Positions 1-64,000 of a stretch of 64,000 bases of DNA are shown piece after piece; within the stretch, counting starts at the first letter, position 1, and each line of letters opens with the position of its first letter. The notes beneath the pieces were generated by a model, which saw nothing but the letters and a program-made list of their open reading frames with translations, had not been told where the DNA came from and did not search any database. Source of the stretch: Taxawa tesnikishii (nom. ined.) (lineage: Eukaryota; Ascomycota; Dothideomycetes; Dothideales). Location: assembly GCA_030247885.1 (NCBI GenBank), contig JAPDRO010000001.1, positions 1,116,001 through 1,180,000 on the forward strand, written 5' to 3'. Made by a program: the position numbers and the translations under genes.

Positions 1-357
1 TATCATGAAGCGATGCCACCGCAGGAGAAAGCCGCACAATTCGAGTCCACAGCAGGGCCATCGCTGCTCAGCACTGCCAACTATGGTTGGTCGTCTCTCC
101 CCACATCCACCAGTGCACTCGGCTCAGGATCAGCCTCCGTGCCAGTGAGCAGCGCGCTTTCTGCAGCCGACTTCCAGATAATGGCCGCTCCGGTAGCTTC
201 GGCATTAGATCCAATGTCCTTGATCACCCCTACACAATTTCCGGTCGATGGTGGTTCATTCAGCAACTTTGGCACTGAAATCCCTGCGCAGATGGACGTG
301 GCCATGGAAGACTTTGACTTCGACAGCATCAACTTTGACGACTATCTTCACTCCTGA
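1..357 (+). CDS. C-terminal end of an unidentified protein, acidic tail (partial)
   Basis: An open frame enters from the left edge and stops at 357, so only the last 118 or so residues are visible. They are rich in Ser, Ala, Pro and Thr, with no recognisable fold. The protein ends in an acidic, Phe-rich stretch (MEDFDFDSINFDDYLHS). Acidic tails with interspersed Phe and Leu are typical of transcriptional activation domains, so a transcription regulator is a reasonable guess, but nothing here identifies the family. The last intron, if any, lies outside the window. I am confident it is coding because the frame is open, the composition is protein-like and the tail is biased, but not about function. 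Confidence 0.55.
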   Translation, partial: YHEAMPPQEKAAQFESTAGPSLLSTANYGWSSLPTSTSALGSGSASVPVSSALSAADFQIMAAPVASALDPMSLITPTQFPVDGGSFSNFGTEIPAQMDVAMEDFDFDSINFDDYLHS

Positions 358-1101
358 GAAAAGCTAGGAAGATCTAGACTTGATGCCCGCCACGAGCGTG
401 CTGCTGTTGTTCTTGGTTTTACGATACTCCCGCAATCAGCTGTTCCATCTCGCCTTGTCTCTCTGTGCCTGCTACAGTGAGCTTTTGGAGAAGACATAGA
501 GTGAAACACAAGGCAAAAATTTGTTCGGGTTTTGGGTGTTCAGGAGCGATTGGGTTTGGCTATAACGGCCGTATTAGCGAATGTGATGTATAGAGAATTA
601 ATCGATGGTCATCCTTCTTATGCAAAATCCCGTACAATCATCGTGGATGTATATGTGTAAGATATCCTAGCCATCAGAGGTACCTATTACCTTTTGGTGC
701 AATTAAAGAGGGGAGAGAGGGGCAATGAACACCAGGAACCTTGATGTTCTGCAACCCACTTCGTCATCGCTCCAACGAACGTTTGTTCGAGTTTCCACAA
801 CCATTGTAACTACACCTCCTCAAACCCTTGGTCTGCCGCTTGCCTTATTGATCCATCTGCGCCTCGTTCTGCTCTCACAAAGTCCTTCGCTATAAACATC
901 GGTGTGATTGGTCCCACATCGCCACCCGCACACTGCAACCGTTACAGCTGCTCTTCGCTTGAACGGCTTTACTTGTTCCATTAACACGCCACATCGACAC
1001 ACCTTGCTAGTATTTAGGACGTTCGTTCAGTGCTGAGAATCAGTCATCTGTGGCCAGCTTCCACATAGCCCCGGTGTCGGATCCGCTTCGCCCTCTACAA
1101 C
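358..1101. other. Intergenic: 3' region of the partial gene and promoter of ubc7
   Basis: No coding region or RNA gene seen. The right half is pyrimidine-rich, as is usual upstream of fungal start codons. Confidence 0.5.
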
Positions 1102-2071
1102 ATGTCTACCAGCTCTCCTCTACCGCGATCCAACGCCTCTCCCGGGGGCTCCTCCTCCGCAGCTATCCTGCTAGGCAGGCAGTTCAGACAGATGCAGTCG
1201 GATAAGGGCATACAAGGTATCAGTTGCGGGTTGGTGGATGAGAACGTCTTCGAGTGGGAGGTCATGCTTATGATCGCGGACGATTGCCCGGGTTATGGAG
1301 GTAGGTGGTATCCTATTCCGTTCTCGGATTATGGTCTACAAGTTGCGCAAGAGGAGGTAGGAGTGGAGGGGGAACGGTCTTTGGATATGAAGGAGGCAAG
1401 ATGGAGTGGGCTGTTACGTAGGAAATCTGGAGTGTTTCAGCACCACTGGGGAAGGAGCTGGACAAACTGCACACTCGAGTCTTCATGCAAGCCGGTTGTC
1501 TGTGCCCCAGCGCCTTCGGAACGGAGCATGAGTTTGTCTGACGCTGAGGAATCTACATCAGGCTTGCATGGTCATGAGAAGGGAACATAGGGCACGGGAT
1601 ATGACACAAAGATGGAACATCAGTTGCTGACGGCTGGATGCTGTAGGAGGTTGTTTTCGGGCAAGGATAACGTTTCCACCCGAGTATCCCTTGCTACCGC
1701 CCAAGATGAAATTCGTCACACCCATATATCACCCGAACAGTACGTCAACCGCCGAGAACTTGCCTTGTCACATACCAGAGGGCGGGATTTTGGCTAACTG
1801 TCATACAGTCTATCCTTCTGGCGAAGTCTGCATTTCCATCCTACACCCGCCGGAAGAGGACAAGTACGGCTACGAATCAGCAGCGGAGCGATGGTCACCT
1901 GTGCAGACACCTGAGACGATACTTCTTTCGGTTATCAGCATGCTGAGCAGTCCGAACGACGAAAGCCCGGCCAACGTGGAGGCAGGCAAGCTGTGGAGGG
2001 AAGATCCGAAGGAGTTCAAGAAGAAAGTGAGGAAGTGCGTGCGTGACAGTCAGGAGAGCGCCTGGGATTAG
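1102..2071 (+). CDS. ubc7: Ubiquitin-conjugating enzyme E2, Ubc7/UBE2G2 type
   Basis: Exons read as 1102-1300, 1647-1739 and 1809-2071 (phases match), giving 184 residues. The protein has a Ser-rich N-terminal extension, then LLGRQFRQMQSDK, FPPEYP and PPKMKF, and the active-site Cys near residue 105 in YPSGEVCISILHPP. This is followed by the acidic insertion EEDKYGYESAAERW that marks the Ubc7/UBE2G class, and the helix LLSVISMLSSPNDESPANVEA. Ubc7 works at the ER membrane with Cue1-like anchors and Hrd1/Doa10 ligases in ER-associated degradation; that role is family knowledge. Intron 1 is long for this window (346 nt) and intron 2 is 69 nt. The N-terminal extension is about 16 residues longer than the human enzyme. 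No transmembrane segment is present. The start is the only in-frame ATG that precedes the conserved domain. Confidence 0.95.
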
Positions 2072-2579
2072 GAGCTCGGGGATGATGGCTGGGCCATGGA
2101 GTCTACTGGGAGTCTGGGATGTGTGATGATTGGACTACATCCAGGTCATGCTTTTTCAAACTAGCTTTACGTTTAACTCGTACGAGTTTTCCCGTCAGTC
2201 TCTGATACTTCTCTTCGTAGCAACTTCCACGTTGTTTTTCCTTTTGCCTTCTTCGTGGATCTGCGAAGACTGTCTCAGCTCAACAAAGCGTCCAACTGCG
2301 GTCCTGGTATCGCATCTCCTGTGTGATCCGATAAGATTGGGGTCTGGATCTTATCTCATCACCCGACACCGGAAGAGCAGTTCCCGGGAGCGGAGTACAT
2401 TGATGGGCAGCTTGGCCCAAGCTCTAGGTCCGTTCCCGAACAGGCAGGTCTACCGTACGTCTATTCAACTCTATCGCTCTATCGTTGCCTTCTGTGTGAC
2501 ATCGTGCCCCTCATAGTCTTCAGTGCTCTTCTTCCTTCGTCCTCGGTCCCAATTTGGTTCAGCACACTGACCTGACGCA
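2072..2579. other. Intergenic between ubc7 and the bleomycin hydrolase gene
   Basis: About 0.5 kb with pyrimidine-rich tracts near the right end. Nothing coding recognised. Confidence 0.5.
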
Positions 2580-4457
2580 ATGGGAACCACTGCATCAGTA
2601 CCAAGGCAGCAGCAGCAGCAGCAGCACAGATGTAGGGTAGAGGCAGCTGCCTACGTGACATCTGTGCAAGAGAAGTTCGATGCCTTCCGTCTTACAGAGG
2701 ACTGTGAGACAAACAGCATGCTGGTCGAGCGTACGGGAAGTGTGAACGGTAAGTCCGCGTTACGCTTACGTCGAAGGCCACTTTCCGCCTTTCATGACCC
2801 GCATACTCATTACTGCTACGAGACTCAGAAACGCGGTCGCGGTCGCAAGACGTTCCTGCAGCCAAGGCCGAACAATGGGTGAAAGAACTGCTAGAAGACC
2901 CAAAGGTAAGTCGTCCGACGGACGCGTCGCTTCTCGGATACTGACCGGTTCAGAACCGATTGGCATTGTCCGCCCTCTCTACCAACAATCCGAGAACCAT
3001 CCTTGAGAAATCGTCCGCCGTCCTCAAGGACATCCAGACGTTCAATGTGACAGTTCCGCACGAGGGTTCTCCAGTCACTAACCAGCGCTCTTCGGGTAGA
3101 TGCTGGATCTTTGCATCTACGAACGTGTTCCGCGTCGCGTTCATGAAGAAGTACAACCTGGATAAGTTCGAGCTGAGCCAATCCTACCTCTTTTTCTGGG
3201 ACAAGGTTGAGAAAGCCAACTTCTTCCTGGAAAGCATACTCGAGACTGCAGATGAGCCAGTCGACAGCCGTCTAGTTTCTACGCTCATGGCAAGCCCAGT
3301 AGGCGATGGCGGGTAAGTCGACCTTAATGTAGTCAAGAGCTACAACAACGAGCGTCTTGCTAAAGTTTTCCGCAGTCAATGGGACATGATTGCGAACCTC
3401 GTCGCGAAGTACGGTCTCGTGCCCCAAACTCTCTTCCCAGATAGTTTCAATGCGCAAAACTCGTCCACGATGGACGCCCTTCTCACAACCAAGCTCCGAG
3501 AGGATGCTTTGCGACTGCGGGCCCTGAAAATGTCCGAATCCCGGACGGCGTCTACTTCCATCACTGCAGCCAAGGAGCAGATGTTGCAGGACATCGTCCG
3601 CATCCTAACGCTCACTCTCGGTCCGCCACCTCCAGCAAGCCAAAAATTTACCTGGGAGTACTACGACAAAGACCACAAGTTCAAGACGTTGACCATCTCT
3701 CCTCTCGACTTCGCGGACGGTCTCCATGACACTGCAGGTCTACGCGCTTGTGCAGGCACCGATGTCACCAACCTGTTCAGCCTGGTCAACGACCCGCGCA
3801 ATGAGTATAACAGACTCTTGACCGTGGATCACCTTGGCAACGTCTGGGGCGGTCGTCCTGTGACTTATGTGAACGTGGACAAGTCCGTGTTGAAGAAGGC
3901 ATGCATCGAGATGATCAAGAAAGGATTCCCAGTCTTCTTTGGCAGTGACGTGGGCAAGTACAGCGACAGCCAAAAGGGCATCATGGACACCGACCTCATA
4001 GATTACGAATTGGGCTTCAACGTGAAGCTGGGAATGAGCAAGGCAGAGAGGCTGATGACTGGCGAGAGTGCGATGACACGTAAGTTCTGAATGCCCTATT
4101 CCGGACCCCCATGTCTGCCACGGAACCTGTTGCCTTTCAACACTGATATGGAATGTCAGATGCGATGGTGCTCACTGCGGTCCACCTCTCTCCATCAGGA
4201 GAGCCTGTCCGTTGGCGCGTCGAGAACTCGTGGTCAACGACCGCCGGCACAGATGGCTACTTCGTCATGAGCGACAGGTGGATGGACGAGTTCTGCTACC
4301 AGGCGGTCGTCGATCCGAGTGTGGTCAGCGCAGAGACCAAGGCCGTTCTCAAGCAAAAGCCCAAAGTGCTTCCGCTCTGGGATCCCATGGGGTGAGTTTG
4401 CCTGTCTTCTATGGAAAGACTTTGGTGCTGACGCTTGTCCTTAGCGCACTTGCTTGA
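2580..4457 (+). CDS. lap3: Bleomycin hydrolase / cysteine aminopeptidase (peptidase C1B, Lap3 type)
   Basis: Six exons: 2580-2748, 2829-2905, 2954-3312, 3376-4079, 4160-4391 and 4445-4457; all phases agree, giving 517 residues. The papain-like triad is visible: Cys132 in SSGRCWIFA, His437 in MTHAMVL (His is split across an intron) and Asn459 in RVENSWS. The last exon is only 13 nt and supplies the C-terminal ALA after WDPMG. In yeast Lap3 and Blmh the C-terminal arm lies in the active site and limits the enzyme to aminopeptidase action; the enzyme forms a hexameric cytosolic barrel that degrades peptides and homocysteine thiolactone. The N-terminus carries six glutamines encoded by pure CAG. 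The gene is intact. Without the tiny last exon the conserved C-terminus would be lost. Confidence 0.95.
2607..2624 (+). repeat. (CAG)6 microsatellite encoding poly-Gln
   Basis: Six pure CAG codons inside exon 1 of the bleomycin hydrolase gene, upstream of the catalytic domain, so length variation could be tolerated. Confidence 0.85.
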
Positions 4458-6250
4458 ATGGATGATCCCGGTCCGTTAGTGGGTGTGCGAATTGCGTTAT
4501 TCTGACGATTGCATAAGAGAATAGTGACATGGCTGAGCGGTACGGCCCGTATGTTCTGGTTGGAGCGAGGCTTGGATACAGGTCCATACCAGATCCCGCG
4601 ATGAATGATCCAATACCTCGCACTTGAATGCTGTCTAGCAGCACCGGATATACCTACGTATGTGTGTGACCAGTGGCAGATCGTACGCATAAGCTGTCGT
4701 AAGTTGACAATGGGGGAGCAGCGGGGTTGTGCACAATCTGACAAACAAAGAACCTCTACACCTGGTTCATCGAAGGTGCGGGGCACAAGATCGCTGGGCG
4801 CCCGTACATCGTGTTCGTAAATACGTTTGCGTGGCACTCGAAGATTGCTACCCTCTTCAGGCTGCTACTGGCACCCTGGGCGTCCAAGATACGATGACCG
4901 AGGCATTTGGCGATAGTTTTTGCCTAAACGCATCGTGTATAGCCTCTGCAGATACCTTTATCGTGCGATGGCTGACGGACGGGTCTAGTCAGATAGACTG
5001 TATAACCGAGACATCTGCATTGAGCCAAGACGGATAGCTGCTTGTGGCTGATCCTTTGAACGAGTTTTGCGCTTTCGTCTTTCTGCAGGACCCGACGGAG
5101 AGGATGCGGGAGATGAGGGTGCAATCGTCGCACAATCAGGATGGCTGCAGGGGGTGGGAGTGCAATAGCGTTTGATGCAAACAATTTTGTTGTCTGTTCC
5201 AGAAGTCTGAGATTGAGTGCTGATGTGTTTGAGGGGGCAGCGGCTGAATACAGATCTCTGTATCGGTGCCGGCTTCCGACAAGAGCCTGACGCGCGTTGT
5301 TGCCGTTGGCACGAGTCGTGCCGAGAACCTTGTCCAGCGCACCGGGTGCAGGACGGTAGGGCTTGGCGGAGAAGGAGAGATGCAGGAGCAGCAGGCGCTT
5401 GGACACAAGCGAGATGTGGCGCGGTCATTGTTCGTGGACCAAGGCTCAAGAGTGAAGAACCTGCGCTCCGGTTGTCAACGCCTGTGTCGCGTGCTCTCTG
5501 TTGATAGACTTGACCTCCCGCAACCCACTGTGAGCAGTAGACGTACAAAGTGTATCTGTAACGGAGGAAAGCCCGAGCTCGACAGCAAGCGGTTTCGTAG
5601 TTCTGTAGAGACATGGGTACGTAAACAGAGATCGTCAATGTGCAAGCAGCATAGCATCGATGCATCATGAATGCTTGGAAGGAGGCTACAGGACGCCGGT
5701 ACGTGCTGCCACGCAATATGGCAACGGGGGCCTGGCGCTTCCGCGTCATCGTTGCGGCTATCTGAAACGGGTGCTGGGATACGGTGGCTTGCGACGCGGA
5801 CCAACGTCGCTCAATCCTGTAACATTTGGGCTTTGGTTCGACTGCTCGTTGGCAGTGGAGATCAGCCATGCTAAGGGGCTTCGTTCTTGCACTTGCACTT
5901 GCACCTGCACCTGCATCTGCACTTGCACCACCCACCACTCTTCCCCCCGTTGCTCTTACCAACCCGGCGACCCTCCGTTCAATCTGCGCGAGGACATCAT
6001 CGAAGCCAGAACCTACACACAGCCCACCGCCCGGTCACTCTTTCCTTCCCCGCCACAAAAAGCTTACGACGCCTTCCATACCTTAATTACCTTTTGCGGC
6101 TCCAGCAGTTCGCAGTCCATTCGTTGCTCGTCATAAACAACTGCCTCTCGTGCGCTTAATATCTCCTCCTCTGCTACTCTCGACCTGTAATAATCCAACT
6201 GTCCACGCCACTTCGCCGACAACTCAGACCTCGCTTCTATACTGTTCACA
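4458..6250. other. 1.8-kb intergenic region without a recognisable gene
   Basis: Several long open frames cross this GC-rich stretch, including one of 325 codons on the minus strand (4985-5962). They show no domain, are Ser/Arg/Cys-rich and look like chance frames. A hexamer-type repeat (TGCACT/TGCACC) lies at about 5886-5930, about 320 bp before the next start codon. The last 100 bp are a pyrimidine-rich leader. Confidence 0.45.
5886..5930 (+). repeat. Imperfect hexanucleotide repeat (TGCACT/TGCACC)
   Basis: Seven or so tandem units of TGCACY with one or two substitutions, in the upstream region of the sulfotransferase-like gene. Confidence 0.7.
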
Positions 6251-7238
6251 ATGGCCTACGCAAACCTCCCATACACTCCCAAGCCAATCACCGACATCTT
6301 CACCGCCGATACCGACATTGACCGCCGCCAATGCCGTCGTGTCGTGCCAATGAGAGTTCTTGCTCTCGGTCTGGGACGCACTGGTACTGCATGTGAGTAC
6401 AGCAGCATCTCCTCCGACCCGAACAGTCAATTGACGAACATCTGCAGCCCTCCGCACCGCTCTCAAGCAGCTTGGATTCGACGACTGCTACCACATGATG
6501 TCCGCCAGTGTGGAGAACCCTCCTGACTGTCTGATGTGGCACGATGCCTTTGCCGCCAAGTACGACGGCGTTGGAACTTTCGGTCGCGAGCAGTGGGATC
6601 AGCTTTTCGGTCACTGCCAGGCTGTGTGTGACTGGCCGGCTGTAGCCTTTGCAAAGGAGCTCATTGAGGCCTACCCAGAGGCCAAGATTATCCTCACTAC
6701 CCGCGACGTTGACTCCTGGCACGCATCCACCATGAAGACCGTCAACTGGCGCGCGAACGACCCAGAGCTCAGGGCTGTTGCCCGCTTCGATTGGGGATCT
6801 GGTCTCTATCAACCCATGCTCAAGAGTATGTTGCGTCATTAATAACCGACGAAACTGTCAATTGCTGACCACTATCCAGAATTCTGGGACGTCTTCTTCG
6901 GCGGCGACTTCGAGAAGAACGGAAAGCAAAAGTACCACGACTATTACGCTGAGGTCCGCTCCCTCGTGCCTCCGGAGAACCTCCTTGAGTACAGGATGGG
7001 CGAGGGCTGGAAGCCACTCTGCGATTTCCTCGAAGTGCCGGTTCCGGAGGACAAGAAGTTCCCTCGCACCAACGACACCGACGGCTTTGTCGACCGCTGC
7101 AAGGCCCGCAACCGCGCTCAGATGATGAATGTGGCGTTCCGCTGCCTTGTCGTCGGCGGCAGCGTTGCTGCAACGGTCTTTAGCGCGACCATGACCATCC
7201 GCCGTTTCATCGGCTCACGAGGCTCTCTCCTGGCTTGA
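6251..7238 (+). CDS. P-loop sulfotransferase-like protein with C-terminal membrane segment
   Basis: Exons 6251-6392, 6448-6825 and 6880-7238 give 292 residues. A nucleotide-binding P-loop, LGRTGTAS, sits at residues 41-48 and is split by intron 1. Further on come LRTALKQLGFDDCYHM, KIILTTRDVDSWHAS (the 3'-phosphosulfate-type Arg/Ser region) and FWDVFFGGDF. This matches the fungal Sulfotransferase_4 / P-loop hydrolase family, often mislabelled as NAD-dependent epimerase. The substrate is unknown. Near residues 258-282 a hydrophobic stretch (CLVVGGSVAATVFSATMTI) followed by RRF suggests a tail anchor with a short basic end. The gene is intact, with splice sites supported by unbroken phase. It is followed by an arylsulfotransferase gene on the same strand. 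The two families are unrelated by fold, so shared sulfate chemistry is only suggestive. Confidence 0.85.
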
Positions 7239-8963
7239 GCTAATTACAACCTGTTCTTTTCGATGCACTGGAGGCGTGAGTCAAATAGCTTCGCGGGTTT
7301 CTTAGGCGTTCGTTCTTGGGTTCACAAGTATGGTTGGGATATCAGGAGTTCAGAAGAGGTGCATTAAGAGCGGGAAAGGAATATCACTGCGAAAGAGGGG
7401 AACCGGCGTTTAGTGACACTTAATCTGCATAAGGTGTAGGTCTGGTATGACCGAAGTTTGTCGCCTAGTTTTCTTGCGCAACTGCTTTGTTTTGACTCCA
7501 AGGCCTTTCTAAACCTGTGCGGCGTAACTTATGCAGGCACACTCGCATCATGCAGAAAGCAGTAATACAATGCTCCTTATGGAGAGAGTGGTCTCGACCA
7601 AAGCATCATATTGTACAGACGACATGGTGTTCTGACAGTAGTTCGATCTACAGATAGTTTGACAAATTGACAACTTGAGTGCAGCGGGTTGCTGATGTGT
7701 CCAGCGTCCAGTGTCCAGTGTCCGGCGTCTAGCGCAGCACAGCGCCCCGCTCAGGGATAACCCCTCGTAGAGAGAACGAGCATTCAACTAGCCCTACAAC
7801 TTGTGCACAACCATTGACCATCCAAATACATGCAATCTCTCCCAAACAAACCGACTCTTGCACCCAGAGCGACAGTTCTCGGTCCGGGTTGAGACGCTGG
7901 TCCGACAAGGGTGGTGGAGTTGATCGGCTCTCCAGGTCGCGTTACCCCTCGTTAGCGTTAGGAGATAGAACTAAGCGCCGGGATGCACATCTGTTTACTG
8001 ATTACAATCACCGGAGCGTGGAACAGATATTCATTGATTGTCGATTGCTATATCCACCCGGGGCCCGAAGCCGGCCGAGCAATCAGTTTTCTATGCGCCG
8101 AAAGGGCTGGATGCCGAAACGGCAGCGATCCACGTCCAAGGAGCCACTCTTAGCGCTGAACAGAGAGCTTGGCGCGCGAGCACCCAGGGGCAGACGCTGG
8201 AGCAAGCAGGCCGCGTGGAGCCGCGTATATAAACCGCCTTGCAGCAAGTATATAAACCACCTTGCAGCAAACGACCGTTACTTCGGCCTCTTGCAGATTG
8301 CACGACGTAAGGTATTGCGTACGACGACAACAATAACTACTGCAACAACTGCTCGAAATGGGACCAAGGCTCAAACACGCAACGAGCCTCTGATGCGTTT
8401 CAGCTCTGTGTCCGTGCCAGGAAGAGCTAGTTCGCGGCGTCGTGGCAGGGGGTCCATTGCTTGCTGCAGTTTGAGCCAGGCCACGAATCGCTGACGCGCC
8501 ACTGCGCCGGAGCACGGGCGACCCTCCTGGTGAACCGCTGCATACCTTACGTCTGCTTTCTCTTCTTTCTGCCCTGTCTGGTCTCGTGTGGTTAAACAAA
8601 TGCCTGCGGAGCCGGCTTGGCAGCATCTTCCACGTCTTCCATGTCTCCCATTCCAACGCCGCAACCCACTCTTGACTAGTAATCCTCATATCATCTTCCC
8701 CTTAGGTAGGGCCCGCTCTTGCTTTCTCCCCTGATTATCATGTGCGCTATCTAGTTATCTTCTTTGATGCGCTGCGTTCTCGCAGTCTTGTGGCCCTGCC
8801 TGCCTACAGCTTCTATTCGTCCATTCTTTCTTGCCCTGCTGCGTCTTTGGTGGCAACGAAATCTTACCTATTAGTTCTTCTTGTGCCGATTATCTGATAC
8901 CCCTTCAATCTTGCTCACGGTACACACCCTGTACGGATTTTCTTCGAATATAGATTTGGGACC
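7239..8963. other. 1.7-kb intergenic region with tandem TATA-like repeat
   Basis: No protein gene recognised. A short tandem repeat of GTCCAGT-like units is at about 7697-7733. The notable element is the 23-bp direct duplication at 8225-8270, listed separately. The frame at 7814-8494 is compositionally random and has no domain. Confidence 0.45.
8225..8270 (+). promoter_or_regulatory. Tandem 23-bp duplication carrying two TATA boxes
   Basis: Two head-to-tail 23-bp units (8225-8247 and 8248-8270) differ at one base. Each begins with GTATATAAA, a strong TATA-box match. They lie about 700 bp upstream of the arylsulfotransferase frame. Promoter function is inferred; the sequence shows only the duplicated motif. 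A transcript start 30-120 bp downstream would be expected if used. Confidence 0.45.
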
Positions 8964-10980
8964 ATGAGGCGGTTCGGGAAGTGCTGCTGAGCAGTCTGCT
9001 GCTCTGGCGAAGTGTATCTGCACAACTCAACAACGACACCAGCCCGACCTCAGTATTTCGCTCGGTAAGCGACAGTGCGACAACGGGAGCCACGTGCATC
9101 GGGATGTAGCCGGCTAACAGCTGTGTGGCTATACAGAGGCCGGATCTTCATGCACCAATCATGAAGATGGAAATCATGAAGCAGGAGCTCGTGAGCCCGG
9201 GTTATGTTTTCATCGCACCCTACCGGAACGTGGATCCTGGCCCATACATCTACGACAACTGGGGAAACCTCGTGTGGTCGGGAGCGGGTTCCAGCGGGCC
9301 AAAGACTGCGCATAATCCACACGTGTGCCAATACAGGGGCGAAGATCATTTGTGCTATTTCCAAGGAGAGCAACACCAGGGTTTTGCTCGGGGACACGGA
9401 GTCATCATGGACAAGAATTACCGGATTGTCAAGACTGTTGAGAGTTCAGGCGCAGGCGCATCCGCCGACATGCATGAGTTCAGGATGACTCCGTACTCAA
9501 ACAGCACCACCGCCCTCGTCACGGTATACCAACCGCGGATGTACGACTTGACGACCAATTCGCGTTTCAACATCAAGAGCGGCATGGGCTGGATTGTGGA
9601 GGGCGTCTTTCAAGAGGTGGAAATCGATACCGGAAATGTGGTGTTCGAGTGGAGGAGTACGGACCATCTGGATCCGAGTCTCAGCTATACATTTCCCGGA
9701 ACGACTGATACGTCTGGGAATGGTTTGCACGAAGACACGCCATGGGACTATTTCCACATCAACTCCATTGACAAGAACTCGGAGGGCGATTATCTCATCT
9801 CTGCACGGCACATGGCGGCCATTTACAAACTATCTGGAGTGGATGGTCACATCATGTGGGAAATGGGGGTGCCAACCCGACGTTTCACCAAACAAACTTC
9901 AACTTTTCTTCTCAGCATCACGCGCGCTGGATCAGCGAGAATGGAACCCACACGCTCTTGCGCTTCTATGACAACGCCAGCAACGGTTACAACAGGACCG
10001 ACGCCTTTTCTCACGGTTACATCATAAGCATCAACCACATCGACAACACGGCCACGATGATCGCACAGTATGGTGCACCAGAACAGAGCGGCGGTATTCT
10101 ATCTGGCTCACAGGGCAACATGCAACTCCTGCCCAACGGCAACGTCCACATCGGTTGGGGCGAGCACGCGTACTTCACTGAGCACACTCCTGATGGTCAA
10201 GCTGTCATGTACGGCAAATTGGCCGATCGCGCTTCCAACGTGATGGTCTATCGGTCGAACAAATACAACTGGACGGCAACACCCCTTACGAAACCCGCAC
10301 TTTGGACCTACTCACGCAGCAAGCAGCGCAGGTCCGGAACCGTTTTCTACGTTTCCTGGAACGGAGCTACTGAGGTGCGGTCCTGGAACTTCTACACTTC
10401 GCAGAACGCCACTGGACCGTTCACTTTCGTGGGAAACGTCATCAAGACCGGATTCGAGACGAGAATGGTGACTACGAACCACACCGAATGGGCCTTTGCA
10501 GAGGCGATGGATGCAAACGGCAACGCGCTGGAGCGCAGTGTGATTGCGAAGACGTTCGTGCCGAGTGACAGCCTCCGCGCCTTCTGCGACGACTACGGAT
10601 GCGGCAAAGCAGAAGCCTCAGGCCCTGGAGACAGGCTCAGCAAGGACCCGAAGTACACGCCCGTGAAGGAAGAATACCTGAGCATCAACCGCGACTTCAA
10701 CACCAGCAAATACTACGCCGACCTGCCCTACAGCAACAGCAGCTACTTGAGCGGGAGATTGAGCACAGGAGGTTTGAAGATGGCGGCTGGCGTTGTGGCT
10801 CTACTGGCTCTGAGTCTGGTTGTTTTGCTCTTGTTCAAGAGGGATCCTCCCAGCCCCTTGCGTCCGCTTCAGGAGAAGCTGAATATGGGCGTGTCGGGAG
10901 CTAAGGAGATGTGGATGAACAGCCCGCTCGGCAGATACACCAAGGTGGGAGATGAAGACGACAAGTACATGCGTGTATGA
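8964..10980 (+). CDS. Arylsulfotransferase-like protein (Arylsulfotran_2), membrane anchored
   Basis: Exons approximately 8964-9064 and 9137-10980, about 648 residues. The N-terminus is signal-peptide-like (VLLSSLLLWRSVSAQ), then RPDLHAP at the exon junction. The body is a beta-propeller-type arylsulfotransferase with PGYVFIAPY, DNWGNLVWSG, ADMHEF, DYFHINSID and GGILSGSQGNMQLLPNGN, and many N-glycosylation sequons. Near the end a single helix (MAAGVVALLALSLVVLLLF) is followed by a basic cytoplasmic tail, so it is probably a type I membrane protein facing the lumen or exterior. The frame is broken by one base twice: the ATG at 8964 is out of frame with the signal peptide, and a G5 run at 9865-9869 separates two long frames. 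Both are best explained by a missing base. An upstream first exon is an alternative for the 5' break. Substrates of the fungal family are unknown. Confidence 0.8.
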
Positions 10981-12023
10981 ACGTTGGAGGGAATCCTTTT
11001 TGCTGCCTGCTGTTCGTTGTTCCGAGCCGGGTCTGCTTCTTGGATGAGTAATCGGTGATCTGAGGGCGCATCTGTTTTCCAAATGTGGATGGTGTTGACT
11101 TTTGGTTGCTGCGGCATTGGGCGGAGTTTTCTTTCCGGAAAGAGAAAGCACCAAGGATACCACTGATAGTTTTACTGTATAGTCTCTGTACATAGCATGT
11201 CAACACTCGAAAGCGTCTGGTTACACATATTGCTGCGAACCGTCGGCCGTGTTTTGGTTGGCCGTGTGGGATTTCTCCTGTTCCACTGTCACCCCCTGTC
11301 CTCAGATCACATTGTAGTCAGTCTTCCGACGTAGGTTCCTCATCGGCAGGACTCCGGACTTGTTGCAAGCATGTTCGGACACTTGTAGCAGAGTGCTGTC
11401 TGTGCTCCAGAAACCGTTTTCCTATGCCGCGTGTCTCTCGGGTGTAACGGTACCTGGTCGGGTACGGGAATGCAAGATGAGTCGGTACAAGTCCGCCGTT
11501 GGCATGGCGCACGGCCAAGACACGATGCATTGCATGCTGCAAGCCACCCGGTACCGCTCCGCTTTCCCAAGAAAACTTGACAGATTCGTGTATCTTTGCC
11601 AAGGTCCTAGCTGCCGCTTTTGGTAACAAAGCTACCATCCACAGAACAATAGGCATTACCATCGCTGCAACGTCAGACATGGCCGCGCCACGCTGGCCTC
11701 GTCACTTCCTAACTTCTCTCCTCTCCTTTGCTGCAAACGTGGCCTTTCCCTGCGCACACGTTTTCTTAGCGCGAGACACTGCTTGCGCTGCCGGATGGGC
11801 TCCTGTAACGACTAGAGTGCGCGTCCTCTCTTGGCATCTTGTGTCGATTGACACCCCGTAAGTCGGGCATATCTCCATCGCTGTGTGTCTGGCGGTTGCT
11901 GTTTGCTGCTTCTGCAGCCCCTTGTATCGACTTGCCGCTCTTTTCTCCTCCAGGATATGTGCCCGTCCTCGGCATAAATGCTAAGAAACTAGCACTTCTC
12001 ACTTGCTTTCCTAACCCACGACC
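10981..12023. other. 1-kb intergenic region
   Basis: Contains the 3' flank of the arylsulfotransferase gene and a pyrimidine-rich leader of the MFS gene. A 120-codon minus-strand frame at 11318-11680 has no recognisable domain. Nothing else seen. Confidence 0.45.
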
Positions 12024-14196
12024 ATGCAACATCACAAGCAGCATCTGCGCCAACGCTCCGATGCCCTGCGCCTGGGGCGCTTTGACCACAATGAATACGA
12101 GGGCGAGGATCCTTCTTATACACCACCACCGTCCTACACGCCAGGCTTGAAGTCACCCGGAACACCTGGCTCTGTCCTCGTAAAGTCCCCCGCAGTCGAG
12201 GCTGGCCTCGATGATAGCGAACCTTCCTACTTCACTAGCGTTCCTCCTCAGCGGGGACCTCTACTTTCTGCTCATACACCGAGACCAGGGCTTCCTACAG
12301 GCGCCTCGACTCCCAACGCCGCTGCCCAGACCGTAAACGGCAACCCTATACACACCTTCCCTCCACCACCGCCAACATGGAGCAACATGCCCGCCAAAGG
12401 CCAATTGGCCATTCTGGCATTGAGTCGCTTTGTGGATTTCTTCCAGATGGCAGCTATCCAAACATTCATGGTCCACCAACTCAAATCGTTTGATCCTACC
12501 CTGCCAGACTCCGTCATCTCGCACCAGGCAGGTATACTTCAGGGCTCCTTCACAGCCGCGCAGATCATCACTTCGATACTATGGGGAAGAGCAGCAGACC
12601 AGCAGAATGTGGGCAGGAAGCTCGTCTTGAACATTGGACTCGTGGGTACGGGACTCACTTGCATCGGCGTGGGCTTCAGTAAGAGCTATGGTCAGGCGGT
12701 CGCGTGGCGAGTGCTGGGCGGTGCCGTCAACGGGACGGTGGGAGCTGCGAGGACAATGGTAGCGGAATGCGTGGATAAGAGGTGGCACCCCAGGGCTTTT
12801 CTTTTGCTTCCTGCTGCGTTCAACTTTGCGAACATGCTTGGACCGAGTACGTGAGACCGTTTCTAATACCTCACTTTGGCGGTAGAAGGGGGACAACTTG
12901 AGGAGGAGGAGGAGGAGGAGGAGGAGGAGGAGGAGGAGGAATCTGGTGCGGACTCGATGGCTGACAATACCTTGTGCAGTTCTGGCAGGCTTGCTTGTGG
13001 ATCCGGTAGCCTCTTACCCGGCTCTATTTGGTCCAAATTCAACGTTCGGTGGGCCAAACGGAGTGGAGTGGATGATTGATTATCCCTATGCAGCTGCAAA
13101 CCTTCTGAGTACTGTCTTGTTGTTCTTAGAGGCGATCCTTACGACTTTCTGGCTTAAGGAGACCCTGAAGGGACATCGAGATATGCAGATCAGCGAACTG
13201 GATCCTGTGAAACTGGTGAAGGACCTCTATGCGAAGATCAACAGCGTTAAAGGTCAGGGGTACAAGCTGATGGAATCTCGGCGAGGCCTTTTATCCGACA
13301 GAGAAGATGACGAAATCGAAATGGACATCTTGAACGAGAAGGGCCAGGACCGGCCACCGCAGAAGTTGCCTTTTCACCGGATATGGACGAGCAATGTGCT
13401 GTGGACCCTTTTGTCGATTGCCATTTTCGACTTCCACATGGGGTAACGTCTTTCACCAACACCGTTTTTCCCGCGTGCGTCTACTAAACGACAACCCAGT
13501 GCCTTTGCGAACCTCTGGATCCTCTTCCTCTCCACCTCGCGCGAATTCGTCCCCGAAGAAGAGCGCTCCTCCCGACGTGAGCGCTCAGCCTTGAAGTTCT
13601 CCGGTGGCCTCGCCTTCCCACCGCCAACCATCGGCTTCGCAATGGCCATCATCGGCTTCATCGGAATCGGCCTGCAGTTCCTTCTCTACCCCTACGCCAA
13701 CGCGCGCTTCGGCCTGATGCGCTGCTTCCGCTGGTCCCTGTTCCTTTTCCCTCTCGCGTACGCCCTCGCGCCGTACATAGCGCTGCTGCCCAGCGCGACG
13801 CCCTCGCCTCTGCCCGCGAGCGGCGCTTGGGTCTGGCTGGGCATCACGTGGGTGCTGACGCTGCAGGTTGCCGCGAGGACGTTCGCGCTGCCCGCCAGCA
13901 TCATCCTGCTCAACAATTCCAGCCCCCATCCCAGCGTCTTGGCGACCATCCACGGGCTCGGTCAGGCGTGCAGTGCCACCTTCCGCACTATCGGGCCCAT
14001 GCTGGGTGGGTACTGGTACGGTGTGTGGCTCGAGCGCGGCGTCGTCGGCATGGCTTGGTGGATCGTGGCCGCCGTCAGCGCGGTCGGGTGTGCCGCCGCG
14101 TACAAGGTCAGGAATGGAAGTGGGCATGAGATCTTGCTGCCTGGGGAAGAGAGCGAAGAGGCGTCGACGTCGTTGTCGGGTGCGCAGAGGCGGTGA
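12024..14196 (+). CDS. Major facilitator superfamily transporter (YCR023C / ZIF-like DHA1 type)
   Basis: Exons 12024-12846, 12980-13442 and 13500-14196, all in phase, give 660 residues. A Pro/Ser-rich cytoplasmic N-terminus of about 120 residues precedes the first helix (LAILALSRFVDFFQM). Loop 2-3 carries a DHA1-type motif (ILWGRAADQQNVGRKLVL), and helix 4 has RVLGGAVNGTVGAARTM. A long central loop (LKGHRDM... to DRPPQKLPFHRIW) is charged, and six more helices follow, ending in a short acidic tail. The arrangement fits the fungal YCR023C-like group related to plant zinc-induced facilitators. The substrate cannot be told from sequence. Intron 1 contains a 40-bp (AGG)n tract just upstream of its acceptor, and intron 2 has a good branch site (ACTAAAC) close to its acceptor. 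The gene is intact. Confidence 0.88.
12901..12940 (+). repeat. (AGG)13 microsatellite inside MFS intron 1
   Basis: Forty bases of uninterrupted AGG units in the 133-nt first intron, where about one third of the intron is repeat. Confidence 0.9.
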
Positions 14197-14850
14197 TGGT
14201 GCTCGAGCTGAAATCATGGGATAGGAAGGACGGCATGGAAGACAATTACTGTGTGTGTGTGTGTGTGAGAGAGAGAAAGAGTGTGTCGATGGGAGCACAG
14301 CCTCCGTGTGTTTTCTAAAAGGAAAAAAGTCAGTATATACCCCCTGTGAATTACACCTCACAAATTACGGATTCTCTAGACACAAGATCGTGTTGTCAAA
14401 GGCTCGCCTTAAGACTGTTTGAACGAGTCGTGGTAGGACATATTGACTGGTGTCAGCTACCTGAGAGAGTCGGACCGTAGATGGTTCATGCGCTCGTAGT
14501 GGAGCTCCTCCGCATACAAAGCAGGAACTTCTCTCTCGCCAAGTGCCATTTGCCCTCCTCGAATAGAGCACTCCCCAAAACCACGTCCAATGGCACTTGC
14601 CCTCTCCAGAAAGAGCATCTTACTTGCAATCATGCCCAAACGGCACTTGCCCTTTCGAAACAGAACATCCCCCTCCTAAAACAAATGCCAGATTGCCATC
14701 TGTGGGCCTTTATGCTGAAGCACTTTTCCTGTCGCCACATGTTAGCGGAAAGACAAGAAAGAGCAGTAAGGGAGAGAATCGCCTACATTGCTGCGTAAGG
14801 GTAGTAGTGTTGTCCTGGAATATCTTGCTCACAGGATGAACCCTCCTTTC
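14197..14850. other. Intergenic with GT/GA dinucleotide tract
   Basis: A (GT)8-9 run followed by (GA)n lies at 14251-14276. A motif resembling GGCACTTGCCCT recurs three times between 14540 and 14660 (AGTGCCATTTGCCCTC, GGCACTTGCCCTC, GGCACTTGCCCTT), spaced about 50 bp apart. No gene seen. Confidence 0.45.
14540..14660 (+). repeat. Three copies of a ~50-bp degenerate tandem unit
   Basis: Each unit contains a TGGCACTTGCCCT-like core followed by an A-rich AGAACATC/AGAGCATC stretch. The copies are imperfect. Function unknown. Confidence 0.5.
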
Positions 14851-15584
14851 TCAAGCTTTGAGCAGTTGTACGATCTTCTTCATGATCTGCCTCAGGAGCA
14901 GTGTCGGATCGTCGAACGTGCTCTCACTCCTGGGAAGGGGCGAAGACATATCTCCTAGAGGCAATCTCATAGGTTTCCTTCGGTCTTGCAGGTTCGTAAT
15001 CCTCAAGTTTCGCCGTCATCTTCGCGACCAGTGGGTGGGAGAGGTGCACCTTCGTCAGATGAGACCGACTCATCATCTGGGTCGGGACGCAGGGTGAAGC
15101 TGGTGTGCAGTTTGCCGGCTACGAAGTGGTTTCAGGTTTTCCTCGTCAAGACCTTCAATCACTTTCGCTGATTGGAGGTAGAGGAGCCAGGCTTCGGTTT
15201 GCATTCCTGGGAGCAGTCTCCTCCAATCTCCTGGGAATTGGCGAGTATCAAGCATTTCTTGGTTGTTGGTGGTGCTCTGCAGTACACCGGAGAGTTCTGC
15301 AAGAGGCCGTGGAACGTCTTCATCTCGGCGATTCCGAAGGATTCTCCTGGATTGTCGGATGTTTCCATCATGCTCTAAAGGTCGTTGTCCGCTTCAGCGT
15401 TCCACTCTGTCTTATCCTTATCCGATGGACAATCAATGTACTCTCTCACATGGAGTGCGACGCTGACAGGTTCTTCCTTCTTGACTTTCTTAGGCTCGGA
15501 GGTTGCGGAGGCATGGCTGTCTGCCTTCCTTTTTGCCGGAGCGAATCCCTTGCTGTTCACTTTCGAGCCCTTCTTGGGATCCAT
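14851..15584 (-). pseudogene. Unknown gene with several frame changes (decayed or badly sequenced)
   Basis: On the minus strand the frame starts with a Lys-rich, nuclear-signal-like segment (MDPKKGSKVNSK, AKRKADS, EPKKVKKEEP). It then runs as protein-like sequence that changes frame at least four times before ending in DDPTLLLRQIMKKIVQLLKA. Between the changes the sequence is clearly coding-like, with stretches such as LAELSGVLQSTTNNQEML, WLLYLQSAKVIEGLDEEN, LHTSFTLRPDPDDESVSS and RPKETYEIASRRYVFAP. I do not recognise the family. The first change sits at a T3 run and needs one extra base, like the homopolymer sites elsewhere. The others go in the opposite direction, so a truly decaying gene is more likely than pure base-calling error. 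The protein would be small, about 245 residues, and possibly nuclear. Confidence 0.5.
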
Positions 15585-15940
15585 ATTGCTTGTAGAGATT
15601 GACTCCGGTTGTTGACTTTCAGATTGGAGAGAAGAAGGGGAAGAGGAAGTTGACGAGAGAAGAAAGTCAAATAGTCGCTCGAAACCCGTAACGTCACAAT
15701 TCATGTGAAGGAGGACAAAACGAAATGAGGAAGACTGTTGCGAATTGTCGCGGAAGCATCGGGCGTCACGACGACTGCGGAGTGAAGCAGAACTGAGGGA
15801 GCAGTGAAACAGGTAGCGTGACGAATCCATGTAATCCAACCATTCCAATGACAGCGGAGTTTCCATCGCCAGAGGCGCGGGCGGAAAGAAAAGACTGAAT
15901 GGTGACAAGAAATCTCAGCGCAAAGTGACTAGGATCGAAA
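15585..15940. other. Intergenic between two minus-strand genes
   Basis: The minus frame of the unknown gene remains open upstream to 15908, so its start could lie further out. No separate feature seen. Confidence 0.4.
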
Positions 15941-17773
15941 TTACGGTTTCAGAAGATTGTTAATGTCAACCCGCTGGTAGAAAGCAATGTGACCGAAACC
16001 CTCCCAATACTGGGCCAGCCGGTCATGAGAGATGAGGATGAGTTGCGATGGGGTGTACTCGTCTGTAGCAATGGTCAGCCAAGCCATAGAGGGTATGGAA
16101 GATTTTGGAGACAGCCGTGGTGGGTTGAGAGTTGACCATGATGAGAGGGAACAGAGGAACGAAGGAAGCACAGGACATACCATTTCTAAACCCCCGCCAC
16201 GCACTATGTCCGGCAGCTCTCACCATCCTGGCGCCCTGGAACAGCTCGTCAGACGCCACTCTGACAAGTCCAGCGTCGCTCAGGTCGGGCGCAATGAACG
16301 TGTACTCGCCACGGGGAACGTTGGGATCCCCGGTCAACTTGATGGCTTCAAGACGGCCGGTGTAGGCATCATTGCTCGCGTCGTCTTGCGCTTCCGCCGA
16401 CGATGACTTTTAAACGAGCCTACAGAGCCGGGGCGAGGATCCCAATCCACGGCAGCGGCGGCGAAGTCGTCATCGCCATCTTCTCCATCTTCGTCCTCGA
16501 GGACATCCATGATAACGTCTTCCTGTGCACTCGTAGAGCTGTCTTGTGAGCTCACGCTGCCCCTGCGTCCTGTAGCGAGCCAGTCGCGCATCCAGTCCAT
16601 GCCTCTGGGTAATGGCGATTCCGTGCCCTTGTCCGGCTGGTTGATGAGCAAGAACTCGCAGCCGTGACCACTGTAATCACCGCACCAGATCCCCCGCCAC
16701 GGCTTCTCAGGCGTTGGGGTATAACATTCTGGTGGAAGCGTTCCGTACGTGGCTACCTCCTCGCCCATGCGCACGCTGACCCCACCGCCCATCATAACGC
16801 CCATATTGCTGTTGAGAAAGCCAAGTCCAAGCGCGGCGGACAGACGATCTGCGCCCGCAAAGTTCATGAGTGAGCTGCTGTTGCGCCGGCCTGAGAACTC
16901 AACCCACTTCCGCAGCCGGAAGGTGTTCTGACTGACCTCGGCGAGCTTGGCGGGACGATGACCGGATGAGGAGAAGGAGTCGGAGGATGCGTTGCGTGTG
17001 CGGGAAGGGGCGGGAATCCGGAGAGGTGGCCAAACAGAGGTTGCCGCTCCTGTGGCTTCGGGTGGGAGGTCACGAGCGAGCATGAATGAGGTGTATAGGC
17101 CTGCGGGGGCAGAGCAATCCATCAAGATCTCGCGAGCCAATGGCGGGATTGGGGAGCTGTAGTCTTCCACGTCTTCGTTGTCCCTGTTTCCATGCAGAAG
17201 TATCCGACGATGGGGAAATCCCGGCCGAGACTTGGCGTTGACTTCGGTGCGTGGACTGCCAATGTCGAGTTTCAGGACTGGCTGGTTGAGATCGAGCTGC
17301 ACACGCGGGCGGAAGCTGTGGATTGCAACGCTCTGGTCATGTTGCCAGAGTTCAAAGGTATGGAAGCCTCGCTCGGCGACGACGGAGTAGGCTTCTATGC
17401 ATCCTCGACGGGGGTCATAGCGAGAGACGAGTAGTTTCCCGCTGGGCTCACTGTCGGAGAACCAGATCCTGTGGCGGGGAAGAAACCAGTAGGGTTGATG
17501 AGCTACGTAGAGGTCACGGAAGGAAGAGGCTGGCTTCGGAGAGTGGATCGGTTCTGGCAGGTTGTAGTTCACTATAGGTTGCCACAGTTGGTCCGACAGC
17601 GAGTGAGTGTACAAGAGGCGACATGTGGCAGAGACGGAAGCCAGGTCGGTAGGTGGAAGATGAGCGAGAACATGGTGGAGCAATTCGGCAGGGAGAGCCA
17701 AGAGCGACAACGGCCGATCTTCTACCACGGTCATGGTCGTGGTAACGGGCAGTGTTGTTCTTGCTGGGATCAA
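15941..17773 (-). CDS. F-box protein with conserved C-terminal ligand domain
   Basis: Exons (minus) 17773-16181 and 16062-15941 give about 571 residues. The F-box at residues 22-65 (LLALPAELLHHVLAHLPPTDLASVSATCRLLY) would bind Skp1 in an SCF ubiquitin ligase. After it come FRDLYVAHQPYWFLPRHRIWFSD, a long middle with a Gly/Met-rich part, and an acidic low-complexity stretch. The conserved end is KLTGDPNVPRGEYTFIAPD, then RNDEYTPSQLILISHDRLAQYW and FGHIAFYQRVDIN. This layout matches fungal F-box proteins related to the FBXO31-like group; the target is unknown. The two halves are in different frames, joined at an A4 run (16408-16411 on +) where one extra A restores continuity. The 118-nt intron lies within GFRN|DEYTP. 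The start is the first ATG of the open frame; Met14 is an alternative. Confidence 0.85.
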
Positions 17774-18681
17774 CGGGTACAGGTATAGGTATAGGTATGG
17801 GGGATAGGTATTAGGACCGGCGGCTTAGGTGACGTGGCGTAACCTATGACGAAAGCCAGGCACCCCTTGTTCCTTGCCTATGTGGCGAAGAGCTTCGGGC
17901 GTGTCAGGCGTGCGGGTGTCGCAGGACTTGAAGCTGCTGATGAGTGCAGCACTCGAATATGTAGGCGATGAGACTTTGCCGATAGAGAAGAGAAGGCGCG
18001 AAGGTTGATACTAAGCAAAATCCGGTCGAGTGACCTTCCGGAAGAGGTTGTAGCCCGGGCCGATGGCTTGTAGATAGAATGCTCGACTGACGCGCGCTAC
18101 CCCAAAGCGAAGGTAGCAGACACTGTCAGCACTTAAGATAAGGACATGTCATTACACGTGTCTTTTGTAGACAGATCGAAACGAAGGCACGCTATCGAAC
18201 TACATGCACTACACTGTACCGTGCTGTACTGTGCTGTAACATGTTGTGTTATATACCGCGGGGTTGATTAGCATACCGGGAAGTGACTCCATCCACCGGA
18301 ATGATGCATGGCAGCATGTGTCTGGAAGGCCTGGATCTGAACACGTGCAGCACCTTCCCGTTCCTAACCATGCCCTCAACATGTCTGCTCGTGGTGTTTC
18401 TGATCTACGATCTGCTGCGGCACAGCACACCAGATCCAGATGCACGACAGGATTCAGCCTCTTGCTGCATGGCCAAGCTGCATGGTCAACTTGGATGCCG
18501 GCATCGGAGAGCTCCTTCGCTTCCCCAGACGCCACGCATGAGCCACAGTGCTTCCGCCAAGTCCATGAGAAACAGCTCGCTTTCCCCACTACATCAGTAA
18601 ACACATTGCTCTACTCCACTCTGCGCCTTACACCACTCTCTGTGCGCCAACCACATATACATACATTGATACACCGTGACC
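17774..18681. other. Divergent promoter region between the F-box gene and the RGG-rich gene
   Basis: Holds an (ATAGGT)n-like repeat at 17781-17810, immediately upstream of the F-box start, and no recognisable gene. A GTACTGTGCTGTAACATG-type repetitive stretch is near 18220. Confidence 0.5.
17781..17810 (+). repeat. (AGGTAT)n hexamer repeat
   Basis: Three perfect and one interrupted AGGTAT units starting within 10 bp upstream of the F-box start codon (minus-strand gene), so they would lie in its 5' leader. Confidence 0.75.
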
Positions 18682-19949
18682 ATGTCGGAGAGATCGACGT
18701 CCTCACTCTCCGCATCCGCCCCTGCCTTCTCGCCCTCTGCACCCACACCGCCCGTCAACCACATCATGGACACCTTCGCGCAAACCAATCCGCAAGCCGG
18801 GAACCAGCCATCCGACGCGCCAGAAGAGTCCATGGAGACACGCGCCTCCGAAAACCTCTTTGACGACGACTTCACCCCCATTCCCGAGCCCGTTGTAGAG
18901 CAACCTGCGCCTGAAACTCCACGAGCGGCACGTGGAGACAAGAGGGAAAGAGGGACACGTGGGAGGGGCAGAGGGGGAGGGGAGGGGAGGAGGAGGAGGG
19001 GAGGGGCAAGAGCACCCGCACAGGCGAGGGAGGGTGCCGGAGCGCCGTCTTCGTTATTACAATCCCAGCATGCGCCCGCTCCGGCACAACCACAGCAACC
19101 GTCTCAACAAGCGCAAAACCCCACACCAGCAGCTCAAGACAACTCCCTAGCGCCCGCCTCCTCGCTCCTCCAATCCCGACACGCACCGCCGACCCCTGGC
19201 GCCAGCAAACCCGCCCCCGTGAGAGGCGATCGCCTCTCCACCGGCGGACTGCGTAAGCCCAAGCTGACCGAAGCCGAACTTGCCGAAAAATTGAACAGGA
19301 TGAAACTTCAGAATGCCTCCCTGGCTGCCGCGCACGAGCGTGCAGAAGCCGACGCAGCCTCGTTCCACCAACGCGAGGCCGAAGCCGCGCAGAAGAGGCA
19401 AGAGGAGAGGCGGGACCGGCAGCAGATGCTCGGAGAGCGGGAACGGAACCGGCTACGCAAGCTCAAGGCCACGGAAGGGCGCGAGTGGGACGCCGAGAAA
19501 CGGGACGAAGACTTGGTGGGGCGGGGTGGAGGGCGGGGTGCTGCGAGGGGGCCTTTGGCGGCGTTGTAGGAAGCAGGCAGAGTGCATCGGATGGGTTCGC
19601 GGGAGACGGGGAAGACTACACGGATGGGCGCGAGTATATGCACAGGGAGCCTCGTGGCCGGGGAGGAAGGGGCGGACGGCGTGGTGGCGAAAGAGGAGGA
19701 CGTGGAGGTGCCAGAGGAGGCGCACAGACACAGGCACAGGCACCGCCTACAGCGACGGATTTCCCCGATCTGCCGAGTGCAAAAGCAGCGGGCGAGAAGG
19801 GAGGCGCAGACGCAGCGCCTGTGCTGTCATTCCCAGCAAAGTCGGGTAAAGTCGAACAGCAGGCTGCCGCGGGTATGGACAGTAACGATCAACCGCCAGG
19901 CGATGAGGCAAGCAAGTCGTGGGCGGATATGGTCGAGTCTGCGTCGTGA
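18682..19949 (+). CDS. RGG/Arg-Gly-rich low-complexity protein, putative RNA-binding
   Basis: A single exon of about 422 residues starting MSERSTSS. The order is a disordered Ser/Pro N-terminus, the motif ENLFDDDFTPIPEPVVEQPAP, and an RGRGGGEGRRRRGG block. Two LLQS(Q/R)HAP repeats follow. A charged helical segment (KLTEAELAEKLNRMKLQNASL through ERDRLRK-like sequence) comes next, then a second RGG block (EPRGRGGRGGRRGG). The end is TDFPDLPSAK and a C-terminal KSWADMVES. RGG boxes and the FPxLP-type end are common in fungal mRNA-binding or ribosome-associated proteins. The exact family is not recognised. The frame changes at a G5 run (19547-19551); one more G joins AARG to AFGGVVG and continues to the end. 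Confidence 0.75.
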
Positions 19950-20531
19950 GGAAGGGGGAAATATCTGTATTTGGTGTTCCAACGTTGTTCGAGTACGAAA
20001 GGTAAGAAAAAAATGGCTTCGAGGCTTGCATGAGGTGGGGAAAAGGATCACTTCTTAGGAACCAGACCGGTTTGAGGAATGAACATCGAGTGCAAGCCGC
20101 AGAGAAAAGAACAGAAAGGAACGCTTTCATCCTGCAATTCTGCCTGTTGCGCTGAATGCGAAAACTCATTCATTAGGAGGCTGGCGACGGCTGTGTGGCA
20201 AGGCTCTATAGAGAGAGTGCATGCAAGTCAAATGAGGCCGGCTTCGCGGTGGGGAGATGAAGCTCCTCGACAACGTCGAGGCGACAGAACTGAAAGAAAA
20301 CTTGTCATCAAAAGTTCAGGGGCGACGTCTTGTTATCTTCCGTTGATGGTCTGCTCAAGGCAAGGCCGGATTGATGCACAAACAAAGCTCAGACGGAGCT
20401 TAGATCAAGGCCTGCTGAACCACTTCAGCCACCGCGTTTGCAAGCATCAGTAGAACAAAAAAGAGTCCCACGATCAGCAAGTGCAATAGCGTATCAGCCA
20501 CCTTGGACCGTCCCCTTCCCTTTCCATCCTC
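19950..20531. other. 3' flanks of two convergent genes
   Basis: Convergent ends of the RGG-rich gene and the seryl-tRNA synthetase gene. Nothing coding recognised. Confidence 0.5.
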
Positions 20532-22040
20532 TCAACTCCTCCTCTTCTCGATCTTCTCCAAGCCGCCCATCCATGGTCTCAGAACCTCTGGAATGGTGAC
20601 ACACATTTCCCTCTCATCCCAGCCGTTTTCCAACAGCGCCGCCAGAACCCTCGGCACTGCCAGGGCCGTCCCGTTCACCGTGTGCGGCCACTCCGTCCTC
20701 CGTCCCATCCTCTCCGTCCTGACCCTCGTCGCCAACCTCCGGCTCTGGTAATCCGTGCAAATGCTCGCAGACGTAACCTCACCCCAGCCCTCATCCTTCC
20801 CACGACGGCTGGGGAAGAAGGCCTCGATGTCGATTTTGCGGACGGCGGAGGCGCCAAGGTCTGCAGAGGGCATTTCAAGGACGCGGCAGTGGAGGCCCAG
20901 GCTCTGTAGAATCTCCTTCTGAATCGCGACCATTTCGGCAAAGAGCGTGGACGAAGGGCTCGGCCTGTCCTCGCCGAAATGCTCCCCGGGATTGTGGTCC
21001 GGCATGGTCCAGGCGAACATTTCCACCTTTGTGAACTCGTGCACGCGATACAGCCCCTTGGTATCCACGCCTCTGGCGCCCGCTTCCGCGCGGTAGCACC
21101 GACTGGGTCCAATGACCTTCAATGGCAGATCCGCCTCGTCCAAGGTGGTGTTCGCCTTGGAGCCCGCGAACGGAATCTCCGCTGTCCCGGCCAGACACAG
21201 CGCGGGCTTGTCCCTATCCTGGTCCTTCGCCGGGCGCTCCAGGCGATAGATCTGCTGCTCATCGTTCTGGTCGCGGGGCTGGAAACCGCAGGCGGCAGCG
21301 ACGTGCGCGTATATGATCGAAGGAGGAGTCAGCACGCTCCAGCCGCGCGCCCGGGCCACTGAGAGCGAGTACTGTATCAGGGCTTGCTCGAGAAGCGCGG
21401 CTTCGTTTTTGAGAAAGTACCATCCCCAGCCGGATGTGGTGGCTGAGGAGGAGAAGTCCAGGAGGTCAAGCTCGGCGCCAATGTGGACATGGGAGCGCCA
21501 GACGCGATCCGAATCAGAGGGAGTGGGCTCCGGATGCTCGTTGATGTACTCGATGACCTCGGGTACATCGCCGTTGGGTGTGTGAAGACTACTCAAATTG
21601 GGCAGGGCTAGAGCCAGCTCGTCTATCTCTTCCTCAAGAACCTTCTCTTTCGCTTCGATATCACCAATTCTACCCTTCAACCCCTTTGCTTGCTCCAAAA
21701 GCGACTCGCGGGATGCCGGTTCTCGGGCTCCGCTTGGAAGAGAGGTCGGATTTGAGAGTTGGCGCCGTATCACGTTGTTCTCCTCCCGCAGATGACGTCC
21801 GTCCTTCTGGTACTGCTGCCATTGTTCAAATAGCTCGAGGATGCGCCATGAGTACTTTGCTTGCTGCTTGTAGTTCCGGTCAATGCAGTTCTGCTCGTAC
21901 AGGCCTGGGTTGTTGCGGATGTGCTTGATGTCAATGGTAGGCTTGGGCGCAAAGGATGGCCGCGTGTAGCATCGCTTCGACGTGGTAATAGACTGCCATA
22001 GCTGCCTGCGACATGCGTTGCAGATATAGGAGCTGTTCAT
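20532..22040 (-). CDS. dia4: Seryl-tRNA synthetase, mitochondrial
   Basis: An intronless frame of 502 residues from the Met at 22040; an upstream in-frame Met at 22097 would add 19 residues. I prefer 22040 because MNSSYICNACRRQLWQS...RCYTRPSF is a typical Arg-rich mitochondrial presequence. The tRNA-binding coiled-coil arm spans about residues 50-130, with alternating charged residues. Class II motif 2 is RCYRAEAGARGVDTKGLYRVHEFTKVEMF, and motif 3 is NGTALAVPRVLAALLE with the ATP-binding Arg. TAEIP, which recognises serine, is present. It charges mitochondrial tRNA-Ser. Fungal Dia4 orthologues have the same length and a lone organellar presequence. The frame is intact. The convergent neighbour is the RGG-rich gene. 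Confidence 0.93.
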   Translation of the reverse strand: MNSSYICNACRRQLWQSITTSKRCYTRPSFAPKPTIDIKHIRNNPGLYEQNCIDRNYKQQAKYSWRILELFEQWQQYQKDGRHLREENNVIRRQLSNPTSLPSGAREPASRESLLEQAKGLKGRIGDIEAKEKVLEEEIDELALALPNLSSLHTPNGDVPEVIEYINEHPEPTPSDSDRVWRSHVHIGAELDLLDFSSSATTSGWGWYFLKNEAALLEQALIQYSLSVARARGWSVLTPPSIIYAHVAAACGFQPRDQNDEQQIYRLERPAKDQDRDKPALCLAGTAEIPFAGSKANTTLDEADLPLKVIGPSRCYRAEAGARGVDTKGLYRVHEFTKVEMFAWTMPDHNPGEHFGEDRPSPSSTLFAEMVAIQKEILQSLGLHCRVLEMPSADLGASAVRKIDIEAFFPSRRGKDEGWGEVTSASICTDYQSRRLATRVRTERMGRRTEWPHTVNGTALAVPRVLAALLENGWDEREMCVTIPEVLRPWMGGLEKIEKRRS

Positions 22041-22910
22041 GTTCTTGATGCTGATGCTGACCGCAGAGAGCTTGAACCCTGAGCAAAAAGAGCGCATCGG
22101 CGAAAGATGCCCGCTTCGGAAAGTACTTTACGCGTGGCATGAACTCGACGTGCACGCGTTCCTCGAAAGAGAGGATATCGTGGTCGCTGCTCAACTTGCA
22201 TAGTGGGGTTTGTAGAGAGTTCCAAGGTACCGTAGAACCCCACAACCTTTCAGGTGAGAGGAGCCATATGCTACAGGTGCATCACAATTCTCCGCCTGGT
22301 CCTGTTCAGCTCCACCGCGCGTCTCTCTGCCGGAAGAGGCCAACGCCTTGCAATTTAATTGGCTGATAAACTCTATTATGCACATTGCCCGCTCCTGCAG
22401 CAGATTTCATGTAATCCACCCACTTTATGTGCATTCTTCCTTTCCTTCTCCCGTCTTTCAACTATCGGATCGTCTCATTTCGTAATCCAACGCGTTACAG
22501 CCGGTGAGTAGGTTTGTAAGCTCTCATGCAGCTCCCGCTTTCTCCCGCTTCAGCTGGTGTTGTACTCCGCGTTCTTGCCGTACTCCTTCTCTTTCCGGAA
22601 AGACCAGTTGTCTAGCCGTAAAAGATGATGTTCCCATGCAACACGGTAAGTAAGCAGCCATTGCAAGGTACTATCACCGGGCTCGTGATGTACAGACGTC
22701 CTCGAGGACACCCGAGTATAAAGGCAAGCATCTCCAGCACAAAGCTGCTCCATTAGGCTCGACACGAGGCTTGCTTGTACGCCGCTCACATCAAACGCCG
22801 TTGTTGCATTCGACCAGGGTCAATCATTCAAATCCAGCACCAGACCAAACAACCCACACCAGACAAGCACTCTGGAACACTGCCCAAGCAACCCCAACAC
22901 CTACACGACC
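22041..22910. other. Divergent promoter region between SerRS and the DUF4267 gene
   Basis: About 0.87 kb without coding signal. The right end is CA-rich (leader of the DUF4267 gene). Confidence 0.5.
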
Positions 22911-23372
22911 ATGTCCAATCTCTCTCCAACTTTCGATCCCGTCCTCCTCGCGCGGGGCACAGCGACTCTGATAGGCTCACTCGGCACCATCATGGGCATT
23001 CGCGCAATCATTTGGCCAACGCGCTACGCACTCACTCACGGCATCATCAACCCCACCCAAAACCGTGCGGACAACCCATTCATCCGGCTTTCGGGCGCCC
23101 AACACATCGCCACCGGTCTGTCTTTCCTCTCGCTCCTCTATCTCGATGAGAACAGAGCCTTGGGTGTGCTGATGGTTATCACCCTGTTCCCCGGTATCGC
23201 GGATATGCTCGTCGGGTTGGATTCTTTGCCAGAGGTCGGCCAGCGGAAAGTGGAAGCGGAGCGGGAGAAGGAGCAGAAAAAGGTAGACGCGGCGAGGGGT
23301 GCTGCGTATGCGCACGGTATCGTAGCGTGCGTCTGTGCCGCAACGGGAGCATGGATGTTAATGTCTCTGTAA
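22911..23372 (+). CDS. Small four-helix membrane protein, DUF4267 family
   Basis: An intronless gene of 153 residues. Four hydrophobic segments are visible: LLARGTATLIGSLGTIMGI (about residues 13-31), LSGAQHIATGLSFLSLLYL, ALGVLMVITLFPGIADMLVGLD, and the C-terminal HGIVACVCAATGAWMLMSL. A charged, Lys/Glu-rich loop sits between helices 3 and 4. This is the DUF4267 pattern, common in Pezizomycotina and of unknown function. The start follows a CAAC-rich leader with ACC before the ATG. Intact; no intron. Confidence 0.85.
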   Translation: MSNLSPTFDPVLLARGTATLIGSLGTIMGIRAIIWPTRYALTHGIINPTQNRADNPFIRLSGAQHIATGLSFLSLLYLDENRALGVLMVITLFPGIADMLVGLDSLPEVGQRKVEAEREKEQKKVDAARGAAYAHGIVACVCAATGAWMLMSL

Positions 23373-23908
23373 GACCGGACTGGATCATTGACGAAGAGGA
23401 GGTGAACAACAAGCGAAACTCTACTCTCAGTACTTGAGTGCAACCGTTACTGTTTGAGTGGTGATGACCGCAGTAGTGTTAAAGGACTTTCTGATAGACG
23501 GTATGGCTAGCAGCTAGCTATCCATCCAATCGGAGCTATTGGCAAGATCTTATCTGAATCTGCCCGCATCTACGTCGCCTGCTATCTTCGGGCAAGTTCC
23601 AATTGCGTGAATATCGCATCCTCTATGGCTAGTACCATCGGGAAAACTGGTGAGCGAACGCCACCAGGCATGCTCAAAACCTCCAGCTATCCTTGCATTC
23701 CCAGCTACCGCAACCGTCGATCCAGGTATAAGTGAAAGGTCGAGATTGAGTAGGTGCCAAGAAAGCCCTAAACTAAGCCGCGACTCCAGACCCTCGAAAC
23801 GGTTAATTTCTTCGCTCCACCGCCCGGCAAAATCAAGTCTCGCTGCGTCTTCTTCCTTCCCTTGCGGTTTACCTTTCCACCCCCACAACGACAACTCACC
23901 TCTCACCT
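23373..23908. other. Intergenic before the Tma23-like gene
   Basis: No gene seen. The last 100 bp are pyrimidine-rich, consistent with a fungal leader. Confidence 0.5.
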
Positions 23909-24757
23909 ATGGACGCCTCCGCCTATCTCAAGCGCCACGGTTGGCGGGGCCTGGGCCACTCCCTTGACAGTACCGATAACGGACTCAAGCGCCCGCTGCT
24001 CATCTCGAAGAAGGTCGACGTCCTGGGGATCGGAATCAACAGGCACGATGTTATTGCCGATCAGTGGTGGATGAAGGCGTACGACAGCGGGTTGAAGGAC
24101 TTTGGAACGGGGAAAAAGGGCTTGTTGGCTCAAGTCGCAGAACACGGCGTCAAGCGGGGTGGGCTTTACGGGCGTTTTGTCAAGGGCGAGGGCGTGCCGG
24201 GAACGTTCGAGGTAGAAGCGGTGGATGTGGTAGATGGTGCGGGCAACGGGTTGGTGGCGAACGGATCCGACAAGGTGGATGCGTCGAAGGAAGGGCGGAA
24301 GAGCAAGAAGAGGAAGGCTGTGGATGAGGGGTTGGAGACCGGTGATGGGACGACGAAGAAGAAGCAGAGGAAGGATCGTAAGGGCAAGAAAAACGGGGAT
24401 ATGAAGCTCACCGCGGACGAGGCACGTGCGCTAAAGAAGGCTGTCAAGAAGCTGTCAGAAACGAAGCGGGCCCAGTACGAAGAAGGCGCAAAGAGACGGG
24501 GCATGACACTCGAAGCCTACGTGCAAAATCGCCTGCGGAAGAACGCTGGGAAGGCTACTGCGAAGAAGGGGAGATCAGTGGCAGCTGAACGCACGCACGC
24601 CCGCCTGTTTCGAACATCGTTCAGAAAGCGGCATCCGGGGGCCGTGTTTTGCCGTTGTACGTGCCACAATCAGGAAGCTGGATCTCCCGAGACAACACGA
24701 CGGCTTACAGAGCACCCGGAAGACGTGCTCGTCTATCCAGACCGTTCTTCAGGATAG
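23909..24757 (+). CDS. G-patch protein, Tma23-like ribosome-biogenesis factor
   Basis: An open frame of 282 residues. The N-terminus is the signature MDASAYLKRHGWRGLGHSLD, then GLKRPLLISKKVDVLGIG, QWWMKAYDSGLKDFGTGKK and GVKRGGLYGRFVKGEG. This is the Tma23-type G-patch, with aromatic and Gly spacing as in yeast Tma23, a nucleolar 40S assembly factor. The middle is Lys-rich with nuclear-signal runs (KSKKRKA, KKKQRKDRKGKK), and a helical stretch ALKKAVKKLSETKRAQYEE follows. Residues after about 230 are uncertain. Two frames compete there, and a G5 run at about 24633-24637 would, with one more base, switch the end to the frame that stops at 24879. The N-terminal two thirds are secure. Confidence 0.82.
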   Translation: MDASAYLKRHGWRGLGHSLDSTDNGLKRPLLISKKVDVLGIGINRHDVIADQWWMKAYDSGLKDFGTGKKGLLAQVAEHGVKRGGLYGRFVKGEGVPGTFEVEAVDVVDGAGNGLVANGSDKVDASKEGRKSKKRKAVDEGLETGDGTTKKKQRKDRKGKKNGDMKLTADEARALKKAVKKLSETKRAQYEEGAKRRGMTLEAYVQNRLRKNAGKATAKKGRSVAAERTHARLFRTSFRKRHPGAVFCRCTCHNQEAGSPETTRRLTEHPEDVLVYPDRSSG

Positions 24758-25217
24758 GGTTTGTGGACCTTACGGACATCAGGGCGCATCAGCGGTACAG
24801 GTTGCGCGTAAAGTTCCCGTCGAGCGTATTGCACCAAACCATGCGAACCATGCGAACCACATGGCATGGCGAAGTTTAGTCGTGTTGCTACCTACCTCTC
24901 GAGCACGGCAGTCTCGGTGCCGTTCGACACTTTAAGGGATACCGAGAAGGTGTTCTATTGAGTGCGGTTATGGCAAGGGACCCAGTGGTAGTGAAGATAC
25001 ACAAGCGTAGGAGGGAAGTAAGAGGATAGGATATGATGGTCACGAGAGAGCATCTATTTAGAGAGTATCGAGAGCCGAAGACATATAATACGCTTCTTGA
25101 TCAGCTGTGATAAAGTCGTTGCATTCGGGCAGAAGATGTCCGTCGGCAGATCTATTTAACTTTGTCTCTCATCCTCGCTACTTTCCTTTCCCTTCTGCCA
25201 ATGCGTTTCTACTATAA
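24758..25217. other. 3' flanks of two convergent genes
   Basis: Convergent ends of the Tma23-like and thg1 genes. A frame to 24879 may be the true end of the former. Nothing else seen. Confidence 0.45.
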
Positions 25218-26790
25218 TCATTCTTTTGGCACTCTGCCACCCCTCCCGGCCAAGATCCACGGTCGCTGCTCCCAAAATCCGTTCTTGATGATGTCGACAT
25301 GCTGAACTACGACGCGCGCTTTCTGTTTCCTCTTGCGTTCCTTTTCCGCTTGCGTCTTGGAGAGGGGCTTTGCGCTGGCTTCGGTAGTGGCTACGTCGCT
25401 TGTGGATGGCGGGTCGTCGTACTGTTCAGTGAGGACGAGTTTGAGAGAATGGAAAAAAGGGGACTCACTTCGCGAAATACAACACTTCCCTTCTTGTAGA
25501 TCTCCGGCTCGTTGTTATAGTTTATCTTGAACCGGCTGAAGAGGATCTCGTTCTTGTCCGAAGACAGCGTGCCCTGCGATAGCAGTCAATATCCAGGTTG
25601 CGAGGAGAAAAGTAGAGTGCTGTGAACGTGCTTTTAATTCCAATTCCGCGTCCGTGGGGCTCATCCCGCCTAGTTGCACCATGGACCAGAATGTAGTGTT
25701 GTAGAGGTTGTTGATATGACCTGACCAGACCGCCCTTGTCAGCTTTGTCACCGGCCGTACATTCTCACACCGCACTCTCTCTCTCCATCCCTCCTGCATT
25801 CCGAATCACGGAAACGAGATCAAACGTACAATCTGCCTGTCTCCAGCTCAGGTAATCCCGCAAGTTTTTAGTTTCGGGTACAACACCGTGCGTCCGTCAA
25901 ACGTCGGGTAAGGTCTCGTGAGGGGCTCGTCAGGGAAGAAATCCGGCCACTGCATAGCATATTCTACGGAAAAGGTCGTTGAGATAGTTGTCGCTAATTT
26001 GCTATTCCATGCTATTAGTTTACGGAGCGCCCGCAAATCTGGAAGCGGCCAAGTTTTACGGATGGAGCAAGTAAACTGCGAAGGCAAAAAGAGGGGACGT
26101 ACAAAGCTCTGCGTTCGAAAAGCGCTGTCTCTTCGTGGAAGACGAAACTGTGGCCTTAGTTAACCCCTGCACGATCCTTCTTCGTTTTTCGCCCATTCAC
26201 TGCTTTTTCTCCGGCTTCTTCTGTTCCATATGGGCTCAGGGACGACAGCATGATAGTCACCCTTACCTGTATTCGTCACTCTGCCCATACGCGAGCACGA
26301 TATCAACGAATTGCTTCACGACCTCGACGGCCGCCGAATTCATGAGATCGATAGCGCGGCGATCGTTTGGTTTTGCAAAGTTGTAGCGTTTCGAGAACCT
26401 GTGTTCTGGATGTCACCATCGATCCTTGCGCCTGCCTCGCTCGATAGCGCCGCATATCGCATATCTCTTGGCCTGCTCTGATATCTCGTCCTCTGATGAT
26501 TCTGCTTTGTTCAAAGCATGAAAACAACCATGTCCATCGGCAACAAAAGAAAACAGGCTCTTAAACCTGATCCGACCTTCCAGCGATACCTTCCAAAAAG
26601 AACGGAACGTTGCGAAAAAAAGCAGTGACTTACTTGCTGAAACCTTTCCCATCAATGCGCACGACGATCCAGTTATCCGGGGCCAGCGCATCCCACTGTT
26701 CATGCTTGCGTACGTATTCGAACCTATCCTGCTCTTCAGATTCTGCCTGGGAGAAAACGTGACCACTGTTACGTACTCGCTGTTTGCCAT
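25218..26790 (-). CDS. thg1: tRNA(His) guanylyltransferase Thg1
   Basis: Eight exons on the minus strand: 26790-26773, 26728-26634, 26398-26267, 26147-26103, 26001-25830, 25720-25632, 25573-25469 and 25421-25218, giving about 286 residues. Thg1 adds G(-1) to the 5' end of tRNA-His by reverse (3'-5') polymerisation, the identity mark for HisRS. Visible are [11 protein letters not shown] (metal-binding Asp32), [22 protein letters not shown] (Asp79, Glu80), the [11 protein letters not shown] motif, [25 protein letters not shown] and a basic C-terminus. The first exon is 18 nt (MANSEY). One intron appears to use a GC donor (exon ends at 25632, GCACGT...CAG). Exon 5 carries an A5 run (T5 at 25865-25869 on +) where one more A restores [15 protein letters not shown]; as given, the frame stops there. 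Confidence 0.92.
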
Positions 26791-27540
26791 ACCTTCTACC
26801 GTGGTGAACCTTCTCAACCGAATGGATGATCCTGCGAAGTCTGGAGGTGATGATTCTACTTGAGACAAGTTTTTCTTGAGACCAGCTGCGTTGGAAAGGG
26901 AGTCATTCAACACCATCTGGCAAAAGTCACAGCACAGCACAATATGCGAGGACTGGAGGTTGAGTCTCGAAAAATCAGCAAGCGGTACACAACCAAACGT
27001 TTTGGGCCGAACGGCTTCATTCAGAATACTATCTGCTTTCTGTCTTTTTGTGCTTTTCATACGCTCCATTTCTCCGTTAAGGATTTAAGACATTGCATCG
27101 AAATAGAAACCTCCCTCCTCTCAACGACAGCCCTCCCCAATGTCGGGCAGCCGCGCCCAATCCCTCCCTGCCTCTCGCAACCTGCAACGAATGTCGCGAA
27201 GAAGGGCCCAGTATGCAATTTGGCTGGCCTGCAGAAAACGGATGACTCAAAACAACAAACTGTTGAAACATCCATCCGCCTCTCAATCTCTGGGAAAAAA
27301 CGTAACAACAAAGAACGCCACGCTAACGCCATGAAGAAGATGCCGTGTCATGCGGCAGTGAGCCCCGTAAACCAAAAACGACTTGTGTGTCCCCAACTCC
27401 GGCCCAATGCGTTCTAGACACTGATGAGAGTCATGAATGGTTTTGGATGTTATTACAGTGACGAAGATACGGCTCTCCTGCGTGGGCCCAACTAAGGGTA
27501 CGCAGTCGCCGGAGATATTTTGCAGAAAAGACTTTTTCCT
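26791..27540. other. Region between the thg1 start and the rpb1 end
   Basis: Contains the thg1 promoter and the 3' flank of rpb1. No gene recognised. Plus-strand frames here are shadows or random. Confidence 0.45.
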
Positions 27541-30500
27541 CTATTGGCTAGGAGAGCTGGTAGGAATTGGTTAGCAACCTGCAGCTCGAAGCTCATCCTT
27601 CAACAAACTTACTTTGGAGAGTATTTCGGGCTAGTAGGCGAGTATTGAGGCGAGGTTCCGCCCTGGCCCGGTGAGTTTGGCGTGTACTGCGGCGAAGTTG
27701 GAGAGTAGCCAGTCGCACCGTTGGTCGGGCTGTACTGAGGCGACGTGGGACTCCAGCTTGGCGAAGTCGGAGAGTGCGACTTGCCTGCACCATTGTACGC
27801 GGGGCTGGTCGGACTGTACGCCGGCGAAGTTGGCGAGTACGCCGGCGAAGTTGGACTGAAGTTTGGCGAGGTCGGCGAGTAGTTTGGCGAAGTTGGACTC
27901 TGTCTGTGACCTGGAGAGGCAGGATTGTATCTGGGCGAGGTGGGAGAGTAACTGGGGGAAGTGGGTGAGTAGTTTGGTGAGGTTGGAGAGTAGCTTGGGG
28001 ATGTGGGTGATATGCCTGCCTTGTTGTACGAAGGCGATGTCGGAGAGTAGGTCGGCGAGGTCGGTGTGAACGCAGGGCTTGAAGGTGAGCCGAATCTCGG
28101 GGATGTGGCAGCGTAGCCAGGACTTTGGAAGCCGAAGCCTGGCGACGTGGGAGAGTACATTGGCGACGAGGGCGAGCCGCCGTAGCCGGGCGAAGTTGGA
28201 CTGCCTCCACTAAACGGACTAGTCGGTGCGTATCCTGGACTCTGAGCACCGTTGAACGGGCTGAAAGATCCACCACCGTACGCGGTAAGACCTCCCGACT
28301 CGTCGCCACCAGCTTGAACCATGGGAGAGAAGGAAGCGCCGTAGTCCGGTCCCCCTGTGTAGTGCTCGGGAAGGGGAGAATCCATTCCGTAAGGCGTCAT
28401 GCCTCCGTCAAGCGGCGATGCTGCGCCGGCCTGCACTCCCGCACCCATGCCACCATGACGAGAAACGACGGTGCTCAGCATGTTCTGATCGAGGAGAACA
28501 TCGAATTCTCCGGTACCTGATGGTGCAAGCTGTCCAAGGATGATGTTTTCGGACACTCCGCGGCAGTCATCTAGTTCACCAGAAGAGGCTGCATCAAACA
28601 GGATCTCAACGGTCTCTTCGAAAGAACACCTCATCAGAGCGCCAGTGTCGGCGCGGTTGATACCATGACGGGTGACTGCCATGAGGTTACCGCGAGCGGT
28701 CATGATATCGACCAGGAGGGCAAGGTGACGGTGATTGACGTAAGAACCATCAAAAGACAGCACCTGTTTTAGCTCCCTCATCAGCGCCGATCGAGTGGCC
28801 TCGATACCGAACACGTTGAAGACTTCAATGAAGTGGTTGGAGTAGGTGCGAGTGGGGTCAACACCCTCAACTGTCAAAACGTCCTTCAATGCGGTTCCAC
28901 TCGTGTCAAGGAACCATTCCTTGCACAAGGGGTCACTCTTGGCCATCGCAAGGGAGCCGTCTTCCTTGACGCGCAGTCTCTCCTTGAAATTGACGAAGGC
29001 ACGACTCACGCCCTTCACACCACGAAGGGTAACGTCGTCAAGAAGGTGCTCCTGTAGCTTTTGCATGACCATATCCGGCTCAAGCCCTCCCTCGTCCTCG
29101 CCATCCTTGGAGTCTCCATCAATCATGGATTTGAAAGGACGGATACGGATGACCTGCTCATCAGCGTTGTCGTCGCTGAAGATGATTGAGAAATCAGTAG
29201 AGTATTCTCGCTTGATAGCTGCAGCAACGTCGGAGACGCTCAAACCCTTGTCCAACAGTTGTCTACGACCAAGTACTATACGGAGCAACCAGCTGGACAA
29301 GTTGTCTGGGTTGTCCGCGTTGTCTTCCGGAATGATGTAGTATGACTCGACCATGTCTCTGTCTGCGTCAACAACCGTAGACTGGACGTCAGGGTCGTAC
29401 CAAATCTCAGTCATCTCAGTCACATTTCGGAGACTAGTGTATTCGACCAAGCTGCGGAGGGTCTTCGCGCATTCTTGGTCAAGCCTGTTGTCTTCCGTCT
29501 GGTAAACGGTCATGGATGGAGTCTTGATGTTGGTCGCAACGTTCAGAATCTCCTTCAAACGAGGCACACCGAGTGTGACGTTCTTAGAGGACACACCAGC
29601 AAAGTGGAAGGTCTTCAAGGTCATCTGAGTAGCAGGCTCACCAATTGACTGGGCGGCCAACACACCAACCATCTCACCCGGGCTGACAATGGACTTGGCG
29701 AACCGCGTCTTGATCTCTCCGAGAATGTTGTCAAAAGCAAGCTTGTTGAGGGAGTACTCCTGAACAAGTCGCTTGAACGCCAAACGAGACCTCAGAAGAG
29801 CCTTGAACAGCAACGTTGCGTTATGCTGAGCCTCTTGCGAAAGCGGATCATCTCCACGAACGACCACAAGTTCGTCAAGCATCTTGCGGACCTCTGGAAC
29901 AACGTATGCGGGATGAAGGTCGCTCCTTGCTCCGTCCTTGATTCTGAACTTGGTCTTTGCGCTTTCGACCAATCTCTGAAGGTTCAGCGGAAGTTGGTGC
30001 TGTTCATCGTCATCGGTACGGCCTGCCCTCAAGAATTCCCGATCCACAACGAGAGCTTCCCATTCTTCATCAAGGTAGCGCTGGACTTCGATGTCACCAG
30101 CGATCTCATCTGCTTGCTCCAGAACCTCACGAGAAAGAGACAACTTCGGATCCATAACATCGACACGGAATTTCTTCGCGAACTGATGGTCCGAGCACTT
30201 GATGATGTCAATCTTTTGTCCCTCAATGTGCACAGCATCGAGACCGTCTTCGCCATAGACGAACTCAACGATGTCACCGAGAGAATTGCGGATCGTTCCA
30301 TCATACTTGGCCATGACTTCTTCGAGAGCCTTGACTAGACGACGCTGAATATATCCCGTCTCAGCGGTCTTGACGGCAGTATCGATCAGACCTTCTCGAC
30401 CGGCCATGGCATGAAAGAAGAATTCAGTTGGGGTTAGGCCACGCAGATAAGAGTTTTCCACAAATCCGCGAGATTCCGGAGAGTAATCATCCTTGGTGAA

Positions 30501-33007
30501 ATGGGGAAGAGTACGATATTTGAATCCGAAAGGAATACGCTTGCCTTCGACGGACTGCTGACCCACAACAGCAGTCATCTGAGAGATATTGATCGTCGAA
30601 CCCTTAGATCCAGACCGGGCCATCTGGATGGCGTTGTTCAGATCCTTCAAACTCTTCTCAGTCTCACTACCAGCTTCGTCACGAGCATTGTTGAGCGCAC
30701 GCGAAACCTTGCTCTCGAAGGTCTCTCGAACGTTCATACCGGGCAATGGCTCGAGTTCGTTAGCGGTAGCTTGTTTAGTGATCTCATCGACTTCCGCCTT
30801 CTGCTCGTTCACAGCGTCGGTGATGGCCTCGGCGGTGCGGGGATCGGGGACAGTATCACCAATACCTATACTGAAACCATTGTGAAGCAGCCAGTAGTTG
30901 ACCACTCGCTGCATACCGTTGAAGAAGTTGACGGCAGCTTCCCAACCTTTTTCGTTGTAGATGATGTGGATGATACCACCACCGCTTGCTCCGATTGACT
31001 TCTTGCTAAACAAGCCATACATGAGCTCTCCGCCATGGACCATCAGGCCGGTATCGTTGAGTGGACTCAACCCTTCAGAATCGGATCTGACAAGGTTGAG
31101 ACCAGTAGGAATAACAAGACTGACGATTTGTTTACCAGTCCAACGAGGACGTGGCTTAATGATGGCTGGCGGAGGAACAACGCCGTCCCAGTCAGGGACC
31201 CACATGAGGATGTTCATGACCTGCTCTTTGTCAAGGAAAACATCTCTGCGGCACATCTTGTATGCACCACAAAGCGTGTCCTGAACGATACCCATCAAGG
31301 GACCGTTGCGCTGGGGCGAGACGATGTTGAGAGGGACCATGCAAAGATGCATCACCTCGGACCGAGTCTCATGGCTTTGGGGAACGTGCAAGTTCATCTC
31401 GTCACCGTCGAAATCGGCGTTATAAGGGGTGGTGACAGACAGGTTCAGTCGGAAAGTCGAATACGGCATAACACGGACACGATGACCCATCATAGACTCC
31501 TTGTGCAAAGACGGTTGTCGGTTAAAAATGATAACGTCGCCATCAACGATATGTCTCTCGACCTTGTACCCGTACTGCAACTGTATCTCTCCGGCGCGCT
31601 TGTGATGCCGCAGGTCAATTCTCTCGCCAGTGTCTCTGATGACGAACCTGGCACCAGGATGTTCGTTAGGTCCGTTGCGGACAAGTCCTTGCAGCTTGTC
31701 GATATTGTACTGGTTGACAGTTTCGGGGAAGGTCAGAATGCGAGCGATACTACGCGGGACACCGACCTCGTCCAACGAAAGGTTTGGGTCACCAGTAATG
31801 ACAGTGCGTGCTGAAAAGTCAACACGCTTGCCCATCAGGTTACCTCTGAGACGGCCTTCTTTGGACTTTAGACGCGCGCGAATGGCCTTGACTGGTCTTC
31901 CAGATTTCTGCAGGGCCTTCGGTTGGCCTGCGATGTCGTTGTCCATGTATGTGGCAACGTGGAATTGAAGGAGCTGTTCAAACTCGGCAACGACGTGCTG
32001 GGGTGACCCTTCTTGCTCGCAACGCCGGACGTTGCTGTTCGCACGAATGATATCGCTCAGCTTGTAAGTCAAGTCATCCTCGGACCGCAAGCCCTGGGCT
32101 GTTCCATCGACGGACACACTTGGGCGTACTGCGGGCGGTGGAACCGGCAGCACGGTCAGAATCATCCACTCGGGCCGAGCATAATCGGCGTTGAGCCCCA
32201 TCTTCGCCATGTCGAGAGCTGAGATGTTACGGAAGACATTGAGCGCCATCTGTGGTGTGATCACCCGCTTCTCAATCCTCTGTTCCGTGTCCGCATCTTT
32301 CGGGTATGTCCATGTTCCAGTGAGCTTCAAACCATCTTTCCGTATGCTTGGTTGGAGGTTGCCGCATCCTCCATGTGTCCTCTTGGGCTTCTTCAGATCA
32401 GCCTTGGGGTCGTTGCCGAACTCGCCGCCGTCTTCCGGCGCCTCGTCGAGGTCACAGCTCAACTTGGGCTTGCAAAGTCTATGCACAGCGTCGAAGCGTC
32501 TCTTGGGGTCTCTCATGCGTACAGCCTGCGCGAATTGTGGAACGCTCTGAACGACTTGCATCAGTATCAAAGGATGTCAGCACTACGTGTGAGAACTCAC
32601 TTCATCAAGCAAGATCTTCCCGCAGTTGTGGCACACAGTCTCGAGGATCTTCTTGATCTTAGTGACGAAGCCTACGAAGCGTCAGTGTTTCGCTCTGGGC
32701 CTACCGGCACAGTGCTACTAACCGACGTGGTACACCGGTACTGCCAGCTCGATGTGCCCAAAGTGACCCGGACACTCGAGGTAGTCTTCGCCGCAAGTAG
32801 CGCATTGTGTCCCACGATCGATAGAACCAAGTTTTGGGTCGTTCAGACCTCTTTCCCGAGGCTTGTGTCTCTGTTCGTCCATGGTTTCCGGATACTCAAT
32901 GGCACAGACACTCATGTTTTTTATTTCTTCTGGGGAAAAGAGTCCGAACTGGATCTCTTGAATGCTCTTCAGCGGAGCGCTGGAATGGGGAAAGAGTGGA
33001 TCGACAT
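27541..33007 (-). CDS. rpb1: RNA polymerase II largest subunit Rpb1
   Basis: Minus-strand exons 33007-32723, 32671-32601, 32546-27613 and a 16-nt last exon 27556-27541, giving about 1768 residues. Visible in order: the zinc-binding clamp ([28 protein letters not shown] and [11 protein letters not shown]), the catalytic magnesium loop [10 protein letters not shown], the bridge and trigger helices ([22 protein letters not shown]), and the CTD of YSPTSPx-like heptads. As read, the ATG at 33007 (MSIHSFP) is out of frame with HSSAPLK because of a C4 run (G4 at 32987-32990 on +); one more base joins them. The last intron is inferred: donor GTAAGT after KYSP, a GCTAAC branch site, acceptor CCAG, then a tail adding NSPSQ. 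A stop directly after SPK is the unspliced alternative. Divergent from swd1. Confidence 0.96.
27613..28290 (-). repeat. Rpb1 CTD heptad-repeat array
   Basis: About 25-30 repeats related to YSPTSPx. The promoter-proximal part of the CTD is degenerate ([23 protein letters not shown]); the centre is near consensus ([14 protein letters not shown]). Two insertions interrupt it (NKAGI and NGAGKSH). Position 7 favours N, A, Q and S over K. Confidence 0.9.
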
Positions 33008-33766
33008 CTTGAGTGGTGATGGCGGGAATGTCTTCTATGTATGTGTTTGATCGCGCTTTTTCTTGAGATGACCTCGTCGACCCCTTCAAGCGCCCTCAGT
33101 GAGGACCACCCGCTCCTTTAGTCGCCTACAACCCGTCTTCAACTATCGCAACTCGCTTGGTTTTCTTTGATGAGCGAGAAAGGAATGAGGGCAGTGTCGA
33201 TGCGCGATGCGCTTTTGCCGTCAGAGCTCCTGGAAGGGTGGACGTGAGCCAGGAGGCCGCTGAGACGCGCACGCGACCGAAAAAGCACTGGCGGACCGGT
33301 GAAGATGTTGGAGAGTATCGAGACCTTGGATACCGCAACGCGCTGCGCGATACTGGTGTTGATGGTCGTCGAGGTAGAGATGTGGTTGGGGGATGATGTT
33401 GCCTGCCAGTCGAGGCGTGTACTCTGGAAAACACGAGAGACGGACGTCGCCTTACCCTTACGTAAGGCGCGCCAAGACTCCGCGTGAAGCTAGCGCGAGC
33501 CTCAATCTCCACGCGCTTTCTTTGTGTAGCAGAGAGGGAAGGTTATTTGCACATGCGACCAGCCGAGGGGGAACTGTCTCTGTCTCACTCACGACTGTCT
33601 CATCCATGACTGTCTGCGTTGCTGCGTGTTCACCGTCCCTGTGTTGCTGCGCGAACCATGCTTGAGCACCCCGTAATCTTCGCGGCGGTACACAGCTGCT
33701 TCTCTAGACTACGACACATTCTCGCATTCGGCTGAACCACGTCGCCGAAAGTCACACCATCTTAAG
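33008..33766. promoter_or_regulatory. Divergent promoter region of rpb1 and swd1
   Basis: About 760 bp separate the two start codons, which point away from each other. The interval has no credible gene. Two ACTGTCTC-like repeats lie at 33565-33620. Bidirectional promoter use is inferred from the arrangement alone. Confidence 0.6.
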
Positions 33767-35262
33767 ATGAACCTCTCCCTCGTCGATCCCTTTGTTCTCG
33801 CCCAGGATATCCCCGAAGCCCTCATCGCCAGGCTGAGAAGCTCTGGCTCTGCTGTATGCCTGCGCTTCAGCCGCCAGGGTGACCTGCTGGCCTCTGGAAC
33901 TGCCAAGGGAGCCATTGCCATCTTCGACCTCGAGACAAACGGCGTCGCGCGCAAGCTGCGTGGCCATACACCTGGCAGACAGGTCCAGTCACTAAGCTGG
34001 TCCTCTACTGGAAGATATCTGTTGAGCTCCGCGGTCGATTGGAAGGCCATACTGTGGGACCTCCATGATGGCTCGCGTGTACGGACAGTGAACTTTGGCG
34101 CGCCCGTCTTCATCGCAGAACTGCATCCACACAACCACTGGTTGTGCGCTGCAGCACTGTTCGAACACCAGCCTGCTATAGCCGACATCACCGATCCGAA
34201 ACCGAGCAAGCGGCTGCTGCCTACCATACCGAAACGGTCATCCTACGAGAAAGAGAACAGCGGGAAACAGGCCGCGCAGGATGCAAAACAGTTTACTTCC
34301 GTCGCTGTCTTTACACCGTCAGGGAACCACATCATTGCTGGTACAACAAAAGGATGGATCAATATCATCCACGTGAAAACCTCCGAAGTCATCCACTCGA
34401 TGCGCCTAAGCAGCAAAGCTGTCGTGCATCTGAGAATCACACCGTCCGGTCGTGATCTTCTCGTCAATGCGAACGACACCATCATCCGAACCATCAAGCT
34501 CCCTGACCTAAATGATCCCAAGCTCGAACCAGACAGCATCAGACTGGAAGTCGAGCACAAGTTCCAGGACGTTGTCAATCGCTTGTCATGGAACCATGTC
34601 GCTTTCAGCTCGACCGGAGACTACGTCATGGCCTCCACTTACATGAACCACGACATCTACATCTGGGAGAGGGGTCACGGAAGTTTAGTCAAGATCTTGG
34701 AGGGGCCGAAAGAGGAGCTTGGTGCCGTTGAGGTGAGTACAACAGGGATTAGTGGAGTCCTATGCATGCTGACGCCAAACAGTGGCACCCTCAGCGTCCC
34801 TTCGTCGCAGCAACAGGCGTCGAGTCAGGCCGTATCTATCTCTGGTCCGTCAATACCCCTCAACGATGGTCAGCGCTTGCCCCCGATTTTGCAGAAGTGG
34901 AGGAGAACGTCGAGTATGTCGAAAAGGAGGACGAGTTCGACATTCACCCGATCGAAGAGCTTCACAAGCGCCGCTTAGAAGACGAGGACGAAGAGGTGGA
35001 CGTTTTGACGACTGACCCGGCAAAGCCAGGGCAGGTTACGCACGAGTTTCGCATGCCGGTACTGCTGGACATTGATGCGAGCGACAGCGAAGACGAAATG
35101 ATCGCTATTGGCACGGGCCAGTACAGACGGAAAAGCCAAGGCGCAGATACCGAATGGGTTGATGGCGACGAAGATACGATGGATGAACTTGGCGCTAATG
35201 GCGTCGATGGAGAGATGAACGGCTCGTCGCAGCCTTCGTCGAAAAGACGTCGGGGAGATTAG
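33767..35262 (+). CDS. swd1: COMPASS complex WD40 subunit Swd1 (RbBP5 orthologue)
   Basis: Exons 33767-34732 and 34783-35262, both in phase, give 481 residues. WD40 blades begin near residue 30 (CLRFSRQGDLLASGTAKGAIAIFDLE), continue with LSWSSTGRYLLSSAVDWKAILWDL, FTPSGNHIIAGTTKGWINI, HLRITPSGRDLLVNANDTIIRTI and FSSTGDYVMASTYMNHDIYIWE, and end with ESGRIYLWS. The C-terminal tail is the acidic hinge typical of RbBP5/Swd1 (FAEVEENVEYVEKEDEFD), followed by an acidic, disordered end with KRRRGD. Swd1 binds Set1 and Swd3 in the H3K4 methyltransferase complex, which is recruited to Pol II phosphorylated on the CTD. It sits back to back with the gene for the Pol II largest subunit. The gene is intact, with one 50-nt intron. 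Confidence 0.93.
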
Positions 35263-35956
35263 GACTCGGCAAGAAAGGGTTCGTAGCTGGTACTGATTTC
35301 GTTCAAACCCTCACGAATTATTTCCTCTTGGTTGCGTCTTCGAGTGATTATCACATTACACTTGTGTGACCGTTGCGTGTTGTAGCAAGCTCATCAACCA
35401 CTATCCTCCTGAATTCGAAGCAGACCATACAAAAGAAGAAAGAGAAAAAGAGAAAAAGAAAAGAGAAGAAAAGAACAAAAGGGGGACAAAAGATATGCAC
35501 AGAACGCGGGCTCTTCTAGTCTGGAAGATGGCATGGTCTCACAGCCGCTGCGATGCCAGTCCGTCCGTACACTGAGAGCAGCGCTTCCATACTTAATCTC
35601 TACCGTGATCGCCTTAAAACAAGGCTCCTCCTGAAATTTTGACTGGTCACAGGACGAGGAGATCTGCAATGAGTATTGAAACTCTCTTGAGACGAACGTT
35701 GTTATTATTTATGTGTGTCTTGGCCTACACCTCCGTAATAAACAGCCCGGACGCTTCGAGATTCAAGATTCATCTGGACGCCCAAACACCCATCGCTAAT
35801 CCCACAGGAGAAAGAAAGAAAAATTGCCTCCACTCTCCGACCTCAGAACATGCCGCAAAGCAAACCACCTCCGTTTTCAGTGTGAGTTCGTCGAGATAGA
35901 ACGAAAGAGAAGTAGGAAAGACCATAGACGTGGTCGCGTGAATCGGGTGTTGGGTA
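35263..35956. other. 3' flanks of swd1 and the RhoGEF-like gene
   Basis: A purine tract of AAGAAAGAGAAAAAG type lies at about 35430-35480. No gene seen. Confidence 0.5.
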
Positions 35957-38900
35957 TCAGTATCTCAGCTTGCCGACAAGGCCAAAAGTGTATGCACAAT
36001 CTCGTTCCTGTCATCAGGTTAGCCTCTTTCCTCTCCAAGTCGTGATTTTCTCCATAGCCACTGTACTTACCGACTTCATCTGCACCATGTAAACCCTGAC
36101 AATCCTGCCTCCCACACCCCCGTCTCCGCCGCTCTGCCCTGCTCGCCCACATCCTCCCACACACTGACGGCAATGCCCGTTCTGGCAACCCTCTCGAAGC
36201 AGCTCTCTCCCAGTGTGACATCAAGCAATGTCTCTCCCCTTGTCTTACCCGTGACCAGGACTCTCTTCTCGCGTCCCGTCGTCCTCGGGTTGGCGGGTAC
36301 ATTGGGGTTCGCGCGCGGTGGGATCATGATGGTCAATCTAGCCGATCCCATGTCACGCCACTTGCCCTCCCTCTCACGATGATACAGTCTGATCTTAGTA
36401 TTTGTAATTCCGACCGGCGTGCCCATGGTTCTTGGATCCACACCGCCCATACCGCCGAGCATGGGCGTACTGGCACCTGAGCTCAGAGACTCGGAATTGC
36501 TGCTCGAGCGCGTGGTGCGGTCGCCTGTCGTGCTGGTCACCGTGCTTTTCGAGATGTTGAAGGCGCGGTTGTTGCTCCCGGAAAAGCGTCGCAGGGCGCT
36601 AAAAGCGCTGTTCATGGTCCCGATACTGCTTTCGGTGCCCGCGATACTGGGCGCTCTGGTGCGGGTGCCTTTGCTTCTGTAACTGCTGCGCCGACCAAGG
36701 TGCCACCAGGAATCGCTGCTTCCGGTGCGGCGGCTGCTGTTGCGGCGCTCGATGCCCCCACCCCATGATCCGTTGCCTTCCACGGGACCGCGTGCGTTCT
36801 GCAGCGCAATGTAGGTCGGGTTGTTGATGCGTGCGGTGTTGATCTGGTTATAGAGGTATTCGCACTCTTCGGGGTTCCGCGAGCGGAACATGATGTTGCT
36901 GCTTGTGCGGATTAACGAGTTGACGCGCGGCGGGCTACGTATGCTGATGTCGAGAGCTGTTCCGCGCCGAAGGGGTACAAGAGGAGTGAGCTCGAGCGCA
37001 ACGAGGGGTTGGATGCCGCAAGTTGAAGGGCTGGATTCATCACTTTGGCCAGAGGGCAGGGGATGAGACTGGACAATGCTTGTTTCAAAGGCTTCGATGA
37101 GGCCGGGAGAGATGATGACGGTGATTTCACGCGGGTGCATGCTTTTCCAGCCGCCTTGATCTGACCAAGAGAAAATGGTGGCAATTGTGCGCGAGTACAT
37201 GCCATTACTCTGGGGAACGGTGCGGTAAGGGCTCTGAGAAGCGGATTGCGATGGAGAGATGGTGTTGCTTGTTACAGAAACTTCGGTCTCTGGGGGTGTT
37301 GGCTTTTCGAACACCGGTGCTTGTCCCAGAGGTGGCGATTTGATGGAACTCAAGCCAGGCGATTTCAGGCCAAGGGGATCTTCGTCGTCGGAATTGGAGG
37401 ACTCCGATGTAACTGATTCGTCATCTGAATAATCAGATGCGCTCTGGGACGAAGTATCCGTAGCAGTAGAGGGCTCGTACTCGTGTTTGAGTGGAGATGA
37501 TGATCTGCGGTGTCGCTTGAGGAAAGCAGGCGTGAAAGAAGCGAACGCACTCTTCTTAGGCTGGTAGGCAGATGGAGGGCTCTTTTGCAGCGTTGAAGGA
37601 CGCTTCTCTCTAGTAGGAGTCTTCTCGTCGCTCGGGATTCGCTTCTGCAGCTTTGCAGGCGCAGATGAAGGTGTTTGTTTCTCTGGCGAGTGACGGTCGT
37701 ACTCATCGTCGTAATGATCTCTGGTTGGTGTGCTTGGGCCACTTGATTTGCGAAGTTTGGGTATTGTCGGTAGATCCAGAGATGGGACAGAGGATGTCCT
37801 GCGAGCCATCTGAGGACGCACTGGAGTGCGGTCCGTAGGGTGATTCTCCTCATCCTCGCTAACGTCAGATTCGTCTGATGGCAAACCTGATGATGGCATC
37901 CAGACACTGTATTCCTTCTTTGAGGTCGACGTCGATGTTGTTGAAGTGGTGGAGCCTGTAGTGGCAGTCCATGTCGACTCCGACCTCGTATCGAGCATCG
38001 GGCGAGGAATATGCTTAGTCTGTGGCTCACGATGATCATCAGGCTCTTGCGAAGCACGCGGAGATGAGGGTATTGTTGGCGAAACAGGTGAAGTCCTATA
38101 CCGTTTCGCCTTTGTACGCTTCAGAATGGGGCTTCCTTGTGCGGCCGTTTGCTTGTCTGTGAAGTTGTATGCATCCGGCGTCATCGAATCGCGAAGGGGT
38201 GAGTTGGGCATCGAGTATGGTCTGGGCATCTCCTCCGTCGATGCACGTTTCTTGTGCAGGCTACTCGGCTGTCCAGACGGCAGGAGCACAGGTACATTGC
38301 CCAGGCTGTTCGAGGATACCTCCTTAGACCATCTCTTCGACGAAGGTTTCGCTGGCTCACCAATGGGAACCTCAACTTCCGTCGGTGATGGTACCCTGCT
38401 GTCAGTAATCTCACTGATCGTCTCAGGAGCATGTATATTCTCAGCCAGACTGCTCGTTGGTGGTAAGATTGAAGACGCTGCAAAACTGGGCTTCCTTGAC
38501 AATGAGGGCGGGACAGGTGACAGACCCAACATCTGCACCCACTCGAAACCGGCCTGCTCCTCGCTGGACCTGAAAGAAACGAGCTCATGCCACTCGGATC
38601 CGTCAGGTTGCCGTCCTCGGAACATAACAATGATCTCACCCTTGAGGTTACCATTCCGTGCGGAGACCATATCCTGGTGGATTGGTGGGAAGAGTAGCCA
38701 ACGGCCCGTATCCGAAACCTCACACACAAGCAGATCACCGCCATCGCCACGTTCAGGCAGGTTATCACGGAGCAGCAGCTCGACTTTGCAGTCGAGTTGC
38801 TGCCCGGTGGAATGGCGAAGATTCATGTCAAAGTAGTCCCTTGCGCGCACGCACCGTGCTGCATCAACACTGACCCCAGCCAGTAAGGCAAGGCTGCGAG

Positions 38901-41900
38901 GATCACGGGCGCGAGTCGGATCAATGCTTGCGGCGGCTTCATCTTCTAGCCTGGCTCGCTCCTCGTTCGAGCGCTTGCGGGCTTCGGTGACTAGTTCTTG
39001 ATACTTCTCTGCCATTGTAGTAGCTTGCGTGGATGGGTTGAGATGGTTGATACCCTGTTTTTCACTTAGCCAACCAAAGCACCCGTTCAACAGCGTCTTG
39101 GCCTACCTTGAAAGTCTTGGCCAGATACTTTAACCTAATGAGCGGCCTCTTGAGCAAGAATGCCACGTCCACTCTCTCGCCATCTGCGTCAAGCAAATCT
39201 CCATCCTGATTCCTTGGTAGTCCATCGTCCCAAGCAGCATTCTTCTGCGTGCCTTCGTCCGCAGGCGCAAGGTTGACAACGACATCCTGGAAGCCCATTC
39301 GCCACGCCTTCAGATAATCTGTATAAACTCTGATCGCACCCTGCGCCCAGGCGAGCAGAGCGTAAGCGTCTTTTGCGGAATGCGTTTGTGATGGCTTCTG
39401 AGACGCTCTAACGCAACGCCCATATCGACAATAGGCTGTGTGATAGCGGAGGCATTGGTTGCCGATTTGCCGAACAAGCCAGCCGTGATGGCGGAGTCAG
39501 ATTTAGACAACACACAGGTGAGCAGAACAGGAATAACGCCGTCGACAAGAGTGCGGAGCTCGCGTTGGTATTTTGTTTCGTCGGATGCTAATTCGTCCAT
39601 TAGATCTTGGATGGTGGCGGTCTCCAATCGAACTCTGTTGCTGCGGATGCTGCGTGCTGACATTATGCTCTTTCCATCCCCGCGTGGCAGAGACAGCACC
39701 GACATCAAGTCTTCGTGGGTAGTGAGCTTACGTCGGAGACCGCAAGCACTCCTGCCATCTCGGTGTTCGCCTATCAAAGCTTGCTCAACTGCCTGCATTG
39801 TAGGGCTGTCATCAGCAATGATGGTATGCTCCGATGTCTCTGAGGGCGCAGAGAGGATTGAGGGTTCCGCGCGGCTGTTGAGAGTATCCACTGAGGCAAT
39901 AGTAGACAGTCGCTTGCCGGTCGATGGGAACATGCGGCGAAGGTTAGCGCCAGGTGCATGTCTGCTGAAAGACGTCTCCGGCACATCAATCGGACTCGGA
40001 CCGACAGAGGAGCCTACGGAAGAAGCATTGTCTTCCTCGACTACTTGGGGTGAAACGATGGGTCGAACCCTGATCCCATCGTCGTTTCCAACAGGAGCAG
40101 GTGAGATTCCCGGCGAAACCTTCGGGGACGCTTTGGGGAGGCTTTCAGGGGTTCCGGAGAAGTAACCCTTTCCATGTCTGGTTTCCTGCCTTTGGTGTTA
40201 TCAGGCGTCACCTTCTCATCATCCGAATGTTGCCTTGAACCGTGGCCGCTCCGTCGTTGAGACTGGTGCTTCTGTTTCTTCTCCGCTGCTCCGTTTTCCT
40301 CATCAACTGCAAGAGGTGACACGGCTCTCGGTGACTTTGCCATTGATTTTGGCGCTTCCTCAAACGGGTCAGCGGTCCCTGTCAACCAAGCCTCAATGCG
40401 ATTCCCAAAAACCTGGGGTGGGGCGGTAACAGGAGGAGGCGGCGGCGTGGGCGAAATCTTGATATCTCGCTGATACTGTCTTTCCGCCTCTGAAGGACGC
40501 CTACGCAGTTCTGGCTTGGATGTGAGACGCTCACGTAGCGGGCTCCTTGTCCTTTTACCCACCGGCTCGTTTCTCCTGCTGATGCTGTCATCCGGCCCAG
40601 GCGTGAGGACAGACTCCTCGTCCAACACTGGCTCAGGGGAAGGAGATGATGGACGGGGCCTTCTGCGCATTCTTCGTCTCTCACGCCGCTCAATCTCGTC
40701 ATCCGTATGCCTGGCCGATTGATCGCTTCCAGAATGCCTTCGTTCGTAGTTCTCCTTGTTTTCAGGTTTCAACCGGCTGCGTTTCCTTCGTGGCGTTTCG
40801 CGCGCTCCAATCTCGTCTCTTCCTGACGGCGGGGTTGCTCCGCGTTCGAGAGATCTTTCTCGTTCCCTAGGAACGGGTTTAAAGGATCTCACTCGGGTGC
40901 CGTCATCTCCGCTCGGCGAGGTCTTGAGTCCAACATCGGCAACACTGCGTTTGATGGTGTAAGATCTCGGACTTTTATCCGCGCCGTTGGCCTCTTTCGT
41001 GACACTCCTCCTGATAGTGTAAGGTCTAGGCTCTGTTTCTGGTGTCGCAGGCTCCTTGGAAGCGGATTTCTTCACAGTACGCGGGATGGGATCCGTGTTT
41101 GGCGTCACCGGCTCCTTAACAATGGATCTCTTAGGCGTGACGACCTTCGCCTCGGTATCTAAGGTGATCGGCTCTTTTGCGGCCACAGTCCGCTTGATAA
41201 TGTACGGTTTCGTCTCTGTCGCTGGTGTTGCCGGCTCCTTCTTTGTTGGCGAATGATCTCTCCGCCAGTGGCCATCACTAACCACCCTCTTCTTAGGCGC
41301 TCCGACATGTTTCAACTCCAATTCCAGCTCGTTCTGCGGCTTGCTCCTCCGCCTCACCCACGCCTTCTTTTCGATATCTATCTCCTTCGATGTGCGCGCC
41401 TTGGTAGGGTCCCTGTTCGGCGTAGGGGTAGCCTTGACCGGAGATCGCGCCCTGATTCCCTCCTCTTTTCCGCTTCCAGGCCCATCGTCCGTAATCACTG
41501 TAATGAGGGCAGGTGGCTCGTCGTCTTTGCTTCCTTTCTTATTATCATCGTACTCCACCACCACAATGTCATCCTCGGCCGGTACGACTCCACCTCCCTC
41601 AACTTGCCATCTCCGAATCTTTTGCGCCGCAGGAGGATCGGAGGTATGCTCCTTCAGTTTATCGAGATTGAGGCTCTTCTTGCGTCCGGATGGTTGGGCA
41701 GCTGCGCGGCGAGCAGCGGGAGCAGCATTGGGAGAGGCGGGCATTGACGCCTGCAGTGGGGAAGAAAGCCAGTCAGAGACTGTATATATGTGCGGTGGAT
41801 TGGAGGAAAGAAAATCTCTGAGAGAGTCCTTGTGCTTGCGCATGAACATGATGACTGTAACACGAGAGCGTACGTACCTGTTGCCAGGCGCATACAGCAG

Positions 41901-41981
41901 CGAGCTATACTGCTGGGTTACGCGCGACTGTGCAGAGGAGGATTGCGCGACAATGTTCTGTTCCTCGTTGGCGGCTCTCAT
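35957..41981 (-). CDS. Large fungal RhoGEF-like protein (DH-type and PH-like domains)
   Basis: Minus exons 41981-39107, 39054-36071 and 36007-35957 give about 1970 residues. Residues 1-760 are disordered and basic, with tandem KEP(A/V/I)T(P/L)xTE repeats. A DH-like exchange domain follows at about 790-1000 (LMDELASDETKYQRELRTLVDGVIPVLL, HKRIPQKDAYALLAWAQGAIRVY, FLLKRPLIRLKYLAKT). A PH-like fold comes next (VRARDYFDMNLRHSTGQQLDCKVELLL ... AGFEWVQMLGL). A long Ser-rich region and a C-terminal module (KIRLYHREREGKW to AYTFGLVGKLRY) complete it. Family members act on Rho-type GTPases in polarity; the target is unknown. Three one-base breaks occur at homopolymers: C4 (40148-40151 on +), A4 (39371-39374) and G5 (36117-36121). 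Without the last one and the 51-nt final exon, the conserved C-terminus is missed. The N-terminal exon may include a further intron near residue 35. Confidence 0.82.
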
Positions 41982-42878
41982 ATGAGCATAGTCCTGTATT
42001 GCTATCGGGCGCAGCGTTTCCTGTTGCTATCGGCGTGTGCGGAGGTGAACTGTTTCGCGGGTCAATGCTCGATCTTCAATGTAGATTGCTATCAACAATC
42101 TGCAAAACGCTTTGTCCCGGCGGTGGATGGTGATCTTTGCGGGCAGCGGCGGGCAGGGCAGCAGAGTATTGGTCTCTTTGTAGATGTTGTGCTTCCGGAC
42201 GTGAAACATTGGGACTCGACACAATCAAGGCAGGCAGGCACGATCGACTTGCATGAGCTGCGGACCCGCAGAGAGACATTAAGCTTTGTTTATCCTGATT
42301 GCCTGGTGGTTGCTAGTCGACGGGGAGCTCGGACCGCCGTTTTCTGCAACCACTTTACATCTCGAGCACCGTTTTGTGGAGGACGGTATGGGAACAAGGA
42401 GTGCGGCGGAGAAAGCCTCGATTGCAAAGATTGTCTCGAGACTACCTGTCTGTGCAATTATCGTTGCTTTCTCTATCGTTGGTTGAAGCTGAAATCGCAT
42501 TGTCATTGCCATGCCATGCCATGCCATGCCATGCCATCCCGTACCCGAGATATTGCAGGGATAGAGCGGGAGCAAGGGTGGATCATCACGAATCATGAAT
42601 TGCACGTCTCGGACCATAACTTGGCTGGCCTATTATATCGCGTCGCCTCATACACGCCTAGCCTGGCTGAGACACACATCTGTGTGGCATCAGAAAGTTG
42701 ACCTGCACATTTATCGATGCTGGCGTGAGCTACAGCACCGAGTCGTTTGACTCTCTGTTTGCATTACGGTACGTTGTGGTGCATTACATTGTACGTCCTC
42801 CGTTCCCCGTCGACCGGACTCTATCAGGCTTTGCACGCGTCCAGAGGACCAGTTGAGCAAATCTCCCACGTGCGAGCA
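41982..42878. other. Intergenic with CCATG pentamer array
   Basis: About 0.9 kb between the RhoGEF-like start and the end of the EBP gene. It holds the pentanucleotide repeat at 42507-42538. A 303-codon plus frame (41790-42701) crosses it but is Cys/Arg/His-rich, overlaps the RhoGEF exon and has no domain. Confidence 0.45.
42507..42538 (+). repeat. (CCATG)n pentanucleotide microsatellite
   Basis: Six tandem units of CCATG. Confidence 0.85.
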
Positions 42879-43824
42879 CTACCTGAGCTTCTTTGAGGCG
42901 TTCAGCTTCGCCTGGGCTTTGAACGCATCGGCGCAAGCCACGATGCTGTTGTAAATCAACACTGTGTTCGAGATCAGCAATTGTCATGTCTCTCCTTGCA
43001 TACTTGAGCACTCACGACTTGGGATCACGATCCAGAAAAAGTTCATCAGGAAGTAGTAGCCCCAGTAGTAGTATGCCTCCGGCCTGGAGTACGAGATACC
43101 CATGTAGTAGTGGTCGAACAGACTGGTGGCATAATACAGGATATCACCGTAAAGCTGGCCGAGGGAGACAACAATCTGGAGCGGGTGCCGCAGGGGATGC
43201 TCAAATGGGATCATGAGAGCGACGATGTAGCAGCCTGGACCCCAGCAGATCTATTGCAATGAAAGCATGTCTGTTAGCCTTATGCGAACCGTGATGAGAG
43301 ACCGGACAAAAGGTGGACTTACGGCAGTGATGGACTCCATACACAGCACGAACGCGTTTTGAGTGAGATACCGGGAGTCAGAGAAGGCATATTCCTTCCA
43401 CAGCTGTCCGAACAAAGTCTGCAGGGATCCCAGGTTCGCCTGGTTGAGTGCGTAGTATCCCTCAAAAAGAGATGTATAGATCCGCCTTCACATCGTCCTG
43501 TCAGCGCAGCCCACAAGCCCGTCTCTTCTGTTTCGAACATGGAAGTGAAGCAGACTTCAAGGACTCCTGCAGGTGTGTATACATACTCAAAACGAACCAC
43601 ATGACAGTGATCACTTCGCTCCCAGGAAGTTTCGGGTGGATCTTCTTGGACACGAGGTAGGTCCCGAAGAACAACACCGTACATCCCGCAGCGAAAATGG
43701 AAAGCAATTCCAGCACGCCCTTTTCATTGGCAACGTAACCTGCGATTTCAACCTCGACAGGGTAGTATGGGTGCGGCGGATGCGAGATCTTGGAGCCTCG
43801 CGTCGTGTTGACGGGAAGAGCCAT
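42879..43824 (-). CDS. EBP-family membrane protein (EXPERA domain; sterol isomerase-like)
   Basis: Four minus exons: 43824-43587, 43485-43323, 43250-43016 and 42961-42879, giving 239 residues, the usual EBP length. Hydrophobic segments include ELLSIFAAGCTVLFFGTYLV, EVITVMWFVLS, ICWGPGCYIVALMI and YYFLMNFFWIVIP. EBP signatures are present: the HLFFEGYYALN motif (His and Glu of the ligand pocket), a WKEYAFSDSRY segment with the second acidic residue, FEHPLRHPLQIVVSLGQLYGDILYYATS and a C-terminal dilysine-like end (KKLR) for ER retention. EBP enzymes shift sterol double bonds (delta8 to delta7). Fungi mostly use Erg2, so the substrate here is open. A T5 run (A5 at 43464-43468 on +) breaks the frame inside HLFFEG; one more T restores it. 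Confidence 0.88.
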
Positions 43825-44292
43825 TGCTGTGTCTGTCGCGTCAATTGAGAGGTACAATTGATTCGGTAAGCGGGTAACAAATCCACTCTTGGTGATAGGC
43901 AGAGACTGGCAGGGGATAGCTATTGGTATGCGCTGCAAAAGAAATCTCCTGTTGAACAGCGCAACCCCTTGTGACCCAAGCTCAAAGTATGATGACGATA
44001 GCCCGTTGCGCTTGGCGCTGCACTAGCCAGGTGCGCCGGGGCAGTCCGCGGATGAATAGTCTCGATGTGATTCCGTGCCTCGCAATTGAGGACTGCTACA
44101 AAGATGATACAACTGCAGTTGATGGTTGACCACATGGTGCTGACTGATTTCAAGATTCAGCATAGCACTCGATGAGAGAGCCGCAGGGCTTGGCGGCACA
44201 CACACCCACTCTGACAACAAAACCGCCGACAGCGCTTAAAATACAACAAGAAAGGAAGTATACAATAAGTACATTCGGCGTATCCCTCCACC
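43825..44292. other. Intergenic between the EBP and atg27 genes
   Basis: 0.47 kb; promoter of the EBP gene and 3' flank of atg27. Nothing coding seen. Confidence 0.5.
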
Positions 44293-45413
44293 TCACACCG
44301 CCGCGTAGCCGCCCCGCGAGCCATGTCCTTGCACGGTGTTTACGATCGACCTGCCCCAGTCCTTGACAAGGTAAGGCATGTCGCGAATGGTGTCGCCGTG
44401 CGGGAGGAGGTCCCAGCCACGGGCACCGTAGCGGTTGTAGTTGAGCCATGATCCGAAGATCAGGTAAGCAGCGACGACTAAGAAAACGCTGTTGTGCATT
44501 AGCGATCTGTCCAACCACAATGCTCATGTACCACTCACATGATCAGGAACCAAGTAAAGAACCCCCAATGGTTGGATTTGCTTGACGGCGCATGTTCGGT
44601 CTTTCCCTCGCATGCGTACTTGGTCCTCCAGTTCAGTCGCAAGACTTGAACTTGTCTGTCCGGCTCTCCCTCGACGTTAAAACTGACAAACTGCAAGCTC
44701 GGCTCGTCCTCCGGCTTCGTCTCGTCATCCTCATCGCCTTCCTTGCCCTTGTCCTCGCCGCCCTCTGCGCGTTTCTCCTCTTTCTTCTCGTCCTTGCTGT
44801 CCGTGCGAGTTTTATTCTCAACGTGCTCAAGGCCTGTCCTGTCTGGGTCGCACACGAACTCGATGATAGCCTTCTCCTTCAATCCCTTGGACTTCTCGAA
44901 AGGATAGCTTCCACCGTTGAACTCCACGCGCACCCCTCCCTGCCAGAATCGCTGTGAGATGCCGAATTTTTTAAGCGGGTCAAGACCGGATCTAGATGTC
45001 GGCCGTGCGAAGTCGCATATTCGCCTGCGATTGGAATCACTTTGGTGATGGTGTGGCTGTTGTCCGCAGGATTGTAGCTCTCTTCGATAGCGCATACTGT
45101 ATCGTGATTAGAACGATGCATCGACAACGTGGCTGGTAACGAGCTCACTCCGCGTGCCGCTGGGGCATCTGTCTTCCTTGGGTATGTTCTTTGCGATCTC
45201 CAGCGGGTTGCAAATGTCAACGGTGAATGTGGTGTTCGAAACGCTGGGTGGAGTCTCCACGATCTGGTGGACTGCATGTGGCCCCTTCAACTCGCTGAGG
45301 TCGAACGACTGCCCGTCTATCCGCAGATGACTACAATCGAAGGTCACTGCGGAGACTAATGATGGGAGGGCGAGAAAGGCGGAGAGCCCTAAGCTGGTTC
45401 CTTGAGATCGCAT
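44293..45413 (-). CDS. atg27: Autophagy-related protein Atg27 (type I membrane protein)
   Basis: Minus exons 45413-45149, 45096-44539 and 44488-44293 give about 339 residues. A signal peptide (LGLSAFLALPSLVSA) leads into the mannose-6-phosphate-receptor-like lumenal domain starting VTFDCSHLRIDGQSFDLSEL, with paired cysteines (CNP, CPSGTR, CAIEE). An acidic and Lys-rich insert occupies the middle (DSKDEKKEEKRAEGGEDK). Then NHWGFFTWF, a transmembrane helix (SVFLVVAAYLIFGSWL) and the conserved tail NYNRYGARGWDLLPHGDTIRD, ending SRGGYAAV. Atg27 cycles between Golgi, vacuole and endosomes and supports Atg9 trafficking. The frame is broken at an A6 run (T6 at 44967-44972 on +); one more A joins LTRLKKFGISQRF. 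The start follows the first suitable Met before the signal peptide. Confidence 0.93.
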
Positions 45414-46132
45414 GTTCGTCGGACGTATGGCAGAGAAGGGGTATCGAAAGAAGCAAGGAGTCGGTGCAGAGATGCGAGATGCCAACACGAACAAGTGACT
45501 TGTCAGCGAAGCAGAAATGCGAAGTTACAGCACGAGACAACAACTGTGCTAGTCGGTAGCTGGAGATGACATAGCTTAGCAAGCAAGCGAGCAGGCTTCA
45601 ACGTTTCCAAGGACGCGCTCTCTGCCTCCATAGAGCAGATTAGATTGACTTTGCCAGAGTGTCAAACACAGTGCTCGGATGTACCTTGCTCCGTCGCCGA
45701 TCGCCCGCTTAAGTCCGGGGTCGTGGGGTGGGATACGAGCAATACGCTGTACGGTAATTCGGATGTCGAACAGGAACGAGCGTGTTTAGGTTGTGCGATT
45801 CCAGACACAGCCCCCTCCGTCGGAGAGAAGCTAAAGAAGCTGTGACGAAATGCGGTTAGAGACCAGCACGCTACAGGATGCGACCGGATGTTCAGCCTTG
45901 CTTCTTGTTGGCAATGCAATGCTCCTTCCTTGCACGAATCTTAGTCGTCGCCTATATTGCTGGCCTGACTGATTCCGCTGCGATCCAACATGTCCTAACC
46001 GTCCCAATCTACTAGCAGACTCCACATGTAAAAGGTCGAGTGGACTCGAGAGTGGCTTCTATTGGATATACAAGCTGACAGACACGCGGTAGACTACAAC
46101 GAATATTCCTATGAAAGGCCCAATTGGTCACC
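45414..46132. other. Divergent promoter region between atg27 and the LCAT-like gene
   Basis: About 0.7 kb. No gene seen. Confidence 0.5.
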
Positions 46133-48874
46133 ATGGCCGACCGGCATCCATCTCTTCAGACCACCAACCGTCCACGGGCTTTGGCGGAACTGGGCTACAA
46201 CTCGCTATCCGCCCTCGACACGGGCACATCTTCTGAAGAGGACACCCAGGATGCTGGACTCATACTCGCTAGCGACGCCCACTCTCTGGTCGGAGTCAGT
46301 ATAGGTCGCGCTCAAACCCGTCTCACATCTCCGAAGATCCCCGCAGTCGAGAAGGCCGCTGCGCTCGAGGCTGCAGGAGGACTCTTTGAGCCAGATTTCG
46401 ACCCAAGCAAGGCGGAAGCCACATTGGAAGAGCATGGAGATGAGGAAGGGCAACAACTGCCTGGCCAGTACGATGGAGCGGCGGTGAACCGTGTCGGTCG
46501 TACCCAGAGACGGGAACCAGAGGACCAGTCTGCGCCTCCTCTTCCCTCTCCTTGGCGGGCTGGACCTAAGCAGTTCCAGCGGACAGACGGCAGTCGAGGT
46601 CGATTACGTGAAGCGTACAATCGCAGGCGGGCGTCCTCCGGCCCAACGCCAACAGCTGCTAATACTCAGGAGGGTTGGCAGAAATACATTCCTAGTCTTC
46701 CAAGTCTGCCAAAGTACTTTTCTATGACTTCACCGTTCTCGTTCAACAGGACCGACAATGAAAGTAAGACTTCATCGAAACACAAACCGGAACCTGCCGA
46801 CTCTCGATTTGCTCCAAGACCATCCATATCAGCAGCTCTTGCGTCGAGCCGAAAGTCCAGCAACCAGTCGGTACCCGGAGTCACTTCTCCTCCGTTTGAA
46901 GATCCTCAGCCGCGCACGAGCGACAACGAAGATGGACTCGCGGCCATACCTACGCTAAGTTCGCTTCCTGTTGGACAGTCTCTCGAACCACGACGTTCTC
47001 GTCAGCTCTCACTTCGGAGATCGGCTTCCGACACATCTCTGGTTAATTACCGTACTTTGTCTCGTGTGTCCTCTCTCGGAGATGATAGCCGATTCGAAAA
47101 CGTTCGGGAACAAGTCAACAGCCGTGCCAAAGCAATCAGGGACAGCTTCCAAGATACGAACGTAAAGCTCCCTTCCCTGCCTTCTCTAGCATCACTTCGA
47201 GCAGACTTTGCCCATGCAAGAAACAGCACATTGGCTCGGAGAAACAGCTGGAGATATGGAACTACTCCATTTACCCACCAAAGGGATGGTGCTGATGGTG
47301 GTCCACCGACGCCGGATCCGAAAGACACGAAGCGGCATGTCAAAGCAACCGGCTCGATCAGTGCCGGGGGCCCTACAAGCAAGACTGCACTTACCCATCC
47401 TCATTTCACCAAAGCTGTTGCTGAACTAGAAGGAGATATAGTCGTTCTTGGAGGGTACAGAGGATCAATCCTCCGGTCAGCTGAGCCTCCGCACCGACAA
47501 CTCTGGGTACCTATTAAGGTCGGCCTGAATATCAGAAAAGTGGACCTAGAAGTTGGGCTGGATCCGGAAGATGATGAGACTATGGAGCAACACATCATTC
47601 CTGGTGGCATGCTTGCAAACATTGGACCTGTGGATATTTCCCGGCGGCTGTTCAAGAGACTACGAGCCTCAGACAGTGCGCGTGCGGGTCGATTGCGTAT
47701 TCACGACTACGGCTACGACTGGCGATTAGACCCGCACGTGCTGAGTAGGAGGCTGATCGAATTTCTTGAAAGGTTACCGTGCAACCGACCGGGAACGCCT
47801 CCGGAAAAGCGAGGTGCGATTGTGATTGCTCACTCGACAGGCGGGCTGATAACAAGACACGCTGTTAACCAACGTCCTGAACTATTCCGAGGCGTTGTTT
47901 ATGCCGCAGTGCCTACCACTTGTGTCAATATCTTGGGCCCGCTCCGCAACGGGGATGACGTACTGTTGAGCAGTCGTGTTCTGACCGCGCAGGTAAACTT
48001 TACGATCCGTACGAGCTATCTCTTGCTGCCGCTCGAAGGAAAGTGTTTTTTCAACAAGTATACCAGAGAAGAATACCCTGTCGATTTCTTCGATATCAAG
48101 ACGTGGATTGATTATCGCCTTTCGCCATGCATAGCACGGCCACTACCACCGCTTGTAGTGCAACCTCAGTCTGGTGGCATTTCTGGAATCATGAGTTCAA
48201 TGGCCAGTGTTTTGCCCAGTCTGCCTGGTATGAAAAACAGTATTTCCGATCGCACCAAGAATTTTGCAAATCATCCCAAGATCACAGCGGTAGGCGGAGT
48301 TGGAGAGCCTACTGGTCTGTCTGCGAGTGGTGGAGGAAAAGATGCTGTGGAGCAAGGCAACATTGATCCGACCGGCGCAGACAACGCAGATACCAACCAT
48401 GTGAATGGAAGTCTGGAGCCCAGTTCACCGACTGGGGCAGAGTCGTCCACCTCCATCGCCACTGCCGTTACCATCCCACGAGACAAAGCCATCGCTTACC
48501 TCACTCGCACTCTCGCCTCGGTCAAGAAGTTCAAGCAGGAACTCGCCTACGACCCCTCCCACGGCGAGAAAAACATCTATCCCCCGGCAGCAGTCATATA
48601 CGGCAAATCCACGCCAACGGTGTTTGGAGCCAAAGTGGCCAGCCGTGAGGCAATAAAGCATGCCGATGCGTACGACGAACTGGCCTTCGCGAGCGGCGAC
48701 GGTGTCGTTCTGGCTAGGGCAGCGATGCTTCCAGAAGGTTATCAGGTCGTCAAGGGCGGCATCGTGAGTAGCGACCGTGGACATGTCACATTGTTGGGAG
48801 ATCTTGAGGCCGTCGGGAAGTGTCTGAATGCCGTGGTTGCGGGCAGGAGGAAAGGGGTCGGAGTTGGTGCATAA
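46133..48874 (+). CDS. LCAT/PDAT-like alpha/beta hydrolase with long disordered N-terminus
   Basis: An intronless frame of 913 residues starting at the ATG in CACCATGG (MADRHPSLQ). Residues 1-400 are Ser/Arg/Pro-rich and disordered (SLRRSASDTSL, SRVSSLGDD), typical of phosphorylated regulatory regions. The catalytic part, from about 430 on, has ELEGDIVVLGGYRGSILRSA, a lid with DDETMEQHIIPGGML, YGYDWRLDPHVLSRRL, and the nucleophile elbow VIAHSTGGLITRH with Ser at residue 568. It continues with VVYAAVPTTCVNILGPLRNGDDVL; a catalytic Asp is likely in FASGDGVVLARAA and His in DRGHVTLLGD. The arrangement follows lecithin:cholesterol acyltransferase-type enzymes, which act on phospholipids. No signal peptide or membrane helix is evident, so a cytosolic or peripheral membrane enzyme is likely. 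The substrate is unknown. Confidence 0.85.
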   Translation: MADRHPSLQTTNRPRALAELGYNSLSALDTGTSSEEDTQDAGLILASDAHSLVGVSIGRAQTRLTSPKIPAVEKAAALEAAGGLFEPDFDPSKAEATLEEHGDEEGQQLPGQYDGAAVNRVGRTQRREPEDQSAPPLPSPWRAGPKQFQRTDGSRGRLREAYNRRRASSGPTPTAANTQEGWQKYIPSLPSLPKYFSMTSPFSFNRTDNESKTSSKHKPEPADSRFAPRPSISAALASSRKSSNQSVPGVTSPPFEDPQPRTSDNEDGLAAIPTLSSLPVGQSLEPRRSRQLSLRRSASDTSLVNYRTLSRVSSLGDDSRFENVREQVNSRAKAIRDSFQDTNVKLPSLPSLASLRADFAHARNSTLARRNSWRYGTTPFTHQRDGADGGPPTPDPKDTKRHVKATGSISAGGPTSKTALTHPHFTKAVAELEGDIVVLGGYRGSILRSAEPPHRQLWVPIKVGLNIRKVDLEVGLDPEDDETMEQHIIPGGMLANIGPVDISRRLFKRLRASDSARAGRLRIHDYGYDWRLDPHVLSRRLIEFLERLPCNRPGTPPEKRGAIVIAHSTGGLITRHAVNQRPELFRGVVYAAVPTTCVNILGPLRNGDDVLLSSRVLTAQVNFTIRTSYLLLPLEGKCFFNKYTREEYPVDFFDIKTWIDYRLSPCIARPLPPLVVQPQSGGISGIMSSMASVLPSLPGMKNSISDRTKNFANHPKITAVGGVGEPTGLSASGGGKDAVEQGNIDPTGADNADTNHVNGSLEPSSPTGAESSTSIATAVTIPRDKAIAYLTRTLASVKKFKQELAYDPSHGEKNIYPPAAVIYGKSTPTVFGAKVASREAIKHADAYDELAFASGDGVVLARAAMLPEGYQVVKGGIVSSDRGHVTLLGDLEAVGKCLNAVVAGRRKGVGVGA

Positions 48875-50299
48875 GTCGCAGTAAGGCCCTGTCTCCCATA
48901 CAAACATGTTTTCTTCCCATCACCCCGCCTTCCATCCCGCAGGAGTGATGTTTTTTCCGCGGATTTAGGAGAATTGGATTCTTTCCGGCTCTGACTGAAG
49001 CGCTTGCGCTGGCACTTGCGACGCCTGCCCCGGCCCTACACGCTGCTGGGATGACAGTAAACAAGAATATTCGAAACTGCCGCTGTGTACTCAGGTAAAT
49101 CGTATAGAACGCATGCGTGAGAGGGCAATGCAGGGTTGGCAGTCACTGCCGCGCAAGATGGTGAGGTAGGTGTGCCTTTGCTGTGCACGTACGTCTTCTC
49201 AGTTCACTCTCTCTCTACTATCCGTACCCTACAAATCAACTCAGTCATTCGTACTCCGTACCACTTTTCTTCATACTATACTCCGCAAGCGCAGTCACGA
49301 AAGGTCTTTCCCATGCTGCTGCAGCTGCAGCCGCAATCTTCTCCACGCCAGCAACTGCTCACCCTGGTGAGCACTACGATCATGCAAAGATCAAGCGGGA
49401 GGTCGCTCTGCGTGACCACCTAGCCACCAGATCTTCTGCCTCGTGGTCAGTAACGATGACGATATATGGGCGCCAACCCTGGCTGACAACGAGTACGACC
49501 GGTTCCCAGATTACGTCTATCTCGGAGATGCAGTTCAAATGTACACTAAAGACTCTCGAAGATACCTTGGGTGGGTCCATTGATGCGCCTGTGGACGCGT
49601 CTTCTGGCCCAATTGCCTGTCTTAGTCTGGACGGGGAGCCCGATATCAGCAGAAGCTCCATCGATACATCGAGAACGATGCGTAGAGGTACTAGACAGCC
49701 CACCGATTTGGCTCTTCGGGACATTGCCTTCGGGGCTCCCTGCGACCAAGGGTGACGTCCTTTCGGCTCGCGAGCGGAAACGGCCTCGACGCCGAACAGG
49801 TTCTTCCAGATGTCTCGGCCAGAGGAACCTGAATTACGATGCAACTGCGGCGTCGGACGTTCTCTCCACTGTCTTCGCTCTCGCGAGCGATGTTGTCAAT
49901 CCCGGGAATCGCCATGGGGGTCCAACAGACACCGGCTTGATTCGTACGACGCGCCATATAGTTTTTTCCCCTTTGTTTTTGTTTGGTTCCAAGGCAGGCC
50001 ACAACGAGGGTGCAGGTCTTGTTGTTTCATCCAACTACACTGCGATTGTGGATGCGGTTCTCAAACACCCTTGTCCAGAACAACATACGGAGAGGGCTGG
50101 CAATTGTCACGAATGACGCGGAACACATGGTGATGGGTCTCATCATGGTGAGCATCATCGGCATAATGGGAGGCTAAAGGGGCATGCTTGATGGTCTGAA
50201 GACGAGGATTGTGCCAACTTGCATAGAGTTTCGTAGATGATTGAGAGCGATCAGGCTCGAGCGTTCGGATTTGGGTATGGATCTTTGTGTTGCAGGCTC
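48875..50299. other. Gene-poor stretch upstream of a decayed oxidoreductase gene
   Basis: Several 180-190 codon frames exist (49183-49755, 49571-50116) but lack recognisable domains. Some may derive from the 5' part of the oxidoreductase remnant. A CTGCAGCTGCAGC palindromic stretch lies near 49319. Confidence 0.4.
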
Positions 50300-51075
50300 G
50301 GAACATCATCTGTCGTGGTACGTCTAGATGATTTCACACGTCCGGAGCATCGAAACCGGCCGACCGGCCGATCTCAGGGGCGTGGGTGGACGCCGAGGTG
50401 CCGGAGCGGGAGTTTGACGACTCCGACATCTATGGCCATGATCGTGGGCGTGAAGCCTTGCGCCCATACCTGCAACGGAGCACTGAACTCGCCGTCGTGG
50501 ATACAGGACTGGAGCTAGGCGTGAAAACGGTCGTTGTCATGAGCCCGACCACCTACGGGATTGGAACCGACTTGTTCAACCCAACGAGTATTCAGATCCT
50601 GGCGTACGCCTGGAGCGCACTGGAACATGGCCGCGCAGTAGTGGTGGGCGAGGGCCAGGGTGTCTGGGATTACGTACCTGTTCGAGACCTGGCGAATCTG
50701 TACGTGCACGTAGTCCTGTTCGACATACTCGAGAAAGGCGGCAGCGGCTTGCTCACGGGGAGAAGGGCATCATCTTCAGCGAGAATGGCCGGCACTTATG
50801 GATGGAGGTAGCTCAGGGTGTTGCGAATGAGTGCTACGAGGAGGGCGTTGTTAGCGTACACACGAGTTGAGAGCGTCGGGCTGGCCGAGAGAGCCAGGAG
50901 ATTGTCGACTTGCCTTGAGGAAGCGGACGAGAAGAACGCGGAGATCGGCTTCTCGAGCAACTCGTGCACCGTGTCGACCGTGGCCAGAAGGTTGGGTTGA
51001 ATGCCACCGAGAGGGGATGAGACTTGGAAAGGGTGGTTTAGGGACGATGTTCTAAAGATGCTGGAGAAGGGATAG
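50300..51075 (+). pseudogene. Degenerate NAD(P)-dependent epimerase/NmrA-like oxidoreductase
   Basis: Parts of a short-chain-type NAD(P)-binding oxidoreductase are readable on the plus strand. These are LSGTSS-like text near 50300, REFDDSDIYGHDRGREAL, TVVVMSPTTYGIGTDLFN, ALEHGRAVVVGEGQGVWDYV, then FSENGRHLWMEVAQGVANE, VESVGLAERA, EIGFSSNSCTVSTVARRLG and a last RGDETWKGWFRDD. The pieces follow the family order but lie in at least three frames. A TGA replaces a Trp codon between RRLG and the last piece. Frame changes go in both directions. The N-terminal Rossmann GxxGxxG is not recognisable. Mixed indels plus an in-frame stop indicate a true host pseudogene. The family includes fungal aldehyde/ketone reductases and NmrA-like proteins. 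Confidence 0.65.
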
Positions 51076-54000
51076 CTAACTTGGTGTAGAAGTGTATCTT
51101 CAGCATTACCCGTTCCTTCATCAGGCGTGCCCTAGTGTTGTGTGGGCTGTTGATACCTCAGAATACTAGATAACATGGTTGTTTCCTCGAACAATGGGTT
51201 GCCACACACCCTGCATTGCACAAACTCCATCGCATCGCTATAGACTTGTACATAGCGTCGATGTGTTCACCACGGGCTGGTCGCTGATCGAGTACGAGTT
51301 GACGGGTGCTGTGACATGAACTCCAATGAGCACAAGGCCAAAGATTCTCTTGACCACAGGAATGAGGATGCCCTTCTACAACACGTGCATCACCACGTCG
51401 CTGTGGCCGTCCGTCTGCTCTTCCCGCACCACATCCCACGCCCCCACGGTGTCGTTGCGTATGCCCTTCGCATCCAAAACAACCGCTGTGTTTCGCATAT
51501 GTGCCCTTGGCATCTGAGTCAAGGAGAAGATTGGCTCATGCCTTGCTAGAAAGCGGGGTTGCGCGCTATCACCTGCAGTTAATGCGTGCGCTATGCGCTA
51601 GCTCAGGCTGCTGTGAGTGTTGTCAGGATTTACATGGGGTCCGTTTGCTCGCCTGAGTCAGAGCACCAGGCGTGACTGCCTGAGTGGTCCAGGAAGCACG
51701 ATTGCGCAAGGCGCATGTGTTTAGTGCAAGCGGGCGGACAGGCGCTGTCTTGCGCAAGCACAGAGAGCTTTGACCAAGGACTTGTAGATGGGGAAATTAA
51801 TCCGAAGAGAACCAAAACTACTTACGAAAAGGACGTCTGAAGTGATGCTTCGCTGGCACATGGTGCGCTTGCATCTGGACCCTCCTTAACAAAGAAAAGC
51901 ACGCTCTTCTTCGCAGCGCACAGCCCAAGCCTACACACATCCTCGATATCATGCATCCTTCACGAGCTAGGCGACTACCTCCAAGGTGCAATATCGCAAG
52001 CGTGAAAGCATTGCTTATCACGGATTTACGGCTGAGTGTTCATGCGGGACATCATATCAGCAAGTCGCGAGCGAGCAGTGGGTTCGGGCCGCTCAAGTCG
52101 CGGTCGTCGGTGTCAATTTCGAACCGTCCAAGCGAATAGCAGGAGGCGCAATGCTCGATAAGCCTTTCTGCTGCGTTGGTGTGAGGATGTACTCTGGTAC
52201 TCTGGTTCGCTGGCTCGACGAGACGCAGTTTCTCACTCCGGAAAAACAACATGAACTCCACCCTCAACGAAACTCCTGAAAAGGTCTGTAAACGTTCTTT
52301 TCTGCGTCCCGTCCGCGACAGTTTCAAGAGGCGTTTGAAGGGGCTGGCGCTTGTCGCTACAAGTCGCAGTCTGGAGCGTCTATCCACGAGCCACGAGTCT
52401 CGATGCGCCCCATCTCGCTTCAACAATTGGTACCTTTGCGAAAGGTACCTGATTAGACGAGCCGCGCAGTTTTGGTGGTGGAAGCTAGCCTGTATCGGGC
52501 TTTCAAGCCACTAGCCAATACACTCCATCTCTGGAGCATGCTTGTGAGGGGTAAAACGACCACTGTCATCTCATGCTGCTGCCCGCGCGAGCATCATGTG
52601 CCGCGTTATCCACCCAAGCCACTCTATTGCGTCTTCGTGTCACGCAGAGTCTTGTCTTTGACGTGCGCGCTAGATGGGGTGGTCTTGTCCGCTGTTTTGG
52701 GAAGGGTATCAGATGATGACAGTCGCTCCTGGAAATTGCGTCTCAATAAGAGAGGTCGAAATGTCTCATGCATTCATGCAACAAGACGGGATTCTCCAGA
52801 TAATGAGACCCCTCGAGCTCATGCGCCTCCTCGGCATTAGCGGCATTCGCGATAGGCCAGAGCGCAAAAGCAACAAACGAAGAACATGGGGGTTGGGATG
52901 GATCTTTTGTTATGCCTGCAGCAACGGAGTGCCAAGTACACGAGCCGTACCGGTACTTGAGTGTCAGCGAGTAATGGTCACGCTGCAAGCAAGCCATGCC
53001 CTCATCGGGAGGAGCAAGAAGGCATTGGAAAGGCTGGCACATCCTGCAGGCACAGCACTTGTGTTCTCTCAAGGGATTGTCCAATCATCAAGCCGTCTCA
53101 GACAGAAATTTCGCTGCTTTTTCGCATGTCGCCTGTTTGGGGTCCACAGTCTCCAGCTCCAATCTCCAGACAAATTGGGAAAATGCGGGCAGTTAAAACG
53201 GCTCTCAGGCCACGCACGTTTTCGTCTCGGCGACGGCCGCCGGTGAGTCTGTCGGCCCAGACAGCACTCTCGTTGTTGATTAACTTTCCGAGACAAGCGG
53301 CCCAAAGCCGTATGGATGGGGAGGAAAGGTTGCGCAAGTGGGCAACGGGCAATTTTAGACGCATTAACTAGAGCGATCTGTGAGTGGCCCGAGCCGTACG
53401 TAGCGAATCTGTTCGCAGGGTATACGAGAAGCACTGGCTTGAGGACGAGGCACGGACACTGTGCGTTTCTTGGGCTGCTGCCCTTTGATGTCTCTGCCTT
53501 GGCAACGCATGAACCCATTCCATCATGTGCATCAGGCGCCGTTGCACAAGCAAGGAGCATGGGCGTCACCGGCACGCACTGCTTCAGCTACCGTTGTGCG
53601 TGCACGAGCGGAAGAGCGTGGGATGGAGATGCGATGTACGACTATGCACAGTACAAGTCCGGAGCTCCGTCTTCGTTAGGTGTATGTAGAGTAGCTGACT
53701 TAGAGTAGCCTCAATAGAGCAGAACAGTCAACACAGCGCTATCCTGACTCTTAGCGAAACAACTACCGCAGTTAGCGTACCCACATCTGACTCTGTGTGC
53801 GGAAGGGAGCGGGTGACGACGGACAGTGTATGGGCGGCGCACTCCGCTGCGGCCAGTGAGTCCCAGCAGCATGCCACGGGGACAGCACGAAGCGAGCCGA
53901 AGGGGCGCCTCATCTGACCATCCCACTGGATCGAATGTTGCTGCGGTTTTTGTTGTCGTTGAAGCAAAACGCTCAGGGACCAAACCGCAGCGCACCGCCT

Positions 54001-54941
54001 TTGAAAAGTCTGCCGGCGTGTGCTCTGCCTGCCCCCCATTGCCCTTTGCGTGAGCACTTGGTCCTTCGCTGCTCGGCTGATTTGCCGCTAATGCGCAACC
54101 TGCAGCCTCAGCCAGCAAGCAGCGCCAACTGATCGGCCTCTGAGCATTCACGGCCAAGCCCACGCCTCTCAGCGCACTTTCAGTACTAGTTGGCCGAAGC
54201 TCCGGAGTACTTGGTACCCACTTGCTGGTAAACGCCGTAGTGCCTCAGGACCCTGTCCGAAGTGAAGCACGCTGGCCTCATCGTCCGTTGCGGTGGGAGA
54301 GCTGATCCCTGTCGTGCATGTACATGATTGTCAGTAGCTGTGCGTAGTCCGCATAGTGCATTGAAAGTCGGTGTTTTGGACGGGCGAGAGCAGGGGACAT
54401 GTGGCCCCAACACCAGCCCTCCCCACGCCTTTGGGACGCTTTGGCTGCAATTGACAGGCTGCATATGCGGGCACGATAGGGTGAAGAGGGCATTGAGCTG
54501 AGGCTTGAAGGCTTGGAATTGGGGGTGGGTGAGGAGGACCCTTGCCAATGCCCACGCCTGCGCTCGCTGCACAGACCGAGTCTGGTGATTGATTGGCTCA
54601 TAAGAGGGTGTGCCTGAAGTCTGCTGCTTGCTATGCCCATGGGTCCACTCTGGCACGACATCAAATACGTAGCCCGCTCCCACCTTCTCCCCGCCCAGAA
54701 CTATATGGCAAGACCCTCCCTCTGACATTGCACCATCTGTCCTCAGTATTCGAAACTCTGTTCGTCTCCCATCATAGTCACGAGCACTTTGGCGTATCTC
54801 GCGCCAGTCATCACCACTAGCACGCAAGCCCGGCCCACCCACCTTGATGATTCATACCTGTCCCGTACAAAACTCGACATTACCGCACTCTCTGCCCGGC
54901 TCTCGTCGACAATCCGTCAGCAAGCATCCAACACTCTCATA
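51076..54941. other. 3.9-kb gene desert
   Basis: No gene, RNA or clear mobile element recognised on either strand. Frames of 100-220 codons (52674-53246 on +; 53069-53575, 53711-54163 and 54186-54842 on -) overlap each other antisense and have random composition. It may be old decayed sequence. No terminal repeats or transposase motifs were visible by eye. The last 150 bp are the pyrimidine-rich leader of the Ecl1-like gene. Confidence 0.45.
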
Positions 54942-55430
54942 ATGGACTGCTTCCCAGATTTCTGCCTCGCCTGCGACAAGCAGACCACGGATGGCCTCTA
55001 CTGCTCCCAGGCCTGCCGCCTCGCCGACCTCGAGAAGGCTGGCAGCTCTGCTCCTGCAACACCACTGACTCCTGGTTCTTTCTCTTTCGAGGCTGCCTCA
55101 TGGGCATCATCACACCTTGGCACTGGCTCTGGCTTCTTCCTGCCCCCGGCCGTTGACTTCAGCTCCTACAAGATCTCCGACAAAGACCCGCAATCCCCCA
55201 AAGCCTCTCAAGCTGCCCAATCTACGCAGCAAAGGACTGCATCTCAACCGTCATCACCGCAACGAGGTCTTTCACCGTCGTCTTCTCGAAGCTCGTTAGT
55301 GTCAACAATGAGCAACGTTGTCACGCAAACGAGCAACGGTATCTCAGAGCAGGCCCGGCATGAGTTGTCGGGCTACGTTAGCTCGTTCGATCAGACCCGA
55401 GAGTGGAAACGGCGCTCGACGCACAATTAA
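54942..55430 (+). CDS. Ecl1-like life-span regulatory factor (Cys-rich small protein)
   Basis: 162 residues from the ATG at 54942; a frame upstream to 54789 exists but lacks the family start. The signature is N-terminal: MDCFPDFCLACDKQTTDG followed by LYCSQACRLADLEKAG, with four cysteines in a C-x2-C ... C-x3-C arrangement as in fission yeast Ecl1/2/3 and its filamentous-fungal relatives (life-span regulatory factor family). After the zinc-binding-like head the chain is Ser/Pro-rich and disordered, with repeated SSPxRGLSPSSSRSSL-type text and a short C-terminal helix (SGYVSSFDQTREW). Ecl1-family proteins extend chronological life span and respond to zinc and sulfur starvation. Intronless and intact. 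Isolated in a gene-poor region. Confidence 0.88.
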   Translation: MDCFPDFCLACDKQTTDGLYCSQACRLADLEKAGSSAPATPLTPGSFSFEAASWASSHLGTGSGFFLPPAVDFSSYKISDKDPQSPKASQAAQSTQQRTASQPSSPQRGLSPSSSRSSLVSTMSNVVTQTSNGISEQARHELSGYVSSFDQTREWKRRSTHN

Positions 55431-57439
55431 GCCGTCCCGCAACTTCGTCACAACTTCGTCGACTCTCTCACACAGACATGACTCCTACGACTCCTCATCA
55501 GCCCGCGCATTGTGGGCTTGTCGATGAACACCATGACGAAAATGTTATCTATTTCTTCCGCACCACCTCACCATTACTCAAGAAGTCTCCGGCGGTCCCA
55601 GTCCGTCTCTATCATGTTGCAGCCCTACTGTCCTAACACAGATGGTTGTTGCACATATTGCATCATCTTTTGCTTTCTGTCTTCGCACTATGGCTGTGGG
55701 GCTCTTCTACTCTGCGGCATGATTTATTCGTTCATGTAACAAAAGCACATCAAAGATGCATACGGCGGCATCGGCGTTTCTCACATCAAGTTTTACGGCG
55801 GCGGACAGGGAAGGAACGGGATGGGAGTGGGCGAACACGGTCACACTCGCTCAACTATTACATTGTCTTACACGGAGGATACCCTTGTTTTGAGCAGCTC
55901 TTACTTTCTTGGTTTTGTATCAATGACAGGCTATATCAGACAGCTTTGCATGTTAACTGGTGGAAGTACACGGAAGGTCACGGTGGCGTTTGTCCTGGTT
56001 TACTCAACATTGACGGACACGCTTTCCGCTTGCTGTTTCACCATACCTGCGAGATGAGCTCAGAGGTAGCTTAACAAAGGGAATAACTACTGTATGCCTG
56101 ACGAGAAGGTCGGGTCATTGGGCTTGTTTCTGTGTGTCACGCACCAATAAGAAATCCGATTCCCCACGCTCCCAGCCAATCCAAAACCTGTTTGTCCCTC
56201 CCTCGCAACCGTGACTGCATACTAGGCCGACTAACGACAGCGCCTCTCGCCTTTCTCTTTTCTCTCGTCGGCCAACTGCAGCCCGGGCTTGCGGAACTAA
56301 CTTGGGCGAGAAGTGAAGGTCTTTTCTGCGCCAGCCATCCACACCTCTTCGAGGAGGCCCTAGACGGACGTTCGCTGACCCTCCAATTTCCCCTGCCACC
56401 CTGATATCGTTCGCATGGCGATCATGAGATTGACACACGATGGTGTGAATCTGCGCAAGCCACCTCCTCCTCATCAGATTGACGTCCAGACTGGCTTTCT
56501 GTCGTCATCGAACCCTCTCTATATCACTGACCGTATTGCGCTAAGCTGGAGACAACTCCGTAGAGCATTGTTGCGGCACACACATGAGCAGAACACAGAT
56601 AGTTTCTGGACGCGCTACGAGTTGGTTGCGACTTGCGACCCTGAGCCACGAGTTAGAGGATCGCGTACTAGTCAAGGATGAATGTTAACAAGATCTCGGT
56701 TCGATCTCGCATCGCCCTCACGCACATAGCTCCGACAGACGGCTTATGCCACCATCGTCTTCGTCTAGCCCAGCCACTGCAGGGGCGTTGCCCACACTGG
56801 GTCTCAATATCTATCCGAGGCCGCCAGATTACTGAGCAGTGTCCGTGTCCGTTAACAAGGATTCGTCATCAACTCTTGACAATCCAAATCCTACGCCTTT
56901 CCCTTCTCCTGTGGCGCCCGCATCTCGAAATATCGCGGTGGCGTGCAATGCACGCACCTACCGGCAAAACCAACCTTCGGCCCCGCACGGATGCTTGCGC
57001 AACTCTCCGCAAAAAACAGCAGCGGCACGGTGCGATGGCTGTCCCCGACCAAGATCATCGAGACGCAGGGAGCGATCTCTGCCATGTGCGTTGTCTGGAC
57101 TCCCTTGTAGGTCCTCGACAGATTGAGTTATCGACCCGGAGGTCTGTTCAATAGCCTGCCTTTTTTTTTTACTGCGGCGCAGAGGACCGTGCTGTGGTCG
57201 CGGTAAACGCGCGATGCGCACGGGTCTGAGCTCTCTGCGATGGTCATGGGAGACCGATGATAACGAGGAGCGCTTGTGAAGTGGAAGTGCATGTTGCACA
57301 GAGGGCACGAGAGTTTCGTGAGCGGCGGTTGAGAGTGCCTGCACGTCTCACGAGCGCTGTTGTCTGTCTAATCATAAGAACGCTCCAGTCTCCTGCGCAA
57401 CTCCTGACAGATGTCAGCATGTCGCTCATTGACCTGTTC
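55431..57439. other. 2-kb region without a secure gene
   Basis: A T10 run is at 57162-57171. On the minus strand near 57250-57330, text resembling a Cys-x2-Cys cluster (KLSCPLCNMHFHF) is visible but not enough for a call. Otherwise nothing. Confidence 0.35.
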
Positions 57440-57950
57440 TGTTAAACTAGACACAACTTCGATTGCGAAGGGTGATGCAGTGGCATAGAAGTCTTCGCCG
57501 GATCTTGCACGGGGCTCGGTAATCCAAAACGCCAAACAGTGCGTATCTCTTTACCAAACGGCATGATTGAGTAGTGTTGGCTATGAACGGCGGTGATAGA
57601 CCCGGCCATAAACACGTGATGTAACCGCCACACTGCGTACGCAGGAAAGGAATTTGCAAGACGTTCGATTCCCAGCTCTATCGACTCAGAAGAACAAAGA
57701 ACGCATTCACCACAAGTGAGCATACTTAGGAGAAGCAGGAACGTCGACCAGCCACACAAGCCCATACCTATAGAGACGGGACGTTGGCACGCCCCAAGGG
57801 GATCACTTATTCCATCTGCACGCTTACCAGTTGCCAACAAGGAACATAGCAGCGCCTAGAAGATTCAGAGTCCAGACAAGATCAACGTGCTCAGGCATGA
57901 AACTGGTGGCGAGTCTCATTACCCGGTCACTGAGATCTTGCTGCGTTGAG
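57440..57950 (-). pseudogene. Possible remnant of a membrane-protein gene
   Basis: On the minus strand, protein-like text with a helix appears around 57950-57830 (QQDLSDRVMRLATSFMPEHVD, then LVWTLNLLGAAMFLVGNW). It ends at a good donor (GTAAGC). A TATAG acceptor about 60 bp later leads to YGLVWLVDVP and a stop. Another frame continues with SIELGIERLANSFPAYAVW. The pieces do not form one frame, and no family is recognised. The splice-like junction and amphipathic text argue against chance, but weakly. Confidence 0.3.
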
Positions 57951-58605
57951 AGGAATCAAAGGCTATTCGTATTGGGAATACCGGAGTCGCATGCTGTTAG
58001 GTTGACGCGCCGGAGCGGTGAACGTAAAAGAGGTCGGTGCCCGAGACGAGAAACGAGATAAAGAGCTTTTACAACCAAGAGACGGAACGGTTCTGGTGTT
58101 TGGATTGAGCCAGGTAGTTTGACTGACAAGGACGTACTAATCTAATCGGTAGTCGGAACCGAACAGTTTGGTAAAGTTCAAGTAATTCCCGAGTGAAGCC
58201 GAAGCAAAGCCAGGGTGAAGCTTAAGTGAAGCTTATTGAAGTACAGGCAACTGCCGCACCTCAGACTATCACTGGAACAGCATAGCCTTCTGACAAGAAG
58301 AACGAAGGGTGAACTATGAACGGGATAGATGGCATGGGACGTGAGTCTGACGGTGTCCATGTGGAAAGGAAAATTGATCTGAGGGAAATGGAATCTGAAG
58401 TTGCCTATACTTCCTAGATCGCAGACGAATAGCAGAGGTGCTCTCTATAGTCGATTGACGCAAACAACCAAACATACGGCAAAGCAGGAGCAATGCCGCT
58501 ACAATGACTGGAGATAACAGGACTCTTATTCTGCAAGGGCTAGACACCTAGCTTTATCAATTGATGGTTGAAAACACTAGAGGTTTAAATCTTTTCTGGC
58601 TAGAC

Positions 58606-58645
58606 AAGTAATGCGGAAGTTGACTGACGGAAGTCCGCATTACTT
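58606..58645. repeat. 12-bp perfect inverted repeat (hairpin, 16-nt loop)
   Basis: AAGTAATGCGGA at 58606-58617 pairs with TCCGCATTACTT at 58634-58645. The loop contains TGACTGAC, and GTCAGTC-like text follows just downstream, so a second, overlapping pairing is possible. It could be a footprint of a small DNA transposon or a regulatory hairpin. Confidence 0.6.
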
Positions 58646-59095
58646 ACTCAGTCAGTGCTTTTACATGCAAGCAATGCTGCAAGGGAGGAAAAACAAGCCG
58701 CACTGCGTGGGCGCTCAGCGTCTACTGAAGGGGAAAAATGCATTCGGCAGTGAAAGAGAAGCTGTATACTGTTTGTACAGGGTGGAAGTACCTAAGGCGG
58801 GTTGACATGTGCCAACCTCGGTCAAACAATGCAGATGACGTTCGGCTGTACCACAAGCCCCTCAATCTCCGCAAACAGAAAGGCTCGACTCCGCATCGTT
58901 TCCTGACAAGGTGGGATAGCGCACATGGCATGGCATGCATTGAAATCCAGATGGCCATGTTGCTACGCAGCGAACACGGACTGAGGTTGCGTTCCCCGAT
59001 GTCGCAACGCTAGAGCCGCTTGATCAAGAGGGGCTATGCACGATGGACCACGGATGCTGATGCTGATCCAACACTCATCCTTTCGGCGGTGTATC

Positions 59096-59105
59096 TTATA
59101 AAAAG
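59096..59105 (+). promoter_or_regulatory. TATA-like box of the carboxylesterase gene
   Basis: TTATAAAAAG lies about 65 bp upstream of the start codon, at a fitting distance for a short leader. Motif only. Confidence 0.45.
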
Positions 59106-59159
59106 GGTGCTATGTCCCCGCTTCTGATCTATATGTACAATTGTTAGACGGCGCGAACG

Positions 59160-61176
59160 ATGTTTTTCTCTATTGCTCTCACAGCTTTGTACATCGGCCA
59201 CGCGCTTGCCGTGCAACCTCTGGTCGACGTCTCTTACACCAAGTACCAAGGCACCGCACTGGGTAATGGGGTCACGCAATGGCTCGGAGTCCGGTATAGT
59301 ACACATCCATTAGCGTTTTCTGGCGCCTCTCATCTCTCTTAGCTACGCAGCTCCTCCAGTCGGAGACCTGCGCTTTGCTGCTCCTCAGGATCCGTCTCGC
59401 AACAGCTCTGTACAGATAGCTAATGCAGTATGTTGATCGTGCCTCGATTTTCCGATCCCTGAGGGTTCCTTGTTTTGATAGTGGTTCAGCATGGTCCCAT
59501 TTGCCTTGGTACAGGTTCTGGCCCACCCAGCAACAAGTCCTCAGAGGACTGCCTCTTTCTCGACGTCTATGCGCCTTCAGGTGCTAAGCCTGGAAGTCTG
59601 CCAGTCTTCTTTTTCATTCAAGGTGTGTTAGATAAGGAAATCCAGCCGTGAGGCCGGGGCTGTTCCTTGGGAACTTTAAACGAGGTCCTAACCTTCAAGA
59701 ACAGGAGGTGGGTTCAACACGAACAGTAACGCCAACTACAATGGAAGCGGCCTCATCCAGGCTAGCAACATGAACATCGTGGTCGTGAACTTCAACTACA
59801 GAGTCGGACCATATGGATTCCTTGCCAGCCAAGAGGTGGTCAAGGGCGGGAGCATCAACAACGGGCTCAAAGATCAGAGGAAAGCGCTTCAATGGGTACA
59901 GAAATACATTAGCAAGGTACCGTTTGTCTTCTCCATATCCTAAGATGTGCAAGATGCTGATGATCTTTCCAGTTTGGCGGCAACCCAAAGCACGTGGTAA
60001 TGGGTGGCGACAGTGCTGGCGCCGCTTCCGTGAACTTGCAGCTGACGGCGTACGGCGGACGCAACGACAACCTCTTCCACGCCACGGCGGCCGAATCCCA
60101 GTCGTTTGCTGCCATACGTAACATCAGCGAATGTCAATACCAGTACGACAACCTGGTCATCCGGACCGGGTGCGCCAGCGAGTCTGATACCCTGGCTTGT
60201 CTCAGGAGTCTGAATGCCACGTTCCTGCAACAAGAGAACATAAACACGCCGTTCCCAGGCGCGCAGAACCCTCCTCTATATATGTACAGTCCCGTGCTGG
60301 ATTACGATTTCGTAACGGACTACACGTACCGCGCATACGCACAGGGAAAATTCGTCAAGCTGCCGGCAATCTACGGGGATGATACCAACGGCGGCACCGT
60401 CTTTGCTCCGAAGAACACGAGCACAATCGGAGAGAGTGACACTTTCTTGAAAGATCAGTTCCCCGCACTTACGCTGCAGCAGCTGGCGACAATCAACGAT
60501 CTGTATCCCATTGCGGAGCAGTTCAACGGCAGCGGTGCGTATTGGCGACAGGTTAGCAACGCATACGGTGAGACGCGGTGAGTTTGTCCTTGGACAACCT
60601 TTTAGGCAGATTGAACTATGCTGATCTCGGACATAGGTACATGTGCCCAGGTCTCAATATCTCCGGAACCTACGCCAACATGAGTATCAAGGGGAACTGG
60701 AACTGTGAGAGCACCGCCCCCCCCCCGCCTTCCCTTTCCCATCTTTCCTGCATTCCTCGGTCCCTCACTCGTCACGGCAGACGACTGACCCTCCCTTAGA
60801 CCGCTGGAATGTCATAGATCCTCCCCTCTTCGCAAGCGGCTACGGGGTTACCCATACGGTTGAGGTAAACGCTATCTGGGGTCCCGCCAACGTCAACGGT
60901 GGTGCACCAACATCCTACGTCTCGAACAGCACCTACACAGGCGTCAACGCACCCATCGTTCCCGTCGTGCAGGGCTATTGGACTTCTTTCATTCGATCCT
61001 TCAACCCCAACACGTACAGGCTGGCCGGAACACCGGAGTGGGAGGAGTGGACACAGAACAATGAATACCGTCGGATGATGTTCCAGACTAACAACACAAA
61101 GATGGAGACGGTAGACGCCGGATTGCAGTCGAGATGCGCGTATTGGGGAAGCATTGGTGTTAGTATCAAGCAGTAA
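59160..61176 (+). CDS. Secreted type-B carboxylesterase/lipase
   Basis: Seven exons, all phases consistent: 59160-59293, 59343-59427, 59490-59622, 59705-59916, 59973-60577, 60637-60704 and 60800-61176; 537 residues. The signal peptide is MFFSIALTALYIGHALA. Features in order: YAAPPVGDLRFAAPQ, SSEDCLFLDVYAP, the oxyanion loop FFFIQGGGFN, the nucleophile elbow GGDSAGAAS (Ser202), acid-residue region GDDTNGGTVFAP, and the end QGYWTSFIRSFNPNTYRL. Several N-glycosylation sites are present. Enzymes of this family hydrolyse esters outside the cell; substrate unknown. The segment near SFIRSFNP, where many relatives place the catalytic His, shows no His, so the triad should be checked by alignment. Intron 6 holds a run of nine or more C. 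No frame errors. Confidence 0.9.
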
Positions 61177-61571
61177 GGCGCATACGGAGGAAGCCATGAG
61201 CGGGGCAGAGGGAAACGCAAGAGTGTGGGCGTGAAGAACGATGGGTAGGAACGGAGAACTATATCTACGAAAATCAAACACTTGCAGATGTCGATATCAG
61301 TTGATCCCAGTATATGAAGAGCTCGAGGTGGGTGAAACATTCATAGTATGTGCAAAGCTTCCGATTAATCTGTTTCCTTTTGAATGCCATGTTCATAAAG
61401 TCCTTCTGCATGGAACGTATCCTCCGTGGTAGCTAGAAAGGAAATCTAGCGCTAGCGTCGAAAGCAGTAAACATGAATCTAACAACATCCGGTACATTGT
61501 CCCAGTCAGGTCAGGAATGTGAATGTTTGGAAAAGAAAAGGAAGCCGACCTCTACTGCACAACCTCTCGCT
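61177..61571. other. 3' flanks of two convergent genes
   Basis: Convergent ends of the carboxylesterase and GT2 genes. Nothing coding seen. Confidence 0.5.
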
Positions 61572-64000
61572 CTAGAACGAGAAGGTCATCAGCGCCGGGT
61601 TCAGAGCGATGGGTAGTAGCAGGTGGCTAACAGCCACCGTGGCCATCGGCAGGATAGCGACAAAGTCCTTGATGTTCCAGCTGTAGGGGATGAACGATCC
61701 AACCGCGAGGACGATCATGACCACGATACTGACGAGTGAGAACGCGATGCTGTACTTGAACCTCTTGATCACTTTCGGCACCTCGACGAAGAAGTTGGAC
61801 GCTTCGGCCTCCTTTGACGTTGCGCCCCAAGTCATGTCGATCTCGAACATGTGCGCCAGCAGCGCTTGCGAGACGTGCAGGGACAGTCCGCCCAGGAAGA
61901 CGGCGAGCATGAGGACCCATTTGATGTTCTCGAGCAAAGCGGCGAAAAAGCTTTTCTCACCGATGCGGTACCGCATGACAGCCAGAGACAGGTTGCCTAG
62001 TCCGTTGAAGACGATGACGATGGAGAACCAGACCTTCCAGCTGTCGATGTAGTATTTATCCAGGTAACCATTGAACCAGCCTACGGCGAAGTAGTTGACT
62101 GTCGTCAGGATCCAGGCGGCGCCGATGGCATCTGCACTCACGTTAGCAGGAAGGTCTGGAGCGTTTCGTAGAGGCATGCTTACAGTAGGTGCCAATGTAC
62201 GAGATGATGGTGATCTTCGACGTGATGCGGATGTTCGAGAAGAGGAAGCGGCGGAATAAAGGTGTAAAAGGTCCGCGCCAGAGCCAGGTGCGAATAGGGT
62301 TGAAGAGCAGCTCGTTGCATCCGTATGCGTACTTCTCCCATCGAGCAAGTTCGTCGTAGACGGTAAGGGATACACCTTCTTTGAAGCCGTCGCCAGCCCA
62401 TGCTGCTAGGCGGATAATGTAGCCATTGCATTGTAGGCGGAGGGACATGTCCTGCGATTGAGTCAGCGTCGTGGTGAAGCGGGAAGCGATTGAGGCACGC
62501 ACAAAATCTTCAGAGACGTGAGATTCGGACCAGAACTTCTCGTAGCCATCTTCATCCATGTAAGAGACCTGCTGAATCGCTGACCAGCGGAGGATGGCGT
62601 TGTGTCCGACAAAAGGGGCGACATCTCCGTTCGAGACGGTGTATTTGATGGCAGTATAGATGAGATTGGTGAAGAACGTGATGCCGTTCTCAAAGAAGGA
62701 ATCCGTCACGTTCATCACACCGGAACTGAATTGCATGATACCCACATCCGGGCTCTGCTCCATTTCGCTGGCAGCGTCGAGGAGACAATCGGCCGGCACA
62801 CGTGTGTCGGAATCGATCAGGACGATGTAATCACCCATTCGAATGTTGCCATCGGCCCACGCGCGGTCGACTTCCTGAAGAACCTCTTTAAGGGCATCCT
62901 CGTAGGCACGTGCTTCATCTTCTTGCGACCAGTTGGCGGGTCTGTTGATGCGCTCGAGTTTTTCCTCAACTTTGCAGGAGAGCATGAGACCATAGTTCAT
63001 GTTAGATGCCTAGTGTAGAGTTAGCAAAGGTGAACCATGGCTGAACAAGGTCTGGTCGAATTGGGAAACTGATCGGCAGACGATGCTCCGCTTTCAGCTA
63101 CGGCAGGGTGTGCAGATGCAGCCACGCGCAGCTGAAACAAAACAAACCCCATGTATGACAAGACAATAGAAAGCATAACACGACGTCGACTAACCTTCTT
63201 GAATTTTCCTTTTCTAACAAAGCCCTCAGAGCCATGCTTTGGTCTGGCGGTCCATCCGATGCAGTTGTCGGCGTAGAAGTCGATTCTAGCTTGGCGTTCT
63301 TCCTCACTGATCAGTTGGAGGCCGTCTGTGTCCCAAGTCAGCACGTTGTTCATTCTTGCGCAGATTTCTCTCGAGACAAACCGTCATTGATGAACATGTT
63401 CGCAGATCCACCTTGGAGTTCGTATGTCGACATGGCCTGTTTGATCGATCTGACAGTGGGCTTGATGACCGACTCGAGACCTTCTTTGTACACCGGACAT
63501 TGGATAGTGATGTGTGGAAGCTGTCGGCCTTGGATACGGCGAGGAAGCAATGCAGAGTAGAAACGCGAGTTCTGCTGCATCTGACGGATGGGACCGATGC
63601 ACTGTGCGATGCATCCAACGACGACCTGAGCGAAGAAAAGAGTGAAGAAGATCTGGATGGGGGTGAGAAGAACGAAAAGAACCCGCATGTAGTTCTTGTC
63701 GACGGTGACCTCGATAGCAATCTGACGAAAACCGGCACCCAGCAAGACGATGATAATGGCGAGAGTGCAAGCAACAAGAACCGTGTTCTGAAGGTGCGTT
63801 GCTCTTGTTTCGGGCAGTATCTCGCCACTCTCCTCGTCGATTTCTGCCGCAACGACTTGCGGTGTCTTTTGTCCACTTCGTCTTCCATAGAATTGTCTCC
63901 AGTCCTCCAGACCAGATCCATGAGCTCACTTTCAATGAGACTAGCGCGCTGGATAAGGTGCTTAGGCTCATCGTCCCAAACCACGAGGAGCGCTTCCGAA
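61572..64000 (-). CDS. Polytopic family-2 glycosyltransferase (partial, N-terminus beyond window)
   Basis: Minus exons 64000(partial)-63382, 63325-63195, 63009-62503, 62451-62184 and 62131-61572. The visible part has a cytoplasmic WDDEPKHLIQRASLIESELMDLVW segment, a helix (TVLVACTLAIIIVLLGAGF) and another after MRVLFVLLTPIQIFFTLFFAQ. The GT2 core follows: ITIQCPVYKEGLESVIKPTVRSI, MFINDDGLQLIS, the DxD-type IVLIDSDTRVPADCL, HNAILRW, SEDFDMSLRLQCNGYI and a Trp-rich YDELARWEKYAYGCNELLFNP. Five or so C-terminal helices end in ALMTFSF. It matches the conserved Pezizomycotina GT2 group linked in other fungi to hyphal growth on surfaces; the sugar product is unknown. An A4 run (T4 at 63867-63870 on +) breaks the frame; one more A restores it. 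A 51-nt intron in SEDF|DM is a multiple of three. Confidence 0.9.

Follow-up and report, generated by a model that had tools for sequence, protein, structure and literature searches.

The 64,000-nt stretch of Taxawa tesnikishii DNA analysed here (the window; positions 1,116,001-1,180,000 of contig C1, in a genome assembly of 29.4 Mb and 34 contigs) raises the question of why conserved protein sequences step by one base from one reading frame to the next, at or near short runs of identical bases. An earlier note on this DNA had listed 13 such sites, and had considered homopolymer under-calling in the assembly to be the likeliest cause, with genome-wide -1 frameshifting or slippage at the runs as the alternative. 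The gene families in the window look fungal (Atg27, Rpb1, Thg1, and F-box/Cyclin_D1_bind). The findings described below point to homopolymer-length consensus errors of the assembly, a reading to which we assign a probability of about 95%, with no nuclear site directly proven.

The reading frames were inspected at all 13 claimed sites, and the open pieces on either side were then searched singly against Pfam and against solved structures. The window was also scanned with coding-statistics models (k=2, 3, and 4), which score introns as switches too and were thus used in a supporting role only. Introns were sought by a strict search (GT-branch-AG) at 11 run positions, including those of the 10 supported sites, and by a lax search for GT-AG pairs that lack a branch motif. 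Homology, on one side or on both, was found to support eight of the 13 sites, and coding statistics only supported two more, while three were left without support (Table 1). The 11 runs to which coordinates had been given are all present at those positions, and the same step direction was observed at all 10 supported window sites, in agreement with the uniform direction originally described.

Table 1. Claimed one-base frame steps in the window, with the evidence found for each
Feature	Position in window	Run	Strand	Evidence
One-base frame step, arylsulfotransferase-like gene (AST)	9865..9869	G5	+	homology both sides
Claimed second AST step, unsupported	8975..8979		+	short open pieces only
One-base frame step, F-box / Cyclin_D1_bind gene	16408..16411	A4	-	homology both sides, 185 bases apart
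Frame step, RGG-rich protein	19547..19551	G5	+	coding statistics only
Claimed Tma23 tail step, unsupported	24637..24641	G5	+	no coding switch
One-base frame step, thg1	25865..25869	A5	-	homology both sides
Frame step, nearest upstream ATG versus conserved start of rpb1	32987..32990	C4	-	homology downstream
Claimed third RhoGEF step, unsupported	36117..36121	G5	-	conflicting offsets
One-base frame step, DH domain of RhoGEF	39371..39374	A4	-	homology both sides
Frame step, RhoGEF N-terminal region	40148..40151	C4	-	coding statistics only
Frame step, EBP-like sterol isomerase	43464..43468	T5	-	homology downstream only
Frame step, atg27	44933..44942	beside G4 (44933-44936)	-	homology both sides
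Frame step, GT2-type membrane protein	63867..63870	A4	-	homology upstream

The clearest steps are those at which matched protein sequence continues across the change of frame. In the arylsulfotransferase-like gene, positions 6-182 of the Pfam profile Arylsulfotran_2 end at 9865 and positions 189-296 start at 9874 in the next frame; the statistical switch was placed at 9867 by the k=4 and k=3 models, and at 9929 by the k=2 model. Profile positions 1-41 of the F-box gene are likewise followed by 42-92 in the next frame, with a statistical switch at 16409. The thg1 pieces align with residues 94-139 and 133-153, respectively, of chain 3otb_A, and the Pfam families Thg1 and Thg1C were matched. In the RhoGEF gene, DH_2 profile positions 2-89 are matched in one frame, positions 86-182 in the adjoining frame, and the two pieces overlap by 13 bases in their coordinates, over four shared profile positions. 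The atg27 step had to be moved: it had been assigned to an A6 run (44967-44972), past which the ATG27 profile keeps the upstream frame as far as 44942, where the next run is the G4, and the downstream piece matches profile positions 79-201. The peptide LKKFGISQR, which had been proposed to span the Atg27 junction, lies in the out-of-frame stretch according to the Pfam match.

At three further sites, the homology is one-sided. From FPHSSAPL onward, the rpb1 piece aligns with 5x4z chain A, beginning at its residue 4, and the 34 residues that precede this motif contain no ATG in that frame. The downstream EBP piece matches residues 86-135 of 6oht_A, beginning beside the T5 run, and no convincing match to Pfam or to solved structures was found for the upstream piece, whose putative frame was assigned by eye against a known motif. 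In the GT2-type gene, DUF7928 was matched up to position 158 of its 160 profile positions in the upstream frame, ending at 63880, and the statistical switch lies at 63868 (k=2); the downstream piece has no Pfam match. Coding statistics placed a switch at 19543 (k=2) or 19550 (k=3) in the RGG-rich gene, whose pieces matched no Pfam family upstream or downstream of the step, and at 40124 (k=2 only) in the N-terminal region of the RhoGEF gene, where neither the strict nor the lax search returned an intron candidate.

The three remaining claims, for which the tested pieces gave no convincing Pfam match, did not hold up. Near position 8977 of the arylsulfotransferase-like gene, where the earlier note named no run, there is no run of four at 8975-8979, and the two short open pieces tested matched 0 Pfam families. 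The two open pieces downstream of RhoGEF 36117 have offsets of +1 and -1, and matched 0 Pfam families, with one sub-threshold match to GTP1_OBG. The G5 run placed at about 24635, near the end of the Tma23-like gene, does exist; the step does not have support, as the coding stretch ends at 24569 by statistics, with no switch, and Pfam matches are weak or absent.

Unaided, the scan recovered six of the 13 listed sites with k=2 (the arylsulfotransferase one 62 bases off), three with k=3, and one with k=4. The k=2 scan returned ten direct switches. Seven are of the -1 kind: six belong to listed sites, and the seventh is the intron at 34.87 kb. Of the three +1 switches, that at 62.16 kb is explained by an intron, and those at 39.06 and 6.44 kb are without explanation. 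The last of these, at 6441 on the plus strand, was seen with the k=2 model alone. The other lies in the RhoGEF gene (39065, minus strand) and has no strict intron match; an intron with an atypical donor could account for it, or a step in the opposite direction.

Unrecognised short introns would also displace the reading frame. Introns some 50 bases long seem to be common in this genome, two of the three control switches were explained by a GT-branch-AG intron (34.87 and 62.16 kb), and the lax search returned GT-AG pairs at the AST, F-box, RGG, Atg27 (G4), GT2, and RhoGEF 36117 positions. However, the strict search found an intron at none of the 11 run positions, ten supported sites among them, and the matched pieces leave no space for an intron in AST, thg1, and the DH domain. 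The lax pairs at AST, F-box (where there is one such pair and no branch-motif intron), Atg27, and GT2 would cut matched domain sequence. An intron is possible at the RGG site, which has five GT-AG pairs without a branch motif; as the explanation of the frame steps, introns are exceedingly improbable.

Frame steps were also found in nuclear genes outside the window. The whole genome was searched for the CCT-type, Hsp70, kinesin, and tRNA-synthetase families, leaving out matches with internal stop codons. Hand inspection of the listed junctions revealed intron-sized gaps at most of those in CCT and Hsp70 genes. One CCT-type gene on contig C1 and one Hsp70-like gene on contig C3 have no intron space, their adjoining pieces overlapping by four bases with one shared profile position. 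These two junctions were picked by hand before the DNA was inspected, and both (2/2) were found at a run of four, compared with a background in which 6.6% of the 10-base intervals of the window contain such a run. Two further steps were found in a copper-ATPase-like gene in L047, on a different contig, one beside runs of four and the other with runs of three only in the 65 bases inspected. The first step in this gene was placed at 4318 by the scan, and moved by homology to about 4446-4470. Scanning of L046 and L047 gave four direct switches, two of them in this gene; the others lie at 2651 on the plus strand of L046 (+1) and at 1896 on the minus strand of L047 (-1). No clear step emerged from the kinesin and tRNA-synthetase searches, in which the junction arithmetic fits introns, in one kinesin case (C23) only at the lower limit of about 44 bases. 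In the sugar-transporter family, nine of 323 candidates were scored, and no rate was drawn from them. Clear steps, two only in the conserved-family searches, look rarer there than in the window.

The assembly offers an internal comparison in its mitochondrial contigs. A second nuclear copy was not found for the 1,801 bases of the window that were searched in the genome, and 5.8S rRNA gave zero matches in the assembly at E 0.001. Contigs C26 and C28 share 99.4% identity across 15.4 kb, and a different mitochondrial DNA is present in several copies within contig C25. Over the 12,755 alignment positions of the C26/C28 block that was examined, 14 gaps of one base were counted, 12 of which fall in A/T runs of 5-9; by another scoring, there are 18 one-base gaps in 15,391 positions, 14 of them in runs of 5-9. 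In three pairings of C25 with its own copies, one-base gaps lie in runs of at least four in 36 of 41, 21 of 21, and 21 of 22 cases. Substitutions were also found (49 in the C26/C28 block; 85, 35, and 9 in the three C25 pairs), so that part of the differences between copies may be due to real variants. Judging by identities of 99.4-99.6%, the organelle copies would represent one DNA assembled repeatedly.

One-base differences of this kind also leave some open frames intact in one copy and broken in another. Hand-picked open frames (16 of 50 from C25 and 5 of 16 from C26) were compared with their copies, and 26 rows were kept, reciprocal pairs included, after those below 95% identity or 80% of length had been dropped. 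In ten of the 26 rows, one difference of a single base breaks the frame, and in nine of the ten it lies in a run of 4-8; these open frames are not proven genes, and the break falls inside the first 30 residues in six of the ten. Among eight mitochondrial tRNA pairs, six are identical, a seventh shows a substitution, and in the eighth one copy is a base short, at a position outside any run.

Contig C25 is itself palindromic, with 80,121 bases and two 500-N joins, and is likely a misjoined organelle assembly. The two different mitochondrial genomes (C25; C26/C28) are 78-93% identical in the matched stretches. The CCT search gave ten gene places, which we take to be about one set. Two mitochondrial genomes beside about one CCT set may indicate a second fungus or strain in the sample.

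Taken at face value, the uniform direction of the ten supported window sites (10/10) is what would be expected if programmed -1 ribosomal frameshifting, acting genome-wide, restored the frames in translation, and an in-phase heptamer, TTTCCCC, is present at the rpb1 site. However, this is the only X XXY YYZ heptamer in phase among the ten placed sites, and the runs start in mixed codon phases (0, 1, and 2 at four, two, and four sites, respectively). The A6 motif of atg27, TTAAAAAAT, one of two sequences that had been named as slippery, lies away from the frame change. Frameshifting cannot account for the run-length mismatches between copies, nor for the base lost from the mitochondrial tRNA gene, which is not translated, and we give it next to no probability. 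In Euplotes, many genes likewise need a change of frame (PMC4759687, PMC10235951, PMC5011710), but the shifts described in the cited sections of these papers are +1, opposite in direction to the steps found here, and occur at stop codons (PMC10235951) instead of at runs.

RNA polymerase slippage requires no fixed codon phase and would add a base to part of the mRNA, so that genes with short runs stay usable. Ten supported steps in the window and four elsewhere make 14 in all, and 13 of these are at runs of 4-5. A reader with runs in mind had picked the window sites, and their share at runs is therefore no independent test. Slippage leaves the mismatches between the assembly's own copies unexplained, and we know of no precedent for slippage that acts on every base, in essential genes, at runs of only four. 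The chance that slippage explains the steps is vanishingly small. The genome-wide recoding that had been raised as an alternative, whether by -1 frameshifting or by slippage at runs, is not supported, given the scattered phases and the near absence of slippery heptamers.

True deletions in the strain, for example through a mismatch-repair mutator or gene decay, would leave short runs in the DNA itself, and the loss of single bases from runs, which the steps fit, is the classic signature of a mutator. The genes affected include those of Rpb1, CCT, and Thg1, which are essential in yeast, and the pieces flanking the steps are well conserved, against what such deletions would predict; we regard this explanation as very unlikely. 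Equally unlikely is a mixed case, in which the smaller part of the nuclear short runs exists in the DNA itself and is rescued by transcriptional slippage or frameshifting.

Consensus error is favoured because conserved genes both in and outside the window show one-base steps at which no intron was found, and which lie mostly at runs of four or five, and because run lengths differ between near-identical organelle copies of this assembly. These mitochondrial differences, most of them of one base in run length, together with the nuclear steps outside the window, favour under-calling of homopolymers as the likeliest cause. A run of identical bases would have been recorded one base short in the consensus, from incompletely polished long-read data, while the real genes would be intact and read normally; each nuclear step would then be a run-length consensus error. 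Long-read data are the likely source, and the reads would be of the nanopore or an early PacBio type. Run length is not the whole story, since the tRNA base was lost outside a run and one copper-ATPase-like step has runs of three only. A third-order model predicted about 11 G/C runs of at least six, against 3 observed, which is weak evidence as the model was trained on the same sequence; by the same model, depletion of A/T runs of at least six is not clear (13 observed and about 17 expected). This last result weakens the case for consensus error, as do the two +1 window switches without explanation and the apparently lower frequency of steps in the conserved families.

Comparable errors have been described in other fungal assemblies. 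The cited sections on nanopore-only assemblies of Drechmeria coniospora report that full-length predictions were obtained for less than one-sixth of 305 conserved genes, and that most errors were in homopolymers (PMC7500977). As in those assemblies, one-base breaks are found here at homopolymers in conserved genes, and the open frames jointly rebuild the protein (PMC7500977). After polishing, insertions outnumbered deletions in D. coniospora, in the portion of the study cited, whereas all supported steps here are toward short runs (PMC7500977). For Oxford Nanopore assemblies of filamentous ascomycetes, homopolymer indels are described in the cited sections as a main accuracy problem, breaking frames and becoming fewer with depth, and no direction is claimed for them there (PMC9453082). 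The frame-breaking homopolymer indels reported there, in a study that inspected three genes, resemble the steps in the window (PMC9453082).

The frame steps are therefore real for the greater part, and they are most likely an artefact of the assembly and not a new mode of reading genes; their biological importance is most likely none. Genes predicted on this assembly will come out split or truncated at such sites, and claims of pseudogenes, gene loss, or recoding in this fungus that rest on the assembly alone are unsafe.
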